The notes beneath the pieces are model-generated. The model worked only from the letters and a program-made list of their open reading frames with translations, was not told the origin of the DNA and searched no databases. Source: Phaeobacter gallaeciensis DSM 26640 (GTDB lineage: Bacteria; Pseudomonadota; Alphaproteobacteria; Rhodobacterales; Rhodobacteraceae). From it: a DNA stretch of 64,000 nucleotides. The stretch is from NCBI RefSeq assembly GCF_000511385.1, contig NC_023137.1, positions 681,501 to 745,500 of the forward strand, given 5' to 3'. Numbering within the stretch: the first letter of the stretch is position 1; each line of letters opens with the position of its first letter. Both the position numbers and the translations under genes were made by a program. This document shows, in pieces, positions 1 to 64,000 of this stretch.

Positions 1-336
1 CGCCCCAAGATCTCGCAGCCCGTATTCCACGCGTCCATCACCGATGCTGGCGCCAAAACTCATGTCGCTTTTGACAACGGGAACCTCCAAATCGCGAAAC
101 ATCGACGTCAAATGCGGGTAATTCACATAATTGAAGACGATGAAGCCAGTATCGACGGGCTGATCCCCATTGCGCCCTGCCATCACCGTGCGGGCATGAC
201 CGCCCAGCCGCGGGGCGGCCTCAAATAGGGTGACATTATGCGTCTTTGCCAGCAGCCAGGCTGTGGCCAGCCCGGAAATCCCGCCGCCAACAACGGCGAT
301 ACGCTCGCGAGCGGATGATAATGCGTCAAAGGACAT
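1..336 (-). CDS. FAD-dependent oxidoreductase (flavin amine oxidase type), N-terminal part only
   Basis: The reading frame starts at the ATG at 336 and runs off the left edge, so about 112 residues are visible. A dinucleotide-binding motif VVGGGISGLA lies near residues 15-24, followed by an acidic end of strand 2 (LFEAAPRLGGH), which is the usual FAD-binding start of NAD(P)/FAD oxidoreductases. A GGAG ribosome site sits just before the start. It is divergent from rpoE-chrR and has its own RpoE-like promoter. In Rhodobacter sphaeroides an equivalent gene beside rpoE belongs to the singlet-oxygen regulon; I recall a link to furan fatty acid synthesis but am not certain of it. The exact substrate cannot be read here. 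Confidence 0.8.
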   Translation of the reverse strand, partial: MSFDALSSARERIAVVGGGISGLATAWLLAKTHNVTLFEAAPRLGGHARTVMAGRNGDQPVDTGFIVFNYVNYPHLTSMFRDLEVPVVKSDMSFGASIGDGRVEYGLRDLGA

Positions 337-360
337 GCTGTCTCCATCTGTGATTTCAAG

Positions 361-390
361 TTGTTACGCGGCTTCTGCCCGAGCGGATCA
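361..390 (-). promoter_or_regulatory. RpoE (ECF11)-type promoter of the oxidoreductase
   Basis: On the minus strand TGATCC (390-385) is followed by an 18-base spacer and TAACAA (366-361), about 25 bases before the ATG at 336. This fits the TGATCC-N18-TAA pattern known for ChrR-controlled RpoE in Rhodobacter. It faces away from the matching site at 451-480. Confidence 0.65.
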
Positions 391-450
391 AAAAAGGTGA
401 CAGCAGATTTTGGTGAATTGGGAAAAATACGAAAAAAATCCGGCGCAAAG

Positions 451-480
451 TGATCCATCACCGGAAAACGAGCGTAATGC
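451..480 (+). promoter_or_regulatory. RpoE (ECF11)-type autoregulatory promoter
   Basis: TGATCC (451-456), an 18-base spacer and TAATGC (475-480) give the same architecture as the divergent site. Transcription would begin near 487. That makes the upstream in-frame starts (TTG 410, ATG 485) unlikely and supports the GTG at 578 as the rpoE start. Confidence 0.6.
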
Positions 481-577
481 ATACATGTTGACCACGCTGA
501 GCGATCCAACTCTTGTAGCCCCTGCGCCACCCGTTACGGTAGACCGTGACACAAGTGCATCGTGCGAAAGGAAAAAA

Positions 578-1135
578 GTGGAACGGGAGAGCTTGTCTGA
601 TCAGACACTCTGGATGCTGGCCGTGCGCGATAATCGCTGCAAGGTGGCGTTTGGACGGCTGTTCGACTATTTTGCGCCGCGCCTCAAGGGGGTGATCTGC
701 CGGTCCGGTATGCCGCCCAGTCAGGCCGAAGAGGTGGTGCAAGACGTCATGCTGACCGTGTGGCGCAAATCGGCAATGTTTGATCCGGAGCGGGCGCAGG
801 TGTCGGCCTGGATTTACCAGATCGCCCGCAACAGGCAGATCGACGTGATCCGCAAGGAGCGGCGACCGATACCGGAAGAGCTGAAGCTTCCGGAAGAAAC
901 ACAGGAAGATGCAGCGCAGATTCTGGCGCTGGATCAGGAAACATCGAAGCTGCGCGCCGCCCTTGCGCGGTTGAAACCTGCTCAGCGTGAGATGGTCGAA
1001 AAGGCCTATCTGGGCGAGCTGACCCATGCGGACATCCGGGAGCAAACCGGGCTGCCGCTGGGAACAATCAAATCCCGCATCCGCCTCGGACTTGAGCGGT
1101 TGCGTCACGAGTTGAAGGAACAAGGACTATCATGA
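578..1135 (+). CDS. rpoE: ECF sigma factor RpoE (singlet-oxygen response, ECF11)
   Basis: This encodes a 185-residue sigma factor with region 2 (AEEVVQDVMLTVW, IARNRQIDVIR) and a region 4 helix-turn-helix ending in GLPLGTIKSRIRL. In Rhodobacter, RpoE is held by the zinc protein ChrR and released by singlet oxygen. I chose the GTG at 578 because AAAGGA lies five bases before it, the length matches the roughly 180-residue family, and a candidate promoter at 451-480 would start RNA at about 487. The frame is open back to 410, so an ATG at 485 is an alternative. The stop overlaps chrR by four bases (ATGA), which suggests coupled translation of sigma and anti-sigma. Confidence 0.9.
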   Translation: MERESLSDQTLWMLAVRDNRCKVAFGRLFDYFAPRLKGVICRSGMPPSQAEEVVQDVMLTVWRKSAMFDPERAQVSAWIYQIARNRQIDVIRKERRPIPEELKLPEETQEDAAQILALDQETSKLRAALARLKPAQREMVEKAYLGELTHADIREQTGLPLGTIKSRIRLGLERLRHELKEQGLS

Positions 1136-1767
1136 CCGGCGTACGCCATCATATCCCTGACCCGTTGTTGGTGGCTTACGCCTCTGGCAACCTCCCTTAT
1201 GCCTATTCGCTGGTCGTAGCGACGCATCTGTCGATGTGTGACAGCTGCCGCACCCGGTTGGCTGCGCATCAGGCTGTTGGAGGTTCCGTGTTGGAAGCCT
1301 GCGGCACGCGGGATCTGTCGAATGATCTGCGGGATCGCGTGTTCGCTGAGTTGGATGAGCCTTATGAGGAGGCGCCGCAATTTACCCGTTCCGGCATTTT
1401 TCCGGCGCCAGTCATGCAGGCGCTTGGTGGCTTGCCGCCCAAGTGGAAATCCCTTGGTATGGGGGTGCGCCAATCCATCCTGAGCCATGACGACGGGGGC
1501 AGCGTTCGGCTGTTGTATATCCCGTCGGGGCAGGCGGTACCGGACCATGGCCACAATGGGCTGGAGCTGACATTGGTGCTGCAGGGCGCGTTTCGTGATG
1601 AGACAGGGCGCTTCGGCGTTGGCGATCTGGAAGTCGCCAATGATGATCTGGAACACACGCCGATCGCCGAGGAGGGTGAGACCTGCATTTGTCTGGCCGC
1701 GACCGATGCCGCGCTGCGGTTCCGGTCGCTGGTACCGCGCCTGCTGCAACCGATCTTCCGTATCTGA
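1132..1767 (+). CDS. chrR: Zinc-dependent anti-sigma factor ChrR
   Basis: The 211-residue protein carries the ChrR zinc motif at its N-terminus: His6, His32, Cys36 and Cys39 (HLSMCDSC). The C-terminal half is a cupin with His139, His141, Glu145 and His175. In Rhodobacter the N-terminal domain binds RpoE and the cupin domain is needed for the singlet-oxygen response; both halves are intact here. The gene overlaps rpoE by four bases. A strong hairpin terminator follows at 1821-1847. Confidence 0.93.
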   Translation: MTGVRHHIPDPLLVAYASGNLPYAYSLVVATHLSMCDSCRTRLAAHQAVGGSVLEACGTRDLSNDLRDRVFAELDEPYEEAPQFTRSGIFPAPVMQALGGLPPKWKSLGMGVRQSILSHDDGGSVRLLYIPSGQAVPDHGHNGLELTLVLQGAFRDETGRFGVGDLEVANDDLEHTPIAEEGETCICLAATDAALRFRSLVPRLLQPIFRI

Positions 1768-1820
1768 ACATATAAGAGGACGCGTCTGGCCAAGGTTGGC
1801 AGGGTCATCCGGTTATGAGA

Positions 1821-1847
1821 AAGGGCTGCCCGAGGGCAGCCCTTTTT
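1821..1847 (+). terminator. Rho-independent terminator of rpoE-chrR
   Basis: An 11-base arm (1821-1831) pairs with 1834-1844 and is followed by a T run. The gap gene ends at 1876 on the other strand, so the hairpin lies between converging transcripts. Confidence 0.85.
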
Positions 1848-1875
1848 GCGTAGTCATGGATGGCAGTTCTGGCGT

Positions 1876-2883
1876 TCAGCCATTCATCACCTTGCCCATG
1901 TGGCGGCCGGTGTCGACCATCCGGTTGGAGAACCCCCATTCATTGTCATACCAGCTGACAACACGGACCAACCCTTCGGCGGTGACTGCGGTCTGCGGCG
2001 CGGCAAAGCAGGAGGAATGCGGGTCATGGTTGAAATCAATGGAGACCAACGGGTCAGTCTCATAGGACAGGATACCTGCCAGAGCGCCCTCGGAGGCCGC
2101 CTTCATTGCGCCGTTGATTGCGTCGACTGTTGCAGCTTTCTCAGGAATGAAGCTGAGGTCCACTACGGATACATTTGGTGTCGGTACGCGGATTGCCGAT
2201 CCTTCAAGACGGCCCTTCAGATGCGGCAGCACTTCTGAGATCGCCCGCGCCGCACCGGTCGAAGTGGGGATCATCGACAGGGCAGCTGCACGAGCCCGAT
2301 AAAGATCCTTGTGGCTGGTGTCATGGGTCGGCTGATCACCGGTGTAGGCGTGGATGGTGGTCATATACCCGGTCTTGATGCCGAATGTGTCATCCAAAAC
2401 CTTGGCGACGGGCGCCAGACAATTGGTGGTGCAAGAGGCGTTGGAGACGATTACGTCGTCCTTGGTCAGGTCACCATGGTTGACACCAAACACCACGGTA
2501 CGGTCGACATCCTTGCCCGGTGCAGAAATCAGAACCCGCTTGGAACCATTCTTCAAGTGTTTTGCGGCGGTGTCACGGCTTGTGAACAGGCCAGTGCATT
2601 CATACGCAATATCAACGTCTTGCCAGGGCAGTTCTTCTGGATTGCGGATCGCGGTCAGACGAATGCTGTGGTTGCCCACCTGCATGGTGTCGCCATCCAC
2701 CTTCACGGATGCGCGCAGGCGTCCATGCACACTGTCGTATTTCAGAAGATGCGCCAGTGTCTCAGCCGGGGACAGATCATTGATGGCCACAACCGAGATA
2801 TCGTCGGCGTTGCTCTCCAGCAGGGCGCGCAAAACGCCGCGGCCAATGCGTCCAAATCCGTTGATAGCAATTTTCAGGGTCAT
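1876..2883 (-). CDS. gap: Glyceraldehyde-3-phosphate dehydrogenase, type I
   Basis: The 335-residue protein starts MTLKIAINGFGRIGRG, the NAD-binding loop, and carries the catalytic motif SNASCTTNC near residues 148-156 and WYDNEWGFSNRM near the end. It oxidises glyceraldehyde 3-phosphate with phosphate and NAD in glycolysis and gluconeogenesis. The frame is open upstream to 2982, but the ATG at 2883 matches the family start. Roseobacters often carry two gap paralogues; an erythrose-4-phosphate dehydrogenase role cannot be excluded from sequence alone. A LacI-type palindrome lies 72-85 bases upstream. Confidence 0.92.
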   Translation of the reverse strand: MTLKIAINGFGRIGRGVLRALLESNADDISVVAINDLSPAETLAHLLKYDSVHGRLRASVKVDGDTMQVGNHSIRLTAIRNPEELPWQDVDIAYECTGLFTSRDTAAKHLKNGSKRVLISAPGKDVDRTVVFGVNHGDLTKDDVIVSNASCTTNCLAPVAKVLDDTFGIKTGYMTTIHAYTGDQPTHDTSHKDLYRARAAALSMIPTSTGAARAISEVLPHLKGRLEGSAIRVPTPNVSVVDLSFIPEKAATVDAINGAMKAASEGALAGILSYETDPLVSIDFNHDPHSSCFAAPQTAVTAEGLVRVVSWYDNEWGFSNRMVDTGRHMGKVMNG

Positions 2884-3256
2884 ATGTGCAACTCCGATGA
2901 TGATGTGGGTGCAGCCCTCGACGGGCGCGCCCGGTGGTCTGACAGTTGCGGCATCGTTATCGCTAACAGTGGCAAAAATCAAGCCCGTTCGCCATGCAGG
3001 CCTAAGGTGTTAAAATCTTTGGGTAGCGGTGCGGCGACAGTATGTACTGCTCTGGGCTTCGACGCATCCTTACAAGACTGCACTGGGCGGTTGGTCAGTC
3101 GTCGCTGCAGCTGGGCAAGGCCTGTCACGCTGCGGCAGACTGTCAGTTTCTCACTATCCTTGTGTCCTCAGATATCAGCCGCATGGTCACTATGGTGATT
3201 TAATCTTAAAGATTACACGCTATGATTGTTTAGTCGCTTTGGCGCAGGGAGCCTTC
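2884..3256. other. Intergenic region between gap and the NIT-domain gene
   Basis: These 373 bases hold the upstream regions of two divergent genes. I see one clear palindrome (2955-2968, listed separately) and an AT-rich stretch near 3197-3225 that could hold the rightward promoter. No convincing gene or structured RNA was found. Confidence 0.5.
2955..2968. promoter_or_regulatory. CceR-like LacI-family operator upstream of gap
   Basis: CGTTATCGCTAACA contains the inverted half-sites GTTA and TAAC around TCGC. It resembles the GTTA-NCGN-TAAC palindrome I recall for CceR, the LacI-family regulator of central carbon genes in Rhodobacter. The regulator itself is not in this window. Confidence 0.45.
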
Positions 3257-4234
3257 ATGCCAATTCGAATTATCTTGTTGCTTGTCGTTGCACCATTGTT
3301 TTTGCTTGCCGGATATTTTGCCTATAGCGAAATTGCAAAGCAAAGAGAGCTGCATGTGCAGGCTGGGCAGACTGCCCAGACCGCCCGTGAAGACAGCGCA
3401 ATCAGCGATGTAATCCATGAAGTACAAAAGGAGCGGGGGTATTCTGTTGGTTATGTGTCATCTGATGGTCTGACCTTTCCAGTTGAATTGACATTGCAGC
3501 GCGACCGGACAGATCAGGTTCTTGCATCGGCGCTGTCCGGTATCGATCTCATCGCGACAGAACACCGAACAGAATTTGATCACGCTGTCAGGCATTTGCA
3601 GTCCTTGCAGCACATGCGGCGCCGTATCGATAAAGGAAGCGGACCGGATAGCGAAACAATTCAAGAGGTGATCAGTGCTTACTCCAGTCTAATTGATACA
3701 CTGGTGGCGCTCGCGCGGGCCAGCACGGGGTCTGACAAATCGACTGAATACCATGCATTGCGGCAAGCACGCTTTCTGATCAGTTCCGCAAAAGAAAAAG
3801 CAGGGCTGGAACGGGCCATCGGCGCGGCAGGTATCGTGAAGGTGTTTTCTCTCTCGCTGCAGGAAGAGTTGATGTCTCTGCGGCGCGAACAGCTAGCCAT
3901 GCTGAGCGAAGCGGGCGCCGTCAAAGGCAGCACAGCTTGGTTACCGGTGCTGCAGAGAACGAGACAATATATAGTGCTAAGGGACTTGCACGAGACCGTT
4001 GTTGCAGCTGATGCTGCCCTCCAGACGACCCCCGTAACGCGCCCACAGTGGATTACGGCTTCGACTGCCTGGATTGATCTTCTGCGACTGGAAGAGGCTG
4101 TTATCACAGCTGAACTCGTTTTTCTCGCCAATCAGCTCGAGCAGGAGACGGCATCCCAGTTGACAGAACTTATCTGGTTCTCGCTTTTCGCGGCCCTTTC
4201 GGCTGCGACTTTCGTCGTTGTAGCGTTGAAGTAG
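3257..4234 (+). CDS. Membrane-anchored NIT (nitrate/nitrite-sensing) domain protein without an output domain
   Basis: The 325-residue product has a membrane segment at about residues 5-22, a long helical region with the NIT-family signature VQKERGYSVGYVSS near residue 55-68, and a second membrane segment at about 305-324, after which it stops. NIT domains normally feed into HAMP and kinase or chemotaxis modules; none follows here. I chose the ATG at 3257 because AGGGA lies just upstream and the hydrophobic segment begins at once. The frame is open upstream to 3029 without sense. It precedes a chemoreceptor gene by 291 bases. It may be a truncated receptor or a stand-alone sensor. Confidence 0.7.
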   Translation: MPIRIILLLVVAPLFLLAGYFAYSEIAKQRELHVQAGQTAQTAREDSAISDVIHEVQKERGYSVGYVSSDGLTFPVELTLQRDRTDQVLASALSGIDLIATEHRTEFDHAVRHLQSLQHMRRRIDKGSGPDSETIQEVISAYSSLIDTLVALARASTGSDKSTEYHALRQARFLISSAKEKAGLERAIGAAGIVKVFSLSLQEELMSLRREQLAMLSEAGAVKGSTAWLPVLQRTRQYIVLRDLHETVVAADAALQTTPVTRPQWITASTAWIDLLRLEEAVITAELVFLANQLEQETASQLTELIWFSLFAALSAATFVVVALK

Positions 4235-4525
4235 AGGATTCTTGGACCTGCGCCGACGATTGTCCCCACCGCATCTGCCACACGAACCTTGCGCAGTGCA
4301 GGCGGCTTAACGGTCCAAAAAATCGGGTGGCCTGATATTCGCGCTGGCTCCTCGGCAGAGCATCGGATTCCAGTTCAAAGAGCGGCATGTGATCGAAAAT
4401 CACTCGATCCGCCCGCATAGCGCACTTCTGTGCGCCATTTTAGGAGATGTTAGGACATCTAGGTTACCGCTGGGCGCATATTTTTTTGTTTCATTCACGA
4501 TGGCGTTTAAGAGCAAGAGGTACAA

Positions 4526-6676
4526 ATGTTTAGATCGATATCTATTTCAAACCGAATTAACGCGGGATTTGCCGCACTTACAGTGCTACTTGTAGCGCTG
4601 GCGAGTTTGTCGCTGATGGTGGTCCGGGACTTGGGCGAAAGCTATCTTCAGTACCGGGCGACCGCCAAGCAGAGCATTGCGACCAGTGATTTTGTCGAAG
4701 ATCTGTTCCAGGCGCGGATCGCGGCGCTTAAGTATCGCGCGACCCGCAGTGAGGAAAGCTCTGCGGAGGTTCAATCTAACATTTCTGAAATCATCCGGGA
4801 TGGAAACGATCTGACTGTCTTCGGTGAAAACGCAGCCTATTCCCGAGATATCGAAGCTGTGGTTCAATCCTCACAACAGTATCTGGCCTATTTCGAAGAT
4901 CTACGTGTTGCTGTCGCACAGGAGGAGGCTCTGGAGCACGGGGCTTCACAACTTGGAAAATCGGCGCGTAAGAACCTTACGGAACTCAGCACTGTCGCTA
5001 ACAAAGGTCATGAAGGCGATCTCCAGTACCTGACGTCTCGTGTTCAGGAAAACCTGTTGCTCAGCCGGATTTATATCGAAAAATACTTCCTTTCTAGAGA
5101 CAGCGTCCATTTTGAGGAGGCAAACTCCTATATCTCTGCCGCACTAGATAGCCTGCCGCGCGTGGTGGTTTTGTCCAGAACGCAGAAAGAGAAAGACCTG
5201 GCAGGGGCGGCGAGTGAAGACATTACACTGTTCCAGAAGCAACTCGCTGAGATCCAGGTGGCAGTCACCCAGGTCGATGAAATCAGTGCGCGTTATCTGG
5301 ATAAGATCGGCCCTGAGATGCAAAACAGTTTTGAACAACTCGCGGAATCGATCGTTGCGACTCAAAATGAACTTGGCCCCAATGGCCAAGCAATTGTTGA
5401 CCGGATGTTCGTATTGGTACCCGTCGCTGGGCTGCTGTGCACGGTCATCGCTATACTGTTGTCGGTGACAGTTGGGCGCTGGATTGTTGTCCCGCTTCGT
5501 CAGGCCATCAAGACAACCAATCGCCTTGCTGAAGGTAAAACAGACGTAGATATTGTCGGGGCGGAGCAGCGGCATGAACTTGGTCAACTTGCACAGGCAC
5601 TGGTGGTGTTCCGTCAAGCGCATCTAGATCGTGATCGTATTGCGCAAGAGCGTGAAAACCGCGCCCGGGAAGAGCAGGCAGATGTTGTTAACGCCTTGAG
5701 CAAGGGGCTCGAACTGCTGGCCGATGGCAGCCTTTCTACGCGGATCAATGAAACCTTTCCCGAAGAATACGATGCGCTGCGGGTGAATTTCAACGCGGCT
5801 ATGGAGAAACTGCAAGCGGCTATTCAGTCGGTTATGTCCAGTACCGAGAGCATTCGATCCGGTGCATCTGAAATCAACCAATCGTCCAGTGAACTGTCCA
5901 TGCGGACCGAAACGCAGGCTGCAACGCTGGCACAGACGGCGGCAGCTCTCGCCACTCTGACCGAGACCGTGCAATCCACTGCCTCAGGCGCTGAAAAGGC
6001 AAATGCCTATGCGAGCGAGACCAAACGAAGCGCCGAAGAGAGCGGGGAGGTGTTGGAACAGACGATCTCGGCAATGGCGGAAATTCGTGAGTCGTCGGAG
6101 AAGATTTCTCAGATCATCAGCGTCATCAACGATATCGCCTTCCAGACCAACCTGCTGGCACTGAATGCCGGTGTCGAGGCCGCGCGCGCGGGCGAAGCGG
6201 GGCGCGGCTTTGCGGTTGTGGCCTCAGAGGTAAGGGCGCTGGCACAGCGGGCGTCGTCTGCGTCGGATGAGATCGAAGGATTGATTTCCAGCAGCTCTCA
6301 ACATGTTCAGGACGGCGTGTCCTTGGTCGAAAAAACCTTTGGCTCCCTGAAACAGATGATTGAGAAGATCACCAGTGTGAATGGTCTGGTAGAAGAAATT
6401 GCAGGGGCGACGAAGGAGCAGTCGACCGGGATCTCTGAAATCAACACAGCGATTACCCAGTTGGATGGCGTCACGCAGCAGAACGCAGCCATGGTTGAAG
6501 AGACCACTGCGGCCGCTCAGATGCTGGATACGGATGCTAACACACTGAACGGCCTGACAACGGTCTTCTCGTTCACAGAAGGGGTCGCCGCACAGTTCCG
6601 TCGCAAGAATGAAGCGGATGGGGACAAGGGCAGCGTCATCCCATTCTCCGATGGAAATCTGGCAAACGCTAGCTAA
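4526..6676 (+). CDS. Methyl-accepting chemotaxis protein
   Basis: The 716-residue chemoreceptor has a membrane segment at about residues 11-33, a helical periplasmic sensor region of about 260 residues, a second membrane segment near 296-318, a HAMP domain, and the cytoplasmic signalling hairpin with its conserved tip ([19 protein letters not shown]). A second HAMP-like stretch lies near residues 390-440. It would bind CheA and CheW and relay ligand binding to the flagellar motor. There is no C-terminal NWETF-type tether; it ends NLANAS. No che genes are nearby. The ligand cannot be deduced. Confidence 0.9.
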
Positions 6677-6696
6677 GACCGCTGAAGTCTCTGAAA

Positions 6697-6735
6697 ATAA
6701 CCTGCCGTCGCTGACAGCGGCGGCAGGTTATTCTA
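6697..6735. terminator. Bidirectional terminator between chemoreceptor and RraA-like gene
   Basis: A 12-base arm at 6697-6708 pairs perfectly with 6721-6732, with A-rich and T-rich flanks on the two sides. It lies between converging genes. Confidence 0.85.
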
Positions 6736-6745
6736 TTCCAATTAT

Positions 6746-7441
6746 TCAGGTACGCGCGGCTTCAAAGGCGCTCCAGGCTTTTTCAAAGGCGTCGAAGTCG
6801 AAGCCTTCCTTACGGGCGGGATCCAGCACGAGCTTTTCAGTCTCCAGCAGTTTGCGGATGGCCGCCTCTAGCTGCGGCAGCACTGCGGACGGGATCACAA
6901 CTGCGCCGTGCCGGTCGGCATGAACCAGATCGCCGTCTTTGATCTTGAGGCCAAATACCGTGACCGGTGTGCCGATTTCTTTCACATGAACAAACCCATG
7001 CGACGGGCCAATAGATCCGGCAACGACTGGGAAACCTTCCGGCAGGTCGCCAAGATCCCGCATGACGCCGTTGGTTAGCGCGCCGCTAACGCCGAAGCCT
7101 TTGTGAACAGTTGTGTTGATTTCACCCCAATAGGCACCAATGCAATTGGGGTAATCAACATCCTCAACCACGGTCACGGCTGGGCGTGGGCCGCTGGCCA
7201 TATGGCGGTAATAATCCATCCGCCGCGCTTTGATCACCTCAGGAGGTTCGGTGGGGGGCGCCAGCGCCGAGATCTTGGCGGTCCGCGCATAGCCGACCAT
7301 CGCGCCTGCCTCGGGGGCTGAGGCCAGCATGGTACCGCGGGTGAAGGCGTTGAAGCCGCGTTTGCCTTCGGCGACCTCAATCGCGTTGCAGACGGTGGGT
7401 GTGTCGACCTGGCGTAGCAGGTCCAGAAGTGTGGGGGTCAT
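6746..7441 (-). CDS. RraA-family protein (HMG/CHA aldolase-like)
   Basis: The 231-residue protein has the family motif NGVMRDLGDLPEGFPV with the conserved Arg128-Asp129 pair. Members of this fold are either metal-dependent aldolases for 4-hydroxy-2-oxo acids (oxaloacetate decarboxylase side activity) or inhibitors of RNase E. The length and the catabolic neighbourhood favour an aldolase or decarboxylase, but the substrate is unknown. It is the last gene of the long leftward run and overlaps the hydrolase gene by four bases. Confidence 0.8.
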   Translation of the reverse strand: MTPTLLDLLRQVDTPTVCNAIEVAEGKRGFNAFTRGTMLASAPEAGAMVGYARTAKISALAPPTEPPEVIKARRMDYYRHMASGPRPAVTVVEDVDYPNCIGAYWGEINTTVHKGFGVSGALTNGVMRDLGDLPEGFPVVAGSIGPSHGFVHVKEIGTPVTVFGLKIKDGDLVHADRHGAVVIPSAVLPQLEAAIRKLLETEKLVLDPARKEGFDFDAFEKAWSAFEAART

Positions 7442-8133
7442 AGGCTCTCCAGCCAGCGGCGCAGGGCGGCTGTGGTTTGGTCAGGGGTTTCCAGCGTCGG
7501 CAGATGACCGGCACCATCGAGGATTTCCAGATGGCTCTGCGGCAGAAGGTCATGCATCAGCTCATGGCGGTGCGGCGGGCAGAGCGCATCATCGCGCCCG
7601 CACAACACGAGCGCCGGACGATCGAACTGACGCAGCGTGTCACATTGGTCTGGTCGGTCCCGCAGGGCTTTGGACTGGTTGACGAACACCTGCGGCCCAA
7701 GATCCATGGCCATTGCCATGCAAAGATCAAGGATATTGCCCCGGTTGGGGCCGTCCGTCAGGTAATTGGGCTTCATCTCATCACGCATGACCTGCCGCAG
7801 CCGCCCTTCTTGGGCGGCGTCAATCTGTGGCTGGCGGCGGGCTTTCACCTCGGCGGTTTCAGCGCGTGGATTGGTGTCCATCAGGGCCGCCCCGAGAACA
7901 CGTTCAGGGGCTTGGCGGATCAGCTCCATCGCCAGAATGCCGCCCATGGACAGGCCCGCAACGGCAAACCGTTTTGGTGCGATGTCCAGAATCCCGGTTG
8001 CGAGGGCTGCCATGGTGTCATCCTGTCCCATGGGGGCGGTCATGATGGGGTATCTCCCCGACAGGGTGGCGATTTGCGGCTGAAACAACCGCGCATCACA
8101 CATCATCCCGGGGAGCAGCAGAAGTGGTGTCAC
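7438..8133 (-). CDS. Alpha/beta hydrolase
   Basis: The 231-residue protein shows the alpha/beta-hydrolase pattern: LLLLPGMMCD (oxyanion region), the nucleophile elbow GLSMGG with Ser62, an acidic residue in GRDDALCPP near 183 and the histidine in GAGHLPTLE near 211. It would cleave a small ester, lactone or thioester in the cytosol. It overlaps both neighbours by four bases, so it is translationally coupled to the MetE-like and RraA-like genes. Confidence 0.82.
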   Translation of the reverse strand: MTPLLLLPGMMCDARLFQPQIATLSGRYPIMTAPMGQDDTMAALATGILDIAPKRFAVAGLSMGGILAMELIRQAPERVLGAALMDTNPRAETAEVKARRQPQIDAAQEGRLRQVMRDEMKPNYLTDGPNRGNILDLCMAMAMDLGPQVFVNQSKALRDRPDQCDTLRQFDRPALVLCGRDDALCPPHRHELMHDLLPQSHLEILDGAGHLPTLETPDQTTAALRRWLESL

Positions 8134-9257
8134 GCGCGCCCCGCTGCAAGTTTTGCGCCTTCGGACAGGGCAGAGAGCTTGGCATAGGCAATTTCAGGAT
8201 CAACCGCGCCAAACCCTGCAAAGGTGCCAAAGCCGCAGTCTGATCCGGCGATCACCCGGTCCTGACCCAGAATATCGGTAAACCGCTCAATACGCTGGGC
8301 GACGACCTCTGGGTGTTCGACAAAATTGGTGGTGGTATCAACCACGCCGGGCACCAAAACCTTATCATCTGGGATTTGCGCCTTGTTGTCACGGAACACG
8401 GTCCATTCATGGGCATGCCGGGGGTTGGAGGTTTCAAACAGCACATAGCGCGCCTTGGTCGCCATCAGCGGGGCAAAGACCTTGTCCATGGAGATATCGC
8501 AGCAATGTGGCCCCTCGTAGTTGCCCCAGCAGATATGCACGCGAACCTTTTCAGCTGGCACGTCGGACAGCGCGTAATTCAGCGCTTCTACGTGCATCTG
8601 GGCGACTTTCACAAACTCATCATCGCTCAGATCCGTGAACAGCATGTGACGTGACAGCGCCAGATCCGGGCAATCCAGTTGCAGGTCAAGCCCGGCGCCA
8701 ACGATGGTTTCATATTCGGTCTTCATCGCATCGGCGAGGGCGGCCAGATAGGCTTCGCGCGTCGAATAGTAGTCGTTTTGTAGAAACAGTGAGATGACAC
8801 CAGGGGAGGCGGCATTCATGAAACCACGGGTGGCACCATGTTCTGTCATCGCGGATTTCAGATTGGCGATATCTTTTTCCAGCTCTCCCTGCCCTTTGGA
8901 GCGGACCTCTCCGGTACACATAGGGCGGGCATATTGCGGGGTGCCTCCATCATCCGCGAGCCGTTTCAAAAAACCGGGAAACATCTTCAGATCAGCAGGC
9001 GCGTTGCGCGGGCTGTCGCCGGAAAACCCGGTGTAGCGGTCCTTCACATAGGTCGCATAGGAAATCTTGGAGGTCTCACCGTCGCTGACGATATCAACCC
9101 CGGCCTCGACCTGTTTTTTGACCGTATCGCTGACTGCAGTGCGCATGCAGGCATCGAACTCGGCCTGATCAAAGGGCTGTTCCCGTTCACGGGCGAAGAT
9201 GAAATCGACCACTTCCTGAGAGCGGGGAAGGGAGCCTACGTGGGTTGTTTTGACCAT
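8130..9257 (-). CDS. MetE C-terminal-like (cobalamin-independent methionine synthase II family) protein
   Basis: The 375-residue protein begins TTHVGSLPRS, typical of the UROD/MetE-like barrel, and keeps candidate zinc ligands in RVHICWGNYEGPH and AGSDCGFG. Full MetE is about 750 residues; this corresponds to the catalytic half only. Such short proteins include methyl or alkyl transferases to thiols and epoxyalkane-coenzyme M transferase relatives. It sits between a bicupin gene and a hydrolase, which suggests action on a catabolic intermediate rather than methionine synthesis, but that is inference. Confidence 0.8.
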   Translation of the reverse strand: MVKTTHVGSLPRSQEVVDFIFAREREQPFDQAEFDACMRTAVSDTVKKQVEAGVDIVSDGETSKISYATYVKDRYTGFSGDSPRNAPADLKMFPGFLKRLADDGGTPQYARPMCTGEVRSKGQGELEKDIANLKSAMTEHGATRGFMNAASPGVISLFLQNDYYSTREAYLAALADAMKTEYETIVGAGLDLQLDCPDLALSRHMLFTDLSDDEFVKVAQMHVEALNYALSDVPAEKVRVHICWGNYEGPHCCDISMDKVFAPLMATKARYVLFETSNPRHAHEWTVFRDNKAQIPDDKVLVPGVVDTTTNFVEHPEVVAQRIERFTDILGQDRVIAGSDCGFGTFAGFGAVDPEIAYAKLSALSEGAKLAAGRA

Positions 9258-9288
9258 ATGCCTGTTGTCCTCAAATCAGATCGGTGAC

Positions 9289-9318
9289 GCGGGGGCGCCG
9301 CCCTGAAGTCGCCCCCGC
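9289..9318. repeat. GC-rich intergenic hairpin
   Basis: GCGGGGGCG (9289-9297) pairs with CGCCCCCGC (9310-9318) between the bicupin and MetE-like genes. It has no T run and could be an RNA-stabilising or processing hairpin within the operon. Confidence 0.5.
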
Positions 9319-9349
9319 GCTACGATTGTTATGTGCGGGGGCGGTTGTT

Positions 9350-10312
9350 TTAGCTGCCGGTCCAGGTGGCGCCGGCCGGATCATCGGTGGCGGTGACGCG
9401 GTAGAGGCTGGCCTCGCCGGTCATGGAGGGCTCCAGGCTGTGTGTCTCACCCGCCTTGATCAATGCAGTATCGCCGGGATTGAGGGTTGTTTCTCCCCCC
9501 TCCCAACACAGCCGCCAGTGGCCGCGTACCGGCATCAACACAGTGTGCTGGTCATGGCTGTGCATGTCAGCAGGCAGGGAACCGCGGGTCAGGAAATCGA
9601 CGCAGAAGCCGGGTTTGTCCTTGAGGAGTGCATCTGCACCGATCACCTTAGCCGGTTTATCACGGGCCAGCGCCATCAAATCCCAGTAGCGGGCGACGTA
9701 GTCACGCACCACGGCCTCGACCGGGACTTCAGGGTATTGCTTCAGCTCTTCCTCGCTCAGCAACGGCATCGGGTTGACGCCCTCGGGCAGGGTGATGCCC
9801 TGCTTGCTGTCGTAAAGGACGCCATTTTCTCCCAGTACCAGCCCGTGATCGCGGGCGTCCTCAATTACCTGCGGGGCCCATGTGACGCCGCCCCCGGCAT
9901 CATCACCGCCGAGAACGGCCATGATCATTCCGTAGTCGGTGCCGATGTTCTCAAACCCGCGGAAGATGCCGGTGGGGATGTTGAAGATATCACCTTCCTC
10001 GGCGATGAACTCACCGGCATCCCCATGACGGCCCCAGAAAAAGCGCCAACGCCCCTTCAGCACGAAGAAAACTTCTGCGGTGGTGTGACTGTGCAGGGAG
10101 TTGCGGCACTTCGGCGGTTGGCCAGCGGCACCGATGTTGAACCCGATCTGGTCGGTGATATGGACATGCTGATCCGGGCTTTCGGAAACGCCGCCGCCGA
10201 TGATGGTGAAGTTTTCCTTCTGATCGGAGCCGGGTGTGTGGGCGTCGATGAAGGCGGTTTTGCAGGGACGCAATTCACCGTAGCGGACGATGCGGTCTTG
10301 AATAGTGCTCAT
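9350..10312 (-). CDS. Bicupin protein
   Basis: The 320-residue protein holds two cupin repeats. The first has LHSHTTAEVFFVLKG near residue 72 and the second MHSHDQHTVLMPVRG near 250, each with the His-X-His pair that binds a metal. Gentisate dioxygenase-like enzymes and some isomerases share this layout. I cannot tell whether it is a dioxygenase. It lies 92 bases before the MetE-like gene and 154 bases after an NTF2-fold gene on the same strand. Confidence 0.8.
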   Translation of the reverse strand: MSTIQDRIVRYGELRPCKTAFIDAHTPGSDQKENFTIIGGGVSESPDQHVHITDQIGFNIGAAGQPPKCRNSLHSHTTAEVFFVLKGRWRFFWGRHGDAGEFIAEEGDIFNIPTGIFRGFENIGTDYGMIMAVLGGDDAGGGVTWAPQVIEDARDHGLVLGENGVLYDSKQGITLPEGVNPMPLLSEEELKQYPEVPVEAVVRDYVARYWDLMALARDKPAKVIGADALLKDKPGFCVDFLTRGSLPADMHSHDQHTVLMPVRGHWRLCWEGGETTLNPGDTALIKAGETHSLEPSMTGEASLYRVTATDDPAGATWTGS

Positions 10313-10466
10313 GTGTTTTCTCCGTTTTGGATATTGGGTTTGACAGATCTCAAACCCGCATCCCGGGAGGGCGATTGTTCAATCGGCGCGCCCGCAGGGA
10401 GGCGCGGTGCGTATGATAGCGCCGCGCGGCCTGAGTGGCGTTCAGATATGAGGTTTGCGCATTCAC

Positions 10467-11441
10467 TCAGAGATCGCCTGTCTGTAGCAGGATCTGTTTC
10501 CAGACCGATGTTTCATCAAACAGCGTGTATTCCCGGCGCAGGCCCCAGGGACCGAATTCGGCATGGCTGGCCCCCAATATGAACACTTCGGTGCCGGTTG
10601 GCTTGCCAAAGGCGCCCCAGCCGTCGTGCTTGCCATGCAGCGTCCAGCGCAGTGCGGCGCGAGGGGGCATCATGGGGTCGTCGCGGCCAATCTGGTGCTC
10701 GATAGTGAATTTGGCGTTTGGGAAGGACGCACGCAGGCCCATCCAGAACCGATCCACAGGGCCAAAACTGTGGCCGGTAGCACCGCCGGGATATTCTGAC
10801 TGAACCGCACGGTCGTATTCACTTTCGATCGTACGCATGTCGGCGTTCATGATCCGGGTTAGGATGTCCGCGTATTTCTGCCCCCATTCATTGTCATTTC
10901 CCCGCCCCTTATAGGGGCCAGGCTGATCGGTGGCTGGTGTGTAGGGCTGTTGGCAAGCATCGGGCCCGCCCTCACGCGCGATCAGGTCACGTGCATAATC
11001 TTTGGGGTCCCAGCCCATCTGCTGCACGATCGCGCTTTGGTCGCGTATCAGCCATTCATCATTGATCTGATTGTCGATCGCATGGCAGTCGGCGATAATT
11101 CGGTACGTGAGCTTCTTGCCTGTTGCTTTGCCATAGACGCCGTCGCCCAGATGGGTTGCCGTGGACAACAGGCGGTGGGACGAGAGCATGCCCTCCTCAG
11201 GGGTACCGGACCAGATCACGTCTTCCCCCAACAGGGTGCGGTCTGGGAATTCAGCCAGAGTGGCCATCGTGGCTGCAATGACCCCTTCGTTACCGGTGAC
11301 CACCGACGCTGGCGAGCGCACAACGATCTCGGGCGCGTAGTAGTCATGCAATGTGGAGATGCCCCGATCTTCCCATATCTCTTTTGTGATGCCAATAATG
11401 TAGTCGGGGAAGTCTTTGAATTTGGGATCAAAACCCTTCAT
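10467..11441 (-). CDS. Tandem NTF2/SnoaL-fold protein (ester-cyclase-like), paralogue A
   Basis: The 324-residue protein reads as two NTF2-fold domains: an N-terminal one (about 10-140, with SnoaL-like YAPEIVVRSPASVVTGNEG) and a second (about 175-320, with GATGHSFGPVDRFWMGLR). The ATG at 11441 was chosen over the open frame upstream because MKGFDPKF is a natural start. It overlaps the end of the LacI regulator gene by 14 bases. NTF2-fold enzymes catalyse cyclisation, dehydration, isomerisation or lactone chemistry; the reaction here is unknown. It is one of four such proteins in this locus. Confidence 0.75.
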   Translation of the reverse strand: MKGFDPKFKDFPDYIIGITKEIWEDRGISTLHDYYAPEIVVRSPASVVTGNEGVIAATMATLAEFPDRTLLGEDVIWSGTPEEGMLSSHRLLSTATHLGDGVYGKATGKKLTYRIIADCHAIDNQINDEWLIRDQSAIVQQMGWDPKDYARDLIAREGGPDACQQPYTPATDQPGPYKGRGNDNEWGQKYADILTRIMNADMRTIESEYDRAVQSEYPGGATGHSFGPVDRFWMGLRASFPNAKFTIEHQIGRDDPMMPPRAALRWTLHGKHDGWGAFGKPTGTEVFILGASHAEFGPWGLRREYTLFDETSVWKQILLQTGDL

Positions 11442-12456
11442 TTTTCCATCCTTTTGGAATGCGGGCAGAGCCGCGAACAATCAGTGGGCCATCAATGGCG
11501 ATGCGGCGCGGCCCGGTGGAGCTGCCCTCGATTTCATCAAGCAGGATATCAACCGTGGCCGAAACCATGCGGTTTGCAGGTTGCCGAACGGTGGTCATGT
11601 CGTAGGCGGGCCAGGCGGCGGTGGGCACATCGTCATATCCCACAACGGAGACATCTCCGGGCACCGACAGCCCCAGTTCCGAGCGCAGCACATCCATCAC
11701 CGCAAAGGCCATGTGATCATTGCCGACAAACACTGCATCCGGTCGGTCGTGTGCGAACATCTGGCGGGTGGCTTCGGCGGCGGTTTCCATCTTGAAGTTC
11801 CCGACGCCACGGGCATGCAGTGTCAGCCCATCTTCGGCCAGACGCTCGCAGAACCCCGTTTCGCGGTCCCGCTGGGTGGAGGCTCCTTCCCAGCCTGCAA
11901 TATAGCCGATCTTGCGATGTCCTGTGGCCAGCAGGAAATCAGCGACCTTGCGTCCGCCTGCATAGTTGTCCGAGGTGACGGCGGACATGCCCGGGTCGTC
12001 TTGAGATCGGTTGAACAGCACCATCGGTACACCGGCGGCGCGGCAGCGATCTGAAAGTTCCGACGACATCGCAACGGAGGCTGCGATAATACCGTCAACT
12101 TGATAGTCAAGGATTTCCTCTATCACGTTATCAATACTGGTGGCGGTATTGGGAGCCATGAACATCAATACGTGGTAGCCACGCTCCTGAAGGGCATTGG
12201 AGAGTTTTTCGATGGCTTCGGGATAGAAGTGGTTTTCCAGATAAGCCACCACCAGCCCGATGATGCGCGACCGGCCGGAGACCATCGCGCGGGCCAGAGA
12301 ATTTGGCCGATACCCCAGGCTTTCGGCGGCGGCACGCACCTTGTCCACGGTTTTTTTCGATGCGGAAGCTCCGGGGGTGAAGACCCGGCTGACAGCGGAC
12401 TGCGAGACACCCGCCAGCCTTGCCACATCGGCAGAGGTGACTTTCGCGGCGGTCAT
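11428..12456 (-). CDS. LacI-family transcriptional regulator
   Basis: The 342-residue protein has a LacI helix-turn-helix at residues 4-25 (SADVARLAGVSQSAVSRVF), a hinge with YRPNSLARAMVSG, and a periplasmic-binding-protein-like effector domain. I chose the ATG at 12456 because it overlaps the SDR stop as ATGA; a start four codons earlier is possible. It is encoded inside the catabolic operon. The two TTTGCA-N6-TGCAAA operators at 20714-20788, before the transporter genes, are its likely targets. The effector is probably the substrate or an early product. Confidence 0.9.
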   Translation of the reverse strand: MTAAKVTSADVARLAGVSQSAVSRVFTPGASASKKTVDKVRAAAESLGYRPNSLARAMVSGRSRIIGLVVAYLENHFYPEAIEKLSNALQERGYHVLMFMAPNTATSIDNVIEEILDYQVDGIIAASVAMSSELSDRCRAAGVPMVLFNRSQDDPGMSAVTSDNYAGGRKVADFLLATGHRKIGYIAGWEGASTQRDRETGFCERLAEDGLTLHARGVGNFKMETAAEATRQMFAHDRPDAVFVGNDHMAFAVMDVLRSELGLSVPGDVSVVGYDDVPTAAWPAYDMTTVRQPANRMVSATVDILLDEIEGSSTGPRRIAIDGPLIVRGSARIPKGWKNEGF

Positions 12457-13229
12457 TCGGCGGTCCACCCACCATCGATCATCAGCGCGGTGCCGGTGAT
12501 CAGGGCCGAGGCGTCAGAGGCCAAGTAAACCACGCCGCCCATGATATCCTCGACCTCGCCGATGCGACCCAATTGGATTTTGCTTTCGATCCAGGCCCTG
12601 CGTTCAGGGCGATCAAACGTGGACTGCGTGAGGGGCGTCACAATGAAGGTTGGGCAGATGGTATTCACCCGGATACCCGATTTCCCCCATTCGATGGCCA
12701 TGGATTTGGTGAAACCCTCAACCGCGTGTTTGGTTGCAGAATACACGGCCCGGTCCAGACCGCCGACCTTGGCCATCTGGCTGCTGATGTTGATCAATGA
12801 TCCTGGCTTTTTGGCAGCGATGAGTCCTTTTGCCACCACCTGTGTCAGGAAATATGCGCCCTTGATGTTCAAGTCGATCACCGCGTCGAAATCACCTTCA
12901 GTGGTATCTCTGGCAGGGCTATGGCGCGCCAGTCCGGCGGAGTTTACCAGAATGTCAAAGGCGCCGTTTTGGGTGACACACTCATCGATGCTGGCCTGAG
13001 TGGCGGTGATGTCAGCAACGTCAAGAACCATCGCCTCTGCCTGCATATCGGCGGCCTGCATCTCCGTAACCAGAGCCTCCAGCGGCTCAATCCGGCGCGC
13101 TGCAATGGTGACATGGGCACCGGCCTCTCCCAGAGCCACAGCACAGGCGCGTCCGATGCCGGAGCTGGCTCCGGTCACCAGCGCGCGTTTGCCATCAAGA
13201 CGGAAGGAAGGGGTGCGGGGCAGGGTCAC
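12453..13229 (-). CDS. Short-chain dehydrogenase/reductase
   Basis: The 258-residue classical SDR has the cofactor motif TGASSGIG (19-26), NSAG, and the catalytic Tyr-X-X-X-Lys in YSATK near residue 161. It starts with GTG at 13229, which overlaps the preceding stop as GTGA, and overlaps the LacI gene by four bases. Family members in sugar operons oxidise a secondary alcohol with NAD(P). The Arg-rich ARRIEPL after strand 2 hints at NADP use. Confidence 0.88.
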   Translation of the reverse strand: MTLPRTPSFRLDGKRALVTGASSGIGRACAVALGEAGAHVTIAARRIEPLEALVTEMQAADMQAEAMVLDVADITATQASIDECVTQNGAFDILVNSAGLARHSPARDTTEGDFDAVIDLNIKGAYFLTQVVAKGLIAAKKPGSLINISSQMAKVGGLDRAVYSATKHAVEGFTKSMAIEWGKSGIRVNTICPTFIVTPLTQSTFDRPERRAWIESKIQLGRIGEVEDIMGGVVYLASDASALITGTALMIDGGWTAE

Positions 13230-14275
13230 TGGTGGTCTCCAGGTGTTGGGATCGGGCCCAGATTGCGGGCCTTGTTGAACTCGCGCAGACGCGCCATCAC
13301 GTCAACGCCAAGCTGTGAATAGACGTCAAGAAGGTCGACCAGAACCCAGTTTTCGCGGATCAACCCAGACTCCAGCCGCCAGAAATCAAGACTGCGCAGA
13401 TCGATCATCTTGCCGGAGGGCGCTAGCCCCAGCCAGCCATCGGCTGAGAGGCTCTGCCGCATGTTTGGCCAGCCGGTGACCGCAGCGTAATCGCCATCGC
13501 CAAAGAAATGGAAATCCAGCGTCTCATCCTTGGCGCCACGGTCAGGCATCGCATTCAGAAAGGGGATCTGATGCCAGTTGCGAAAGCCCGAAACGCCGCG
13601 TGCGGTGCCAATCCCTGCCGGGCCGTACCAGTTAAAACGGGGATGCCAGAAACGCTCCATCTCCATCACCTCCGGGCCACCCTGCGCCGGGTGGCGCGTC
13701 AGATGGGCCAGCATGTCCATGATATGATCACAGGACACCGTCGCTTGATCCCGGTCCCATGGTCCGGGGACAAATCCATCCTGCGTGGCGGGGCCGGGGA
13801 CAAAAAACTCCCGCCCGAGGGAGGGCGCCATGGGCCAGGCACCGGCCTGCATCATCAGCTCCGGGATGTCCCAGATTGCCTGCATCTCGACGATTTTTCC
13901 ATCTGAGATGCGATAGAACTCGTGATAGCGCATATGGGCAATATGCCCGGTTGGGGGAATGTCCAGCCAAGGTGCACGAAAGGTCCCGACATAATGTCCG
14001 CCCATTCCCAGCCAGTGATCCCCCTGTGGTGTCTCACCGGCCATCACAATCCAGTCTCGCCGCTCAAGATCAGGCATCGCTGCCAGCAACGGCGCATAGG
14101 CCTGATCATAGAGAGCATCTGCACCAGTCAGATCGCCTAAGGGATGGCAGAGATGGATCTGCGTGTCCGCCGCAAAAACTTTGGCCATGGCACTGCGCAC
14201 CGGCCCGGCTGCGAAATCACGCATTGCCGTGAACAGGGGCTTTAACAGGGCCTTATGGGCGCTTGGGTAATCCAT
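13226..14275 (-). CDS. Tandem NTF2/SnoaL-fold protein, paralogue B
   Basis: The 349-residue protein contains two NTF2-fold units. The first ends in DIPPTGHIAHMRYHEFYRI and SDGKIVEMQAIWD; the second in DLRSLDFWRL and ENWVLVDLLDVYSQLGVDV. The shared PPTGK-like turn, the DGKI strand and the W-x-x-x-DLL strand mark it as a relative of the proteins at 15672 and 20820. The ATG at 14275 was chosen because the frame upstream is unlike the family. Its neighbours are the SDR (overlap) and the HisD-like gene. A catalytic role is likely but not defined. Confidence 0.78.
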   Translation of the reverse strand: MDYPSAHKALLKPLFTAMRDFAAGPVRSAMAKVFAADTQIHLCHPLGDLTGADALYDQAYAPLLAAMPDLERRDWIVMAGETPQGDHWLGMGGHYVGTFRAPWLDIPPTGHIAHMRYHEFYRISDGKIVEMQAIWDIPELMMQAGAWPMAPSLGREFFVPGPATQDGFVPGPWDRDQATVSCDHIMDMLAHLTRHPAQGGPEVMEMERFWHPRFNWYGPAGIGTARGVSGFRNWHQIPFLNAMPDRGAKDETLDFHFFGDGDYAAVTGWPNMRQSLSADGWLGLAPSGKMIDLRSLDFWRLESGLIRENWVLVDLLDVYSQLGVDVMARLREFNKARNLGPIPTPGDHQ

Positions 14276-14302
14276 TTCTGGTCCAGACAGGGGAGGGAGT
14301 GC

Positions 14303-14323
14303 CGGGCAGGAAAATCCTGCCCG
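14303..14323. repeat. Intercistronic hairpin before paralogue B
   Basis: CGGGCAGGA (14303-14311) pairs perfectly with TCCTGCCCG (14315-14323) around a three-base loop. It lies between the HisD-like and NTF2 genes. There is no T run, so RNA stability or processing is more likely than termination. Confidence 0.5.
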
Positions 14324-14337
14324 CACACAGAGTGTGT

Positions 14338-15666
14338 TTATTCAGCAGCGTCGCGGTAAGGGGCGCCTTCGCCATAAGGGACGTTGATCCCCCCAAAGCG
14401 ACGGACCCGGATGTTGCATTGCTCGGCGTGGCCCACGAAGCCTTCCAGCATGCACAGACGCGAGCCGTATTCGCCGATCAGGGTGGCGGCCTCGTCGCTG
14501 GTGACCTTCTGATAAGAGTGTGTTTTCAGAAACTTACCCACCCAGAGGCCACCGGTATAGCGCCCGGCCTTTTTCGTCGGCAGCGTGTGATTGGTGCCGA
14601 TCACCTTGTCGCCATTGGCAACATTGGTGCGCGGGCCGAGGAAGAGCGCGCCGTAGCAGGTCATGTTGTCGAGGAACCAGTCATCCCGGTCGGTCATCAC
14701 CTGAACATGCTCGGACGCAATATCATCGGCCACCGCAAGCATCTCGTCATAGGTATCGCACAGGATCACTTCGCCGTAGTCCTCCCAGCTGACGCGGGCG
14801 GTGCCTGCGGTGGGTAGGATGGTGAGGATCCGGTCGATCTCCTTCAGCGTTTCCTCGGCAAGGGTGCGACTGTTGGTGACCAGAACGGCGGGGCTGTTGT
14901 AGCCATGTTCCGCCTGCCCCAGAAGGTCGGTCGCGCAGAGTTCGGCGTCAACCGTGTCATCAGCGATGACCATGGTTTCGGTCGGACCCGCAAAGAGGTC
15001 AATGCCCACGCGGCCAAACAGCTGTCGTTTGGCTTCGGCAACAAACGCATTGCCGGGACCCACCAGCAGATGCACCGGGGCGATGCTCTCGGTGCCGATG
15101 GCCATGGCGCCCACGGCCTGAATACCACCAAGCACATAGATCTCATGTGCGCCGCCGAGGTGCATCGCCGCTATTACGGCGGGGTTTGGCTCACCGTTGA
15201 AGGGTGGGGTGCAGGCCACGATGCGGGGCACACCGGCGACCTTTGCCGTAGCGACCGACATATGCGCGGAGGCCACCATCGGGAATTTGCCACCGGGCAC
15301 ATAGCAGCCGACGGATTGCACCGGGATATTCTTGTGGCCGAGGATCACGCCGGGCATCGGCTCCACCTCGATATCGAGCATGGAGTCGCGCTGCGCCTGG
15401 GCGAATTTGGTCACCTGTTCTTGGGCGAACTTGATGTCTGCCATTTCGCGGGGGGAGACCTTTGCGATGATCGCTTCAATCTCCGCCTCGCTCAACCGGT
15501 AGCTGTCGCGGTCGTAATTGTCGAACTTGCAGGCCAACTCGCGCACGGCAACATCGCCGCGCGCCTCGATATCTTTCAGCGTTGAGGCCACCACAGAGGC
15601 GGTCTTGGCGTCGTCTTCGGCCCGGTCTGCTTCGGGTTTGCCGCGTTTGAGATAGTCAATCGCCAT
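14338..15666 (-). CDS. HisD-like dehydrogenase (histidinol dehydrogenase / sulfopropanediol dehydrogenase HpsN family)
   Basis: The 442-residue protein keeps the HisD fold and catalytic set: [11 protein letters not shown] (Gln and His zinc ligands), SEHVQV (catalytic Glu-His pair), [13 protein letters not shown] (Asp ligand region) and the late His in [10 protein letters not shown]. HisD-type enzymes oxidise a primary alcohol to a carboxylate in two NAD steps. There are no his genes nearby; it is surrounded by a sugar-type ABC transporter and NTF2-fold genes. Paralogues such as HpsN oxidise 3-sulfopropanediol in marine bacteria. A catabolic alcohol oxidation is therefore more likely than histidine synthesis. 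Confidence 0.82.
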
Positions 15667-15671
15667 CGTAT

Positions 15672-16208
15672 TTATCCTTTGTTGTCGGGTCGCGGCGGTT
15701 GCTTCTCGCCACGATCAAATGCTTCCCAGCCTTCGCCGTTGAAGAGGTCGACGCCGAGCTGGGCGGCGACATGGGCAAAATCGACATTGACCCAATTGTC
15801 CACGATCTTGCCGTCAAAGACTTTCCAGAAGTCCATGTAACGGATTTCAATCCGCTTGCCGGTGGGCGCGATGCCGAGGAAGGTGCCGCTGTGGGTGGCT
15901 TCCTGCCGACCAAAGGCCGCAGCCCATTCGCCCATATAAAGACGGGCTTCGTCGATGCAGACCTTGTCGGAGAAGGCGGCCTGAAACGGGCGCTGCCAGT
16001 TGTCCTGGAATTCCTTCAGCCCGGTCTTGGTGCCGCAGCCCTGATTGCCCATCCAGCGAAACCCTTCGGAGAAAAACTCGCCGATATCGCTGATGCGGTG
16101 GTCGTTCAGCCCGTCCACCATCTCTTCGATGACGCGGCGGGTGTCTTCAGTTTTGCTCATATCCGTGTGTTTTGTCAGCACGGCTTGTTCTGGGCGAGAG
16201 CCTTTCAT
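15672..16208 (-). CDS. Single NTF2/SnoaL-fold protein, paralogue C
   Basis: The 178-residue product carries one NTF2-fold domain with [17 protein letters not shown] and [23 protein letters not shown], closely matching the second half of paralogue B. The ATG at 16208 has AAGGAT seven bases upstream; a later start at MSKTEDTRR is possible. It lies five bases before the HisD-like gene, so the two are probably made together. It may be a half-size relative from which the tandem proteins arose, or a partner subunit. Confidence 0.75.
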
Positions 16209-16230
16209 GGGTTTTATCCTTTTCAGTCTA

Positions 16231-16285
16231 CCAAGGGAAAATCTGTGTTGGGGGGAGGAGATCCCGCACACAGAAAATCCCTTGG
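16231..16285. repeat. Long imperfect inverted repeat between transporter and catabolic genes
   Basis: CCAAGGGA (16231-16238) pairs with TCCCTTGG (16278-16285), and TCTGTGT (16242-16248) pairs with ACACAGA (16268-16274), with a small AAA/AAA internal loop. In the leftward transcript this hairpin sits between the permease and paralogue C. It could limit read-through or stabilise the upstream transporter message. Confidence 0.6.
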
Positions 16286-16338
16286 CATCCTGTTCAGCGC
16301 CGGATGGCGACCGAGGGCGTTATGACGGAAAGATGCGC

Positions 16339-17223
16339 TCATCCTTTGACTGCACCTGCGGTGAGGCCGCTCACGATCTGGCGCTGGAAGAACATCACCA
16401 GCACAAACAGCGGGGCGGTGGCAGAGACCACGGCGGCCACGGCAAACATTACGTTGCCTTCGGTCTGGGTGGTGCCCATGAAGCTAGCAATCTTGGGGAT
16501 CATGGTCTGATTGTCCTTGCTCAGCAGCATCGAGGTGACGGCAAAATCGTTGTAGGCCAGCAGGAAGGAGAACAGGCCGGTGGTGATGACGCCGGGCCAC
16601 ATCACCGGGATGATCACATGGCGGAAGGCTTGAAACTGTGTGCAGCCATCGACCTTGGCACTTTCGTCCAGTTCCTTGGGGATCGACTGGAAAAAAGAGT
16701 GCAGCATCCACAAGGTGAAGGGCTGGTTGATCGCCACCAGAACGATGACCGTGGTCGCCAAATGCCCCCAGAGGTTCCATTCAAAAAACGGCAGCAGGTA
16801 GCCCGCAACCAGAGTGATCGGCGGCATCGCGCGGAAGATCAGCGCAGTGATAAGCAGCCAGAAAGTATAGCGGTAACCGGAGCGGGACAGGGCATAGCCG
16901 CCCAATGTGCCGATGGTCAGCGAGGTCATGACGACAAAGATACAGACCAATGTGGTGTTGATGCCTGCTTTCCAGAATTCCTCCTGGATCCACGCCCCTT
17001 CATAACCGGCGCCGGTCAAGGATGAGCCGTGGGTTGCCTTGGTCAGTGTGCCGGTCAGCGCATTTGTCCAATCCGCGATGGAGAAGAAATCCAGCTCAAC
17101 CTTGAAAGAGCCCCAGAAGGTCCAGAGAAACGGGAAGGCTGCGAGAATGAGCCAGAACAGGATGAAACCATTGACCAGCAGGCGCAGGCCCAATGGGCGG
17201 TGAGTGGCGGCGGAACTGCTCAT
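16339..17223 (-). CDS. Sugar-type ABC transporter permease (MalG-like)
   Basis: The 294-residue integral membrane protein has about six membrane segments and the cytoplasmic EAA loop (ESAKVDGCTQFQAFRHVIIP) that docks to the ATPase. It belongs to the carbohydrate-uptake MalG family. It follows the MalF-like gene by one base. The 130 bases after it hold the inverted repeat at 16231-16285. Confidence 0.9.
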   Translation of the reverse strand: MSSSAATHRPLGLRLLVNGFILFWLILAAFPFLWTFWGSFKVELDFFSIADWTNALTGTLTKATHGSSLTGAGYEGAWIQEEFWKAGINTTLVCIFVVMTSLTIGTLGGYALSRSGYRYTFWLLITALIFRAMPPITLVAGYLLPFFEWNLWGHLATTVIVLVAINQPFTLWMLHSFFQSIPKELDESAKVDGCTQFQAFRHVIIPVMWPGVITTGLFSFLLAYNDFAVTSMLLSKDNQTMIPKIASFMGTTQTEGNVMFAVAAVVSATAPLFVLVMFFQRQIVSGLTAGAVKG

Positions 17224-17224
17224 G

Positions 17225-18250
17225 TTAAGTCTTCCCCTTGAAATCTTGCCAGGTCCGGATCAGCACCGGGGTCAGCAGTACGGCAACGCCGAGAATGGTC
17301 AGGACGGATGTGGTCGCGGCGGAGGACAGAAGCCGGGTTTCACCGCCCATATCGTTGAAGATGATCCAGCTGAAAGATGTCGCATGGGCCTCGGCGTTGA
17401 AGCCGACAATCGGTTCGAAGACGCGGAAATTGTCCATCAGCTGAATGAGTGCCACAAAGGTCACCAGCGGCATCAGATGTGGCACCACAACGTAGCGGAC
17501 GCGCTGCCAGCGGGTGGCGCCGTCGATCTGCGCGCTTTCCAATTGGTCCTGCGGTAGGGTCTGCAAACCAGCGTAGAAGACCACGAAGGCAAATGGAGCC
17601 GAGTGCCAGACGCCATAGACGATCAGCATGATCCAGGTCAGTCCGGTCGAGGCCTTGAGCGATAAGGTTGGATCATCGGTCAGATATTGCAGCGCCGACC
17701 CAAGAACACCGCGGCTGTCGATCATCCAGAACAGGATGAGAGAGCCAATCAGCGGTGTCACGATCATGGGCAGCAGTGAGAAGAAGATCACCAGCCCTTT
17801 GAGGTGCCGGTTGAGCGAGTTCACGGCAAGCGCGATCATCAGCCCCAGCACGATCAACAGCGGCGTCACGGTAAAGGTGTAGGTCAGCGTGAAACCCATC
17901 GCGCGGTAAAAAGGCAGGTCGCTGATTTCGCCGAAGAAAGCGCCGATGCTGTCGGTGCTGCGCCAGGCTTCTGCCACCTCGGACACAGCCAGATGGCCAC
18001 GATCAAAATAGATCTGCAGACCTACAAATTTGCCTAAAGGCTCCGCATCGCGCAGGGCGCGGGTGGCCTCCTGGTCGATGGTGGTTTCCTCTTTGCAGCC
18101 GAAGGGACCGCAGTTTTCAACCGTCACCAGAACGGCGTCATGGGGGGTGTGAACGGACTGGAACAACACCGACACGATGGGCAGCGCGATGAACAAGAGC
18201 ATCGCAAGCCCGGTGGGCAGAAAGAACCAGAAAAAGGTGCGGTGTTTCAT
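17225..18250 (-). CDS. Sugar-type ABC transporter permease (MalF-like) with periplasmic insertion
   Basis: The 341-residue permease has an N-terminal membrane helix (about 8-30), then a hydrophilic loop of about 75 residues, five further helices and the EAA motif (ESAQIDGATRWQRVRYVVVP). The first periplasmic loop contains a cysteine pair, CGPFGC, which could form a disulfide; most MalF/UgpA-type permeases of this size have a short loop there. It forms the channel with the MalG-like partner. Confidence 0.9.
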   Translation of the reverse strand: MKHRTFFWFFLPTGLAMLLFIALPIVSVLFQSVHTPHDAVLVTVENCGPFGCKEETTIDQEATRALRDAEPLGKFVGLQIYFDRGHLAVSEVAEAWRSTDSIGAFFGEISDLPFYRAMGFTLTYTFTVTPLLIVLGLMIALAVNSLNRHLKGLVIFFSLLPMIVTPLIGSLILFWMIDSRGVLGSALQYLTDDPTLSLKASTGLTWIMLIVYGVWHSAPFAFVVFYAGLQTLPQDQLESAQIDGATRWQRVRYVVVPHLMPLVTFVALIQLMDNFRVFEPIVGFNAEAHATSFSWIIFNDMGGETRLLSSAATTSVLTILGVAVLLTPVLIRTWQDFKGKT

Positions 18251-18321
18251 GACAAACCGATGTCCAGAGTTCAGGTGGTGGTGGCAGAGGGGAGGCTCCC
18301 CTCTGCCGGTTGGGCCTCAAC

Positions 18322-19548
18322 TTAGTTGAGGAACCCTTTTTCCTTGGCGGCAGCGGTATAGGCTGCTTCTGCATCAGCAAGAGCCTGTTCGGCGCTTTCC
18401 TTGCCCTGCATGAAATCGCTCAGCTCAGCACCCAGCGCAGTATGCAGCAGACCCATGTAGGGCAGCATCGGGTAGGGGCTGGTGCTCATCTGCACGGCCT
18501 CAAAGACACCCTGAGCGGCATCGGTCGGCTCATAACCGTCGATCAACCAGACCGCCTGAGGGGCAGTTTCTTCGTTCAGCATCGCGGGACGGATGCCGTG
18601 GGTCAGGGCGACAAAAGTCGCTTCGGCTTCGGCATCGGGAATGTTCTTGGCAACTGTCCAGCCATCCCACCACAGGGTCGAGGCCGCATCAGAGCCACCC
18701 GCCACGGTCAGTGGGCCGGAGATCGCCATGTGATCCTTCACCTCCTGCACAACACCATCGGCATCGGCCAGAGTTGCAGCGCGGCTGCCCCACATGTTCA
18801 TCAGCGCGACATTGCCAGCACGGAATTCGGCGTTGGTGGCGTTGGAATCATGGGTCAGGAAGTCGGGGTTCATATATTCCGACAGTGACTTCATCATTTC
18901 CAGAGCGGCCACGCCCTGTTCATTGTTGATCGAGACCTTGGCGCTGCCCGGCTCAAAGAAGCTGCCGCCATGGCCCAGGTACATGTTGTTGAATTCCTGC
19001 GCGAGGTTCCAACCCGCCTTGTAGGCACCGCCAACCGGGTTCTCCATGAGACCCTTCTCGCGGATCATCTTGGCCGCTGCCAGCAGGTCCTCATAGCTTT
19101 TGGGGGGCTCGACACCGATCTCTTCCAGAACGTCGGCGCGATAGACCAGATGCTGGGCGTTCGCCATGAAAGCAACTGCCATGATCTTGCCATCGATGGT
19201 GATCAACTGGGTTTTCTGCAATCCGTCACCATGTTTGGCGACCAGATCGTCCAACGGACGGATGACGTCTTCGTTCATCAGGGCCACGATGGAGGAGTTG
19301 GCGATAATGGCAGACGTGTACTCCGCCGGATTGCCGGTCATGCCTGCGACGTTGATCTTCTGATGGTCTGCGGTCAGGTTGGCCTTGACCTCGCCACCGG
19401 TGCATTCCTTGGCCGCGTCGGCGACAGAATGGATGGCGGGGAATTCATTGCCAACGATGTTGACCCGCGCCGAAATCTCGCAGGCAGAACCTGCGGTCGC
19501 GGCAAGGGCCAGAACCGAGCTGGCAAGTGCGATATGTGTGAATTTCAT
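18322..19548 (-). CDS. ABC transporter substrate-binding protein (extracellular solute-binding family 1)
   Basis: The 408-residue protein starts with a Sec signal peptide (about 1-22, cleavage near SACE) and continues as a type 1 sugar-binding protein (WWDGWTVAKN, GKIMAVAFMANAQHLVYR). It captures the substrate in the periplasm. It sits 71 bases before the MalF-like permease gene and 89 bases after the ATPase gene. The ligand cannot be assigned by reading. Confidence 0.9.
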   Translation of the reverse strand: MKFTHIALASSVLALAATAGSACEISARVNIVGNEFPAIHSVADAAKECTGGEVKANLTADHQKINVAGMTGNPAEYTSAIIANSSIVALMNEDVIRPLDDLVAKHGDGLQKTQLITIDGKIMAVAFMANAQHLVYRADVLEEIGVEPPKSYEDLLAAAKMIREKGLMENPVGGAYKAGWNLAQEFNNMYLGHGGSFFEPGSAKVSINNEQGVAALEMMKSLSEYMNPDFLTHDSNATNAEFRAGNVALMNMWGSRAATLADADGVVQEVKDHMAISGPLTVAGGSDAASTLWWDGWTVAKNIPDAEAEATFVALTHGIRPAMLNEETAPQAVWLIDGYEPTDAAQGVFEAVQMSTSPYPMLPYMGLLHTALGAELSDFMQGKESAEQALADAEAAYTAAAKEKGFLN

Positions 19549-19637
19549 GGTAGTCTCCCTGTTATAGGGGGACGCCGTCCGGACAGCATCCCCATCTTTG
19601 CCCCCGTCGCATGCACGAAGGCGGCGGTGGTGGGGGA

Positions 19638-20687
19638 TTACCCCCCCAGCCGCGCACCTGTTTGTTTGTCAAACAGGTGGCAGTGATCGGTGGGCACATG
19701 GATCGACACCATATCGTCGATCTCTGCGCGGAATGTTTTGTCTGCCTTGACCGAAACCAGGACGCCGCCAATGCGGACCGTGACCATGGTTGCGTCACCC
19801 AAAAGCTCCATCGTGTAGATTGGGGCGTTGATCTGGCCGCCGCTCTCAACGACGCTGGCGTCCTCGGCGCGAAAGCCCAGTGTGACCGGACCATCCGGGC
19901 CGGACAGCCCGGCGATATCCGTGTGTTGTGCAGTGAATTGTCCGCCAGAGAGGCTGCCCTCCATCAGGTTCATCGCAGGTGAGCCGATGAAACTTGCAAC
20001 AAAAGCATTGGCGGGGCGGTCGTAGATCTCTGTCGGGCTGCCGACCTGCTGTACGACGCCTTTGTTCATGACCACCACGCGATCGGCGAGGGTCATCGCT
20101 TCGATCTGGTCGTGGGTGACATAGATTGTTGTCACGGCCAGTTCATGGCTGAGGTTTTTGATCTGCGCGCGGGTAGAGACCCGCAGCTTGGCGTCCAGGT
20201 TCGACAGTGGCTCATCCATCAAGAACACGTTTGGTTCGCGTACGATGGCCCGGGCCAATGCCACCCGCTGACGTTGACCACCGGAGAGCTCTGCCGGTTT
20301 GCGGTGCAGGAACTCATCCAGTTCAACCATGGCGCTGGCCCGTCGGACCTTCTCGTCATGGGTCTTGCTGTCAACACCGCGCACCTTCAACGGAAAGCGG
20401 ATATTTTCGTAGACATTCATATTGGGATAGAGCGCGTAGCTCTGGAACACCATGGCGACGTCCCGGTCTTTCGGCTCCAGTTCGTTGACCCGATTGCCAT
20501 CCACCAGAATGTCGCCTTCGCTGGCGCTTTCCAGCCCGGCAATCATCCGCATTGTTGTGGTCTTGCCGCAGCCCGACGGCCCCAAGAGAACCAGAAACTC
20601 CTTGTCTGCGATGGTCAGGTCGAAATTATCAACCCCGACAAAGCTGCCCCAACGCTTGCTGATATTACGCAGCTCAATCTGTGCCAT
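19638..20687 (-). CDS. Sugar-type ABC transporter ATPase (MalK/UgpC-like)
   Basis: The 349-residue ATPase has the Walker A motif GPSGCGKTTT, the signature LSGGQRQRVALARA, the Walker B region FLMDEPLSNLDAKL, the switch histidine in YVTHDQIEAMT, and a C-terminal TOBE-type domain. The ATG at 20687 (MAQIELRNIS) is the family start, although the frame is open to 20915. It is the first gene of the 14-gene leftward run and starts 27 bases downstream of the nearer LacI-type operator. Confidence 0.93.
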   Translation of the reverse strand: MAQIELRNISKRWGSFVGVDNFDLTIADKEFLVLLGPSGCGKTTTMRMIAGLESASEGDILVDGNRVNELEPKDRDVAMVFQSYALYPNMNVYENIRFPLKVRGVDSKTHDEKVRRASAMVELDEFLHRKPAELSGGQRQRVALARAIVREPNVFLMDEPLSNLDAKLRVSTRAQIKNLSHELAVTTIYVTHDQIEAMTLADRVVVMNKGVVQQVGSPTEIYDRPANAFVASFIGSPAMNLMEGSLSGGQFTAQHTDIAGLSGPDGPVTLGFRAEDASVVESGGQINAPIYTMELLGDATMVTVRIGGVLVSVKADKTFRAEIDDMVSIHVPTDHCHLFDKQTGARLGG

Positions 20688-20713
20688 GCGGGTCCGCCTC
20701 CCAGCGAAATCTA

Positions 20714-20733
20714 TTTTGCATACGATTGCAAAA
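20714..20733. promoter_or_regulatory. LacI-family operator, proximal to the leftward operon
   Basis: TTTGCA-TACGAT-TGCAAA forms an inverted repeat with a central CG step, as LacI-family regulators prefer. Its reverse complement is repeated at 20769-20788 with 19 of 20 bases identical. It lies 27 bases before the ATPase start. Confidence 0.8.
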
Positions 20734-20768
20734 AGGTTAGTCTTTGCTGCGTTAATTTGGCAAGATAA

Positions 20769-20788
20769 TTTTGCAATCGTATGCAAAT
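20769..20788. promoter_or_regulatory. LacI-family operator, proximal to the rightward operon
   Basis: TTTGCA-ATCGTA-TGCAAA is the mirror copy of the site at 20714-20733, with centres 55 bases apart. It lies 31 bases before the rightward NTF2 gene. Together the two sites could control both arms of the divergent locus. Confidence 0.8.
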
Positions 20789-20819
20789 CGGTGCCAAGCG
20801 ATTGAAAATAGGGAATGCA

Positions 20820-21821
20820 ATGGAACATCTTCAGGCAGCAAAAGCCGTTGTGCGCGCCTTCTACGCCGATCTCGACGCCCCGGAAGCGGATCTTGAGGCG
20901 GTGTTGATTCGACATACATCGCCTGATTACCTATGGCGTGGTTTTCACCCGTTTAATGAGATGACCGAGGCTGCCGAGGTTGCGCAGCAGTTCTGGACGC
21001 CACTGCGTAAAAGCCTCACTTCACTGCAGCGGCGTGAGGATATCTTCTTTGCCGGTCGCAACCAGATGGATGGTTTCCAAGGCATCTGGGTGGTGTCTAT
21101 GGGGCATTTGATGGGGCTGTTTGATGCGCCATTTGTTGGCATTCCCCCCACGGGCAAGATTGCGATGCTGCGCTATTGTGAGTTCCACCGGGTTGAAGAC
21201 GGTAAGATTGCCCAAACCGCGATGTATTTCGATCTGCCGCATCTGATGGCGCAGGCTGGTGTCACAGCCTTTCCCGGTCAGACTGCCGCGCAGTTGGTGC
21301 AGCCGGGGCCAATGACGCATGATGGCCTTTTGTTTGAGGCGCAACCAGACCACGAAGGCGAGATGACGCTGGCCGTTATCAACCGCATGATTGGTGAACT
21401 GGGGCAATGGGATAACAAGCTCAGTCTTGAAGATGAGCTACGTCAGACTTGGTGCGAGGACATGTTGTGGTGGGGGCCGACCGGGATCGGCGCGACATAT
21501 ACCGTCGCGCGTTATGCCCAGCAGCATTCCGGCCCGTTCCGCGCAGCTTTTTCTGACAGATCCAAGACCAATCATACGGCGCGCTTGGCCGAAGGCGCCT
21601 ACGGTGGCTTTGCCGGCTGGCCGAACTTTACCGCGCGTCTGACCGGTGATTTCATGGGGCGCTCGGCGACCAGTGAGCAGGGTGAATTCCGGGTGATTGA
21701 TATTTACCGGCGTAGCGGTGACAAACTTGCAGAAAACTGGATCTTCATCGATCTGCTGCATTTCTGGAAGGGGCAGGGATATGATGTTCTACAACAGCTC
21801 AGCGATGGGACCCTGGCATGA
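20820..21821 (+). CDS. Tandem NTF2/SnoaL-fold protein, paralogue D
   Basis: The 333-residue protein has two NTF2-fold domains. The first carries GIPPTGKIAMLRYCEFHRV and EDGKIAQTAMYFD, the second WWGPTGIGATYTVARYAQQH and ENWIFIDLLHFWKGQGYDV. It aligns by eye with paralogue B over its whole length. The ATG at 20820 follows AGGGA by five bases. It is the first gene of the rightward arm and overlaps the amidohydrolase by four bases (ATGA), so it probably acts with a hydrolase on a shared intermediate. Confidence 0.78.
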   Translation: MEHLQAAKAVVRAFYADLDAPEADLEAVLIRHTSPDYLWRGFHPFNEMTEAAEVAQQFWTPLRKSLTSLQRREDIFFAGRNQMDGFQGIWVVSMGHLMGLFDAPFVGIPPTGKIAMLRYCEFHRVEDGKIAQTAMYFDLPHLMAQAGVTAFPGQTAAQLVQPGPMTHDGLLFEAQPDHEGEMTLAVINRMIGELGQWDNKLSLEDELRQTWCEDMLWWGPTGIGATYTVARYAQQHSGPFRAAFSDRSKTNHTARLAEGAYGGFAGWPNFTARLTGDFMGRSATSEQGEFRVIDIYRRSGDKLAENWIFIDLLHFWKGQGYDVLQQLSDGTLA

Positions 21822-22684
21822 TTGACGCGCATCATCATCTGTGGGACCTCGCGGCGGTGCATTACCCTTGGCTGTCCGCCAAAGGTGTTTCGCGGTTCTT
21901 TGGCGACCCGAGCCCGATCCAGCGCAACTATCTGCTGCCGGAATTTCGCGCAGAGGCCGCTGCCTTGGGGATCACCGGATCTGTTCACATTCAGGTCGGT
22001 GCAGAGGATCCGCTGGCGGAGGCGAAATGGGTCCAGTCCGTCGCGGAAGCCAACCCAGGCTGGCCTTTGGTGCAGGTTGTCCATTGCGATTTGACGGCAC
22101 CGGACCTCGCACAGCAATTGGATGTCATGGCAGCGCTGCCCACAGTCCGGGGGGTGCGCCAGATCGTTGGTCGCGCGCCCGGAGAGGACGCGCAGACCGG
22201 TACCAATGCGCTATTGGATGATCCGCGCTTTCTGGAGGGTCTTTTGCAGCTTAGCGAACGAGGGCTGTCCTTCGATCTGCAGCTTATTCCAGAGTTGATG
22301 GAGAAAACCGCGCGCGTTCTGGCGCAGGCACCGCGCACAAATGTGGCCCTGTGCCATGCGGGCAGCCCCCATGATCGAAGCCCGGAAGGGCTCGGAGAGT
22401 GGAGACAGCGGCTCAGGTGGCTTTCTGATCTTCCACATGTGTGGTGCAAACTCTCAGGTCTGGGTATGTTTCAGCACCGCTGGACCGTTGAGGATTTCAG
22501 GCCGATCATTGAAACATGCCTTGATCAATTTGGCGCTGACCGTTGTATGTTTGGCTCCAACTTCCCGGTGGATAGCCTTTATTCAGATTATGAAACGCTC
22601 CTGCGCGCACATGAAAAATTGGTGCCGGACAGCCAGAGGTCGCAGGTCTTTGCTGAGACCGCAGCAGGTTTTTATAAGTTCTGA
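21818..22684 (+). CDS. Amidohydrolase-2 family protein (lactonase/PDC-hydrolase-like)
   Basis: The 288-residue protein begins MIDAHHHLWD, the metal-binding His-X-His of the amidohydrolase-2 family, and ends with FGSNFPVDSLY containing the conserved Asp. Close relatives include L-fuconolactonase and 2-pyrone-4,6-dicarboxylate hydrolase, which open lactones. Paired with an SDR and a HisD-like dehydrogenase in the same regulon, opening of a sugar-acid lactone is plausible but unproven. It overlaps the NTF2 gene by four bases. Confidence 0.85.
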   Translation: MIDAHHHLWDLAAVHYPWLSAKGVSRFFGDPSPIQRNYLLPEFRAEAAALGITGSVHIQVGAEDPLAEAKWVQSVAEANPGWPLVQVVHCDLTAPDLAQQLDVMAALPTVRGVRQIVGRAPGEDAQTGTNALLDDPRFLEGLLQLSERGLSFDLQLIPELMEKTARVLAQAPRTNVALCHAGSPHDRSPEGLGEWRQRLRWLSDLPHVWCKLSGLGMFQHRWTVEDFRPIIETCLDQFGADRCMFGSNFPVDSLYSDYETLLRAHEKLVPDSQRSQVFAETAAGFYKF

Positions 22685-22895
22685 ACTTTGTTGCCTATGG
22701 GAGGGTAAGGGGGACCAGTGCAAATGCGCCTCCTCATGTCGAACCGGCCTGCGGGCGTGCCAAAAGCTGTGGTCGCGCCACTGACCTGTCCTATCCCTTA
22801 CTGCATAAACTAAGCTCGGCCTGCGCGTCACTTCAGTTGCGCGCAGAAGGCGTGGTGACTGAAGAGATGTTTTGCGTTGGAGCCTGCAAAAATCT

Positions 22896-23333
22896 TCACT
22901 TCTGTTTGTTTTCCAACGACACGATTTCGACATAGGCACCCAGCATTTCCACCGCAGATTTCACCGCATCATAGGCGTTCTCTTTGACGATATAGCCGGC
23001 AATCTTATGCTCATAAGCAACAGCAATGTCCGAGGGTGCATCGGACGTTGTCAGAACAAAAATCACTGAGTTCGCCAGTTCTTTATCCTCACGCACCTCA
23101 GCGAGGAATTCCAGCCCCCCCATACGCGGCATATTCAGGTCCAGAAGGATGATATACGGGCGCTCAAGCGCGGTGGAATTCACTCCCCGCAGCAGATCAA
23201 GGGCTTCCTGTCCGTCGCCGACAACTTCAATCGGGTTCACAAGACGTAGTTTTTTCAACGCGCGTTTGATCGCCATCACGGCAACCTCGTCATCGTCTAC
23301 AATCAGAAATGTAACGGATTCTCTATTGGTCAT
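22896..23333 (-). CDS. Single-domain response regulator (Rcp1-like)
   Basis: The 145-residue receiver has the acidic pocket VDDDE (12-16), the phospho-acceptor Asp65 in LLDLNMPRMGG, the conserved Thr in VLTTSDA, and a switch Lys in GYIVKEN. It has no output domain, so it would act by protein contact or as a phosphate shuttle. It overlaps the kinase gene by four bases. Such receivers are typical partners of phytochrome-like kinases with the HDLRAPLR box, which the neighbour has. Confidence 0.9.
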   Translation of the reverse strand: MTNRESVTFLIVDDDEVAVMAIKRALKKLRLVNPIEVVGDGQEALDLLRGVNSTALERPYIILLDLNMPRMGGLEFLAEVREDKELANSVIFVLTTSDAPSDIAVAYEHKIAGYIVKENAYDAVKSAVEMLGAYVEIVSLENKQK

Positions 23334-24214
23334 GCGGCCAATCCTTGGATGTCATTCTGTGTCTTTGCTGAGGGGGCGTTAAGGGGAACACGGACCGTAA
23401 ACACGGTGCCGCGGGCCACATCCGGGTTGGAAACGACGGACACGCTGCCGCCCAGAGATCTGGCAAGTTTTTGTACAAGTGCTAGGCCCAAGCCGGATCC
23501 CTCCACTTCGTCACGGGATTTCAGCGTCTGAAACAGAACAAAGATCTGTTCCTGATATTGTTTCGGTATCCCGGGCCCGTCGTCGGCCACGGTGATCTCG
23601 ACGTAGTTGGGGTACAGCTCGCTGCTTATGCGGATCGTGCCTGAGGATCTGTCGTGATGCTTGCTCGCGTTGCTGACAAGATTGATCAGAATGGTTTTCA
23701 GCGGTGTCAGATAGGCACCGAAGGGGCCACAATCCTGCTCTACCCTGATTTCGAAAGCGGAGTTGGAATTGAAGTAGAGCCTGAGCTCATCTGCAAATTT
23801 GGTCAGGCTGAAGGATCCGTGTTCACCATCAATCTGGCCGGCTCGCGCGTAGTCCAGCAAGGCAGACAGATGGCCCGACAACCTGTCGGTACGATTGCGG
23901 ATCAACCCGATATTCTTTTGCGCGTCAGCGGGCATCTCATCGGCGAAATCTTCTTCTGTCCATTCGATCAGATTTGAGATGGCGCGCAGCGGCGCCCGCA
24001 GGTCATGGGCCGCCACATAGGCGAACCGTTCCAGTTCCTCATTTGAGCGTTTCAGGGCGGCCGCAGTGAGCCGGGATTTCTCCACGGCCTTGGCGATTTC
24101 AGCAATCTCATCTGAGCCGTTGGTGTCGATCGGATCATCAAGATGGCCGCGGGACATGCGCTGGATGTGGCGGGTCAGGCGGTGGATCCTCGAAATCATG
24201 CGTACCTCAATCAT
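23330..24214 (-). CDS. Histidine kinase, HAMP-kinase half (separated from its sensor by one TGA)
   Basis: From the ATG at 24214 the 294-residue product starts as a HAMP linker (RMISRIHRLTRHIQRM), then a dimerisation box with His70 (AAHDLRAPLRAIS) and a full ATP-binding domain (NLVSNASKH, DDGPGIP, GSGLGLALVQ). There is no membrane segment. The frame is continuous with the upstream gene except for one TGA at 24220-24218; the two ORFs together make a normal membrane kinase of about 626 residues. No clear ribosome site precedes the ATG, although re-initiation from the adjacent stop is possible. Confidence 0.85.
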   Translation of the reverse strand: MIEVRMISRIHRLTRHIQRMSRGHLDDPIDTNGSDEIAEIAKAVEKSRLTAAALKRSNEELERFAYVAAHDLRAPLRAISNLIEWTEEDFADEMPADAQKNIGLIRNRTDRLSGHLSALLDYARAGQIDGEHGSFSLTKFADELRLYFNSNSAFEIRVEQDCGPFGAYLTPLKTILINLVSNASKHHDRSSGTIRISSELYPNYVEITVADDGPGIPKQYQEQIFVLFQTLKSRDEVEGSGLGLALVQKLARSLGGSVSVVSNPDVARGTVFTVRVPLNAPSAKTQNDIQGLAA

Positions 24215-24217
24215 GAA

Positions 24218-25210
24218 TCACAAAAGGGCAAGTGATATCAGAAGCATACACATATTAAAGGCGACATCTACGAACCGAATACGCTCAACAATACGGCTTG
24301 TTTCCGCCGCGCTTTGACGGAATTCCATGGCTGCACGCTGGGTGCTCGACCGGGTCCAGGCACCGATGTTGTTGAGCACGGCCTCCGCCTCAGCATAAAG
24401 CTGCTCCTGATCTGCTTGGCTCGTTTGCAGGGCTGACAATGCTTCGACCACGCCGGCCGGGCCCAGCATGGTGTTGCGATAATCGACCAATACACCCGCA
24501 ACGTCGTGACGCGCTTCCAGGTTTTTCAGCCGGGCAAGGCGAGAGGCAAGAATATTGATTTCTCCCACCATCCGCTGGCGTGCGCCCGTCTGTGCGGCAC
24601 CGGTTTCGACGGCAAAATCTTTGGTCAGAATGGCGAGTGAGGCAACGCTGCCAGATATTTCTCCCAAAGTCTTGGCTGTATCGATTGCCCAGATGACCGA
24701 CCGGGGTCCATCCTGTTTGGATTGCGCGTCACGCTGTTGGTTGCCGAATTCGATCTGCGCGACAACGATGGATTTTTCCAGCGCCAGGATTTCGTCAACG
24801 GCCTGTGAAACAAGGGTGTTGATCCTGATATTTTGAGCGACGATGTCCTGGCGACCTTTCACCACGTTTTGAAAAACATCCGCATCTGCTGATGACAATT
24901 CTTCCGCGATTGTATCTTCTCGGTAGCTGAAATTCTCGCGAAACAACTGCGATAGATTGTCGACGCGCCGCGCCAGCCCGGTCAGCCCGTCCAGATCGTC
25001 GATCAGTCTGACCCGAGCTAGTGTTACTTCCAACCCATGTTGCAGGTCGCTCAGGTCGGCAATTCTGTCGAGCAAGGGAATCGTCCGGTCAGACAGGTTC
25101 TCTGTCTTGCGCTCAATGCGGCTTAGGTCGTTCCATTCCGCATACATCGCGACGCAAATCGACGCGAGGCATATAACGACACAAGATCTGAGGCGTGCGG
25201 TTAGCGACAC
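24218..25210 (-). CDS. Histidine kinase, periplasmic sensor half (TorS-like helical sensor)
   Basis: The 330-residue product starts with GTG at 25210, preceded by AAAAGGGA. It has a membrane segment at about residues 8-23, a long all-helical periplasmic region (TIPLLDRIADLSDLQHGL) of the TorS sensor type, and the first 15 or so residues of a second membrane segment (NMCMLLISLALL), where TGA cuts it. The next codon in the same frame continues into the HAMP of the kinase gene. Whether it is a pseudogene half, a read-through protein or a stand-alone sensor is open. Confidence 0.78.
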   Translation of the reverse strand: MSLTARLRSCVVICLASICVAMYAEWNDLSRIERKTENLSDRTIPLLDRIADLSDLQHGLEVTLARVRLIDDLDGLTGLARRVDNLSQLFRENFSYREDTIAEELSSADADVFQNVVKGRQDIVAQNIRINTLVSQAVDEILALEKSIVVAQIEFGNQQRDAQSKQDGPRSVIWAIDTAKTLGEISGSVASLAILTKDFAVETGAAQTGARQRMVGEINILASRLARLKNLEARHDVAGVLVDYRNTMLGPAGVVEALSALQTSQADQEQLYAEAEAVLNNIGAWTRSSTQRAAMEFRQSAAETSRIVERIRFVDVAFNMCMLLISLALL

Positions 25211-25319
25211 TACGGGTCCCTTTTGCTGCTGGTGTGCTCAACATAGGGTTGAGAGGTTTACCAGTCCTTAACTGGGCGTCGATAGGCTTAAAGATACTGA
25301 GCCACACGCGAGGATCCCC

Positions 25320-26717
25320 ATGTTCACGAGACGCGCCTTCACAACACATGCCTTGGCGCTTGGCGGGGTTGGAGGCCTGCCTGCCGCAGCGCGTTCCGGG
25401 CTTGATCACCAGCATCCTAATCTGCTTCGTATTCTGATCCCCCAAGGGGCGGAGGCAAGCCTTGCTCCAGTGGCCAATAGTTTTGAGGCGATGTGCGGCT
25501 GTCGCACGGAATTGGTCGTAGTCGGCGTCGGCGAGGTGAACGCAGTTCTGACGCTGGAAGCAATGCTGAACGATGTCGGCGTTGATGTGGCGCTGCCAGC
25601 CACCTTTGGCATCCCGGACCTTGTCGAGGCAGAGGCGATTTTGCCCTTGGATGCGCTTGCACAGCGATATGCTCCGCAGGGGCTGACCGATGCGATGATG
25701 TACACCAGCGGCGATGTTTTTGACGAGCAGCTGTGGGGGTATCAGACCGACGGTGATGTATTTTTAATGTTCTATAACAAGAGGTTTATGGAGGATCGGG
25801 ACCTCGGCAATAGATACGCGGACCAGACCGGTACCGCGTTGTCGACGCCGCAAACCTGGGATGAACTGGACCGACAGATGGCGTTTTTTCACGATCCGGA
25901 CGCGGGTCGGTATGGCGGCTGCCTGTTTCGCACGGCGGATAAGGTCGCCTGGGAATGGTGGGCGCGGTTTCATGCTAAGGGCGCCTGGCCGTTTTCACCC
26001 ACGATGGAACCGCAGATCGCAGGAGCGCGTGGGATCGCCGCGCTGGAGGATATGATTGCCTCTGGCGCGCATCTTATCGGAGCTGATCTGGATCTGTTTT
26101 CCAACTGGGCGCGCTATCAGGAGGGCGATATCTACGCCAATATTGGCTGGGGTGGCACACAGAAGAGCCTCTATGCGCCCGGATCGGTGATGCGCGACAA
26201 TATGATCAACGCGTCGTTGCCCGGCGGCCGTATAGGCGAGGCGGTGGTCCCACTCTCTTATTTCAACTGGGGGTGGAGTTATGTTGTTGCCAAGAATACA
26301 AAACAGCCAGAGCTGGCGTATCAATTCTGCGTTAATGCCGTCTCTCAGCAGGTCGGCGCTGCAGCGATTGCCCAGACTGATGGGTTCTTTGACCCGTTCA
26401 GAACCGATCAGTACCAGGATCCGGCTATCATCGAAGCCTATGGCACGCAGTTTCTGACGGTTCATGAGCAGGCGATGCGTGCGTCGATGCCGGATCTTTA
26501 TCTGGCGCGGCGTGGAGAGTATTTTGAGGCTTTGTCCTATTGGCTGTTGGCCGCACTGGCCGGGGATGTGACAGCCGAGGTTGCGCTGGATAATGTTGCT
26601 CAGTCCTGGCGGGCGACAACAGATCGTGTGGGCCAGGAGGTGCAATCGCGCCGCTGGATGGCGCTGCGCAATACCTATCCTGCAGACCTGCGAAAGGCTC
26701 TTACCGATGAAACATGA
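25320..26717 (+). CDS. Solitary periplasmic solute-binding protein (sugar-type), probably sensory
   Basis: The 465-residue protein starts with a twin-arginine-like signal (TRRAFTTHALALGGVGG) and reads as a family 1 solute-binding protein (PQTWDELDRQMAFFHDP, YFNWGWSYVVAKNTKQPE). No permease or ATPase gene is near it. Instead it lies between two kinases: divergent from the TorS-like sensor and overlapping the next kinase by 11 bases. This arrangement resembles binding proteins that present a ligand to a sensor kinase (TorT-TorS, ChvE-VirA). The ligand is unknown. Confidence 0.8.
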   Translation: MFTRRAFTTHALALGGVGGLPAAARSGLDHQHPNLLRILIPQGAEASLAPVANSFEAMCGCRTELVVVGVGEVNAVLTLEAMLNDVGVDVALPATFGIPDLVEAEAILPLDALAQRYAPQGLTDAMMYTSGDVFDEQLWGYQTDGDVFLMFYNKRFMEDRDLGNRYADQTGTALSTPQTWDELDRQMAFFHDPDAGRYGGCLFRTADKVAWEWWARFHAKGAWPFSPTMEPQIAGARGIAALEDMIASGAHLIGADLDLFSNWARYQEGDIYANIGWGGTQKSLYAPGSVMRDNMINASLPGGRIGEAVVPLSYFNWGWSYVVAKNTKQPELAYQFCVNAVSQQVGAAAIAQTDGFFDPFRTDQYQDPAIIEAYGTQFLTVHEQAMRASMPDLYLARRGEYFEALSYWLLAALAGDVTAEVALDNVAQSWRATTDRVGQEVQSRRWMALRNTYPADLRKALTDET

Positions 26718-27426
26718 CACACCCGATCCGGCTCTGAGCCAGACCATGCGCGATCAGGCCATGATGGAAGTGGTCTATAAAATCGTTCACGACCTGCGTG
26801 GTTCGGTGCGGGCCATCGCTGAATTGCCGAATTGGATTGAGGAGGACCTGCAGGATGTCGGCGTTGTGCTGCCCGAGGGGCCTGCGCAGTCGTTTGACCT
26901 GATGCGGCGCCATGCGGAAAAGCTGAACATGATGCTTGATCAGCTGTCGCGGTACTCCAAGACCGGATATCGCGAGACAGAGCGGGTTTCAGTCAGAACC
27001 TGTCTGGAACGGGCGATTGCGGCGCTGAACCTGCCGAGTGACATGCAGGTGCGGGCCCGATTTGATCCGGCGGAAATCGAGATGAATCCCGATGCGTTGA
27101 CGTCGATATTTCTGATCCTGTTGGGAAATGCTGCCGAGCACAACGAGGGACCGGTGCGCATTGCCGTGACCAGGCGCTTGCGCGACGGGTACTGGGACAT
27201 GATGCTACGTGACAACGGGGCTGGGTTTCCGGATGGAAAATTGGAACAGGTCTTTGATCCAATGAGCAAGTTTTCTGTCGCGGAGACCGGGGGAGCAGGG
27301 ATGGGCCTCGCGATTTTACGGCGTCTTGCCGACAGCTATGGCGGTGTTGTGGAAGCTCTACCGCCCCGAACCAAGCGGGACGGAGCGACCATTCGATTAC
27401 GCCTTAAACAGCTTCACCGCGATTGA
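26707..27426 (+). CDS. Soluble histidine kinase without sensor domain
   Basis: The 239-residue protein has only the phospho-acceptor region (KIVHDLRGSVRAIAEL, His28) and an ATP-binding domain (LGNAAEHNEG, DNGAGFP, GGAGMGLAILRRL). The box resembles that of the kinase at 23330 (HDLRAPLRAIS), so the two are probably related. The ATG at 26707 overlaps the binding-protein gene by 11 bases. With no input domain it may be driven by another protein, or serve as a phosphotransfer partner for the neighbouring receivers. Confidence 0.85.
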   Translation: MKHDTPDPALSQTMRDQAMMEVVYKIVHDLRGSVRAIAELPNWIEEDLQDVGVVLPEGPAQSFDLMRRHAEKLNMMLDQLSRYSKTGYRETERVSVRTCLERAIAALNLPSDMQVRARFDPAEIEMNPDALTSIFLILLGNAAEHNEGPVRIAVTRRLRDGYWDMMLRDNGAGFPDGKLEQVFDPMSKFSVAETGGAGMGLAILRRLADSYGGVVEALPPRTKRDGATIRLRLKQLHRD

Positions 27427-27447
27427 AGGGTGGCGATATGGTCCACC

Positions 27448-28140
27448 TTAATGGCGGACCGCATTGAAACTGTTGCTGTAATTTTCGATTTCGTCGAAGA
27501 AACGCCAGATGTTTAGACAGTGTGTTTCAATCTCATCAAGGGCTTCGGGGGAGGGGGTCAGCCCCTGATTATGGCAGCCGCGAATGAACGAGATCTGACG
27601 ATACATGCGTCGCAGTTTGGGCTGTAATTCACTGATGCAACCCTCCGCCATGCCCCGGATCACGTTGCGTGTGGCGTCTTGGACTTCAGATTTCATCGCC
27701 GGGTTTGAGAATGTCTCCGCAATGGAATTGTAGATCACACCATGCAGTTTTTCCGCGGTCAGATTGCCCTTGCCGACATAGTCCACACAACCGGCGCGAA
27801 TGGAACTGACCACCGCCTCGGTATCTTCGCGGCCAGAGATCATTACCACTGGCACCTCTTCGGTCTCCAGCCGTTTTTTGACCACGGCGACCGCTTCAAG
27901 GCCAGAGGCGTCGCGCAACTGGTGATCAATCAGGCAGAGATCAACAATGTTCTCTTCCAGTGCTTTTTCGAGGTCTTGAATGTCCGAACATGTAATCACC
28001 TCGACCGTCCGATCAGCCTGCGCAATGAGCCGACGCATTCGCGTCCGGTCAAATTCACTGTCGTCCAGCACCAAGACGCAGAGGTTGCTGGAGGGCAGTG
28101 TCGGGTGGCTGGTCTCTATTGTAACCTCAGTACCATTCAT
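27448..28140 (-). CDS. Response regulator with unknown C-terminal domain
   Basis: The 230-residue protein has an N-terminal receiver (VLDDSEFDRTRMR; phospho-acceptor Asp72 in LCLIDHQLRDASG; VVMISGRED; DYVGKGN) and a C-terminal helical region of about 85 residues with no recognised DNA-binding or enzyme motif (RGMAEGCISELQPKLRRMYR). It converges with the soluble kinase gene and ends 22 bases from it. The helical tail could be an interaction or phosphotransfer-like module. Confidence 0.82.
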   Translation of the reverse strand: MNGTEVTIETSHPTLPSSNLCVLVLDDSEFDRTRMRRLIAQADRTVEVITCSDIQDLEKALEENIVDLCLIDHQLRDASGLEAVAVVKKRLETEEVPVVMISGREDTEAVVSSIRAGCVDYVGKGNLTAEKLHGVIYNSIAETFSNPAMKSEVQDATRNVIRGMAEGCISELQPKLRRMYRQISFIRGCHNQGLTPSPEALDEIETHCLNIWRFFDEIENYSNSFNAVRH

Positions 28141-28471
28141 GATGACGCCCTTTCCAAAGACTGTGGCCAGAAACTGACATTTCAGCCTTAATGAAAGATT
28201 AATATGCCTGCCTCCTGTCGTTAAGACTTTAACCAGACAGCCGGGAGTTGTGTTTCTTCAAGTGGCTGGCTCCCCATGTTCATATGCTGTTAAGGCTGTT
28301 TTTCTCCTGTTTTCATGGGGTGATCGCATAATAGGTCTCAGTATTTTTGAGATTTCTTCGATTTTACTTTATCTATGAAATTGTTTGAGGCGATGCTGTT
28401 TTCCTAGAGTTACCCTGCCGCAATGCCCTCGTAAAATCGTTTGTATCAGCGTTGCGGAGGTTGGTGTCCCG
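28141..28471. other. Intergenic region
   Basis: These 331 bases hold the upstream region of the response regulator gene and the downstream region of the small membrane protein gene. They are AT-richer than the surroundings near 28185-28215 and 28340-28385. I see no gene, structured RNA or clear terminator. Confidence 0.5.
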
Positions 28472-28843
28472 CTAGAGCATCAGGCCGGCGAGTCCTAAAA
28501 GTGCCACCGGGACGAACAAAAAACCCTGAGGAATGTCCTTGTACCTCTGACCATTTAGAATCGGCAATGAGAGCCCCCAGGTGGCGTAGGCAGTGGCCAG
28601 GCCAGTGGCGATGATTGTAGCGATTTCGGCCTCGCCCGACCAGGCGGCCCAGAGGAAGAGCGCCGCCACAGCCGCCAAGTTTATGCTTACGAGATGCCAG
28701 CAGTAATAATTTACGTAACGCACTTCTGCCGACAGGTCGCGTGCCTCCAGCAGTGGGCGTGCGACGCTGGGACCGCCGGCAAAAATATGCAATAGGGTGT
28801 TGATGACAGACAGACCACCAGCGGCCAAGAGCCAGATATTCAT
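28472..28843 (-). CDS. Small four-helix membrane protein of unknown function
   Basis: The 123-residue product has about four hydrophobic segments (near 2-22, 48-66, 73-92, 104-122). It carries a conserved-looking YVNYYCWHLVSIN stretch at the start of the second segment. It stands alone between unrelated genes. I do not recognise a function. Confidence 0.65.
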   Translation of the reverse strand: MNIWLLAAGGLSVINTLLHIFAGGPSVARPLLEARDLSAEVRYVNYYCWHLVSINLAAVAALFLWAAWSGEAEIATIIATGLATAYATWGLSLPILNGQRYKDIPQGFLFVPVALLGLAGLML

Positions 28844-28974
28844 GCGCGTTCATGCTCCAAACGGTTTGAGAACCTATTGAGCGCAGAAGATGTCGGGTCT
28901 ACCGCAGCAGGGCAATGTGGCAGACTGCCAGCGCGACAATACGCGCCTGAGCCCACAAGTATACCGTCAGGTCT

Positions 28975-29832
28975 TCAGGTCATGATTTGGGTTAGCTCGG
29001 CCCATTGGGCACGGCTGACCGCATCCTGCCCAGCGATCATCCAATAGGTGGCGTGATGGTCAAGGCGGTCCTGACCCATCCGCACCAGCCGCCCGGCTGC
29101 CAGATCCTGATGGCAGAGCGGCAGGGAACCCAGTAGCACGCCAGTGCTGGCACGGGCCGCCCCCAGAGCGGACAGAAACGTATCAAATCGCAGATGCGGC
29201 ACCGGCGTTGATCCACCGCCGTGACAGGCAACCCAATCCGGCCATCCCGGCCGAGGTCCAGAGCAGGCAATCCGGGGCCACTCGCTCCAGTGCCCGCCTC
29301 TGCGGCCAATCAACTCCGGGGAGGCCATGGGGGCGATCCCTTCGGAATAGAGCGGAAGCTTGTAGGGATGCGGCCAGTCGCCAACACCGTAGCGGATGCG
29401 GACCACCTCGTCCTCTACCGCATCATGGGCGCCCAGAACCATGGTCCGTATCGCCAACTGGCCGCCTGCGACGTCGCTCAGGGCGGCAAGCCGCGGGGTG
29501 AGCCACAAATCAATGACCGATTGGCTTGCGGAAATCGTCAGCTGTCGTCGTCCGGTGCCAAACAGCGCTTCGGAGCTGTCGCGCATTGTATCCAGAGCCG
29601 ACTGGATGTGTGGCAACCAGGCTTCGCCCTCCACGGTCAGGGTCACGGCGCGGGGGTGGCGGTGAAACAGCGCTGTGCCCAGCCGTTTCTCCAGCTGGGC
29701 GATACGCTGTGAAATGGCGGATTGAGTGATCCCGGTTTCCGCAGCCGCCGCGGTAAAGCTGCCGCAGCGTGCCGCCGCCTCAAAGGCGCGGATCCATTCC
29801 AGGGGCGGCAGGGTGGGGCGCTGCTGTTGCAT
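28975..29832 (-). CDS. LysR-family regulator, candidate controller of tmpAB
   Basis: The 285-residue protein has a LysR winged helix-turn-helix at residues 10-70 (EWIRAFEAAARCGSFTAAA, ITQSAISQRIAQLEKRLG) and a GcvA/AmpR-like effector domain. It is divergent from tmpA with 111 bases between the starts, the usual layout for a LysR regulator and its target. The AT-rich stretch at 29858-29878 is a plausible operator zone. Confidence 0.9.
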   Translation of the reverse strand: MQQQRPTLPPLEWIRAFEAAARCGSFTAAAAETGITQSAISQRIAQLEKRLGTALFHRHPRAVTLTVEGEAWLPHIQSALDTMRDSSEALFGTGRRQLTISASQSVIDLWLTPRLAALSDVAGGQLAIRTMVLGAHDAVEDEVVRIRYGVGDWPHPYKLPLYSEGIAPMASPELIGRRGGHWSEWPRIACSGPRPGWPDWVACHGGGSTPVPHLRFDTFLSALGAARASTGVLLGSLPLCHQDLAAGRLVRMGQDRLDHHATYWMIAGQDAVSRAQWAELTQIMT

Positions 29833-29871
29833 TAGCTGACCTTGGCCTTAGTGCGGATATTCCTAATTTGA

Positions 29872-31709
<1,838 letters not shown>

Positions 31710-31736
31710 GTTTTGAGCCGACGATAGAATTAGACG

Positions 31737-31773
31737 AAAAATGCGGCCTCTCTCAGCTTGGAGAGGGGCCGCA
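31737..31773 (-). terminator. Terminator of the leftward amine/amino-alcohol operon
   Basis: TGCGGCC (31742-31748) and CTCTC pair with GAGAG and GGCCGCA (31767-31773). On the minus strand the hairpin is followed by TTTT. It lies between the end of the alcohol dehydrogenase gene and the end of tmpB. Confidence 0.8.
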
Positions 31774-31888
31774 GTCTTAAGGTGCCCTATGCTGCGTCAA
31801 AGACGCGCCGGGTCATCTATGTGCTGCGCTTAGCCGGGGGACGGAACAAGCGCAGCCGCAGGATCATTGCAGATATGCTCTGCTTAGA

Positions 31889-33034
31889 TCACATGGCATC
31901 CTTGAACAGCTGGGTGAGATTGGCCTCGTCAAGAACGACAGGGTTGCCGCCGCAGGAGGGATCAATCAGCGCGCCCTTTACCAGGTCGGGGATGGCCGCC
32001 TCCGTGACGCCCAGTTCGGACAATCCGCGCGGGATGCCGAGACTGTCGTTCAGGTCCTGCACATAGGTGCAGAAGCCTTCAAAGCCGCCTTCGATGCCCA
32101 GATAGGCCGCCGCCATATTGAACCGCTCCCGGATTTCCGGCGCGTTGAAGGCCAGCACCGCAGGCATGCAGACCGCATTGGTGGTGCCGTGGTGGGTGTT
32201 GAAGACAGCGCCGATCGGGTGGCTCATGGCGTGGATTGCGCCCAGACCTTTCTGGAAGGCGGTGGCGCCCATGGCGGCGGCGGACATCATCTGCGCACGG
32301 GCTTCAATGTCGGTGCCGTCGGCATAGGCGCGTGGCAGATACTCCTTGACCAGGCGCATGCCTTCCAGCGCGATGCCCTGGGACATCGGGTGGTAATGGG
32401 GTGAGGAGAACGCCTCGACACAATGCGCGAAGGCATCCAGACCGGTGCCTGCGGTGATGAACTTCGGCATGCCGACGGTCAGTTCGGGATCGCAGATCAC
32501 CACGGTGGGCAGCACCTTGGGGTGGAAGATGATCTTTTTCTGATGGGTCACACTGTCGGTGATCACGGAGGCGCGACCCACTTCGGAACCGGTGCCCGCT
32601 GTGGTCGGCACCGCGATGATCGGGGCGATGGCATCAGCGTCGGCACGGGTCCACCAGTCGCCGATATCTTCAAAATCCCACACCGGACGGCTCTGACCGC
32701 ACATGAAAGCGACCATCTTGCCCAGATCGAGACCCGAGCCGCCGCCAAAAGCGATCACCCCGTCATGGTCACCTGCCTTATAGGCGGCAACACCGGCCTC
32801 CAGGTTCTTCTCATTCGGGTTGGGATCAACCTCTGAGAACATCGCCCGGCCGAGGCCCGCAGCCTCCAGGATATCGAGCGTGGATTGGGTGACCGGCAGA
32901 TCGGCCAGGCCTTTGTCGGTGACCAGCAGCGGCTTTTTCATGCCCGCTGCCGTGCAGGCCTCGGCCAGTTCCTTGATCCGGCCAGCGCCAAACTTGATTG
33001 CGGTCGGGTAGGACCAGTTTCCAACAAGAGTCAT
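31889..33034 (-). CDS. Iron-containing alcohol dehydrogenase
   Basis: The 381-residue protein has the group III alcohol dehydrogenase motifs: GGGSGLDLGK for the nucleotide, TTAGTGSEV, and the iron ligands in GTGLDAFAHCVEAF and HAMSHPIGAVFNTHHGT. It would oxidise a primary alcohol to an aldehyde with NAD. It is the last gene of the leftward operon, after the aldehyde dehydrogenase and gamma-glutamyl ligase-like genes. Confidence 0.92.
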   Translation of the reverse strand: MTLVGNWSYPTAIKFGAGRIKELAEACTAAGMKKPLLVTDKGLADLPVTQSTLDILEAAGLGRAMFSEVDPNPNEKNLEAGVAAYKAGDHDGVIAFGGGSGLDLGKMVAFMCGQSRPVWDFEDIGDWWTRADADAIAPIIAVPTTAGTGSEVGRASVITDSVTHQKKIIFHPKVLPTVVICDPELTVGMPKFITAGTGLDAFAHCVEAFSSPHYHPMSQGIALEGMRLVKEYLPRAYADGTDIEARAQMMSAAAMGATAFQKGLGAIHAMSHPIGAVFNTHHGTTNAVCMPAVLAFNAPEIRERFNMAAAYLGIEGGFEGFCTYVQDLNDSLGIPRGLSELGVTEAAIPDLVKGALIDPSCGGNPVVLDEANLTQLFKDAM

Positions 33035-33062
33035 AGGTGTGTTCCTGTGATGAAGCCGGGGA

Positions 33063-33122
33063 GGGGGCGCTGCCCCCGCTTGCCCTGCGGCAAGCCCCCC
33101 GGAGTATTTTTCGGAAAGATGA
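33063..33122. repeat. Dispersed intergenic repeat unit, copy 1
   Basis: The gap between the dehydrogenase genes holds two GC-rich hairpins (33063-33077; GCTTGCC 33078-33084 with GGCAAGC 33089-33095) followed by GAGTATTTTTCGGAAAGATGA (33102-33122). A near copy of the last part lies inverted at 34553-34572. Similar GC-hairpin plus GTATTTTT strings are common between Roseobacter genes, from general recollection. Confidence 0.55.
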
Positions 33123-33128
33123 CGGGGT

Positions 33129-34511
33129 TCAGCCCGTGACCTTTTTCAGATGATAGGATTTTGGACGGGTGAGGTTATGATAGCCGATGACAGAGAGGCC
33201 GCCCCCGCGCCCGGTGTTCTTGCAGCCGGTCCAGCACAGGCCGGGGTCCAGGTAATCGGCGCGGTTCATGAAGACGGTGCCGGTTTCGATCTGATCACCA
33301 ACACGGGTCGCGCGCTCGACATCGCGCGTCCACAGCGAGGCCGTGAGGCCAAATTCGCTGTCATTCATCAGCTGGATGGCCTCCGCGTCGGAGGTGACTT
33401 TCATGATGCCCACCACGGGGCCAAAGCTCTCGTCGCGCATCACCCGCATGTCATGGGTCACATTGGTCAGGATCTGCGGGGTCAGATAGGCGCCGCCGTC
33501 ATCCTCTGCAAATGTTTCGATATGAGCCACGGCGCCTGCCTCAACGGCCTCGGCAATCTGGCTACGCACTTCGTTTGCAAAGCGCACATTGGCCATCGGG
33601 CCGATGGTGGTCTCCTGCGCGAGGGGATTGCCCAGTTTGTAGCCTTTGACGATCGCCACGGCCTTTTCGACGAAGGCGTCATAAAGGCTCTCATGTACAT
33701 AGATCCGCTCGATCCCGCAGCAACACTGTCCGGAATTGAACATGGCGCCATCAATCAACGTATCCACCGCTGCATCGAGATCGGCGTCTTCCATCACATA
33801 GCCCGGATCCTTGCCGCCCAGCTCGGTCCCGACACCGGTAAAGGTGCCCGCTGCCGCGCGCTCCATCGCCTGACCGCCACCAACAGAGCCGGTGAAGTTG
33901 ACGAAGTCGAAGGCCTTATCTGCAATCAGCGTTGATGTGGTGTCATGGTCGAGGAAGATATTCTGGAACACATCCGCCGGAACGCCCGCCGACTGGAAGG
34001 CCTGCGCCATGCGCTCGCCCACCAAGAGCGTCTGGGTGGCGTGTTTCAGCACCACGGTATTGCCCGCAATCAGGGCAGGCGCGACGGTGTTGATGGCGGT
34101 CATATAGGGGTAGTTCCAAGGCGCCACTACCAGCACCACGCCGTGGGGAACATGTTTGATGTAGCGCTTGAAGGTCGCGTCTTCGCCGACCTCGATATCG
34201 GCCAGCGCCTCTTCGGCGATCTGCGCCATATGGCTGGCCCGTTCGTTGAAGCCGCCGAACTCGCCGCCATAGCGCACCGGCCGACCCATCATATGGGCAA
34301 GCTCGGGCACGATTTCATCGTTCATTGCGCCTACAGCCGCCACACCGGCCATCACCAGGTCGATGCGTTCCTGCAGGGGCCGGGCAGCCCAGGCTGTCTG
34401 GGCCGTGCGGGCTGCGGTCACGCACTCCGCTGCGGCCTCCGGTGACAGCGTCTCACGCTCGGCATAGACCGATCCGTCGATCGGTGAGATACATTTCAGG
34501 GTCTGGCCCAT
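33129..34511 (-). CDS. Aldehyde dehydrogenase
   Basis: The 460-residue protein has the NAD-binding PWNYPYMTAINTVAPAL segment, FTGSVGGG, the general base in TELGGKDP, and the nucleophilic Cys in FNSGQCCCGIER. It converts an aldehyde to the acid. The ATG at 34511 (MGQTLKC) is preferred because GAGGA precedes it; the frame is open to 34619. It would act between the alcohol dehydrogenase and a final hydrolase in the proposed gamma-glutamyl route. Confidence 0.9.
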   Translation of the reverse strand: MGQTLKCISPIDGSVYAERETLSPEAAAECVTAARTAQTAWAARPLQERIDLVMAGVAAVGAMNDEIVPELAHMMGRPVRYGGEFGGFNERASHMAQIAEEALADIEVGEDATFKRYIKHVPHGVVLVVAPWNYPYMTAINTVAPALIAGNTVVLKHATQTLLVGERMAQAFQSAGVPADVFQNIFLDHDTTSTLIADKAFDFVNFTGSVGGGQAMERAAAGTFTGVGTELGGKDPGYVMEDADLDAAVDTLIDGAMFNSGQCCCGIERIYVHESLYDAFVEKAVAIVKGYKLGNPLAQETTIGPMANVRFANEVRSQIAEAVEAGAVAHIETFAEDDGGAYLTPQILTNVTHDMRVMRDESFGPVVGIMKVTSDAEAIQLMNDSEFGLTASLWTRDVERATRVGDQIETGTVFMNRADYLDPGLCWTGCKNTGRGGGLSVIGYHNLTRPKSYHLKKVTG

Positions 34512-34552
34512 GGTCTTCCTCATGTGGTTTGACGGAGGCCACGCCCCCATTG

Positions 34553-34572
34553 TCATCTTTCCAAAGATACTC
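34553..34572. repeat. Dispersed intergenic repeat unit, copy 2 (inverted)
   Basis: On the minus strand this reads GAGTATCTTTGGAAAGATGA, differing from copy 1 by one substitution and one missing base. The two copies face each other across the aldehyde dehydrogenase gene. Confidence 0.5.
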
Positions 34573-34593
34573 TCGCCGAAGGCTCTGCGCGCC

Positions 34594-35946
34594 TCAGGCG
34601 CGCTCGAACCCGCGGGCAATCTCGTAATCGGTCACGATCCGCTCGAAATCTTCGATCTCGACCTCGGCAGCGCGCACGTAGTGGTCCACCACGTCATCGC
34701 CCATCGCAGTCCGCAACATGGCCGAGCCTTTGAGTGCCACAGCCGCATCCCGCAGCGTGCCTGGGATCATGCCGGTGTCGCCCTGATAGACATCGCCCTT
34801 GGTAGGGGCTTGCAGCTCCAGACCTTCCTCGATGCCCGCTATACCTGCGGCTAGCATGCCGGCAATGGCCAGATAAGGGTTCATGTCCGAGCCCGGAATG
34901 CGGCATTCGACGCGGATGGCTTTGCTGCCGACGCCACAGAGACGATAGCCCGCCGTGCGGTTGTCCACCGACCAGATGATCCGGGTCGGGGCAAAGGTGC
35001 CCTTCATGAAGCGTTTGTAGCTGTTGATATAGGGCGCCATGAAGGCGGTGTAATCCGGCGCGTATTTCAGCAATCCCGCCATGTAATTCTTCATCAGGGG
35101 TGACATGCCCAGCTCATCGCTCTCGTCAAAGAACGCAGGCTTGCCGTCCTGCCACAGCGACTGATGCACATGGGAGGAGGAGCCGACCTTGTCGTGGCTC
35201 CATTTCGGCAGGAACGTCACCGCATGGCCCTGTTGCTGGGCGATTTCCTTCACAGCGTGCTTGGCGATGGTGTGATATTCTGCTGTGTCCATCGCCGCGG
35301 CGTATTTGATGTTCAGCTCTTCCTGACCGGTCTCTGCTTCGCCTTTGGAGTTCTCGATTGGCAGGCCCGCGTCCCACAGGTGATTGCGGATCGGGCGCAA
35401 CACATGCTCTTCGCGAGAGGTCTGCAGGATGCTATAGTCTTCATTATAGCCCGAGATCGGCTCCAGATCGCGGAATCCTGATTTGCGGATCGCATCAAAG
35501 CTCTTCTCGAAGAGAAAAAACTCCAGCTCGGTGGCGCACATCGCATCAAACCCCATCTCCTTGAGACGGGTCACCTGACGCTTCAGGATGGAGCGGGGGG
35601 AATGGGGAACCTCTTTATGGGTGTGGTGATCCAGCACATCGCAAAGCACCATCACCGTGCCTTCAAGCCAAGGCACCGGGCGCAAGGTGGCGAGGTCGGG
35701 CTTCATGACGTAGTCGCCATAGCCGTTTTCCCAGCTGGTCGAAGCATAGCCATCCGGTGTCGCCATCGCCAGATCGGTGGCCAGAAGATAGTTGCAGCAG
35801 TGGGTTTCCTCCCAGGCGCCATTCACGAAATGTTTGGCGTGGAAGCGCTTGCCCATCAGGCGCCCTTGCATGTCCACAAGGCACACGAGAACTGTATCAA
35901 CCGTGCCGTCGGCAACCTGGTCCTTAAGAGTGTCGAAGGAGAGCAT
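34594..35946 (-). CDS. Glutamine-synthetase-family gamma-glutamyl-amine ligase (PuuA/IpuC-like)
   Basis: The 450-residue protein carries glutamine synthetase motifs (TELEFFLFEKS, KWSHDKVGSSSHVHQSL, WSVDNRTAGYRL, VECRIPGSDMNPYLA) but is shorter and more diverged than GlnA and has no adenylylation-type tail. Family members attach the gamma-carboxyl of glutamate to an amine such as putrescine, isopropylamine or ethanolamine. Its place beside two dehydrogenases, a TRAP transporter and an N-formylglutamate-amidohydrolase-like gene supports amine catabolism rather than ammonia assimilation. Confidence 0.88.
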   Translation of the reverse strand: MLSFDTLKDQVADGTVDTVLVCLVDMQGRLMGKRFHAKHFVNGAWEETHCCNYLLATDLAMATPDGYASTSWENGYGDYVMKPDLATLRPVPWLEGTVMVLCDVLDHHTHKEVPHSPRSILKRQVTRLKEMGFDAMCATELEFFLFEKSFDAIRKSGFRDLEPISGYNEDYSILQTSREEHVLRPIRNHLWDAGLPIENSKGEAETGQEELNIKYAAAMDTAEYHTIAKHAVKEIAQQQGHAVTFLPKWSHDKVGSSSHVHQSLWQDGKPAFFDESDELGMSPLMKNYMAGLLKYAPDYTAFMAPYINSYKRFMKGTFAPTRIIWSVDNRTAGYRLCGVGSKAIRVECRIPGSDMNPYLAIAGMLAAGIAGIEEGLELQAPTKGDVYQGDTGMIPGTLRDAAVALKGSAMLRTAMGDDVVDHYVRAAEVEIEDFERIVTDYEIARGFERA

Positions 35947-36012
35947 GAGCAGCCCTTTGCATTTTGAGGCCAGAACTTTTTGACAAAAAAGTTTGGCAAA
36001 TTCCTTGAGTAA

Positions 36013-36045
36013 GGGATTTGGCCCACCCCACGCAGGCCAAATCCC
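36013..36045. repeat. Intercistronic hairpin between dctP and the ligase gene
   Basis: GGGATTTGGCC (36013-36023) pairs perfectly with GGCCAAATCCC (36035-36045). It has no T run on the leftward transcript. It may protect the 3' end of the binding-protein message and set its level above that of the downstream enzyme genes. Confidence 0.65.
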
Positions 36046-36062
36046 GATTTGTGAACCGACGT

Positions 36063-37097
36063 TTAGCCGTAGCGGTAGGGGCGTCCGGCTTTCTGCATGT
36101 CGGCGTTGTACTTCTTGATGATCTCCACAACACGCGCCTTGGTCGGGCTTTCGGCTGCGATCTCATCCCAGAACTTATAGGCAGCCTCTTCAACGGTGGC
36201 CCATTCTTCGTCGGGGATGGAAGTCAGCTCCATTTTCGGGCCGTTGACGCGCAGGTCTGCTTCGCCGCCCCAGTACCACCACTGGCGGTAATAATGCGAC
36301 TGGTCACAGCAGACGCGGAACAAAGTCTGCAGATCTTCCGGCAGCTCGTTCCAGCGACCTTGGTTGGCAAAGAAAGACCCAGCCCAGGCACCGGAGATGT
36401 TGTTGGTCAGGAAGTAGTTGGTCACATCTGCCCAACCGACGGTGTAATCCTCGGTGATGCCGGACCATGCGATCCCGTCGAGTTCGCCAGTCTGCATGGC
36501 GACTTCGATATCTTCCCAGGGCAGGGTGACAGGCACCACGCCGAACTGGCTGAGGAAGCGGCCAGCGGTCGGGAAGGTGAAAACGCGTTTGCCTTTCAGA
36601 TCTGCCAGGCTGCGGATCGGATCCTTGGTGGCAAAGTGGCAGGGATCCCAGGCGCCGGCCGAGATGTGCTTCACGCCGACCTTGGAGTATTCTTCGTCCC
36701 AGATCTCATTCAGGCCATATTTGTTGAACAGGACCGGCACGTCGAGCGAATAGCGCGAGGCAAAGGGGAAGTAACCGCCAAAGACCGTCACATCGGTCGG
36801 GGAGGCCATCGAGTCATCATCGGACTGCACTGCATCGATGGTGCCACGCTGCATGGCGCGGAACAATTCGCCGGTGGGGACCAACTGATCGGCATAATAA
36901 AGCTCGATCTGCATACGGTCGCCTGCGATCTTGTTGAACATGTCGATGGCGGGTTTCACCACATGTTCGGCCAGCGCCGCACCGGCATAGGTCTGCATAC
37001 GCCATGTGATCTTGGACTGGGCCAGTGCAGGGGTGGCCAGCGGGGCTGCGAGGGCACCGACACCGGCAGTCTGAATAAACTTACGTCTTGTCGTCAT
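36063..37097 (-). CDS. dctP: TRAP transporter substrate-binding protein DctP
   Basis: The 344-residue protein starts with a twin-arginine signal (TTRRKFIQTAGVGALAAP) and reads as a DctP-family binding protein, with the ligand arginine region in DLKGKRVFTFPTAGRFL and TGELDGIAWSG. It is related by eye to the TakP-type subgroup. TRAP binding proteins bring carboxylate-bearing substrates; here a zwitterionic amine-containing ligand would fit the enzymes. It is followed by a hairpin and then the ligase gene. Confidence 0.9.
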   Translation of the reverse strand: MTTRRKFIQTAGVGALAAPLATPALAQSKITWRMQTYAGAALAEHVVKPAIDMFNKIAGDRMQIELYYADQLVPTGELFRAMQRGTIDAVQSDDDSMASPTDVTVFGGYFPFASRYSLDVPVLFNKYGLNEIWDEEYSKVGVKHISAGAWDPCHFATKDPIRSLADLKGKRVFTFPTAGRFLSQFGVVPVTLPWEDIEVAMQTGELDGIAWSGITEDYTVGWADVTNYFLTNNISGAWAGSFFANQGRWNELPEDLQTLFRVCCDQSHYYRQWWYWGGEADLRVNGPKMELTSIPDEEWATVEEAAYKFWDEIAAESPTKARVVEIIKKYNADMQKAGRPYRYG

Positions 37098-37148
37098 ATC
37101 TCTTCTCCATGTTGAATGTCCGGCCCCCTTGCAGGGCTCTTCTGAGGG

Positions 37149-38651
37149 TTATTTTCCGTAAACATATTCGGGCAGCCATAGGGCGATCTGAGGGAAGATC
37201 ATCACCAGAGCGAGGGCCACAACCATCACCGCGGCGAAGGGGATGATTGAGACATAGATATCTTTCAGCCCGATTTCCGGTGGCGCCATTGCCCGCATCA
37301 GGAACAGGTTATAGCCGAAGGGCGGCGTCATATAGGCGATCTGGGTGGTGATGGTATAGAGCACACCGTACCAGATCAGATCGAACCCCAGCGCGCCCAC
37401 CAGCGGCACATAAAGCGGTGCCACAATGACCAGCATCGCGGTGTCATCCAGGAATGTGCCCATCACGATGAAGCTCAGCTGCATCAGGATCAGGATCATC
37501 CAAGGCGATAGCCCCAGCTGCGTGGTGAACAGATCCTCGATCGCCTTCACCGCGCCCAGACCATCAAAGATCGCACCAAAGCCAAGGGCGGCCAGAATGA
37601 TCCACATGAACATGCAGGAGATGCCGAGTGTGGAGCGCACAGAGGTTTCAAACACCTCCTTGTTCATGCGGCCTTTGAGGATGGCGGCGATAAAGGCGGT
37701 CATCGCGCCGATGGCGGAGCTTTCGACCAGCGAGGTCCAGCCGTTGACAAAGGGCACCATCATCGCGGCAAAAATCGCCAGCGGCAGGACGCCGGAAAAC
37801 AGCAGGCGATATTTTTCACGCATGAAGACATCGTGATAGAAGGCAGGAATGCTGCGGGTCACAAAGGCCAGAACAGACCCGACCAGCGCCACGCCGATTG
37901 TGGGCTTTGCCTCAATGATGCCGAGTTTGACCACCAGCGGCACCAATACAAGCAGTGCCAGCACGACATAGTTCAGCCGCAGCGGATGATCGCTGATGCG
38001 TTCATATTCGGCCAGATCTTCCGGGCTCATCGCCGGGCCAAGCTCGGGCTGCATACGGGCGCGCAGATAGATGTAGATGATGAACATCGTCGCCATCAAA
38101 AGCCCCGGCACGACGCCGGCAAGCCACAGCTGCCCGACAGGCTGGCGCGCAATCATCGCATAGAGAACCAGCACCACCGAAGGAGGCACCAGAATGCCTA
38201 GGGAGGATCCGGCCTGAATGGTGCCGGTCACAAGGGTTTTGTCATACCCCCGGCGCAAGAGTTCCGGCAGCGCGATGGTGGCACCGATTGCCATACCTGC
38301 CACGGACAGGCCGTTCATCGCGGAAATCAGGACCATCAGGCCGATGGTGCCAATGGCAAGCCCACCTTTGACCGGGCCCATCCACACGTGGAACATGCGG
38401 TAAAGATCATCGGCAATCTTGGATTCCGACAGCACGTACCCCATGAAGATGAACATCGGCAGCGTCAGCAGCGGATACCATTTCATCAGTTTCATGGCTG
38501 CGGAGAAGGGGATTTCGCTGCCGCCGGTGCCCCAGAGCAGGAGACCCGCAACAGCGCCGACAAATCCGATGGCACCAAACACGCGCTGACCGGTCATCAG
38601 CATCAGCATCATGCCGGCAAACATCATAATGGCGATGAGTTCATAGGACAT
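37149..38651 (-). CDS. dctM: TRAP transporter large permease DctM
   Basis: The 500-residue polytopic membrane protein begins with hydrophobic MSYELIAIMMFAGMMLMLMTG and contains the DctM-family SSLGILVPPSVVLVLY and SMNGLSVAGMAIG-like segments. It forms the sodium-driven transport subunit with DctQ. Its start overlaps the dctQ stop by one base. Confidence 0.93.
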   Translation of the reverse strand: MSYELIAIMMFAGMMLMLMTGQRVFGAIGFVGAVAGLLLWGTGGSEIPFSAAMKLMKWYPLLTLPMFIFMGYVLSESKIADDLYRMFHVWMGPVKGGLAIGTIGLMVLISAMNGLSVAGMAIGATIALPELLRRGYDKTLVTGTIQAGSSLGILVPPSVVLVLYAMIARQPVGQLWLAGVVPGLLMATMFIIYIYLRARMQPELGPAMSPEDLAEYERISDHPLRLNYVVLALLVLVPLVVKLGIIEAKPTIGVALVGSVLAFVTRSIPAFYHDVFMREKYRLLFSGVLPLAIFAAMMVPFVNGWTSLVESSAIGAMTAFIAAILKGRMNKEVFETSVRSTLGISCMFMWIILAALGFGAIFDGLGAVKAIEDLFTTQLGLSPWMILILMQLSFIVMGTFLDDTAMLVIVAPLYVPLVGALGFDLIWYGVLYTITTQIAYMTPPFGYNLFLMRAMAPPEIGLKDIYVSIIPFAAVMVVALALVMIFPQIALWLPEYVYGK

Positions 38652-39247
38652 TAGAAGTCGTCTCCGCGAAGGCGTCCGAGATCACGGAACAATTCAGCAA
38701 GGCATTGCAGCAGCATCAGAAAGACGCCGAAACAGAGGAGGGTTTTGATGGGCCACATGAAGGGGCGCCAGGCGGTGGAGCTGCGCTCCAGATAGCCAAG
38801 TTTGGCGCTGGCAGCGTCAAGACCTTCGGTCACAAGGGTCATCAGAAGGTCGCCAAAGAACTGAAAGGGTTCGAGTCCGAAATAGCCCAGCGAATAGGCT
38901 GTGGAACTGATGGCCCCGTAAAAGAGCACGCTCAGATAGACCATCAGGAACAGCACGGTGAAGGCGTCCACCCATGCTTTGGTCTTCAGCGACCAGGACC
39001 CGTAGAATAGATCCATGCGGACGTTGCTGCCCATCTGGATCGAGTAAGGCCCGCCCAGGATGTAGTAGGCAACCATGACAAACTGTGCGGTCTCCAACGT
39101 CCAGAGTGACGGGTTGAAGAATGTCTTGGAGATCGACGACCACAGCAACACGCCGACCAGCACAAAGATCAGATACATGGCAAAACGACCAATCAGCCGG
39201 TTCATCGCATCAATGGCGCGCACGTAGCTTTTGATGGCTCTAGGCAT
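38651..39247 (-). CDS. dctQ: TRAP transporter small permease DctQ
   Basis: The 198-residue protein has about four membrane helices and the DctQ pattern of a first helix (FAMYLIFVLVGVLLWSS) followed by WTLETAQFVMVAYYILGG. It overlaps the amidohydrolase-like gene by eight bases and dctM by one base. Confidence 0.9.
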   Translation of the reverse strand: MPRAIKSYVRAIDAMNRLIGRFAMYLIFVLVGVLLWSSISKTFFNPSLWTLETAQFVMVAYYILGGPYSIQMGSNVRMDLFYGSWSLKTKAWVDAFTVLFLMVYLSVLFYGAISSTAYSLGYFGLEPFQFFGDLLMTLVTEGLDAASAKLGYLERSSTAWRPFMWPIKTLLCFGVFLMLLQCLAELFRDLGRLRGDDF

Positions 39248-40049
39248 CGGCGGCCCCCTTTGTAACGAGGGTCGCGAGAGCCGGGCGCAACAGGCACAGC
39301 AACTCTTCGGTCATGGTGGTTTCCTGTTCTGGGGTGCGCAGCAGATCATTGCGGATCTCAATCATCACATTGGCCAGACCGTTATCCTGTCCATGCAGCA
39401 CCAGGGAATGGGTGACGCCGTCCTGCGGACCATAAGGCGCATTGCGCTCAACCTGGCGATGGGACAGCGCAGGTGCCGCGTCCAGCATCGCGTCGGCCAG
39501 CAGCGTATCATCATCATGCAGAATGCCGATTTCGACACTGCGTGGGCTGCCGTAGTAGACCGGTGTGAAGCTGTGAATGGTGACCAGCATCGTCTCACGA
39601 CCTGCAGCCTTGCGATCTGCAATTACCTTGGCCACAGCCGCACAGAAAGGGTCGTAGACGGTTGCCACCCGTTCTGCCCGCGCTGCTGCGTCCAGATCGC
39701 GGTTGCCCGGCACCTCGATCAGTTCCGATTTGGCAGGCATGGCGCTCGGGGCTTCGGGAGGGCGGTTGCAGTCATAGACCAGTCGCGACACGCAGCTTGC
39801 AACCAATGGCGCGTCCAGCGCATCCGATAGGCCCTTGGCAACCGCCAATGCACCGGGATCCCAGGCTGCGTGACTGCTGCGATCTTCCTCTGACAGGCCA
39901 AGCCCCTCGTACCGGGCCGGGATGTGGTTGCTGGCATGTTCGCACAGCACCAGCACCGCGCCGGTTCCAGTCGCATTCCAGACCTCTACCGCCCGGTTGG
40001 GCAGATCTGGCGAGGCGGCAGATGGAGCGTTGGAATCGCTCAGTGACAT
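39240..40049 (-). CDS. N-formylglutamate amidohydrolase-family protein
   Basis: The 269-residue protein shows the family motifs CEHASNHIP, a WDPGA loop, LVYDCNRPP and TIHSFTP, which carry metal and substrate residues. HutG-type enzymes release glutamate from N-formylglutamate in histidine breakdown. No hut genes are near; the gene heads a TRAP and gamma-glutamyl-ligase operon, so cleavage of another N-acyl or gamma-glutamyl amide is a reasonable guess. The divergent RpiR regulator probably controls it. Confidence 0.85.
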   Translation of the reverse strand: MSLSDSNAPSAASPDLPNRAVEVWNATGTGAVLVLCEHASNHIPARYEGLGLSEEDRSSHAAWDPGALAVAKGLSDALDAPLVASCVSRLVYDCNRPPEAPSAMPAKSELIEVPGNRDLDAAARAERVATVYDPFCAAVAKVIADRKAAGRETMLVTIHSFTPVYYGSPRSVEIGILHDDDTLLADAMLDAAPALSHRQVERNAPYGPQDGVTHSLVLHGQDNGLANVMIEIRNDLLRTPEQETTMTEELLCLLRPALATLVTKGAADA

Positions 40050-40066
40050 TGGGTACTCCCTGATTT

Positions 40067-40082
40067 TGGAAAAATGTTTTCA
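40067..40082. promoter_or_regulatory. Candidate RpiR operator
   Basis: TGGAAAAATGTTTTCA is palindromic at 12 of 16 positions and lies just upstream of the amidohydrolase start, between the divergent operon and the RpiR gene. A and T runs of this kind are seen in some RpiR-family sites. This is a weak call from a single copy. Confidence 0.3.
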
Positions 40083-40198
40083 CGTACGACTTTTTGTGTC
40101 AATATCTTTTCAGCGTCAGTTTGATGACCTGCGATTTGAATGGCTCTTGTTTCCGAGCTGTGCTTAGATTGCAGGCAAAACAGAGGGATAGCCGGACT

Positions 40199-41071
40199 GT
40201 GACAAAACCGCCCGCCACCGTGCGCGAACTCATCCGGGAGCAATATGCGAGTCTGACGCAGGCGGAACGCAAATTTGCCAACGCCTTGCTGGCGAATTAC
40301 CCAGCCGCTGGTCTGGCCTCCATCACCATCGTTGCTTCCAATGCCGAGGTGTCGACGCCGACCGTGGCCCGTATGGTGCAAAAGCTTGGTTTCAAAGGGT
40401 ATCCTCAGTTTCACCAGGCCTTGCTGAAGGAGTTGGAGGCCAAAGGCTCCGGACCAACCCAACGGCGGGCGAACTGGGCGTCGGAGGCGCCGGACGGGCA
40501 TCTGCTGAACAGATTTGCACAGGCGGTGACAGACAACCTCAGTCAGACGTTTTCTAATGTCGACTCAGAGCAGTTTGACGCCGCCGTTCGTCAGTTGGCC
40601 AACACCGAAGGCCGACTGTATGTCGTTGGTGGGCGCATTACCCGTGCGCTGGCGGACTATGCGTTCACCCATTTTCAGGCGATCCGACAGCGCGTTACGC
40701 ATATGACGTCCTCTTCCGCTACCTGGCCGCACTACGTGTTGGATATGGTCGAAGGCGACACCCTGCTGATGTTCGATGTGCGGCGCTATGAAACCAATCT
40801 GCAACGGTTGGCTGAACTGGCCTCGGAACGTGGTGTGCAGGTGATCCTGATCACCGACCAATGGTCGAGCCCCATTGGTTCAGTGGCGGCCCAGACGTTC
40901 AATTGCTGGGTGGAGATCCCGTCAGCTTGGGATTCCAATATCTCGACGATGATGCTGCTGGAGGCGATGATCTCTGCCGCACAGGAAGAGCGCTGGGATG
41001 AAACCCGTGCCCGCTATGAGAAGCTGGACACAATTTTTGACACCACCCGGCTGTTCCGTAAATTCACCTGA
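40199..41071 (+). CDS. RpiR-family transcriptional regulator
   Basis: The 290-residue protein has an N-terminal RpiR helix-turn-helix (IVASNAEVSTPTVARMVQKLG) and a C-terminal SIS domain (LYVVGGRITRALADYAF, EGDTLLMFDVRRYETN). The GTG at 40199 with GAGGGA upstream is preferred; in-frame ATGs further upstream give a non-family N-terminus. It is divergent from the TRAP and ligase operon and probably senses a phosphorylated or amine intermediate. Confidence 0.9.
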   Translation: MTKPPATVRELIREQYASLTQAERKFANALLANYPAAGLASITIVASNAEVSTPTVARMVQKLGFKGYPQFHQALLKELEAKGSGPTQRRANWASEAPDGHLLNRFAQAVTDNLSQTFSNVDSEQFDAAVRQLANTEGRLYVVGGRITRALADYAFTHFQAIRQRVTHMTSSSATWPHYVLDMVEGDTLLMFDVRRYETNLQRLAELASERGVQVILITDQWSSPIGSVAAQTFNCWVEIPSAWDSNISTMMLLEAMISAAQEERWDETRARYEKLDTIFDTTRLFRKFT

Positions 41072-41119
41072 CGGCTGCCGCTGGGCGGTTCATCATGCCC
41101 TAAGGTCTCCTGAAATACA

Positions 41120-41146
41120 AAAAGGGAGGCCCACGGCCCCCCTTCT
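41120..41146. terminator. Bidirectional terminator between rpiR and the DUF883-type gene
   Basis: AAGGGAGGCC (41122-41131) pairs with GGCCCCCCTT (41135-41144) with one mismatch. An A run precedes the hairpin; the plus-strand T tract is short. It lies between converging genes. Confidence 0.75.
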
Positions 41147-41167
41147 ATCTGTTCGTCGCGAACTGGA

Positions 41168-41482
41168 TCAGTAGCGGTTGCGCACCGCCATACCAATCAG
41201 TACGCCGACGCCCAATGCCCCTGCCACAGCGAGTGCAGGGTTCTTTTTAACGAAATCTTCGCTTTGGCTCGCCAGATCACTGACGGCCTGCGATGTGGTT
41301 TTGACGCCGTCGCTGGCAATCTCGCGGACGGCTTGTGCGTTGCGAACAGCCATATCCTCAAGCTGCTCTCCAACGTCCTTCACCTTTTCGGCGATCGGTT
41401 GAGTCTCCTCGGTTTTGTTACCCTCGGCGCGGCGCGCTGCGGGCGATTTCTTGGTCTCGTTCTGTGTTTGGGTCGCGGCCAT
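41168..41482 (-). CDS. DUF883 (ElaB/YqjD-like) stress-associated membrane protein
   Basis: The 104-residue protein has a charged helical N-terminus and a single C-terminal membrane anchor (NPALAVAGALGVGVLIGMAVR), the layout of ElaB/YqjD proteins that tether to the inner membrane in stress. An exact EcfG promoter lies at 41507-41532, and AAAGGAG precedes the ATG. It opens the general stress island. Confidence 0.85.
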   Translation of the reverse strand: MAATQTQNETKKSPAARRAEGNKTEETQPIAEKVKDVGEQLEDMAVRNAQAVREIASDGVKTTSQAVSDLASQSEDFVKKNPALAVAGALGVGVLIGMAVRNRY

Positions 41483-41506
41483 GATGAAATCTCCTTTCCC
41501 CCACTC

Positions 41507-41532
41507 AACGTGTAAAATGTGCCGAAGGTTCC
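41507..41532 (-). promoter_or_regulatory. EcfG promoter of the DUF883-type gene
   Basis: On the minus strand GGAAC (41532-41528), a 17-base spacer and CGTT (41510-41507) match the EcfG general stress consensus exactly. Confidence 0.85.
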
Positions 41533-41534
41533 AT

Positions 41535-41560
41535 GGAACTATCGCCGTGCGGCTTGAGTT
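41535..41560 (+). promoter_or_regulatory. Near-match EcfG promoter of the DUF1328-type gene
   Basis: GGAAC (41535-41539), a 17-base spacer and AGTT (41557-41560) match at all but one position. The -35 box forms a perfect 12-base palindrome with that of the divergent promoter. Confidence 0.5.
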
Positions 41561-41601
41561 GGGCAGGTATCACAGCGCAACACGATATGAAGGAGGCTGC
41601 C

Positions 41602-41766
41602 ATGCTCTATTGGGCACTCTTATTCTTTGTAGTCGCAGTCATCGCTGGCCTGTTTGGCTTTGGCGGGGTTGCGTCTGCTTCTGCGGGGATTGCTCAGATC
41701 CTGTTCTTTGTATTTCTCATTTTGTTCGCCATCGCGATGGTCGTTCGGGTGATCAGGGGCAGGTAA
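41602..41766 (+). CDS. DUF1328 small membrane protein (YtjA-like)
   Basis: The 54-residue protein has two membrane helices with glycine-rich [15 protein letters not shown] between them, exactly the DUF1328 pattern and length. AAGGAGG lies five bases before the ATG at 41602, which fixes the start. It is common next to stress genes in alphaproteobacteria; its function is unknown. Confidence 0.88.
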
Positions 41767-41890
41767 TATGCAGATCTTGGATCCGGACCTGACACAGACG
41801 GGCGGAGGTGCTGACTTCCGCCCGTTTTTCGTATCAGTTCAATGTTTCGCGGCGGTCGCCGGGCGGATCAAAACAGGGTCTAGAAAATAT

Positions 41891-41915
41891 GGAACCTCAG
41901 CTACCGACATACGTT
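41891..41915 (+). promoter_or_regulatory. EcfG promoter of dps
   Basis: GGAAC (41891-41895), a 16-base spacer and CGTT (41912-41915) match the consensus exactly, about 40 bases before the dps start. Confidence 0.85.
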
Positions 41916-41953
41916 GGGTCAACGATAACGACATAGTTAAAGGAGACGATGAA

Positions 41954-42451
41954 ATGAGCGAAGCGCTTTCAGTTGTGCCCAGCCGCGACGATGTTGCCAC
42001 CGGCGTCCGCGACACATCTGTAATTGCCAGTGGCATTGCCGACGTGCTGGCTGACACCTACCGCCTTGTATTCAAAACTCACGCCTATCACTGGAATGTC
42101 GAAGGTCCGGCGTTCTATTCGGTTCATAAGCTGACCGAAGAACAATATGAAAATATGTTTGCTGCTGCCGACGATCTGGCCGAAAGAATCCGAGCTCTGG
42201 GACATCTGGCGCCGTCCAGCCTTGCCGATATCGTGGGCCGGTCGAAGCTGGAGGACAAACCTGGTGGGCTGACGGCAGCGGAAATGGTCGAAGATCTTGC
42301 CCATAGTCATGAGCGCGTGGCGCACCGGCTGCACGCTCTGGCTGAGCTGGCTGGCGATCGCAAAGACATCGTGACCGAAGATCTGGCCACCGCGCGTTCA
42401 GCATTTCATGAACAGGCGGCTTGGATGCTGCGTGCCATTTCAAAAGGGTAA
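41954..42451 (+). CDS. dps: Dps-family DNA-protecting ferritin
   Basis: The 165-residue protein has the Dps ferroxidase signature HAYHWNVEGPAFYSVH followed by DDLAERIRALG. Dps dodecamers bind DNA and oxidise iron with peroxide. AAAGGAG precedes the ATG at 41954; the frame is open upstream but unrelated. An exact EcfG promoter lies before it. Confidence 0.93.
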   Translation: MSEALSVVPSRDDVATGVRDTSVIASGIADVLADTYRLVFKTHAYHWNVEGPAFYSVHKLTEEQYENMFAAADDLAERIRALGHLAPSSLADIVGRSKLEDKPGGLTAAEMVEDLAHSHERVAHRLHALAELAGDRKDIVTEDLATARSAFHEQAAWMLRAISKG

Positions 42452-42500
42452 CACCGCCCAGACTGGCCGCTGACAGCCTGTCACCTTTCCATAAACACTC

Positions 42501-42530
42501 AAAAATAGCCGCCTGATTTCAGGCGGCTAT
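42501..42530 (-). terminator. Terminator of phyR
   Basis: ATAGCCGCCT (42505-42514) pairs perfectly with AGGCGGCTAT (42521-42530). On the minus strand five T follow. It lies between dps and phyR, which converge. Confidence 0.85.
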
Positions 42531-42554
42531 CACAAATAAAGCGTTGGTCGTTGA

Positions 42555-43370
42555 TCAGGCTTTGAGCGTCTCGGTCGAAGAGAAGAACATCGCCTGGCTG
42601 ACAGCTGAACGGACCTGATCCTCAGTATAGGGCTTCGAGATCAGGAACGCAGGCTCCGGCCCCTCACCGGTCAGCAGCCGTTCGGGGAAGGCGGTGATGA
42701 AAATGACCGGGCAGTCATCATGCGCTGCCAATATCTTGTTCACCGCGTCGATGCCGCTGGAATTGTCTGCCAATTGGATATCCGACAGGATAAGGTCGGG
42801 GGTCTCCTGCTGCGCGAGTTTCAGCGCGGCATCTTCTGTGCGGGCAATACCTGTAACGCGATGGCCCATATCCGACACAATCCCTTCAAGATCCATGGAG
42901 ATGATTGCTTCATCCTCAATGATCATAATGCGGCCGGAGGTGGATTTTGACATTTCCTGATAGGCGATCTTGACCAGCTCTCCCGCTTCTGTGGCGCTGA
43001 CATCCATGACCTGGCCCACTTCTGCGGTGCTAAAGTCCTCAATGGTGTGCAGCAGCAGCGCCTCGCGGGTGTTGGGCGTGAGCCTGCGCAAATGCTTCTG
43101 CGCCTGTGTCTCCAACCCGCTGTCGGGCTCATCTACTTCCAGCGGCGCGCCGCTGGAGCTCCAGATGATGTGGAAAGCGCGAAAAAGGGCCACCTTGGCC
43201 TTAAGCTCAGGCTCGAAACGATCAGGCTCGGCCAAGATCGCCTCCAGTGTAGCAAGGGCATAGGTGTCACCGCTTGTCTGGCTGCCTGTTAGCGCACGGG
43301 CGTAACGGCGCAGAAATGGCAGGTTAGACCCAATCTGATTGGCAAGAACTTCTCCCGTCGGGGCGGTCAT
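42555..43370 (-). CDS. phyR: Anti-anti-sigma response regulator PhyR
   Basis: The 271-residue protein has an EcfG-like N-terminal domain (LPFLRRYARALTGSQ to AYQEMSK) and a C-terminal receiver with phospho-acceptor Asp197 in LILSDIQLADN and a conserved ISKPYTEDQV. When phosphorylated, PhyR binds NepR through its sigma-like domain and frees EcfG. The ATG at 43370 has AAAGGGA eight bases upstream; the frame extends to 43409. It is divergent from nepR-ecfG. Confidence 0.95.
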   Translation of the reverse strand: MTAPTGEVLANQIGSNLPFLRRYARALTGSQTSGDTYALATLEAILAEPDRFEPELKAKVALFRAFHIIWSSSGAPLEVDEPDSGLETQAQKHLRRLTPNTREALLLHTIEDFSTAEVGQVMDVSATEAGELVKIAYQEMSKSTSGRIMIIEDEAIISMDLEGIVSDMGHRVTGIARTEDAALKLAQQETPDLILSDIQLADNSSGIDAVNKILAAHDDCPVIFITAFPERLLTGEGPEPAFLISKPYTEDQVRSAVSQAMFFSSTETLKA

Positions 43371-43401
43371 TTGATATGTCCCTTTTTTTCTGACTACATA
43401 T

Positions 43402-43427
43402 GGAACCATACTCTCGGTAACTGCGTT
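43402..43427 (+). promoter_or_regulatory. EcfG autoregulatory promoter of nepR-ecfG
   Basis: GGAAC (43402-43406), a 17-base spacer and CGTT (43424-43427) match exactly, 40 bases before nepR. A mirrored GGAAC on the minus strand (43434-43430) points toward phyR but lacks a CGTT at the right distance. Confidence 0.85.
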
Positions 43428-43467
43428 TGGTTCCAGAGCCTACGTAAAAAAAATATAGTTGGATCGT

Positions 43468-43665
43468 ATGGAAAAGCACAAGGCAACTGAAACACGCAGC
43501 GATGCGGTCGAGCGAGAGATCGATAGCAATCTCAAGAAGGCCTTCGATACGTTGGCCTCCGAGCCTATTCCGGATCGTTTTGCTAACCTGCTGGATCAGC
43601 TGAAGGCGAAAGGGGCAGACCCCACGAAATCCTCAGGCAGCAGCGCGGGTGACACCAATGAGTGA
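43468..43665 (+). CDS. nepR: Anti-sigma factor NepR
   Basis: The 65-residue protein has the NepR helix pair (REIDSNLKKAFDTLASEP, PDRFANLLDQLKAK). It binds EcfG and keeps it inactive until phosphorylated PhyR takes NepR away. The ATG at 43468 gives the family length; an in-frame TTG three codons earlier is less likely. It overlaps ecfG by eight bases. Confidence 0.93.
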   Translation: MEKHKATETRSDAVEREIDSNLKKAFDTLASEPIPDRFANLLDQLKAKGADPTKSSGSSAGDTNE

Positions 43666-44203
43666 CCCTAGAGACGAGCTGGTTGATCACCTGGGTGCGA
43701 TGCGCGCCTTTGCCATCAGCCTGACCCGTAACACAGCTATGGCCGATGATCTGGTGCAAGACACGTTGGTTAAGGCTTGGACCAATATCGAAAAATTCGA
43801 AGAAGGCTCCAATATGCGTGCCTGGCTCTTCACGATCCTACGCAACACCTATTATTCTCTCCGCCGTAAGCGCCGCCGCGAGGTCGAGGACGCTGACGGG
43901 GTTCTCTCCGAACAGCTGTCACAAAAACCGGACCATGACGGACGCCTCAACATGCGCGATTTCAACGCGGCTTTCGAACAGCTAAACGATGAGCAGCGCG
44001 AAGCGCTGGTGCTGGTCGGTGCCGGCGGTTTCTCCTATGAGGAAGCAGCGGAAACCTGCGGCGTCAAAGTCGGTACGATCAAGAGCCGCGTCAATCGCGG
44101 ACGTGCACGGCTGGCGGAGTTGATGAACCTTGACGAAGATGAGCCGATGGAGCTGACGGATACCGTCACTGCTGGCATCGTGTCGCAGCAAAGCGTGGCA
44201 TAA
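43658..44203 (+). CDS. ecfG: General stress ECF sigma factor EcfG
   Basis: The 181-residue sigma factor has region 2 (LVQDTLVKAWTNIEKFEEG, MRAWLFTILRNTYYS) and region 4 (YEEAAETCGVKVGTIKSRVNRGRARL), the ECF15 pattern. It directs transcription from GGAAC-N16/17-CGTT promoters, eight exact copies of which lie in this island. The ATG at 43658 overlaps the nepR end. Confidence 0.95.
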   Translation: MSDPRDELVDHLGAMRAFAISLTRNTAMADDLVQDTLVKAWTNIEKFEEGSNMRAWLFTILRNTYYSLRRKRRREVEDADGVLSEQLSQKPDHDGRLNMRDFNAAFEQLNDEQREALVLVGAGGFSYEEAAETCGVKVGTIKSRVNRGRARLAELMNLDEDEPMELTDTVTAGIVSQQSVA

Positions 44204-44204
44204 C

Positions 44205-45983
44205 ATGAAGTTGGGGCGGGCACTGGCCGGCGGCTTGTTTTTCAGGCTCGCCGCTCTCATGACCTTGGCCCTGTTGCCGCTGGGCATGATTGCCATCTAT
44301 CAAACCTATTCGGTAATAGATGAGGCCGCCCGACTGTCGCGCGTCGCCATTTTGGCGCGGGCGGAGAACGCCGCCTTGGCTGAGCGTGAGCTTCTGCAGC
44401 GCACAAATGGCGCTGCTGAAGCGCTCAGCGCAGTTGCGCTTCCACTCAGCGATCAGCCCGAGGCATGCAATGCGATGATGACATCGTTTGTGGCGGAGCA
44501 GGGGGCCTATTCCTTCGCGGGCTTGTTCCGACCGGACGGGCAGCGGATCTGCAGCTCGGGTGGTGGGCAGGCCAGTATCGCCAATACAGCGATCTTCCAA
44601 CGTGCACTGTCCCGCGGCGCGTCGTCTTATGGCGTCGGGCGCAATCTTGACGGCAGCGATGGTTTTGAGTTGTCCCTCACTCGTCCCGTCGAAGAGGCGG
44701 GCAGGACAGTTGGCTATCTGGTTCTGGCGATCCCGAACCGGCTGACCAGCAGCTTCTTTACCGATGACTGGAAACTGGAAGGGATCCGCTTCGCCACGAT
44801 CAATGAGGAGGGCGACGTCCTGTCTGCATCCGAACCTCGGTCCGAGGCGGGGTTGATCCTGCCAAAAACATCAGTGCGCAAGGATTTGATGGCGCGATCC
44901 GGCCAGACATTTTTTGCAGAGTCGAACGCGGGTGAAGAACGGTTCTTTGCAGTGAGCGATATCATACCGGGCGAGATTGCGGTTGTGGGCAGCTGGCCGG
45001 CAGCAAAGGCCAAGATGGCCACCGGCGCGGGCGGTTGGGTCTTCACACTGGCCTTTCCAGTGTTGATGTGGCTGGCGGGTATGGTTGTTGGGGTATTTGG
45101 TCTGCACCGATTGGTGATCCGTCACCTCAGCGATCTGCGCGCGGCGATGCGGCGCTATGCTTTGGGTGAGCGCGAACAGGCGCAGTTGGAGCTGATCAAC
45201 CCGCCACGTGAATTCGCCGAGGCACAGCAATCCTTCAACCGGATGGTATTGATCCTCAGCAAGGCAGAGGAGCGCCGCGAAATCGATCTGCGCGAGAAAA
45301 CAATACTCTTGCGTGAAATCCACCATAGAGTGAAGAACAATCTGCAGCTGATCGCCTCCATCATGAACATGCAGGCCAGGTCGGCGCGTTCAGATGAGGC
45401 ACGTACGGTGTTGGCGCAGCTCCAGCGTCGGGTGCGTGGGTTGGCGGCGATCCACCGCTCTTTGAATACCAACCCGGACGTCACAACCGTCGATGCGGCT
45501 GAACTGATCACCGCCTTGGCGAAGGAGGTCGCGGCCATGTCGCTTGGCTCTGATGCCGCTGTGTCCATAGAAACCAAGCTTGAGACTGTTCCGCTCAACC
45601 AGGATGATGCAGTAAACCTATCCATGCTGGTCGCTGAGGCGCTGACCAACGCGGTTAGATATGCTGGTGCGGCTGAGGATGGACGACGCGTGGTTCAGGT
45701 CTTTTTCGCCGAAGAGAAAGACGGTATGTGCCATCTTGCAATCCATAATGCGTTGGATCCGCGATCTGGAGTGGCACATGAAGATCGCCATTTCACGACC
45801 GGGCTCGGCGCGCGGCTAATCAAGGCCTTTGTCGCCCAGTTGAACGGTGACGCCAAGGTTACGGAAACTGAGACCGCGTTTACTTACGAGGTCGTCTTCC
45901 CGCGTAGTAATGATACCGCAGCAGCGGCGATCGCGGAACAAAAGGGTGCAAATGACAATGCGGACCTCCGACATACCGGGTGA
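44205..45983 (+). CDS. HisKA_2 sensor histidine kinase, candidate PhyR kinase
   Basis: The 592-residue protein has a membrane segment at about 13-34, a periplasmic sensor of about 235 residues, a second membrane segment near 278-302, a HAMP-like stretch, and a HisKA_2 core with REIHHRVKNNLQLIASIMN (His373/His374) and an N-box (EALTNAVRYAG). Kinases of this family phosphorylate PhyR. It starts one base after the ecfG stop, so it shares the stress operon. It overlaps the phospholipase D gene by 32 bases. Confidence 0.9.
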   Translation: MKLGRALAGGLFFRLAALMTLALLPLGMIAIYQTYSVIDEAARLSRVAILARAENAALAERELLQRTNGAAEALSAVALPLSDQPEACNAMMTSFVAEQGAYSFAGLFRPDGQRICSSGGGQASIANTAIFQRALSRGASSYGVGRNLDGSDGFELSLTRPVEEAGRTVGYLVLAIPNRLTSSFFTDDWKLEGIRFATINEEGDVLSASEPRSEAGLILPKTSVRKDLMARSGQTFFAESNAGEERFFAVSDIIPGEIAVVGSWPAAKAKMATGAGGWVFTLAFPVLMWLAGMVVGVFGLHRLVIRHLSDLRAAMRRYALGEREQAQLELINPPREFAEAQQSFNRMVLILSKAEERREIDLREKTILLREIHHRVKNNLQLIASIMNMQARSARSDEARTVLAQLQRRVRGLAAIHRSLNTNPDVTTVDAAELITALAKEVAAMSLGSDAAVSIETKLETVPLNQDDAVNLSMLVAEALTNAVRYAGAAEDGRRVVQVFFAEEKDGMCHLAIHNALDPRSGVAHEDRHFTTGLGARLIKAFVAQLNGDAKVTETETAFTYEVVFPRSNDTAAAAIAEQKGANDNADLRHTG

Positions 45984-47475
45984 CGCGACCGATCCTGAGG
46001 TTTTTGAGGTTCTGGTAACGGCGGCGCAGGCGTGGCCTGCGTTTGAACGCGCAGTGCTTGGCGCGAAAAAAGAAGTGCGGGCCAGTTTCCGTATTTTCGA
46101 TTTCTCGACCGCCTTGCTCAGCCCCGAAGCTCGGGCCATCGGCGAAACATGGTCTGATCTGGTTGAACACGTAGTTGCACGCGGTGTCGATTTTCATCTG
46201 GTGATCAGCGATTTTGACCCGGTCATGGGACAGGAGCTTCATCAGAAGACCAAGCGCAGTGTGGAACAGGCGCAGGCTATTTCCGTACGGCTGGCCCGTC
46301 GCGCCACCAATGATGCGGTGGGACGTCTTCAGGTCGAGGGGGCGATGCACCCGGCGCGCGCGGGCCTTCTGCCGCGACTTGCCTTTGGCCCTTTCGTCAA
46401 GATGAAGAAAACGCAGAATCCCGGCCATGGACAGTCCTCCCCGTCGGAGGGTGCCCCAGGCGATGAGGTCCTCCCAGAGGTCCGCCCGGTCACCCATCAT
46501 CAGAAACTGGCGGTGATTGATGAGCGCCTTCTGTATGTTGGTGGGTTGGATCTGAATGACCGGCGCCGCGACACGCTAAAACACGATTTGCCATCGCAGG
46601 AGACCTGGGCGGATGTGCAACTTTTGGTCAGCGGGCCTGAGGCGCGGGAGGCGGCTCATTACCTGCGCCATTTCCAGCGCTATGTTGCCGGAAAAGAAAC
46701 ACCGCCTGAGGGACAGCTCATTCGGCGCACGATTTCTGCGCCGCGTCGCTTTGGGTTCTGGGCGGTATCGCCCCGTACAGTCCTGCGCGAGATCGAGGAG
46801 GATTATCTGGCTGCCTTCGAACGGGCGGAACATCTGATCTATCTGGAAACCCAGTTCCTGCGGTCCAGCGTGCTTGCTGATGGGCTGGCCGCCGCCGCCA
46901 AACGTAACCCTGATCTCTCGCTGATATTGGTCTTGCCAGCGCTGCCGGATGATGTGGCGTTTGAGGGAAATCGCGATCTGGATGCGCGCTACGGTATGGC
47001 GTTGCAGGGGCAGGCTCTGGAGACGGTGCAGGCGGCCTTTGGTACGCGGGCCACAATCGCAAGTCCTGTACAGCCGAGTCTGGCGAGTCGTGAAGCCCCA
47101 TCGGTTCTGGCGGGGTCACCTGTGATTTATGTGCATAGTAAGGTACTGATTACTGATGACAACTTTGCGATGATCGGGTCCGCCAATATGAATGGGCGAT
47201 CTATGCGCTGGGACACGGAGGTCGCGCTTCGGATCACCGATAAGCAGCGCGTCGCGAAAACCTGGCAGGCGATGTGTGCCCATTGGTGGCACCAAGATCA
47301 GATGCCTGCGGAGGCCCGCGCTGTCGAGACAGCGGCGGACTGGTGGCAGCGTGAGATACAGCGCAACGGCGTTCGCCTGCCACAGACCCGCAGTGGATTT
47401 CTGGTGCCGCATGATCCGCAGAAGATGGCGGATTTGCAGCAAGCGCTGCCGGGCGCGACCGAAGATGTGGTGTGA
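45952..47475 (+). CDS. Phospholipase D-family protein with two HKD motifs
   Basis: The 507-residue protein carries two phospholipase D motifs: HHQKLAVIDERLLYVGGLD near residue 185 and HSKVLITDDNFAMIGSAN near 395. The active site of one lobe each combines to cleave a phosphodiester. AAAGGG lies before the ATG at 45952; the next ATG is two codons on. There is no signal peptide. It overlaps the kinase by 32 bases, so it is probably co-expressed with the stress sigma factor. Confidence 0.88.
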   Translation: MTMRTSDIPGDATDPEVFEVLVTAAQAWPAFERAVLGAKKEVRASFRIFDFSTALLSPEARAIGETWSDLVEHVVARGVDFHLVISDFDPVMGQELHQKTKRSVEQAQAISVRLARRATNDAVGRLQVEGAMHPARAGLLPRLAFGPFVKMKKTQNPGHGQSSPSEGAPGDEVLPEVRPVTHHQKLAVIDERLLYVGGLDLNDRRRDTLKHDLPSQETWADVQLLVSGPEAREAAHYLRHFQRYVAGKETPPEGQLIRRTISAPRRFGFWAVSPRTVLREIEEDYLAAFERAEHLIYLETQFLRSSVLADGLAAAAKRNPDLSLILVLPALPDDVAFEGNRDLDARYGMALQGQALETVQAAFGTRATIASPVQPSLASREAPSVLAGSPVIYVHSKVLITDDNFAMIGSANMNGRSMRWDTEVALRITDKQRVAKTWQAMCAHWWHQDQMPAEARAVETAADWWQREIQRNGVRLPQTRSGFLVPHDPQKMADLQQALPGATEDVV

Positions 47476-47515
47476 TTGCAAAAGCTGCCAAGCGCCTCCG
47501 CCCGATCAACGCGGC

Positions 47516-48538
47516 TCAACTTGTTTGGGTTTCATCGCCCTGTAGTCTGCGCGCCTCTGCCGAGGAGCGCAGCAACTGCCCAATCCACAGCATCACTGGT
47601 AAGGCGACAATAGCGCCGACAGGTCCCCAGATCCACAAGCCGAAAACAATGGCAAGGAACACCACAAGGGGACTGAGATGCAGTTGATGACCCACAAAGG
47701 CGGGCGTCACAAATTGTGCCTCAATTAGATTGAGCGCCAAAAACAGCGCCGGTGGCATTAGCGCTGCGGCGCCGCCCAACTGCGTCATCCCGACAAAGGT
47801 CAGCCCTGCGATCATCATCAGCGGTCCGAGGTAGAGAATGAAGTTCAGCAGCATCGCCGCGAGCCCCCAGATTAACGCGCTGTTGATACCAAGGGTCGCA
47901 AGGCCAATCGCGGTGGCTACGCCCAGGCCTGCATTGACCAGCGTCACAGCCGCAAAATACCGCGCGACCTCATGTTCGGCACGATAGAGCCGTTTGCCCA
48001 ACGATCCGGCCGCCGCGTAGATATCGGTCCGCGTGAGCACGAAAAAGAACAGCGTTCCGATGAAGATGAACACCTGAGCGCCAAAGTTCGGCGCCACCCA
48101 CAGTGCGTCCATCAGTGTCGGAAAACCGCTCGTGACATCTGTTTCAGCGCCGCCTGTACCGACTGTTTGTTCTATTTCTTGACTGATCGCCTCAATTCCG
48201 CGCAGCAGGCCAGACATCATGTAAACCCAGCTTCTTATCTCCTGTTTGATCTTTGGCAGATCTTCGACCACGCCCGAAATCAGCGGTTCAAGGGATAGGA
48301 AGAGCAGAACAATGATGACACATGAAAACAGCAATAAACTGGCGGCGACAATCACGCGCGCGACTCCGATGCCCTGCAGCCGATCCGCCAGAGGCGAAAC
48401 CACAATGCCGACAACCACGGCAAAGATAACCGGCGCAAGTACGGGTTTTGCAAAGAAAAGTGCAAGGCCAAGGGCAAGGGCTGTCAGGATGAGCAGCATG
48501 ATACGTGCGGCCCGGTCAGAGAGCATTGAATTCAACAT
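47516..48538 (-). CDS. AI-2E family transporter-like membrane protein
   Basis: The 340-residue protein has about eight hydrophobic segments and the AI-2E (PerM/YdiK/TqsA) pattern with the conserved FVTPAFVGHQLHLSP and GLWIWGPVGAIVALPVM. The ATG at 48538 is preferred to 48574, because the earlier start lies inside the terminator of the upstream gene. The substrate is unknown; members export small molecules or act as sodium-proton antiporters. Confidence 0.88.
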   Translation of the reverse strand: MLNSMLSDRAARIMLLILTALALGLALFFAKPVLAPVIFAVVVGIVVSPLADRLQGIGVARVIVAASLLLFSCVIIVLLFLSLEPLISGVVEDLPKIKQEIRSWVYMMSGLLRGIEAISQEIEQTVGTGGAETDVTSGFPTLMDALWVAPNFGAQVFIFIGTLFFFVLTRTDIYAAAGSLGKRLYRAEHEVARYFAAVTLVNAGLGVATAIGLATLGINSALIWGLAAMLLNFILYLGPLMMIAGLTFVGMTQLGGAAALMPPALFLALNLIEAQFVTPAFVGHQLHLSPLVVFLAIVFGLWIWGPVGAIVALPVMLWIGQLLRSSAEARRLQGDETQTS

Positions 48539-48553
48539 CGCAAAGGCCTTGTT

Positions 48554-48590
48554 CAAAGAAAACCCCTCCGGCATCGTCAGTGCGGAGGGG
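48554..48590 (-). terminator. Terminator of the DUF3618-holin-like operon
   Basis: CCCCTCCG (48563-48570) pairs with CGGAGGGG (48583-48590). On the minus strand the hairpin is followed by TTTTCTTT. It ends the leftward operon that begins at 50292. Confidence 0.85.
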
Positions 48591-48600
48591 AGTTGTAAGC

Positions 48601-49335
48601 TCAGTCGAGTGAGGCACGCAGGGCGTCACGCCCTTTGCTGACCTGATCGTGTAGGGCTGTTTCGCCCTTGTCGGCAAGGCTGCGCATCTCCTGTTGCAGA
48701 ATGTCGCGGGCTTCTGCCATCAACGCATCGCGCTTTTCGCCTAGGAGCGCATCTTCCTGCCGGGTTTGCGGTAGCAACGCCGCAGCGACGGCACCGAGGC
48801 CGAAGGCCAGCCCGCCAGCGACCAAGGGCTGGGCTGCAATACCCTCCTGTGACGCTCGGCTGAGCTTGGCGGCGCGGCGCTCCAAATCTTCCTGAATCTG
48901 GATCGCGGACATCCTCGCCTTGCGGATTTGTTTGCGGGCTTTGGGCGGTAGTTTGTCCAACCCGTGATCCAAGGCAGCGCGCAAGCGTTTGGCACTTGGA
49001 CTTTTGCTCGCGAATGACTGGGCTGTTGGTGTCACAGGTGGCCCCGCAGGGGCATCGGATTGCGGTCGCGCGGCAGCGTCGCGGCGCTGGCCAGCGCCGG
49101 ACATCAGCAGCGCAATACCGGTGCCAACCAAGGCCAGTGCCGCCGGGTTGGCCCGCGCGGTTGACCACAGTTGTTGCGAGATTTCGCCGCCGTAGTGCGA
49201 TGCGGTGGCCGAGACCTGCGTTGCGATGCGATCAGGCGAGAGGCTAACAGCCAGTGTATCAAGGGATTTGGACAAGGCCACGCGGTCGCGGGCCACTTCA
49301 CTCTCAAGATCGGTCAGATCAGATGTCTCAGGCAT
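48601..49335 (-). CDS. DUF3618 domain protein
   Basis: The 244-residue protein begins with a DUF3618-like segment (ESEVARDRVALSKSLDTLA, SPDRI) and has two hydrophobic stretches (near 65-82 and 172-192) in a mostly charged, alanine-rich helical protein. It is typical of alphaproteobacterial stress-induced envelope proteins of unknown role. It overlaps the holin-like gene by eight bases and ends the EcfG-driven operon. Confidence 0.82.
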   Translation of the reverse strand: MPETSDLTDLESEVARDRVALSKSLDTLAVSLSPDRIATQVSATASHYGGEISQQLWSTARANPAALALVGTGIALLMSGAGQRRDAAARPQSDAPAGPPVTPTAQSFASKSPSAKRLRAALDHGLDKLPPKARKQIRKARMSAIQIQEDLERRAAKLSRASQEGIAAQPLVAGGLAFGLGAVAAALLPQTRQEDALLGEKRDALMAEARDILQQEMRSLADKGETALHDQVSKGRDALRASLD

Positions 49336-49738
49336 GGCGGGTGGTCTCCTTCAGTGTCTTCAGGTCGCGCTGGACGTTGCGCAGGCTGCGATCGGGCATC
49401 AGGGCGGACGGGGACAGACGGTTGACGCCCAGCATGACCAGACCAACCGCCAGCGCGATTAGCGGTCCACCAACAATCAGCGCGGCGGTGCCGACGCTCA
49501 GGCCCAGGGCAGAGATTGCCGCGACCAGAGCAGCGGCCAGCACATGCAGGCCCACGACGGCCAGTACGGCGCCGACCGCGATCATCGCAAGCGCCACGCC
49601 CGCGCGGGAGAGGTTGCGGGACATCTCTGCCCGTATCAGTCGCACCTCATCCTGCATCAGCTGTGACATCTGCTTCAGCACGGTCACCATAATGCCCGGC
49701 GCCTCGGAGGGGCTGGCTGCTGTATTCTGCTCTTCCAT
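49328..49738 (-). CDS. Phage holin-superfamily (DUF1469-like) membrane protein
   Basis: The 136-residue protein has an amphipathic start (MSQLMQDEVRLIRAEMSRN) and two membrane helices in the middle, the pattern of the holin 3_6 superfamily. These are ordinary chromosomal stress genes; no phage genes are nearby. It lies between two other stress genes with eight-base and one-base overlaps. Confidence 0.85.
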   Translation of the reverse strand: MEEQNTAASPSEAPGIMVTVLKQMSQLMQDEVRLIRAEMSRNLSRAGVALAMIAVGAVLAVVGLHVLAAALVAAISALGLSVGTAALIVGGPLIALAVGLVMLGVNRLSPSALMPDRSLRNVQRDLKTLKETTRHA

Positions 49739-50292
49739 TAGGACACCCTCCGCGTGGCGTCCGAGGCAGATCCGTGACCGGTCTCGCGCGCCATCGCACC
49801 GTGGTCAGAGTTGGTGTCGTTGGTCGGATAGACGTGGTTTGCCTCGTAGCTACCCCATGGGTCATCGGCGGTGTCGTCTGCGACAGTCGTAGCGTGGCCC
49901 GAGTCCGGGGCCGTGGACTTCAGAAACCGTGTTGCGGCAAAGCCAAGCAGGGCGGCCCCGCCAAGAAATAGCATCGGATTCTTGCGGGCAAAATCGCCGG
50001 TATCGCGGAGCACCTTGTCGATATCGGCAGTCCGGACTTTATCTGCGAATTGTTCCAGGCCCTGTGCAAGTTGCTGCGCAGCTTCAGCCTGAAAAGATCC
50101 CTGCGGAAGTTCAGACGCCGCAGCGTCTGCCGCGCGGGCCACGGCGGCCGCTTCACCTGCTGCCTGCGTCTGTGCCTCTTCGGCTCGGGCGCGCGCCTCA
50201 CTTCGCAGCGTGTCCTGCGCCTGTTCGGCCAGTTCGCTTGCATGCTGCTTGGCCCGCTCAATAGGGTGCGGGGTCGTGCTGTGATCAGTCAT
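49738..50292 (-). CDS. Membrane-anchored helical stress protein
   Basis: The 184-residue protein has a long alanine- and glutamate-rich helix (about 10-105), a membrane segment (NPMLFLGGAALLGFAATRF, 105-123) and a polar tail. It resembles ElaB/YqjD-type and late-embryogenesis-like proteins. It is the first gene of a leftward operon under an exact EcfG promoter (50330-50354). Confidence 0.8.
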   Translation of the reverse strand: MTDHSTTPHPIERAKQHASELAEQAQDTLRSEARARAEEAQTQAAGEAAAVARAADAAASELPQGSFQAEAAQQLAQGLEQFADKVRTADIDKVLRDTGDFARKNPMLFLGGAALLGFAATRFLKSTAPDSGHATTVADDTADDPWGSYEANHVYPTNDTNSDHGAMARETGHGSASDATRRVS

Positions 50293-50329
50293 TTGCCTCT
50301 CCTGTTCTGTCTGGATGGCTCATGCTCTC

Positions 50330-50354
50330 AACGCTGACTACGGCTGTTGGTTCC
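50330..50354 (-). promoter_or_regulatory. EcfG promoter of the leftward stress operon
   Basis: On the minus strand GGAAC (50354-50350), a 16-base spacer and CGTT (50333-50330) match exactly, about 40 bases before the start at 50292. Confidence 0.87.
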
Positions 50355-50446
50355 CGATCCTTTGCGCAATCGGCGGACGCAGCCAGTACAATCGGCAGAA
50401 GATGTGACGTAGGGGGCCGGTGGTGGTACCGAGGGTAAAACTTCTG

Positions 50447-50471
50447 GGAACTAAGGCGATATCGGCACGTT
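50447..50471 (+). promoter_or_regulatory. EcfG promoter of the csbD-like gene
   Basis: GGAAC (50447-50451), a 16-base spacer and CGTT (50468-50471) match exactly, about 36 bases before the CsbD-like start. Confidence 0.87.
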
Positions 50472-50506
50472 GGTTTTGCGAGGGTACTAAACGATAGGAG
50501 CACGCT

Positions 50507-50704
50507 ATGAACCAGGACCAGATCAAAGGTAATTGGGCGACCCTGAAGGGTAAATTCCGCGAAGCCTATGGCGATTTGACGGATGACGAAGTGGAGCAGG
50601 CCAAGGGTGACCGCGAGCAGCTGGTCGGCCTGTTGCAAACCAAATACGGCAAAGCCCGTGAGGAAGCGGAGCGTGAATTGGACAAATTCTTCGCTTCTGT
50701 CTGA
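50507..50704 (+). CDS. CsbD-family stress protein
   Basis: The 65-residue protein has the CsbD pattern: MNQDQIKGNWATLKGKFRE, then DLTDDE and a lysine/glutamate-rich end. CsbD-like proteins are strongly induced by general stress sigma factors in many bacteria; the role is unknown. It has an exact EcfG promoter and an AGGAG ribosome site. Confidence 0.93.
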   Translation: MNQDQIKGNWATLKGKFREAYGDLTDDEVEQAKGDREQLVGLLQTKYGKAREEAERELDKFFASV

Positions 50705-50821
50705 CTGGTCCCCGTATCGACCACAGTAATCGCAGATAGCGACATGGGGAACGGGCTGACGTCCGTCCCCAGCACAAATCAGAGAACAGACGCGAGTACA
50801 TAGAGCAAAAGGACTTTATCC

Positions 50822-51331
50822 GTGGCACGACAGACCGAGACAAAAGACGAAGCGACCTCCCAACTCTGGTATCAACTGGAAAAACGCCGCACCTCTATGC
50901 TGGCGGTACGCGACAGTGACCAGCACCCGCAGCCGATGACTCATTTCGCCGACGTAGAGAATGGCGCGATCTGGTTCATCAGCTCATCCGACAGCGATCT
51001 GGTCAAGGCAACCGGCCTTGGCGCTGACGCACAGCTGACCTTTGTGTCGGATGGCCAGGACTATCACGCCAGCGTGCGCGGCCCGATTGAGGTCACCAAT
51101 GATCCCGATAAGCTGGACGAGCTTTGGAGCTTTGCAGTCGGTGCCTGGTTCGAGAAGGGGCGCGATGATCCAAAGGTCACGCTATTAAGGATGACCCCGC
51201 GGGAGGCGGCGGTCTGGGCCTCGCAGGGCAACGCGGTTCTGGTTGGTCTGAAACTGCTGCGCGCCAGCATGAGCGAGACCGAAGGCCACCCGGACGTTGG
51301 CGTACACCACGTGCTCCAGCTCAATACCTGA
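50822..51331 (+). CDS. Pyridoxamine-phosphate-oxidase-like general stress protein (GSP26 type)
   Basis: The 169-residue protein has the split-barrel flavin-binding pattern (RRTSMLAVRDSDQHPQPM, GAIWFISSSDSDLVK, QLTFVSDGQDYHASVRGPIEV) of the Bacillus general stress 26 family. These bind FMN or F420 rather than making PLP. It starts with GTG at 50822, 117 bases after the csbD-like gene, and probably shares its promoter. Confidence 0.88.
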   Translation: MARQTETKDEATSQLWYQLEKRRTSMLAVRDSDQHPQPMTHFADVENGAIWFISSSDSDLVKATGLGADAQLTFVSDGQDYHASVRGPIEVTNDPDKLDELWSFAVGAWFEKGRDDPKVTLLRMTPREAAVWASQGNAVLVGLKLLRASMSETEGHPDVGVHHVLQLNT

Positions 51332-51362
51332 GGCCGCCGCGGGCCGCCCGAACATGCAAAAC

Positions 51363-51398
51363 AAACAGCGCTGTCTCGCAAAAGACGGCGCTGTTTTT
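51363..51398 (+). terminator. Terminator after the PNPOx-like gene
   Basis: AAACAGCGC (51363-51371) pairs with GCGCTGTTT (51388-51396), followed by further T. It separates the rightward pair from the leftward small genes. Confidence 0.85.
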
Positions 51399-51423
51399 GT
51401 ATCATCGAACTAAAGCGCACTGG

Positions 51424-51603
51424 CTAGCGCGCGCGGGGACCAAAAAGCAGCCAGCAGATAAACCCAAATATGGGCAGGATCAGGACAAAGACCACCCAGA
51501 TGACCTTTTTGCCGGTGCTGGCATTGGATCCGACAATTGATACGATCGCCCAGATCGATAACAGCAGGACAATAAGCCCGCCAATTCCAGCATATTCTAT
51601 CAT
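51424..51603 (-). CDS. PLDc_N-type small membrane protein
   Basis: This 59-residue product has two hydrophobic helices (IGGLIVLLLSIWAIVSIVG; VIWVVFVLILPIFGFICWLL) separated by a polar SNASTGKK turn and ends in FGPRAR, matching the phospholipase D-nuclease N-terminal (PLDc_N) domain. AGGAG lies nine bases before the ATG at 51603. It follows the DUF7218-type gene on the same strand and is probably in its EcfG transcript. Confidence 0.85.
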   Translation of the reverse strand: MIEYAGIGGLIVLLLSIWAIVSIVGSNASTGKKVIWVVFVLILPIFGFICWLLFGPRAR

Positions 51604-51660
51604 CTATCACATCTCCTGGTTGAAGGGTGTTACAGACCGCGCAGCGCGGGCCTGACTGGA

Positions 51661-51924
51661 TCAGCCCTTGCGCAAAGCCTTGATCAGTTCATCTTTGTTC
51701 ATGGTCGAACGCCCCTCAACCTCAAGCTCGCGGGCACGCTCCATCAACTCATCCTTGGTCCAATCCTCATATGGTGGCGCTTTGCCGCCTTTTTCAGAGG
51801 GGGCCATAGTGTCGTTGGCCTGGGCATTGGCGATAGCTGCGGCCTTGGACTTGCTATAGCCCTTGTCGCGGAGAGCATCATAGGTGCTGTCATTCTTGAT
51901 AGAGGGGCTGTGGGTTTTTGCCAT
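51661..51924 (-). CDS. DUF7218-like / Rho N-terminal domain small protein
   Basis: The 87-residue product begins MAKTHSPSIKNDSTYDALR, a short conserved stress-gene N-terminus, and ends with a Rho-N or SAP-like helix-extended loop (WTKDELMERARELEVEGRS). AAGGAG lies before the ATG at 51924. An exact EcfG promoter lies at 51949-51974. It may bind DNA or RNA. Confidence 0.85.
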   Translation of the reverse strand: MAKTHSPSIKNDSTYDALRDKGYSKSKAAAIANAQANDTMAPSEKGGKAPPYEDWTKDELMERARELEVEGRSTMNKDELIKALRKG

Positions 51925-51948
51925 GGGATGCTCCTTTGTCTCAGGGGC

Positions 51949-51974
51949 AACGCAGAGACATGAGCGATTGTTCC
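51949..51974 (-). promoter_or_regulatory. EcfG promoter of the DUF7218-type gene
   Basis: On the minus strand GGAAC (51974-51970), a 17-base spacer and CGTT (51952-51949) match exactly, 25 bases before the start. Confidence 0.87.
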
Positions 51975-52012
51975 GCGGAAACATCAGTCTTCACGGTTGC
52001 GCTGCGCGAGGT

Positions 52013-53491
52013 TTATTCCGCTTTCTGGCCCTCACTCAGCAGATCGCCACCGCCGTCGGGGGCGTTGCGTTCACGGGTGGCGGCTTCCTCATTGGCGTCT
52101 TCAACCCGCGCCGGATCAGCGGCTGCTGGAAGGGGAGTCTCTGCCGCAGCTGGTGCAGGCTGCGGCGACGGATCAGCGGTGTCTCCACGCGGCTGATCGG
52201 TGATGGGCAACAGGCTGGCCCCGGCCTTGGCATCCACGCGCAGGCGGTAGATCGGTTCTGGCAGGCCAAATCCGTTGCTCTCCAGGGCGGTTTTGGCGGT
52301 GCGGATCGCCTCGCCGCGCGCCTTCAGAAAGCTGCTGCGGGTCTGGTCCACCCAGCCGGTGAAGGTCAAGATCACGTTGGAATCGCCCACTTCCTTGACC
52401 CATGCCCCCACCGACGGATCGCGCAGCACGAAGGGCAGCGATTGCAATGCGTCGACTGCCGTCGATAGGGCCGCTGCCAGATCGGCGTCCGCATCAACCC
52501 CCAGCTCAAATTCAAACCGCCGGTTGGCGTCGCGTGTGTAATTCACAATCCGGCCCTTAAATACGGTCGCATTCGGGATGCGGATATGGTTGCCCTCCGG
52601 TGAAATCAGAATGGTTGCACGCGAGGTCAGCCGGGCCACAGTGCCCATATCGCCAGCGATCTCGACAAAATCATTCGGTCTGAAGGGTTGCCGCAGGCTC
52701 AGCAGGATTGAGGCGATGAAATTCTCTACCGTGTCGCGCACCGCAAAACCAACCGCGAGCCCCGCCACACCCGCAGCCCCCAGAACCGCACCCAGCAACG
52801 CGGTTGCGTTTAGGATATCCAGTGCCACCACCAGCCCCAGAATGATGAAGGCGATGCGGGCAACGGCGCTGTAGACCTCTGCGATAAAGGAATTGGGCGC
52901 CAGACGTTGCCAGATCCGCAGCCGGGTGGTGACCAGCCATCCAAAGGCGGAGATCATCACGAAGACCAGCATCGCAACAAAGAAGATCGGCGCATTGGCG
53001 ATGATATTGCGGGTCCGCTCCTTCAGTCTGGAGACGGCTGAGTCCAGCCGTTCGTCCAGCCGACCATTGACCAGGGTTTGGTTTTCGATCGCCACGACAC
53101 CATCAATCCGCTCAATCATGGTGGTGAGTTGGGTCTGGCGTGCGTTGTCCAGAACTTCTCCCGCAAGGGTTACCACACCGTTGGAAACCGTGACGCCGAC
53201 TTTATCAAACCCGTCGATTTCCCCCAGGAGTTCGACGATCCGGCGGCGGATCTGCGAATCCGGAGCTGCTTTGCCGTCCAGTTGGATTGCGCTGTTAGTT
53301 TGAACCGGTTCGCTGCTAGTCTGGGCTGCCGCCAGAACCGGCATCAGCAAGGATATCATCAGGGTTGCTACCGCCAGACCGTGCAACAGCAACTGCAGCG
53401 CCCGCTCGGGGCAGATGATGCATGTCATGGCAGGGCGTACGCCCGATACAGCGATTGCTGGGCGGCGGGCAGGGCAGTCAGGCATTGGCAT
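52013..53491 (-). CDS. Mechanosensitive channel (MscS family) with N-terminal BON domain
   Basis: The product is up to 492 residues. After a signal-like hydrophobic start it has a BON domain (about 75-145; VGVTVSNGVVTLAGEV), membrane helices, and the MscS core with the pore helix LLGAVLGAAGVAGLAVGFA and the beta domain VARLTSRATILISPEGNHI. The C-terminal tail is proline- and alanine-rich. The start is unsure: ATG 53491, 53485 (GAGG seven bases upstream) or 53428, just before the hydrophobic segment. It protects against osmotic downshock. No EcfG promoter was seen before it. Confidence 0.88.
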   Translation of the reverse strand: MPMPDCPARRPAIAVSGVRPAMTCIICPERALQLLLHGLAVATLMISLLMPVLAAAQTSSEPVQTNSAIQLDGKAAPDSQIRRRIVELLGEIDGFDKVGVTVSNGVVTLAGEVLDNARQTQLTTMIERIDGVVAIENQTLVNGRLDERLDSAVSRLKERTRNIIANAPIFFVAMLVFVMISAFGWLVTTRLRIWQRLAPNSFIAEVYSAVARIAFIILGLVVALDILNATALLGAVLGAAGVAGLAVGFAVRDTVENFIASILLSLRQPFRPNDFVEIAGDMGTVARLTSRATILISPEGNHIRIPNATVFKGRIVNYTRDANRRFEFELGVDADADLAAALSTAVDALQSLPFVLRDPSVGAWVKEVGDSNVILTFTGWVDQTRSSFLKARGEAIRTAKTALESNGFGLPEPIYRLRVDAKAGASLLPITDQPRGDTADPSPQPAPAAAETPLPAAADPARVEDANEEAATRERNAPDGGGDLLSEGQKAE

Positions 53492-53630
53492 CCTCGGTCT
53501 GGGGCGCAGATGTGAAATTTCGGCAGCGGATCGAAGTCAAGGCTGGCTGCCGCTCCGCTATGGTTCTGTGACTTCAGGGCTAGGTCAACCGCAGACGGGC
53601 GTCGATGTCACGACAAACTACCTCAAATGC

Positions 53631-53664
53631 AAAAACACCCCGCCAGAACGGATCTGACGGGGTG
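53631..53664 (-). terminator. Terminator of the entericidin-like gene
   Basis: CACCCCG (53636-53642) pairs with CGGGGTG (53658-53664). On the minus strand five T follow. Confidence 0.87.
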
Positions 53665-53680
53665 CTCGGGCGCAGTTGGT

Positions 53681-53806
53681 TTACTGTGCTTCCTGAGATT
53701 CTTCGGTAATGGCATCGCCAAGATCTGAGACGTCGCGGCCGAACCCTTCGGTGGTTTCGCAAGCGGCCAGGCCGGCCAGAGCAAGTGCAGCAATGAAAAG
53801 TCGCAT
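53681..53806 (-). CDS. Entericidin-like small lipoprotein
   Basis: This 41-residue product reads MRLFIAALALAGLAACETT and a polar tail. LAGLAAC is a lipobox, so the mature form would be a short lipoprotein like entericidin EcnA/EcnB. AGGAAA precedes the ATG and a strong terminator follows the stop. A leftward exact EcfG promoter lies 181 bases upstream (53987-54012), which would give a long leader. Confidence 0.82.
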   Translation of the reverse strand: MRLFIAALALAGLAACETTEGFGRDVSDLGDAITEESQEAQ

Positions 53807-53986
53807 ATCAATTTCCTTTCGTTTCACGGCGCTGGGGCCGTTTCCAATCCGGAATATCCTCCGGTCTTATGCGCGCCAGTCTGCGACCAGCGGAAGGGTG
53901 GGGCGCGGGCAAATGCCCGGTCGCGTCCCCGGTTGGCCCCGATCAGCTGGGGCCTGTCCCGTCTCATCACGGGGTTGCGCTGGGAT

Positions 53987-54012
53987 AACGCCCGTCGCGC
54001 AGCATCGGTTCC
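53987..54012 (-). promoter_or_regulatory. EcfG promoter upstream of the entericidin-like gene
   Basis: On the minus strand GGAAC (54012-54008), a 17-base spacer and CGTT (53990-53987) match exactly. The first downstream gene starts at 53806. Confidence 0.75.
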
Positions 54013-54082
54013 CACCGAAGCGGCTGATCAGAAAAGAAAATGGCTGACAGGTTAGTGTGGAGTTCTGAGGGGTGACTGTGTC

Positions 54083-54107
54083 GGAACCACAGCGCCACCA
54101 ATACGTT
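54083..54107 (+). promoter_or_regulatory. EcfG promoter of the exoD-like gene
   Basis: GGAAC (54083-54087), a 16-base spacer and CGTT (54104-54107) match exactly, 46 bases before the start at 54154. Confidence 0.87.
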
Positions 54108-54153
54108 TTGGTACTAAGTTTATTCTGAATTGCCGGACAGGAGCCTGCAGAAC

Positions 54154-54735
54154 ATGACATCCCAAGATCAGCCCGTTGCCGAAATGATCGAGGCCACAAC
54201 AGAGCTGCTTGAGGAAGACAGCATCAGCGTGGCGGACGTTGTGGAGGATCTGGGCCACTCATCGATGTCGGCGACCCTGCTGCTCCCTGCCATGGCGGTT
54301 GTGTCCCCTCTCAGCGGGGTGCCGCTATTCTCCACAATCTGCGGTATGCTGATCTTCCTGATTGCAGGGCAGATGGCATTGGGGCGCGATCATCTCTGGT
54401 TGCCGGATTGGCTTCGAAAGCAGCGGGTCTCCTCTGACCGTGCGCGAAAGGTGTTGGGGCCGATGCGTCGCATGGCTCGGTTTCTGGACCGTCATACGGA
54501 GGCCCGTGTCAAGATTTTGCTACGGCAGCCTTTTCTGACAATCCCATGGGTCATCTGCGCGCTCTGCGGGCTGGCAATGCCATTTCTCGAACTGGTGCCG
54601 TTCAGTTCCTCCACACTGGGGATTGTCGTCAGTAGCCTCGCCGTCGCGATGTTGACCCGTGACGGATTGGTAATGCTGATTGCTTTGCTATTGCTGGCCG
54701 CGGCGGGGATTGGCCTGCCGTATCTGCTGCTCTGA
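54154..54735 (+). CDS. ExoD-family membrane protein
   Basis: The 193-residue protein has the ExoD pattern: an N-terminal cytosolic helix region, a glycine/proline hydrophobic segment (LLPAMAVVSPLSGVP), GQMALGRDHLWLPDWL, and three C-terminal membrane helices. ExoD proteins were linked to exopolysaccharide and alkali tolerance in Rhizobium. The ATG at 54154 is preferred to the TTG at 54130. It has an exact EcfG promoter and converges with the deaminase gene. Confidence 0.87.
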   Translation: MTSQDQPVAEMIEATTELLEEDSISVADVVEDLGHSSMSATLLLPAMAVVSPLSGVPLFSTICGMLIFLIAGQMALGRDHLWLPDWLRKQRVSSDRARKVLGPMRRMARFLDRHTEARVKILLRQPFLTIPWVICALCGLAMPFLELVPFSSSTLGIVVSSLAVAMLTRDGLVMLIALLLLAAAGIGLPYLLL

Positions 54736-54742
54736 TGTCAGG

Positions 54743-56026
54743 TCATCCGGGCCGTTGATGACGCCGCCGCACCTTTGCTGGGCGACCGGGGATGGACAGG
54801 TCCGCATCGCCGCGCGCGCTCCGGCTGATCACCTTGCCGCGTGAAATCACCGCGAGGCGCGCAGGCCGCAGACGCAGCGCCTCGGTCGGGGTGGCGGCAT
54901 CCAGCACCACCAGCGATGCACGGTCACCTTTCTTCAGCCCATAGCCCTCAAGCCCCATGATGGCGGCATTGCTCTCGGTCACCATGGTGAAACACTGCGC
55001 CATCTCATCGGGGTGGGTCATCTGCGCCACATGCATCCCCATGAAGGCCACATCCAGCATGTCGCCGGTGCCAAGGCTGTACCAGGGATCCAGCACGCAG
55101 TCCTGACCCCAGCCTACGGTGACACCCGCTTCAAGCAGTTCCTTCACGCGGGTCAGGCCGCGCCGCTTCGGGAAGCTGTCATGCCGTCCCTGCAAAACGA
55201 TATTGATCAGCGGGTTGGGGATGGCCGCGATTTCCGCTTCGGCGATCAGCGGCAGCAGTTTGGAGACATAGTAGTTGTCCATTGAATGCATCGAGGTGAG
55301 GTGACTGCCCGCAACGCGTCCCTGTAACCCGTGCCGCAGGGTTTCCTGCGCCAGGGTCTCAATATGACGCGACAGGGGGTCATCGGTCTCGTCGCAGTGG
55401 ATATCAACCTGCAAACCCCGATCCGCCGCAATCTTGCAAAGGTCGCGCAGAGAGTCCGAGCCATCCTGCATGCTGCGTTCGAAATGTGGAATGCCACCGA
55501 CCACATCGACCCCCATATCCAGTGCGCGGATCAGGTTTTCGCGCCCGTTTTCAGCGCGATAGAGCCCATCCTGCGGGAAGGCGACAAGTTGCAGGTCGAT
55601 ATACTCCTTCACGGCCTCGCGAACCTCCAGCATCGCGGTCACGCCCCGCAGGTGATCTGCGGTGATATCCACATGGGTACGGATCGCCAGCAACCCCATG
55701 CTGGCCGCCCAATCGCAATAGGTCAGCGCGCGGTTGACCATATCGTCGACACTGGCCTGCTCGCGCAGCTCCCCCCAAAGGCTGATACCCTCCAGAAGTG
55801 TGCCGGAGGCGTTGACCCGTGGCAGCCCGTAGGACAGCGTTGCATCCATGTGAAAATGCGGATCCACAAAAGGGGGCGAGACCAGATCGCCGCTGGCGTC
55901 TATAACTTCGTGCGTCTCGGCTGTGATGGAGGCCGCAACCTCGCTGATCCGGTCGCCGGTGATGCCGATATCCGCGACAGAACCGTCGGGCAGGGTGCCG
56001 CCCTTGATCAACAGGTCCAACATCAT
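54743..56026 (-). CDS. Cytosine deaminase-like amidohydrolase
   Basis: The 427-residue protein has amidohydrolase metal motifs DPHFHMDATLSYG, HCDETDD, SHLTSMHSM and the late Asp in VGWGQDCVLDPW, the CodA pattern. It would deaminate cytosine or a related cyclic amide. It overlaps the downstream-facing permease gene by four bases and is the last gene of the BMP-type transporter operon, so its substrate is probably what the transporter imports. Confidence 0.88.
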   Translation of the reverse strand: MMLDLLIKGGTLPDGSVADIGITGDRISEVAASITAETHEVIDASGDLVSPPFVDPHFHMDATLSYGLPRVNASGTLLEGISLWGELREQASVDDMVNRALTYCDWAASMGLLAIRTHVDITADHLRGVTAMLEVREAVKEYIDLQLVAFPQDGLYRAENGRENLIRALDMGVDVVGGIPHFERSMQDGSDSLRDLCKIAADRGLQVDIHCDETDDPLSRHIETLAQETLRHGLQGRVAGSHLTSMHSMDNYYVSKLLPLIAEAEIAAIPNPLINIVLQGRHDSFPKRRGLTRVKELLEAGVTVGWGQDCVLDPWYSLGTGDMLDVAFMGMHVAQMTHPDEMAQCFTMVTESNAAIMGLEGYGLKKGDRASLVVLDAATPTEALRLRPARLAVISRGKVISRSARGDADLSIPGRPAKVRRRHQRPG

Positions 56027-56967
56027 CTCTCTCCCTTGTTGAATGGCACCATCAGCGCGGCAGGCACCTCGGCGCGGCGCGACATCACGACCAGCGCCAG
56101 TATCGACAGAATATAGGGCAGCATCAGGAACAACTGATAGGGCACCACCGCGCCGATTCCGGTTTGTTGCAGGCGGATTTGCAGCGCATCAAAGGCCGCA
56201 AAAAGGATCGCGCCAAGCACCGCCTTACCCGGTCTCCACGCGCCAAAAACCACCAATGCAATACAGATCCAGCCGCGCCCGTTCACCATGTCGAAGAAGA
56301 AGCTGTCAAAGGCCGAGAGCGTCAGAAACGCGCCGCCCACCGCCATAAACCCGCTGCCGACGACCACCGCGCCCATGCGGATCGCGGTCACCGACAGCCC
56401 CTGCGCGGCCACGGCCGACGGGTTCTCTCCTGCAGCCCGCACCGCAAGGCCTAGCGGCGTCCGATACAGCGTATAGGCACACAGCCCGGCCAGCACAAAG
56501 GCGGCATAGGTCAGTGGTGTCTGGGAAAACAGTGCCGGTCCGAGTAGCGGCAGGTCTGATAAGAACGGGATTTCATAGGGTTGGAAGGCTTCGATCTTAG
56601 GCGGCGATGACACCTCGGGCAGCACCACGCGGTAGGTGTAGAAGGTCAGGGAGGTGGCCAGAAGTGTCAGCCCGATGCCCACCACATGCTGCGAGAGACC
56701 AAAGGGTACGCTGAGCGTCGCATGTAGCAGGCCAAAACCCATGCCAGTCAGCAGCGCCACACCAACCCCACCCCAAAGCGGCAGGCCCGCCCAGACCGCA
56801 ATCCAGCCGGAGAAGGCGCCAGCGACCATGATCCCCTCAATCCCGAGGTTCAGCACACCGGCGCGTTCGCAGATCAGCTCTCCCAATGTGGCAAAGATCA
56901 GCGGCGAGGCGATGCGGATGGCGGCTGCCCAGAAGCTGGCGGAAAGCAGGATTTCGAGAATGTCCAT
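56023..56967 (-). CDS. BMP/nucleoside-type ABC transporter permease (YufQ-like)
   Basis: The 314-residue integral membrane protein has the second-permease pattern of the purine-nucleoside ABC family (AAIRIASPLIFATLGELICERAGVLNLGIEGI, GENPSAVAAQGLSV). It forms the channel together with the product of the next gene. It is one base away from that gene. Confidence 0.92.
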   Translation of the reverse strand: MDILEILLSASFWAAAIRIASPLIFATLGELICERAGVLNLGIEGIMVAGAFSGWIAVWAGLPLWGGVGVALLTGMGFGLLHATLSVPFGLSQHVVGIGLTLLATSLTFYTYRVVLPEVSSPPKIEAFQPYEIPFLSDLPLLGPALFSQTPLTYAAFVLAGLCAYTLYRTPLGLAVRAAGENPSAVAAQGLSVTAIRMGAVVVGSGFMAVGGAFLTLSAFDSFFFDMVNGRGWICIALVVFGAWRPGKAVLGAILFAAFDALQIRLQQTGIGAVVPYQLFLMLPYILSILALVVMSRRAEVPAALMVPFNKGER

Positions 56968-56968
56968 C

Positions 56969-58018
56969 TCAGTCCCTCCGCAGCCGGAATTTGCTCAGAA
57001 GGATCGCCAGCACCATCAGCAGCAGGGCAGAGGCCAGCATGATATCGGCCAGATAACTCGGCACACCCGCAGCGCGGCTCATGCTGTCGGCACCGACGAA
57101 AATGGCCGCCACAAACAATGCCGCAAAAACAACCCCGATTGGATGCAGCAGGGCAAGCATGGCCACAACGATGCCGGTGTAGCCAAAACCGGGGCTGAGA
57201 TCGAGCGTCAGCGCGCCTTTGAGGCCTGATACCTCGGAGTAACCTGCGAGCCCGGCCAGACCGCCCGATAACAGTGCAGTCTTGAGGATTACGCGCGTGA
57301 CCGGAATGCCCGCAAATCGCGCGGCCTCGGCGTTCTGGCCAACCGCGCGCATCTCATAGCCCAGCGTGGTGCGTGTATTGATTACCCAGATCACCACAGC
57401 TGAAATCAGCGCCAGCGCAAACCCCCAGTGCAGCCGCAGCCCGTCCACCACCCGAGGCAGACGCGCGTCGGGGCTCAGCCGTGGGGATTTCGGCCAGCCC
57501 ATCCCCATCGGATCCTTCAGCGGCCCTTCGAGCAGGTAGGAGACAAACAAGAGAAAGATGAAGTTGAACAGGAGCGTGGTGACCACCTCATCCACCCCCA
57601 GCCGCGTTTTCAGCAGCGCAGGCCCCAGCAATAGCGCAGCCCCGGCGACCATCGCGGCCAGACCCAGCAGCGGCAGCAGCAGGGGCGCAGGCAGGTTCAG
57701 CGCGCCGGTTCCCAGCACAACCGTGATAACCGCCCCAGCATAAAGCTGCGCCTCAGCGCCGATATTCCAAAGTTTGGCGCGAAAGGCGACGGCAATGGCG
57801 AGGCCGGTGAAGATCAGCGGGGTTGCCCGGTTCAGGGTTTCCAATAGCGCAAATTTCGACCCGAACGCGCCGGTCAGGATCAGGCCAAAGATTGACAGTG
57901 GCTCTCCACCAGCAATCTGGGCCAGTGCTGCGGCAATCACAAAGGTCGCCAACAGCGCCAGCGCAGGCGGCATCAGCCGCCGCGGCCAGCTTGGCGCGGC
58001 AATCGGTTCAAGCCGCAT
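56969..58018 (-). CDS. BMP/nucleoside-type ABC transporter permease (YufP-like)
   Basis: The 349-residue membrane protein has the first-permease features of the family (FTGLAIAVAFRAKLWNIGAEAQ, GVDEVVTTLLFNFI, AVGQNAEAARFAGI). The ATG at 58018 has GGAGG six bases upstream and overlaps the ATPase gene by 11 bases; the frame is open to 58051. Confidence 0.9.
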   Translation of the reverse strand: MRLEPIAAPSWPRRLMPPALALLATFVIAAALAQIAGGEPLSIFGLILTGAFGSKFALLETLNRATPLIFTGLAIAVAFRAKLWNIGAEAQLYAGAVITVVLGTGALNLPAPLLLPLLGLAAMVAGAALLLGPALLKTRLGVDEVVTTLLFNFIFLLFVSYLLEGPLKDPMGMGWPKSPRLSPDARLPRVVDGLRLHWGFALALISAVVIWVINTRTTLGYEMRAVGQNAEAARFAGIPVTRVILKTALLSGGLAGLAGYSEVSGLKGALTLDLSPGFGYTGIVVAMLALLHPIGVVFAALFVAAIFVGADSMSRAAGVPSYLADIMLASALLLMVLAILLSKFRLRRD

Positions 58019-59576
58019 GGCCATCCTCCGTCTGTGGGCTGTCAAAGCCATGACCGGCCATCCAGGCCCCTAGCTCTTCTGGCTGTTTGGAGCCTCGGGC
58101 AAACCCGGGGCTTAGACGCCCTTCGCTGATCACATGAATCACATCAGATAGCTGCATGATCTCGTCCAGATCCTCAGAGATCAGCAAGACCGCCGCGCCT
58201 CGGGCACAGGCCTTGGCCAGTTGTTCATGCACATAGGTGACCGCGCCGATATCCAGCCCGCGCACCGGCTGATTGGCGAGGATGATCTGCGGGGCCTGCT
58301 CCAGCACGCGGCCAAGGATCAGCTTCTGCATATTCCCACCGGACAGCAGACGAATGCGGGTGTCCGGGCCGGGGCAGCGGACATCATAGCCCGCGATCAC
58401 GGTCTTGGCGAAGTCACGCGCGGCCCGCCAGTCAAGCCAGCCACGGTGGCTGAAACGGGTGGCGTAGGTTTCAAGGATTGCATTCTCCGTCAGATCAAAA
58501 TCGGCAATCGTCCCGGTTTTGTGGCGGTCTTCGGGGATGCGGGCAATACCTGCACTAATGGCTTTGCGTGGTGTCCAGCTCGCAATATCGCTGCCATTCA
58601 GGATCAGGCTGCCGGATTGCGGCGTGATCAGGCCGGAGACCAGATCAGACAGCGCGGCCTGTCCATTGCCAGAAACCCCGGCCAGCCCTGTAATTTGCCC
58701 TGCCGCCAGATCCAGCGAGACCCGCTGCAACCCGGGGGCTGCGCCGATGGTGGAGGTGGTGACATCGCGCAATTGCAACAGGGCAGGGCCGGGTGTGTTG
58801 ACGGCAAATTTCGCGGGCGTCACCTCCGCGCCCACCATCAATGCGGCCAGTTGATCAGGGCTGGTCTCGGCGGTATTGCGTTCGGCGACCAATCGGCCAT
58901 GGCGCAGCACCAATACGCGGTCTGAAATCGCCATCACCTCATGCAGTTTGTGGGAGATGAAGATCACGGACAGCCCCCGGCTGATGGCTTCGCGTAGGGT
59001 CGCAAAGAGCGCATCAGCCTCCTGGGGCGTCAGGACCGCCGTCGGCTCGTCCAGAATAAGGATCCGGGCGTCCCGGTAAAGCGCCTTCAGGATCTCAACT
59101 CGCTGCCGTTCACCCACGGTGAGCCGGGACACCTTGGCGTTGGGGTCGACCTTCAGATGAAACTGCTCGGCCAGTGCGCGGACGCGGGCCTTGGCCGGTC
59201 CGGCCCGAAGGCCGAGACCCAGCAGCGGCTCCACACCAAGGGTGATGTTCTCCCAGACCGTCAGATTGTCGGCCAGGGTGAAATGTTGATGCACCATGCC
59301 GACACCGCCATCCAGCGCTGCGCGCGGCGCACCGGGGGGCAGGGGGGAGCCAAACAGCTCCACACAGCCTGCATCGGCCGTGTACTGACCAAACAGGATG
59401 TTCATCAGCGTGGTCTTGCCCGCGCCATTTTCCCCAAGCAAGGCAATGACTTCGCCCGGAAACAGGTCAAAGCTCACGTCAGCGTTTGCGGTGACGCTGC
59501 CAAAGCGTTTGGTGATATTTTGCAGGCGCAGCACCGGGGTGGTCCCCGATGCCGCCGCCATCTGGTCCGACGTCAT
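58008..59576 (-). CDS. Dual-domain ABC ATPase of the BMP/nucleoside transporter
   Basis: The 522-residue protein holds two ATPase domains. The first has GENGAGKTTL, LTVGERQRVEILKAL and LILDEPTAVLTP; the second has a weak Walker A (GVSGNGQ), LLSGGNMQKLILGR and LANQPVRGLDIGA, as is usual for this family, where the second site is degenerate. The ATG at 59576 (MTSDQMAAA) is 13 bases after the binding-protein gene. Confidence 0.93.
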   Translation of the reverse strand: MTSDQMAAASGTTPVLRLQNITKRFGSVTANADVSFDLFPGEVIALLGENGAGKTTLMNILFGQYTADAGCVELFGSPLPPGAPRAALDGGVGMVHQHFTLADNLTVWENITLGVEPLLGLGLRAGPAKARVRALAEQFHLKVDPNAKVSRLTVGERQRVEILKALYRDARILILDEPTAVLTPQEADALFATLREAISRGLSVIFISHKLHEVMAISDRVLVLRHGRLVAERNTAETSPDQLAALMVGAEVTPAKFAVNTPGPALLQLRDVTTSTIGAAPGLQRVSLDLAAGQITGLAGVSGNGQAALSDLVSGLITPQSGSLILNGSDIASWTPRKAISAGIARIPEDRHKTGTIADFDLTENAILETYATRFSHRGWLDWRAARDFAKTVIAGYDVRCPGPDTRIRLLSGGNMQKLILGRVLEQAPQIILANQPVRGLDIGAVTYVHEQLAKACARGAAVLLISEDLDEIMQLSDVIHVISEGRLSPGFARGSKQPEELGAWMAGHGFDSPQTEDGHAA

Positions 59577-59589
59577 GCGCGGCCTCTCG

Positions 59590-60621
59590 TCAGGAGGACG
59601 CAGGCTCAGCGTCGTTGATTTCCACCACATAGGAGCCATCCTTGATGGCCGCTGTGCGGCTGGCGATCAGGTCCAGTGCTTTCTGCGGAATCTTCCCCTC
59701 AAAGGTGCCAAAAGGCGCCAGGGATGCGCCTCCTTCCTTCATGAAGGAATAGACGCCATAGTCCGCCGCAGTGAAGCTGCCGTCCCGCACCTTGGCAATC
59801 GCAGCATCCAACGTTGGCTCAAAATGCCACAGGGCCGAGGCCGCGACAGTGTCAGGGTAGTCGCCCTGCGTGTCGATCACATTGCCGATGGCCAGAACGC
59901 CCTTTTCCTTGGCAGCATCCGACACCCCAAAGCGTTCCGCATAGAGCATATCTGCCCCGTTTTCGATCATCGCAAAGGCGGTTTCCTTTGCCTTCGGCGG
60001 GTCAAACCAGCTGCCGATGAAGGAGACCTGGAAGGTGATGTCGGGGTTCATTTCCCGCGCACCGGCCATGAAGGCATGCATCAGGCGGTTCACCTCAGGA
60101 ATGGGGAAACCGCCGACCATGCCGATATTACCACTCTCGGACATCGCACCGGCGACGATGCCGGACAGGTAGGACGCATCCTGAATATAATTGTCGAACA
60201 CTGCCAGGTTGGGCAGCGCAGGATCTTCCTTGAAAGAGCTTCCCATCAGGAAGGCCACATCCGGGTAATCGGCGGCGACCTCGCGGGCCTCGGCCTCTAC
60301 GCCGAAAATCTCACCGATGATCAGCTTGTGACCCTGTTCGGCGTATTCCCGCATCACGCGCGGGTAATCGGTGTTCGAGGTGTTCTCAGAGAAGGTATAG
60401 GTGATATCACCGCGATCCTTCGCGGCGAGGGCAGCAACATGGATGCGGCTGACCCACTGCTGTTCGACGGGCACCGTGTAGATGCCTGCAACCTTGATCG
60501 GTTCCGCGGCCTGTGCTTGCCCAGCCAGAGTGCTTCCCAGCCCAACGGTCAGCGCACCAGCGGCACAGCTGAGCAGAAACTGGCGGCGCGACATCCGCGC
60601 GCGGGTCTTGGTCGATGTCAT
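59590..60621 (-). CDS. BMP-family substrate-binding protein
   Basis: The 343-residue protein starts with a twin-arginine signal (MSRRQFLLSCAAGALTVG) and has the BmpA/PnrA pattern (VAGIYTVPVEQQWVSRIH, NIGMVGGFPIPEVNRLMHAF, WFDPPKAKE). Family members bind purine nucleosides, xanthine or similar rings. The ATG at 60621 is preferred to the longer frame to 60738. It heads the operon transporter-permease-permease-deaminase. Confidence 0.92.
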   Translation of the reverse strand: MTSTKTRARMSRRQFLLSCAAGALTVGLGSTLAGQAQAAEPIKVAGIYTVPVEQQWVSRIHVAALAAKDRGDITYTFSENTSNTDYPRVMREYAEQGHKLIIGEIFGVEAEAREVAADYPDVAFLMGSSFKEDPALPNLAVFDNYIQDASYLSGIVAGAMSESGNIGMVGGFPIPEVNRLMHAFMAGAREMNPDITFQVSFIGSWFDPPKAKETAFAMIENGADMLYAERFGVSDAAKEKGVLAIGNVIDTQGDYPDTVAASALWHFEPTLDAAIAKVRDGSFTAADYGVYSFMKEGGASLAPFGTFEGKIPQKALDLIASRTAAIKDGSYVVEINDAEPASS

Positions 60622-60948
60622 GTCATTTCCCCCTGTCGATGGCCCTGCGGTGTTGCAGGCTCTTTTGGAACGTCGCCGGTCAAGCCCGCGTGTTATCGAC
60701 GCTAGGGGCTCGGTCGTGACCCCGGCAATACGCGTCATATGTTCCGCAGGGGAAACTATAGGGGGGCGCTTCTCTTTTCGGCAAGGACGAATTCAAATAT
60801 CAAAATTTGTGCGGTATTTGAACGGCTTGCTGCCGGTGAATTGCTGGCAGCTGATGTCCGTCTCGGGGTGCATTGCCATGCCACGGCCGGACCGATATCC
60901 CTGATGCAGACCCGCCCTCCGGCGTGGCCGTCATCGCATGAGGATCAA
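60622..60948. other. Divergent regulatory region between BMP operon and RidA-like gene
   Basis: The 327 bases hold the promoters of both directions. A GGAAC at 60667 has CGTG instead of CGTT at the right spacing, so it is not called. I see no recognisable riboswitch. Confidence 0.5.
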
Positions 60949-61296
60949 ATGACACAGATCGAACGCCACCATACCGGCACCCGCATGAGCAAAATCGTCA
61001 AGCATGGCGATACCATTTACCTCTGTGGTCAGGTCGGCACCGCCGGGGCCAGCATTGCCCAGCAGACGCAGGATTGCCTTGATAAGATCGACGCCCTTCT
61101 GGCCGAAGCAGGCAGCGACAAATCCCGCATGCTGCAATGCACAATCTGGCTCTCCGATATGGCCGATTTTGCGGCGATGAATGCGGTTTGGGATGCCTGG
61201 GTGCCTGAGGGCGCGGCCCCGGCGCGGGCCTGCGGGGAAGCCAAGCTGGCGCGGCCTGAGCTACTGGTCGAAATGATCGTGGTTGCTGCTGCCTGA
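60949..61296 (+). CDS. RidA-family enamine/imine deaminase
   Basis: The 115-residue protein has the RidA core ([53 protein letters not shown]). RidA-type proteins hydrolyse reactive enamine or imine intermediates, or act in ring-opening pathways. The ATG at 60949 with GAGGA upstream is the family start; the open frame back to 60739 is not. It is divergent from the cytosine-deaminase operon and could act on its products. Confidence 0.88.
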
Positions 61297-61307
61297 TATC
61301 CGCAATT

Positions 61308-61337
61308 GCAAAAGGCCCCGGATGCGCCGGGGGCCTT
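61308..61337. terminator. Bidirectional terminator after the RidA-like gene
   Basis: AAGGCCCC (61312-61319) pairs with GGGGCCTT (61330-61337); TTTT follows on the minus strand. It lies between converging genes. Confidence 0.75.
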
Positions 61338-61360
61338 GGCTGTCTGTTGTCGCTGCAGGC

Positions 61361-62452
61361 CTAGCGTCGCCGCAGCAGCCAGATGAAGAACACACCGCCC
61401 ACCAGCCCCGTGACCAGTCCGATGGGCATGTCTTCTGGCGCCATCAGGGTCCGGGCGGCAATATCGGCGGCGACCAGAAACAACCCGCCAAACAGTGCTG
61501 ACACCGGTAGCACCCGGCGGTGATCGCCGCCAACGATCAACCGGGCCACATGCGGTACAATAAGGCCGACAAAGCCGATCATGCCGGAGAATGCGACCAT
61601 CACCCCGGTGATCAGCGCGCCGACGCAGAAAGTCATCAGGCGAAACCGCGCCACCGGGATACCCAGCGTTGTGGCCGTCTCGTCTCCGACCGTCATTGCG
61701 TTCAGATCGCCAGAGCGGGACCAGAGCCAGCCGCCACAGAGGAGCAGTACCACCAGAGGATAGGCCAGATGGCTCCACTGGGCGAGGCCAAGTCCCCCCA
61801 GCATCCAGAAGACCACGGTATGGGTTGCACGCGGATCGCCAAGGAAAATCAGCACATTGGCGCCTGCCATGATCACGAAGGACACTGCAACACCCACCAG
61901 AACCAGACGGTCGGCGGTGGTCGCCTCGGCAAAGCGGGAAACAGCCAGAACCAATGCCGTCGCCCCAAGCGCACCGACAAAAGCCAGCAGGGGAACAGTC
62001 AGAAGCCCCAGAAACAGTCCGGTGTGCAGCAGCGCCAGAATCGCGCCAAAGGCGCCACCGGCAGAGATGCCCAGCAGATGCGGATCGGCCAGCGGATTGC
62101 GGGTCACCGCCTGCAGGCTGGCCCCCACCATGGCAAGCCCGGCGCCGACCATCATCGCCAGCAGGGCGCGTGGGAACCGGATATCCCAGACAATCGCTGC
62201 CTGACCCTTGCTCCAGCTCACGTCAAATACACCGTCTGCCGCAAGCGCTGATCCGTGGGTCAGCTTGTGGGCGATAATGCCCCAGACGGAGGTCAAGGGA
62301 ATGCCAACTGCGCCCACAGAAACGGCAATTGACAGGGTTAGGGCCGTCAGTACGGCCCCGCCCAGGATCCAAGCCAGCCGCCCACGCAGGCGCCGCTGGG
62401 CGCGCGCGCTGAGGCGCGGCTCAGGTGCGGGATGTGCGTGGGTGGTGGACAT
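61361..62452 (-). CDS. FecCD/BtuC-family ABC transporter permease
   Basis: The 363-residue membrane protein has about ten helices and the family motifs RFPRALLAMMVGAGLAMVG, QAVTRNPLADPHLLGISAG and GFVGLIVPHVARLIVGGDHR. It imports an iron siderophore, haem, cobalamin or similar chelate. It starts one base after the binding-protein stop. Confidence 0.92.
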   Translation of the reverse strand: MSTTHAHPAPEPRLSARAQRRLRGRLAWILGGAVLTALTLSIAVSVGAVGIPLTSVWGIIAHKLTHGSALAADGVFDVSWSKGQAAIVWDIRFPRALLAMMVGAGLAMVGASLQAVTRNPLADPHLLGISAGGAFGAILALLHTGLFLGLLTVPLLAFVGALGATALVLAVSRFAEATTADRLVLVGVAVSFVIMAGANVLIFLGDPRATHTVVFWMLGGLGLAQWSHLAYPLVVLLLCGGWLWSRSGDLNAMTVGDETATTLGIPVARFRLMTFCVGALITGVMVAFSGMIGFVGLIVPHVARLIVGGDHRRVLPVSALFGGLFLVAADIAARTLMAPEDMPIGLVTGLVGGVFFIWLLRRR

Positions 62453-62453
62453 A

Positions 62454-63428
62454 TCAGTTGCCTACCGGCTGCGCCGCGTCAAAGCTGGTGGCCAACGTCT
62501 TGATCGCGCGGATGTTGCGCGGGCCAGGCGTGGCTTCGACATACTCAAGGGTCACGAAACGGTCGTTCTTTACCGCGTCGATCTCGGCAAAGGCCGGGTT
62601 GCTCCGCATGAAGGCACGCTTCTCTTCAGCCGTGACGGACCCGTAGTTCACGATCACGATCACCTCGGGATTGCGCTCCACCACGGCTTCCCAAGTCACG
62701 GTGGCCCAGCTTTTCTCCAGATCATCCATGATGTTGCTGCCGCCGGCCGCCTCGATCAGCGCGGTGGGCATGGCGTATTTTCCTGCGGTGAACGGCGTAT
62801 CCTCGCCGCTGTCATAGACAAAGACGCGCAGCGGATCGCTAGCCTCGGGGCGGTCCTTGGCAAAGGCGGCGAGTTCATCCTTGTAGCCCGCAACCAATGC
62901 CTCGGCTGTGTCTTCAACGGCGAAGATCCGGCCGAGGTTCAGCAGGTCATTGTACATGTCATCCATGCTGACCTTGGCCTTCTCACCGATATGAATGCAG
63001 CTTTCGGTCAACTCATAGACCTTGATGTCAAACGGCGCGAGGGTCTCTGGGGTGACTTCACCGCCCACTTTCATGCCGTAGTTCCAGCCGGCAAAGAAGA
63101 AATCCGCATCAGCGCCGATCAGTACTTCCTTGGAAGGGTATTTCGCCGACAACTCCGGCAGTTCCGCAACGCCGTCACGCATCACCGGATCCAGCGTTTT
63201 CCAGCCCGAAATACCCGTGTAGCCCACCATGCGATCGGCCAGTCCCAGCGCCAGCATCATCTCGGTCAGATTGACGTCATTGGAGATGGCGCGTTGCGGT
63301 GGTGCATCAAATGTCACGCTGCGGTTGCAGCTCTGTACCGTGGTTTCTGCCTGCGCCATGGGGGCGAGGGAGATGGCCATAACACCGGCGGCGAGCAGCT
63401 GCGTCATTGTGGAGAAACGGGCAGTCAT
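62454..63428 (-). CDS. Metal-chelate ABC transporter substrate-binding protein
   Basis: The 324-residue protein has a signal peptide (about 1-27) and the long-helix type III binding-protein pattern (APPQRAISNDVNLTEMMLALGL, FVYDSGEDTP, WEAVVERNPEVIVIVNYG). A near-N-terminal Cys in VQSCNRSVTF resembles the cofactor-binding BtuF/F420-0-type group, but the ligand is not clear. Confidence 0.9.
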   Translation of the reverse strand: MTARFSTMTQLLAAGVMAISLAPMAQAETTVQSCNRSVTFDAPPQRAISNDVNLTEMMLALGLADRMVGYTGISGWKTLDPVMRDGVAELPELSAKYPSKEVLIGADADFFFAGWNYGMKVGGEVTPETLAPFDIKVYELTESCIHIGEKAKVSMDDMYNDLLNLGRIFAVEDTAEALVAGYKDELAAFAKDRPEASDPLRVFVYDSGEDTPFTAGKYAMPTALIEAAGGSNIMDDLEKSWATVTWEAVVERNPEVIVIVNYGSVTAEEKRAFMRSNPAFAEIDAVKNDRFVTLEYVEATPGPRNIRAIKTLATSFDAAQPVGN

Positions 63429-63442
63429 AGTCAGGGATATCC

Positions 63443-64000
63443 TTATGAAACAGGGAGGTGAAAGGTCAGGTGTTCCTGCCCGGAGGGGGTCAGGGTTTCG
63501 CGTCTGGCAGCGACGTTGAAGACCCGGCTAACGGTGTCCTCGCTCAGCACGTCATGCGGCGCACCAAAGGCCAGTTGGCGGCCCTCGGACATCAGCAGGA
63601 TTTCGTCACAGGCGCCGGCCGCGATGTTCAGGTCATGCAGGCTGGTCACAATGGTCACATCCAGATCCCGGATCAGCTCCAGCACGTCCAGTTGATGGCG
63701 AATATCCAGATGGTTGGTCGGCTCATCTAGCACTAGAAGTGCGGGTTCCTGCGCCAGGGCCCGCGCCACCATGACTCGCTGACGTTCGCCACCCGACAGG
63801 GTGCCGAAGGCCCGGTCAGCCATGCTGTAAAGGTCGAGACGGTCCAGCATCTCCTCAATGATCGCAGCATCGCGCGCGCCCGGCGTTGCAAACCCGGAGC
63901 GATAGGGCGCCCGTCCCAGGGCAACGATCTCCGCCACGGTCAAGGCAAAATCGGTGGGTTGTTCCTGCAGCACGGCAGCAACGCGTTGCGCGGCAGCTTT
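63443..64000 (-). CDS. Metal-chelate ABC transporter ATPase (partial, N-terminus outside window)
   Basis: The frame is open to the right edge. The visible part has the signature LSGGERQRVMVARAL, Walker B ALLVLDEPTNHLD and the switch histidine in IVTSLHDLNIAA, the FecE/BtuD/HmuV type. The Walker A motif lies beyond 64000. It is 14 bases after the binding-protein gene in the same operon direction. Confidence 0.92.
   Translation of the reverse strand, partial: KAAAQRVAAVLQEQPTDFALTVAEIVALGRAPYRSGFATPGARDAAIIEEMLDRLDLYSMADRAFGTLSGGERQRVMVARALAQEPALLVLDEPTNHLDIRHQLDVLELIRDLDVTIVTSLHDLNIAAGACDEILLMSEGRQLAFGAPHDVLSEDTVSRVFNVAARRETLTPSGQEHLTFHLPVS

Follow-up and report, generated by a model that had tools for sequence, protein, structure and literature searches.

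The 16 genes at positions 6746–22684 of the window, i.e. the whole stretch of 64,000 nucleotides from Phaeobacter gallaeciensis DSM 26640 that was analysed, raise the question whether they constitute one regulated pathway, and for which kind of compound. A preliminary description had proposed a LacI-controlled catabolic locus with two divergent arms, and all 16 genes are present at the coordinates given here with Pfam support for the families it assigned. The leftward arm, on the minus strand, begins with a malK/ugpC-like ABC ATPase (19638–20687, PF00005, the reading frame being open to 20915 with a start codon at 20687) that scores 454.6 bits to the UgpC model with a cut-off of 432, followed by the substrate-binding protein sbp (18322–19548, PF13416) and the malF/ugpA-like (17225–18250) and malG-like (16339–17223) permeases, both PF00528. 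Next are sno1 with a single SnoaL domain (15672–16208, open to 16271 but probably starting with the ATG at 16208), the HisD-family dehydrogenase hisD-A (14338–15666, PF00815, 440.8 bits), sno2 with two SnoaL-type domains (13226–14326, start probably the ATG at 14275), the short-chain dehydrogenase sdr (12453–13229, gluconate 5-dehydrogenase/KduD-like but below the cut-offs), and two genes identified by Pfam, the LacI-family regulator lacI (11428–12456, in 74 of 80 related loci) and sno4 with two SnoaL-type domains (10467–11441, in 75 of 80). The arm ends with a bicupin (9350–10312, PF07883), metE-half, which is a cobalamin-independent methionine-synthase catalytic domain (8130–9257, PF01717, 52.8 bits), the alpha/beta hydrolase abh (7438–8133), with PcaDC/PcaD enol-lactonase as nearest models, all below cut-off, and the rraA-like class II aldolase (6746–7441, PF03737). 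On the plus strand sno3, also with two SnoaL-type domains (20781–21821, in 65 of 80 loci), precedes the optional amh (21818–22684, PF04909, 129.6 bits), a fuconolactonase-like Amidohydro_2 protein.

The leftward arm is as tight as had been claimed, with four overlaps of 4 bases, and its widest gaps measure 154 bp (10313–10466) and, if sno1 starts at 16208, 130 bp upstream of that gene; lacI overlaps both sdr and sno4. A hairpin downstream of rraA (6694–6734, minus strand, MFE -26.4 kcal/mol, z -5.94, with 0 of 200 shuffles as low) is the likely terminator, and terminator-like sites occur there on both strands, the total for the region being 23 with 14.7 expected. A promoter scan gave 5 sites with 5.7 expected and carries no weight. 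The flanking response regulator, kinase and MCP were rejected as members, being found in 1, 4 and 0 of the 80 loci respectively, and among the four kinases one shows 72% identity and three 26–33%.

Conservation was followed in 80 loci kept from 572 relatives with sno2 as query, a single-gene choice that selects the closest relatives. The co-occurrence check gave the full set of 16 genes in 28 loci, in the window order in 26 of these, and at least 15 genes (all but amh) in 37; amh is present in 38, MetE in 61, RraA in 56 and the hydrolase in 54, some contigs being short. P. inhibens has the same gene order as the window locus. Within the genus, six of seven genomes have both sno2 and HisD-A and the seventh has neither. 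Of 398 genomes, 31 carry HisD-A, 16 a close MetE-half and 19 sno2, and HisD-A accompanies the close MetE-half in every case and sno2 in 18; hypergeometric values overstate the independence of these cases because 14 of the 16 MetE-half genomes belong to one family. Two genomes outside the main family, G007 and G285, carry HisD-A, SDR, LacI, cupin, hydrolase, MetE, several SnoaL genes and an HpcH aldolase; the ABC transporter is replaced there by SSF-type and TonB-receptor genes. The binding protein falls into three identity classes among the loci, and the binding-protein/permease block is exchangeable between loci over a constant enzyme core.

Two predicted LacI operators, at 20715–20732 (27 bp upstream of the malK start) and 20770–20787 (32 bp upstream of the likely sno3 start), match TTTGCANNCGNNTGCAAA perfectly, and the sno3 start is more likely the ATG at 20820 than 20781, because the latter falls inside the second operator. 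Four further matches in the window have 3 mismatches each, and since 24 of 100 shuffles also reach six matches (mean 4.1), only the two perfect sites count. All 64 divergent promoter regions contain the operator, with 115 of 128 operator matches over 1,515,894 scanned bases, and in 51 of the regions it is paired at 54–56 bp. Elsewhere in the genome, if no more than one mismatch is allowed, just two sites occur, both near 2.78 Mb; one is perfect, the other adjoins another LacI gene, and a wider LacI regulon was rejected on this ground. Allowing up to two mismatches gives 13 sites per strand vs 6 for the reversed control pattern. The operator conservation and the gene order thus argue for a single LacI-controlled unit, as had been suggested, the binding itself being predicted. 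LacI, encoded within the leftward arm, should bind the two sites, which lie some 55 bp from each other in the malK–sno3 interval, and repress both arms, probably via looping, until released by the ligand or a pathway intermediate, and the ABC transporter would import the compound. CUT1-type sugar ABC operons with LacI likewise contain a binding protein, MalF, MalG, a UgpC-type ATPase, LacI and paired operators, but the 16 genes include no glycosidase or sugar kinase by Pfam and have other enzymes instead. On balance we favour, as fairly probable, a single regulon under LacI control that serves to take up and degrade a small, polar, carbohydrate-like compound.

The enzyme genes are a fusion of two separable modules, module A with HisD-A, the SDR and the aldolase, and module B with the SnoaL-type proteins, MetE-half and the hydrolases. 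A minimal module A is found in several plasmids with a TRAP transporter, HisD-A, an SDR and an HpcH/HpaI or RraA aldolase, and the form with HpcH contains neither cupin nor MetE. Marinovum has TRAP, HisD-A and SDR genes with no aldolase in the stretch, and in two rhizobial plasmids HisD-A adjoins a transhydrogenase and has no aldolase, nor any SDR within 3.5 kb. Because the two modules are also found separately, they do not have to share a substrate; the idea of one pathway thus stands as a conserved LacI-controlled unit but not as an indivisible one.

HisD-A passes the TIGR00069 hisD cut-off (426 bits vs 244), scores 391.6 bits to HpsN (8v35) and is 47–50% identical to GRYSH-type proteins, and the locus might on this ground belong to a dihydroxypropanesulfonate (DHPS, HpsN) or histidine pathway; the former also employs an SDR, HpsO, according to excerpts of PMC11131964. 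HisD-A and HpsN (8v35, 8wwe) have in common the family, the zinc ligands, the Glu-His catalytic pair and the Asp352-Lys353 equivalents, and the zinc ligands and the counterparts of Glu318, His319, Asp352 and Lys353 are invariant in 71 of 71 HisD rows. HisD-A differs in its gene neighbours, in Met or Leu for His126, which lies in the HpsN motif GRY[AS]H and binds the sulfonate (excerpts of PMC11382572), and in its place in the tree, where a branch of 45 rows with support 98/95 stands apart from histidinol dehydrogenase and HpsN, the order deeper than this branch being unsure as the program warns of long branches meeting. The window motif is GKFPM, with GK[FY]P[ML] in all 45 rows of the branch and GRY[SA]H in all 12 of the sister branch, and Met stands at the site of the sulfonate-recognising His in all 69 ungapped rows (71 in total). 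The genome encodes its own GRYSH protein and its own HisD (L083, with GLASY and Asp-Tyr), both separate from HisD-A, and the Pfam results of the 16 genes suggest no C-S cleaving enzyme. The DHPS pathway was rejected on the GKFPM motif and the separate GRYSH protein, and histidine biosynthesis on the branch position and L083, which leaves an assignment to either extremely improbable.

In the favoured regulon HisD-A would form a carboxylate from a CH2OH group adjoining a zinc-chelating hydroxyl. The lactone first thought to be the initial product is disfavoured, since HpsN, the closest studied relative, makes a carboxylate from CH2OH by a 4-electron oxidation (PMC11382572, in part), and since amh reaches 117 bits of the 400 demanded by the L-fucono-1,5-lactonase equivalog and is optional. 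The SDR, located within 3.5 kb of a window-type HisD in 91 of 101 loci (a weak match of 28% in L121 falls under the threshold of this count), would oxidise, or epimerise, the neighbouring carbinol, and the RraA-type aldolase would release pyruvate from the 4-hydroxy-2-oxo acid so formed, leaving a second carbonyl compound.

RraA scores 59.6 bits to PF03737 over 24.5, and the GxxRD sequence (G125 R128 D129), which we take to be the RraA/HMG-CHA aldolase motif, is kept in 4 of 4 compared relatives. An HpcH/HpaI pyruvate aldolase replaces RraA in six distant clusters, and one family or the other is present in 72 of the 101 window-type HisD loci (RraA only 60, HpcH only 11, both 1). Short contigs do not account for all of the 29 with neither (exceptions are, for example, L119, L123, L126–L128, L134 and L166–L170, as well as L052, a Thiotrichaceae MAG that has cupin and metE yet no aldolase in its stretch), which tells against the favoured reading. 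The exchange of RraA for HpcH/HpaI nevertheless supports a terminal pyruvate aldol cleavage, so that the final aldolase step predicted earlier is probably correct. RraA reaches 29.9 bits to the LigK equivalog, below its cut-off of 304.5 (match 3.8e-7), and the HpcH proteins are GarL/HpaI-like but below their cut-offs; because the scores are under the curated equivalog cut-offs, the substrate is likely to differ from those of the known aldolases.

The composition of minimal module A and the GarL/HpaI likeness would also suit a 3-deoxy or branched sugar acid or polyol, e.g. isosaccharinic acid, with a CH2OH-CHOH-CH2-C(OH) end, whose terminal diol HisD-A and the SDR would turn into a 2-oxo acid for the aldolase. 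The SnoaL proteins, MetE-half and the cupin are then left unexplained, and Marinovum has no aldolase in the stretch, so we regard this substrate as unlikely.

Module B, with the amidohydrolase if present, would strip or open the compound before it enters the oxidation steps of module A. The four SnoaL genes encode seven SnoaL-type domains (2+2+2+1) and score 58.6–74.9 bits over the Pfam SnoaL gathering score of 28.4, as expected for relatives of the SnoaL polyketide cyclases, from which they differ by the catabolic operon, the number of domains and, in an alignment of sno1, by Val161 at the position of Asp121, presumably the catalytic one. The bicupin keeps H74, H76 and E80, which we take to be the cupin metal-ligand motif, and in the window protein and 9 of 9 relatives has Arg118 at the position of the fourth ligand, presumably His in most cupins. 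Its structural model (mean pLDDT 68.4) is poor in the N-terminal part, and the fold matches to bicupin dioxygenases are therefore weak (TM 0.40–0.49, rmsd at least 9 Å); they include 3-hydroxyanthranilate, quercetin and salicylate dioxygenases, with vicilins and oxalate decarboxylases equally matched. In abh the Ser-Asp-His residues are kept in 8 of 8 compared relatives.

These proteins bear on a further possible substrate, a mycosporine-like amino acid or gadusol-type core. In the gadusol-type core a tertiary C-OH bears CH2OH, and an O-methyl group and amino-acid substituents are also present. HisD-A would yield the tertiary hydroxy acid, MetE-half would take off the methyl, the bicupin would cleave the reductone ring, the hydrolase and SnoaL proteins would free the amino acids or open the ring, and RraA would split a product like 4-carboxy-4-hydroxy-2-oxoadipate into pyruvate and oxaloacetate. 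The chemical fit to such structures, the dioxygenases among the modelled fold matches, the membership of the CHA aldolase LigK in the RraA family and the swappable binding-protein/permease block, which would fit a family of conjugates, are consistent with this. So are the serine dehydratase genes that lie close to SnoaL genes in V. europaeus, in three genomes of family f53 and on one of two V. pelagius plasmids; but the other plasmid has none at that place, RraA is distant from LigK, the bicupin model is weak, the minimal module has neither cupin nor MetE, and MetE-half may not take off O-methyl groups. No locus is directly linked to such compounds, and among the literature matches listed none carries the word mycosporine. 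We consider the proposal distinctly unlikely. A sulfatase lies at the same place in two of the three f53 genomes.

MetE-half is 95–97% identical to Phaeobacter proteins and an ortholog of P. inhibens PGA1_c27430; the knockout-flank primer sites given in PMC12366255 map to the genes flanking it. Its zinc ligands H241, C243, E275 and C341 are all kept in 9 of 10 compared matches (L125 and L142 overlap and are one gene), the exception, L156, having Pro for Glu. Like the core methionine synthases MesA–MesD it is a catalytic half without folate domain and with a His-Cys-Glu-Cys zinc site, but it lies in a LacI catabolic locus and the Pfam results of the 16 genes show no DUF1852 partner (MesX). The methyl or alkyl transfer first proposed for the locus is plausible from the kept ligands, but this does not extend to a donor or acceptor. 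A V. pelagius methionine synthase was rejected as the same enzyme, as it adjoins DUF1852 in the MesD arrangement; it gave no match to the window protein, with only 150 residues inside the locus.

Module B could also demethylate an N- or S-methylated compound, MetE-half methylating homocysteine while the remainder is oxidised. The kept ligands agree with this, as do the V. pelagius SnoaL/ABC module adjoining sarcosine oxidase and purU genes, and the archaeon Halobellus limi with MetE-half, five SnoaL genes and an ABC transporter. The Vibrio neighbours may however form a separate set for glycine betaine, their methionine synthase being the one next to DUF1852, and 19 of 80 loci gave no MetE, some of them on short contigs. 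In P. inhibens the deletion mutant of the MetE-like (mes-like) gene retained the DMSP-dependent lag shortening, and 15 min after DMSP expression of this gene had fallen (parts of PMC12366255). We hold demethylation to be unlikely.

MetE-half could instead be merely a reserve methionine synthase, unrelated to its neighbours. Excerpts of PMC12478193 suggest such a role, e.g. in cobalamin shortage, as possible for core-MetE homologs of marine bacteria, the mes-like gene is offered as one possible cause of the low residual growth of a bmt mutant without methionine (PMC12366255, in part), and part of the loci lack MetE. The two sources are mixed on methionine formation by core MetE, PMC12366255 allowing a minor role and PMC12478193 being doubtful; the latter notes that P. 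inhibens with mutated mtgCDE is a methionine auxotroph despite its MetE homolog. The gene overlaps abh in the operon, adjoins SnoaL genes also in Halobellus, G007 and G285, and in close form always occurs with HisD-A (14 of these 16 genomes in one family), so a mere reserve synthase is highly unlikely.

The favoured reading thus remains a regulon for a carbohydrate-like compound, and no described pathway with this gene set was found in the open-licence literature covered, in agreement with the preliminary description. There is a slim chance that it is the first catabolic pathway for mycosporine-type sunscreens (gadusol core) or comparable algal conjugates, from core to pyruvate; if true, the core would be dismantled by a HisD-family dehydrogenase of a new type together with a battery of NTF2-fold enzymes and a MetE-type demethylase, and an exchangeable binding-protein/permease cassette would decide which conjugate enters. 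Several enzyme names, namely hisD, ester cyclase and methionine synthase, may mislead. A further class of HisD-family dehydrogenases and a catabolic use of SnoaL proteins can be tested at once in P. inhibens, since this species is amenable to genetics and already has a mutant in one of the locus genes (PMC12366255, in part). The locus of about 16 kb is kept by many marine Rhodobacterales, including this model organism, and its substrate is therefore probably a common marine compound.

The 16 genes at 6746–22684 of the window are all open reading frames, and their families agree with those named in the preliminary description. The leftward arm comprises 14 genes, from malK to rraA, joined by overlaps or short gaps and followed by a strong hairpin in RNA folding of the window, and the rightward arm is sno3–amh. 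Seven SnoaL-type domains were found by profile search in the four NTF2-type genes. The MetE-half protein is 97% identical to that of P. piscinae and 95% identical to P. inhibens proteins, which makes a Phaeobacter the most likely source of the window; the Ruegeria sp. ANG-R MetE-half (P0080) is labelled 'enterotoxin' in public records, which is evidently a misnaming. Minus-strand intergenic RNAs located before the cupin gene (10320–10460, z -4.3) and before metE (9258–9349, z -2.1) fold better than shuffled sequences and are possible attenuators.

The malK–sno3 interval contains two perfect 18-bp palindromes, 55 bp apart, that are putative LacI operators. A search of species genomes using sno2 as query gave at least 572 relatives, and among the best 80 of these, which were retained as loci, the core TGCANNCGNNTGCA is present in all 64 sno3/malK divergent regions and doubled at 54–56 bp in 51 of them. 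It has 128 matches over 1,515,894 bases of these loci, 115 of them inside the divergent regions. With at most one mismatch, the only other putative sites in the organism's own genome are two near 2.78 Mb, one of which adjoins another LacI gene. Conservation of the putative operators and the anatomy of the locus are well supported.

In the same best 80 of at least 572 loci, a number that includes several short contigs and counts L049 and L050, apparently one contig, separately, the complete 16-gene set is found in 28, with the window order kept in 26, and at least 15 genes (all except amh) are found in 37. The genes retained most often are sno4 (75), lacI, which sits within the leftward arm (74), hisD and malK (71 each), sno1 (70), cupin (69) and sdr (67). 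A methyltransferase gene (PF13649; for example L037:14995–15594) is inserted between the cupin and metE genes in 12 of these 80. In the genus, sno2 and HisD-A, the window-type HisD-family dehydrogenase, are both present in six of seven genomes and both absent in the seventh. Among 398 genomes of the phylum, 31 carry HisD-A; with analyst-set thresholds, and with family f1 making up the majority of cases, a close MetE-half (at least 500 bits) occurs in 16, all with HisD-A, and sno2 (at least 220 bits) in 19, of which 18 have HisD-A. More distant MetE-half relatives occur in 10 further genomes of the 398.

The locus is a composite of two modules, since plasmid and genome neighbourhoods carry them apart. 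Module A, which combines HisD-A with an SDR and a pyruvate-type aldolase and frequently also includes LacI and a TRAP transporter, is found in Antarctobacter, Sulfitobacter, Tritonibacter and Alloyangia; Marinovum has the same composition except for an aldolase within the stretch, and two rhizobial plasmids carry HisD-A without SDR and aldolase. Module B, an ABC transporter with several SnoaL genes, is found with a MetE-half in the archaeon Halobellus limi, and in V. pelagius with a MesD-type synthase farther away. Labrenzia has module A with cupin, hydrolase and RraA adjoining a distinct ABC–LacI–ester cyclase block, and Paracoccus alcaliphilus a fused locus without metE and amh. The V. pelagius row (L161:11365–32984) holds the SnoaL/ABC block, sarcosine oxidase, purU, L-serine ammonia-lyase and methionine synthase with DUF1852; a second strain is without the serine lyase at the corresponding place. 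Elsewhere a HisD module is followed by nadA, L-aspartate oxidase and nadC genes (L135:14659–18132, L165:10435–13902), and on plasmids L134, L164 and L166 the window-type HisD lies near NAD(P) transhydrogenase genes.

HisD-A is 47–50% identical to GRYSH-type proteins and gives 391.6 bits with HpsN, the DHPS 3-dehydrogenase (8v35), whose motif is GRY[AS]H and whose His126 recognises the sulfonate, according to the account of the enzyme in PMC11382572. It shares with HpsN the Zn ligands, the Glu-His pair and the Asp-Lys, all conserved in an alignment of 71 rows, but has GKFPM at the motif position, as do the 69 ungapped of these rows. Of the 68 rows placed in a tree (67 different, since the window was entered twice), the 45 of window type (GK[FY]P[ML]) form one branch with support 98/95, set apart from 12 GRY[SA]H, four GRYP[IL] and seven HisD-type rows. 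Because of its own branch and motif, and because the genome also encodes a separate GRYSH protein and a separate HisD, HisD-A is a further HisD-family type. By analogy with HpsN and HisD it would be expected to oxidise a CH2OH next to a chelating hydroxyl to the carboxylate. The fourth group, GRYP[IL], is represented by L116:14009, L117:4900–5900, L118:4649 and L182; in L116–L118 it shares a cluster with a window-type HisD, and L117 and L118 additionally have an amidase gene.

RraA and HpcH/HpaI are families of different fold. In 101 fetched loci with a window-type HisD, the nearby aldolase is RraA only in 60, HpcH/HpaI only in 11, both in one and neither in 29. All six cupin and hydrolase clusters outside the window's family in L116, L117 and L118 (f49), L121 (f53), L124 (f23) and L125 (f40) have a Pfam-confirmed HpcH and none has RraA, which is retained in Roseibium and Labrenzia, likewise outside that family. 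Five HpcH proteins scanned are GarL-/HpaI-like with scores below the cut-offs, and neither aldolase was seen in L052 or in L141, the sequence of which ends at the hydrolase. The most telling case is genome G007, where HpcH accompanies HisD-A, SDR, cupin, hydrolase, LacI, MetE (76%), amidohydrolase (40%) and several SnoaL genes, and SSF-type and TonB-receptor genes replace the ABC transporter. That families of different fold fill one and the same role favours pyruvate aldol cleavage as the final step, a reading with moderate support.

No published pathway with this gene set was found in the open-licence literature searched, where the neighbouring locus tags looked up are named in no paper other than those cited here. 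The knockout-flank primers listed in PMC12366255 match the window exactly over 20 bases in the cupin gene and with two mismatches in rraA, indicating that the 'mes-like' gene of P. inhibens (PGA1_c27430) and its neighbours are the same. According to that paper, shortening of the lag by DMSP persists after its deletion, it is downregulated 15 min after DMSP, and it is offered as one possible cause of the low residual growth of a bmt mutant without methionine. PMC12478193 doubts methionine synthesis by this homolog in P. inhibens, and PMC7857596, which describes MesA–D, does not mention Phaeobacter in its main text.

The catalytic residues are largely kept: the MetE Zn ligands in nine of ten homologs compared (L156 MetE has Pro for Glu), the hydrolase triad in eight, the RraA GxxRD in four, and the amidohydrolase metal residues in two, both one gene. 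The bicupin keeps H74, H76 and E80 with Arg118 in place of the usual fourth ligand in 10 of 10 rows, and its predicted model resembles bicupin dioxygenases, vicilins and oxalate decarboxylases alike, at high rmsd. An assignment of the substrate is not at all supported by these data. Catabolism of mycosporines or gadusol, suggested by chemical fit, is improbable; their tertiary CH2OH-C(OH) group and O-methyl match the enzyme set, the cupin could be ring-cleaving, and Vibrio and family f53 have serine- or sarcosine-handling neighbour genes.

In the probable route, an inducer would free the paired operators from LacI, the ABC system would bring a conjugate into the cell and module B would release or open its core. 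HisD-A and the SDR would turn a CH2OH-CHOH end into a 2-oxo acid, a conversion like the one that HpsN and sulfolactate dehydrogenase carry out in turn on DHPS, and RraA would cleave the product to give pyruvate.

The uptake genes vary in the 68 loci with a single substrate-binding protein (from the best 80 of at least 572). SBP, MalF and MalG (16339–19548) fall into three identity classes, with MalF means of 77, 66 and 43%, across which HisD (85–87%) and MalK (82–83%) are nearly constant. An extra SnoaL gene occurs in eight of 17 window-class loci versus three of 51 others (Fisher p 0.0004, the loci not being independent). The classes indicate that uptake specificity may vary while the enzyme core stays the same, a pattern that would fit the use of related conjugates sharing one core molecule.
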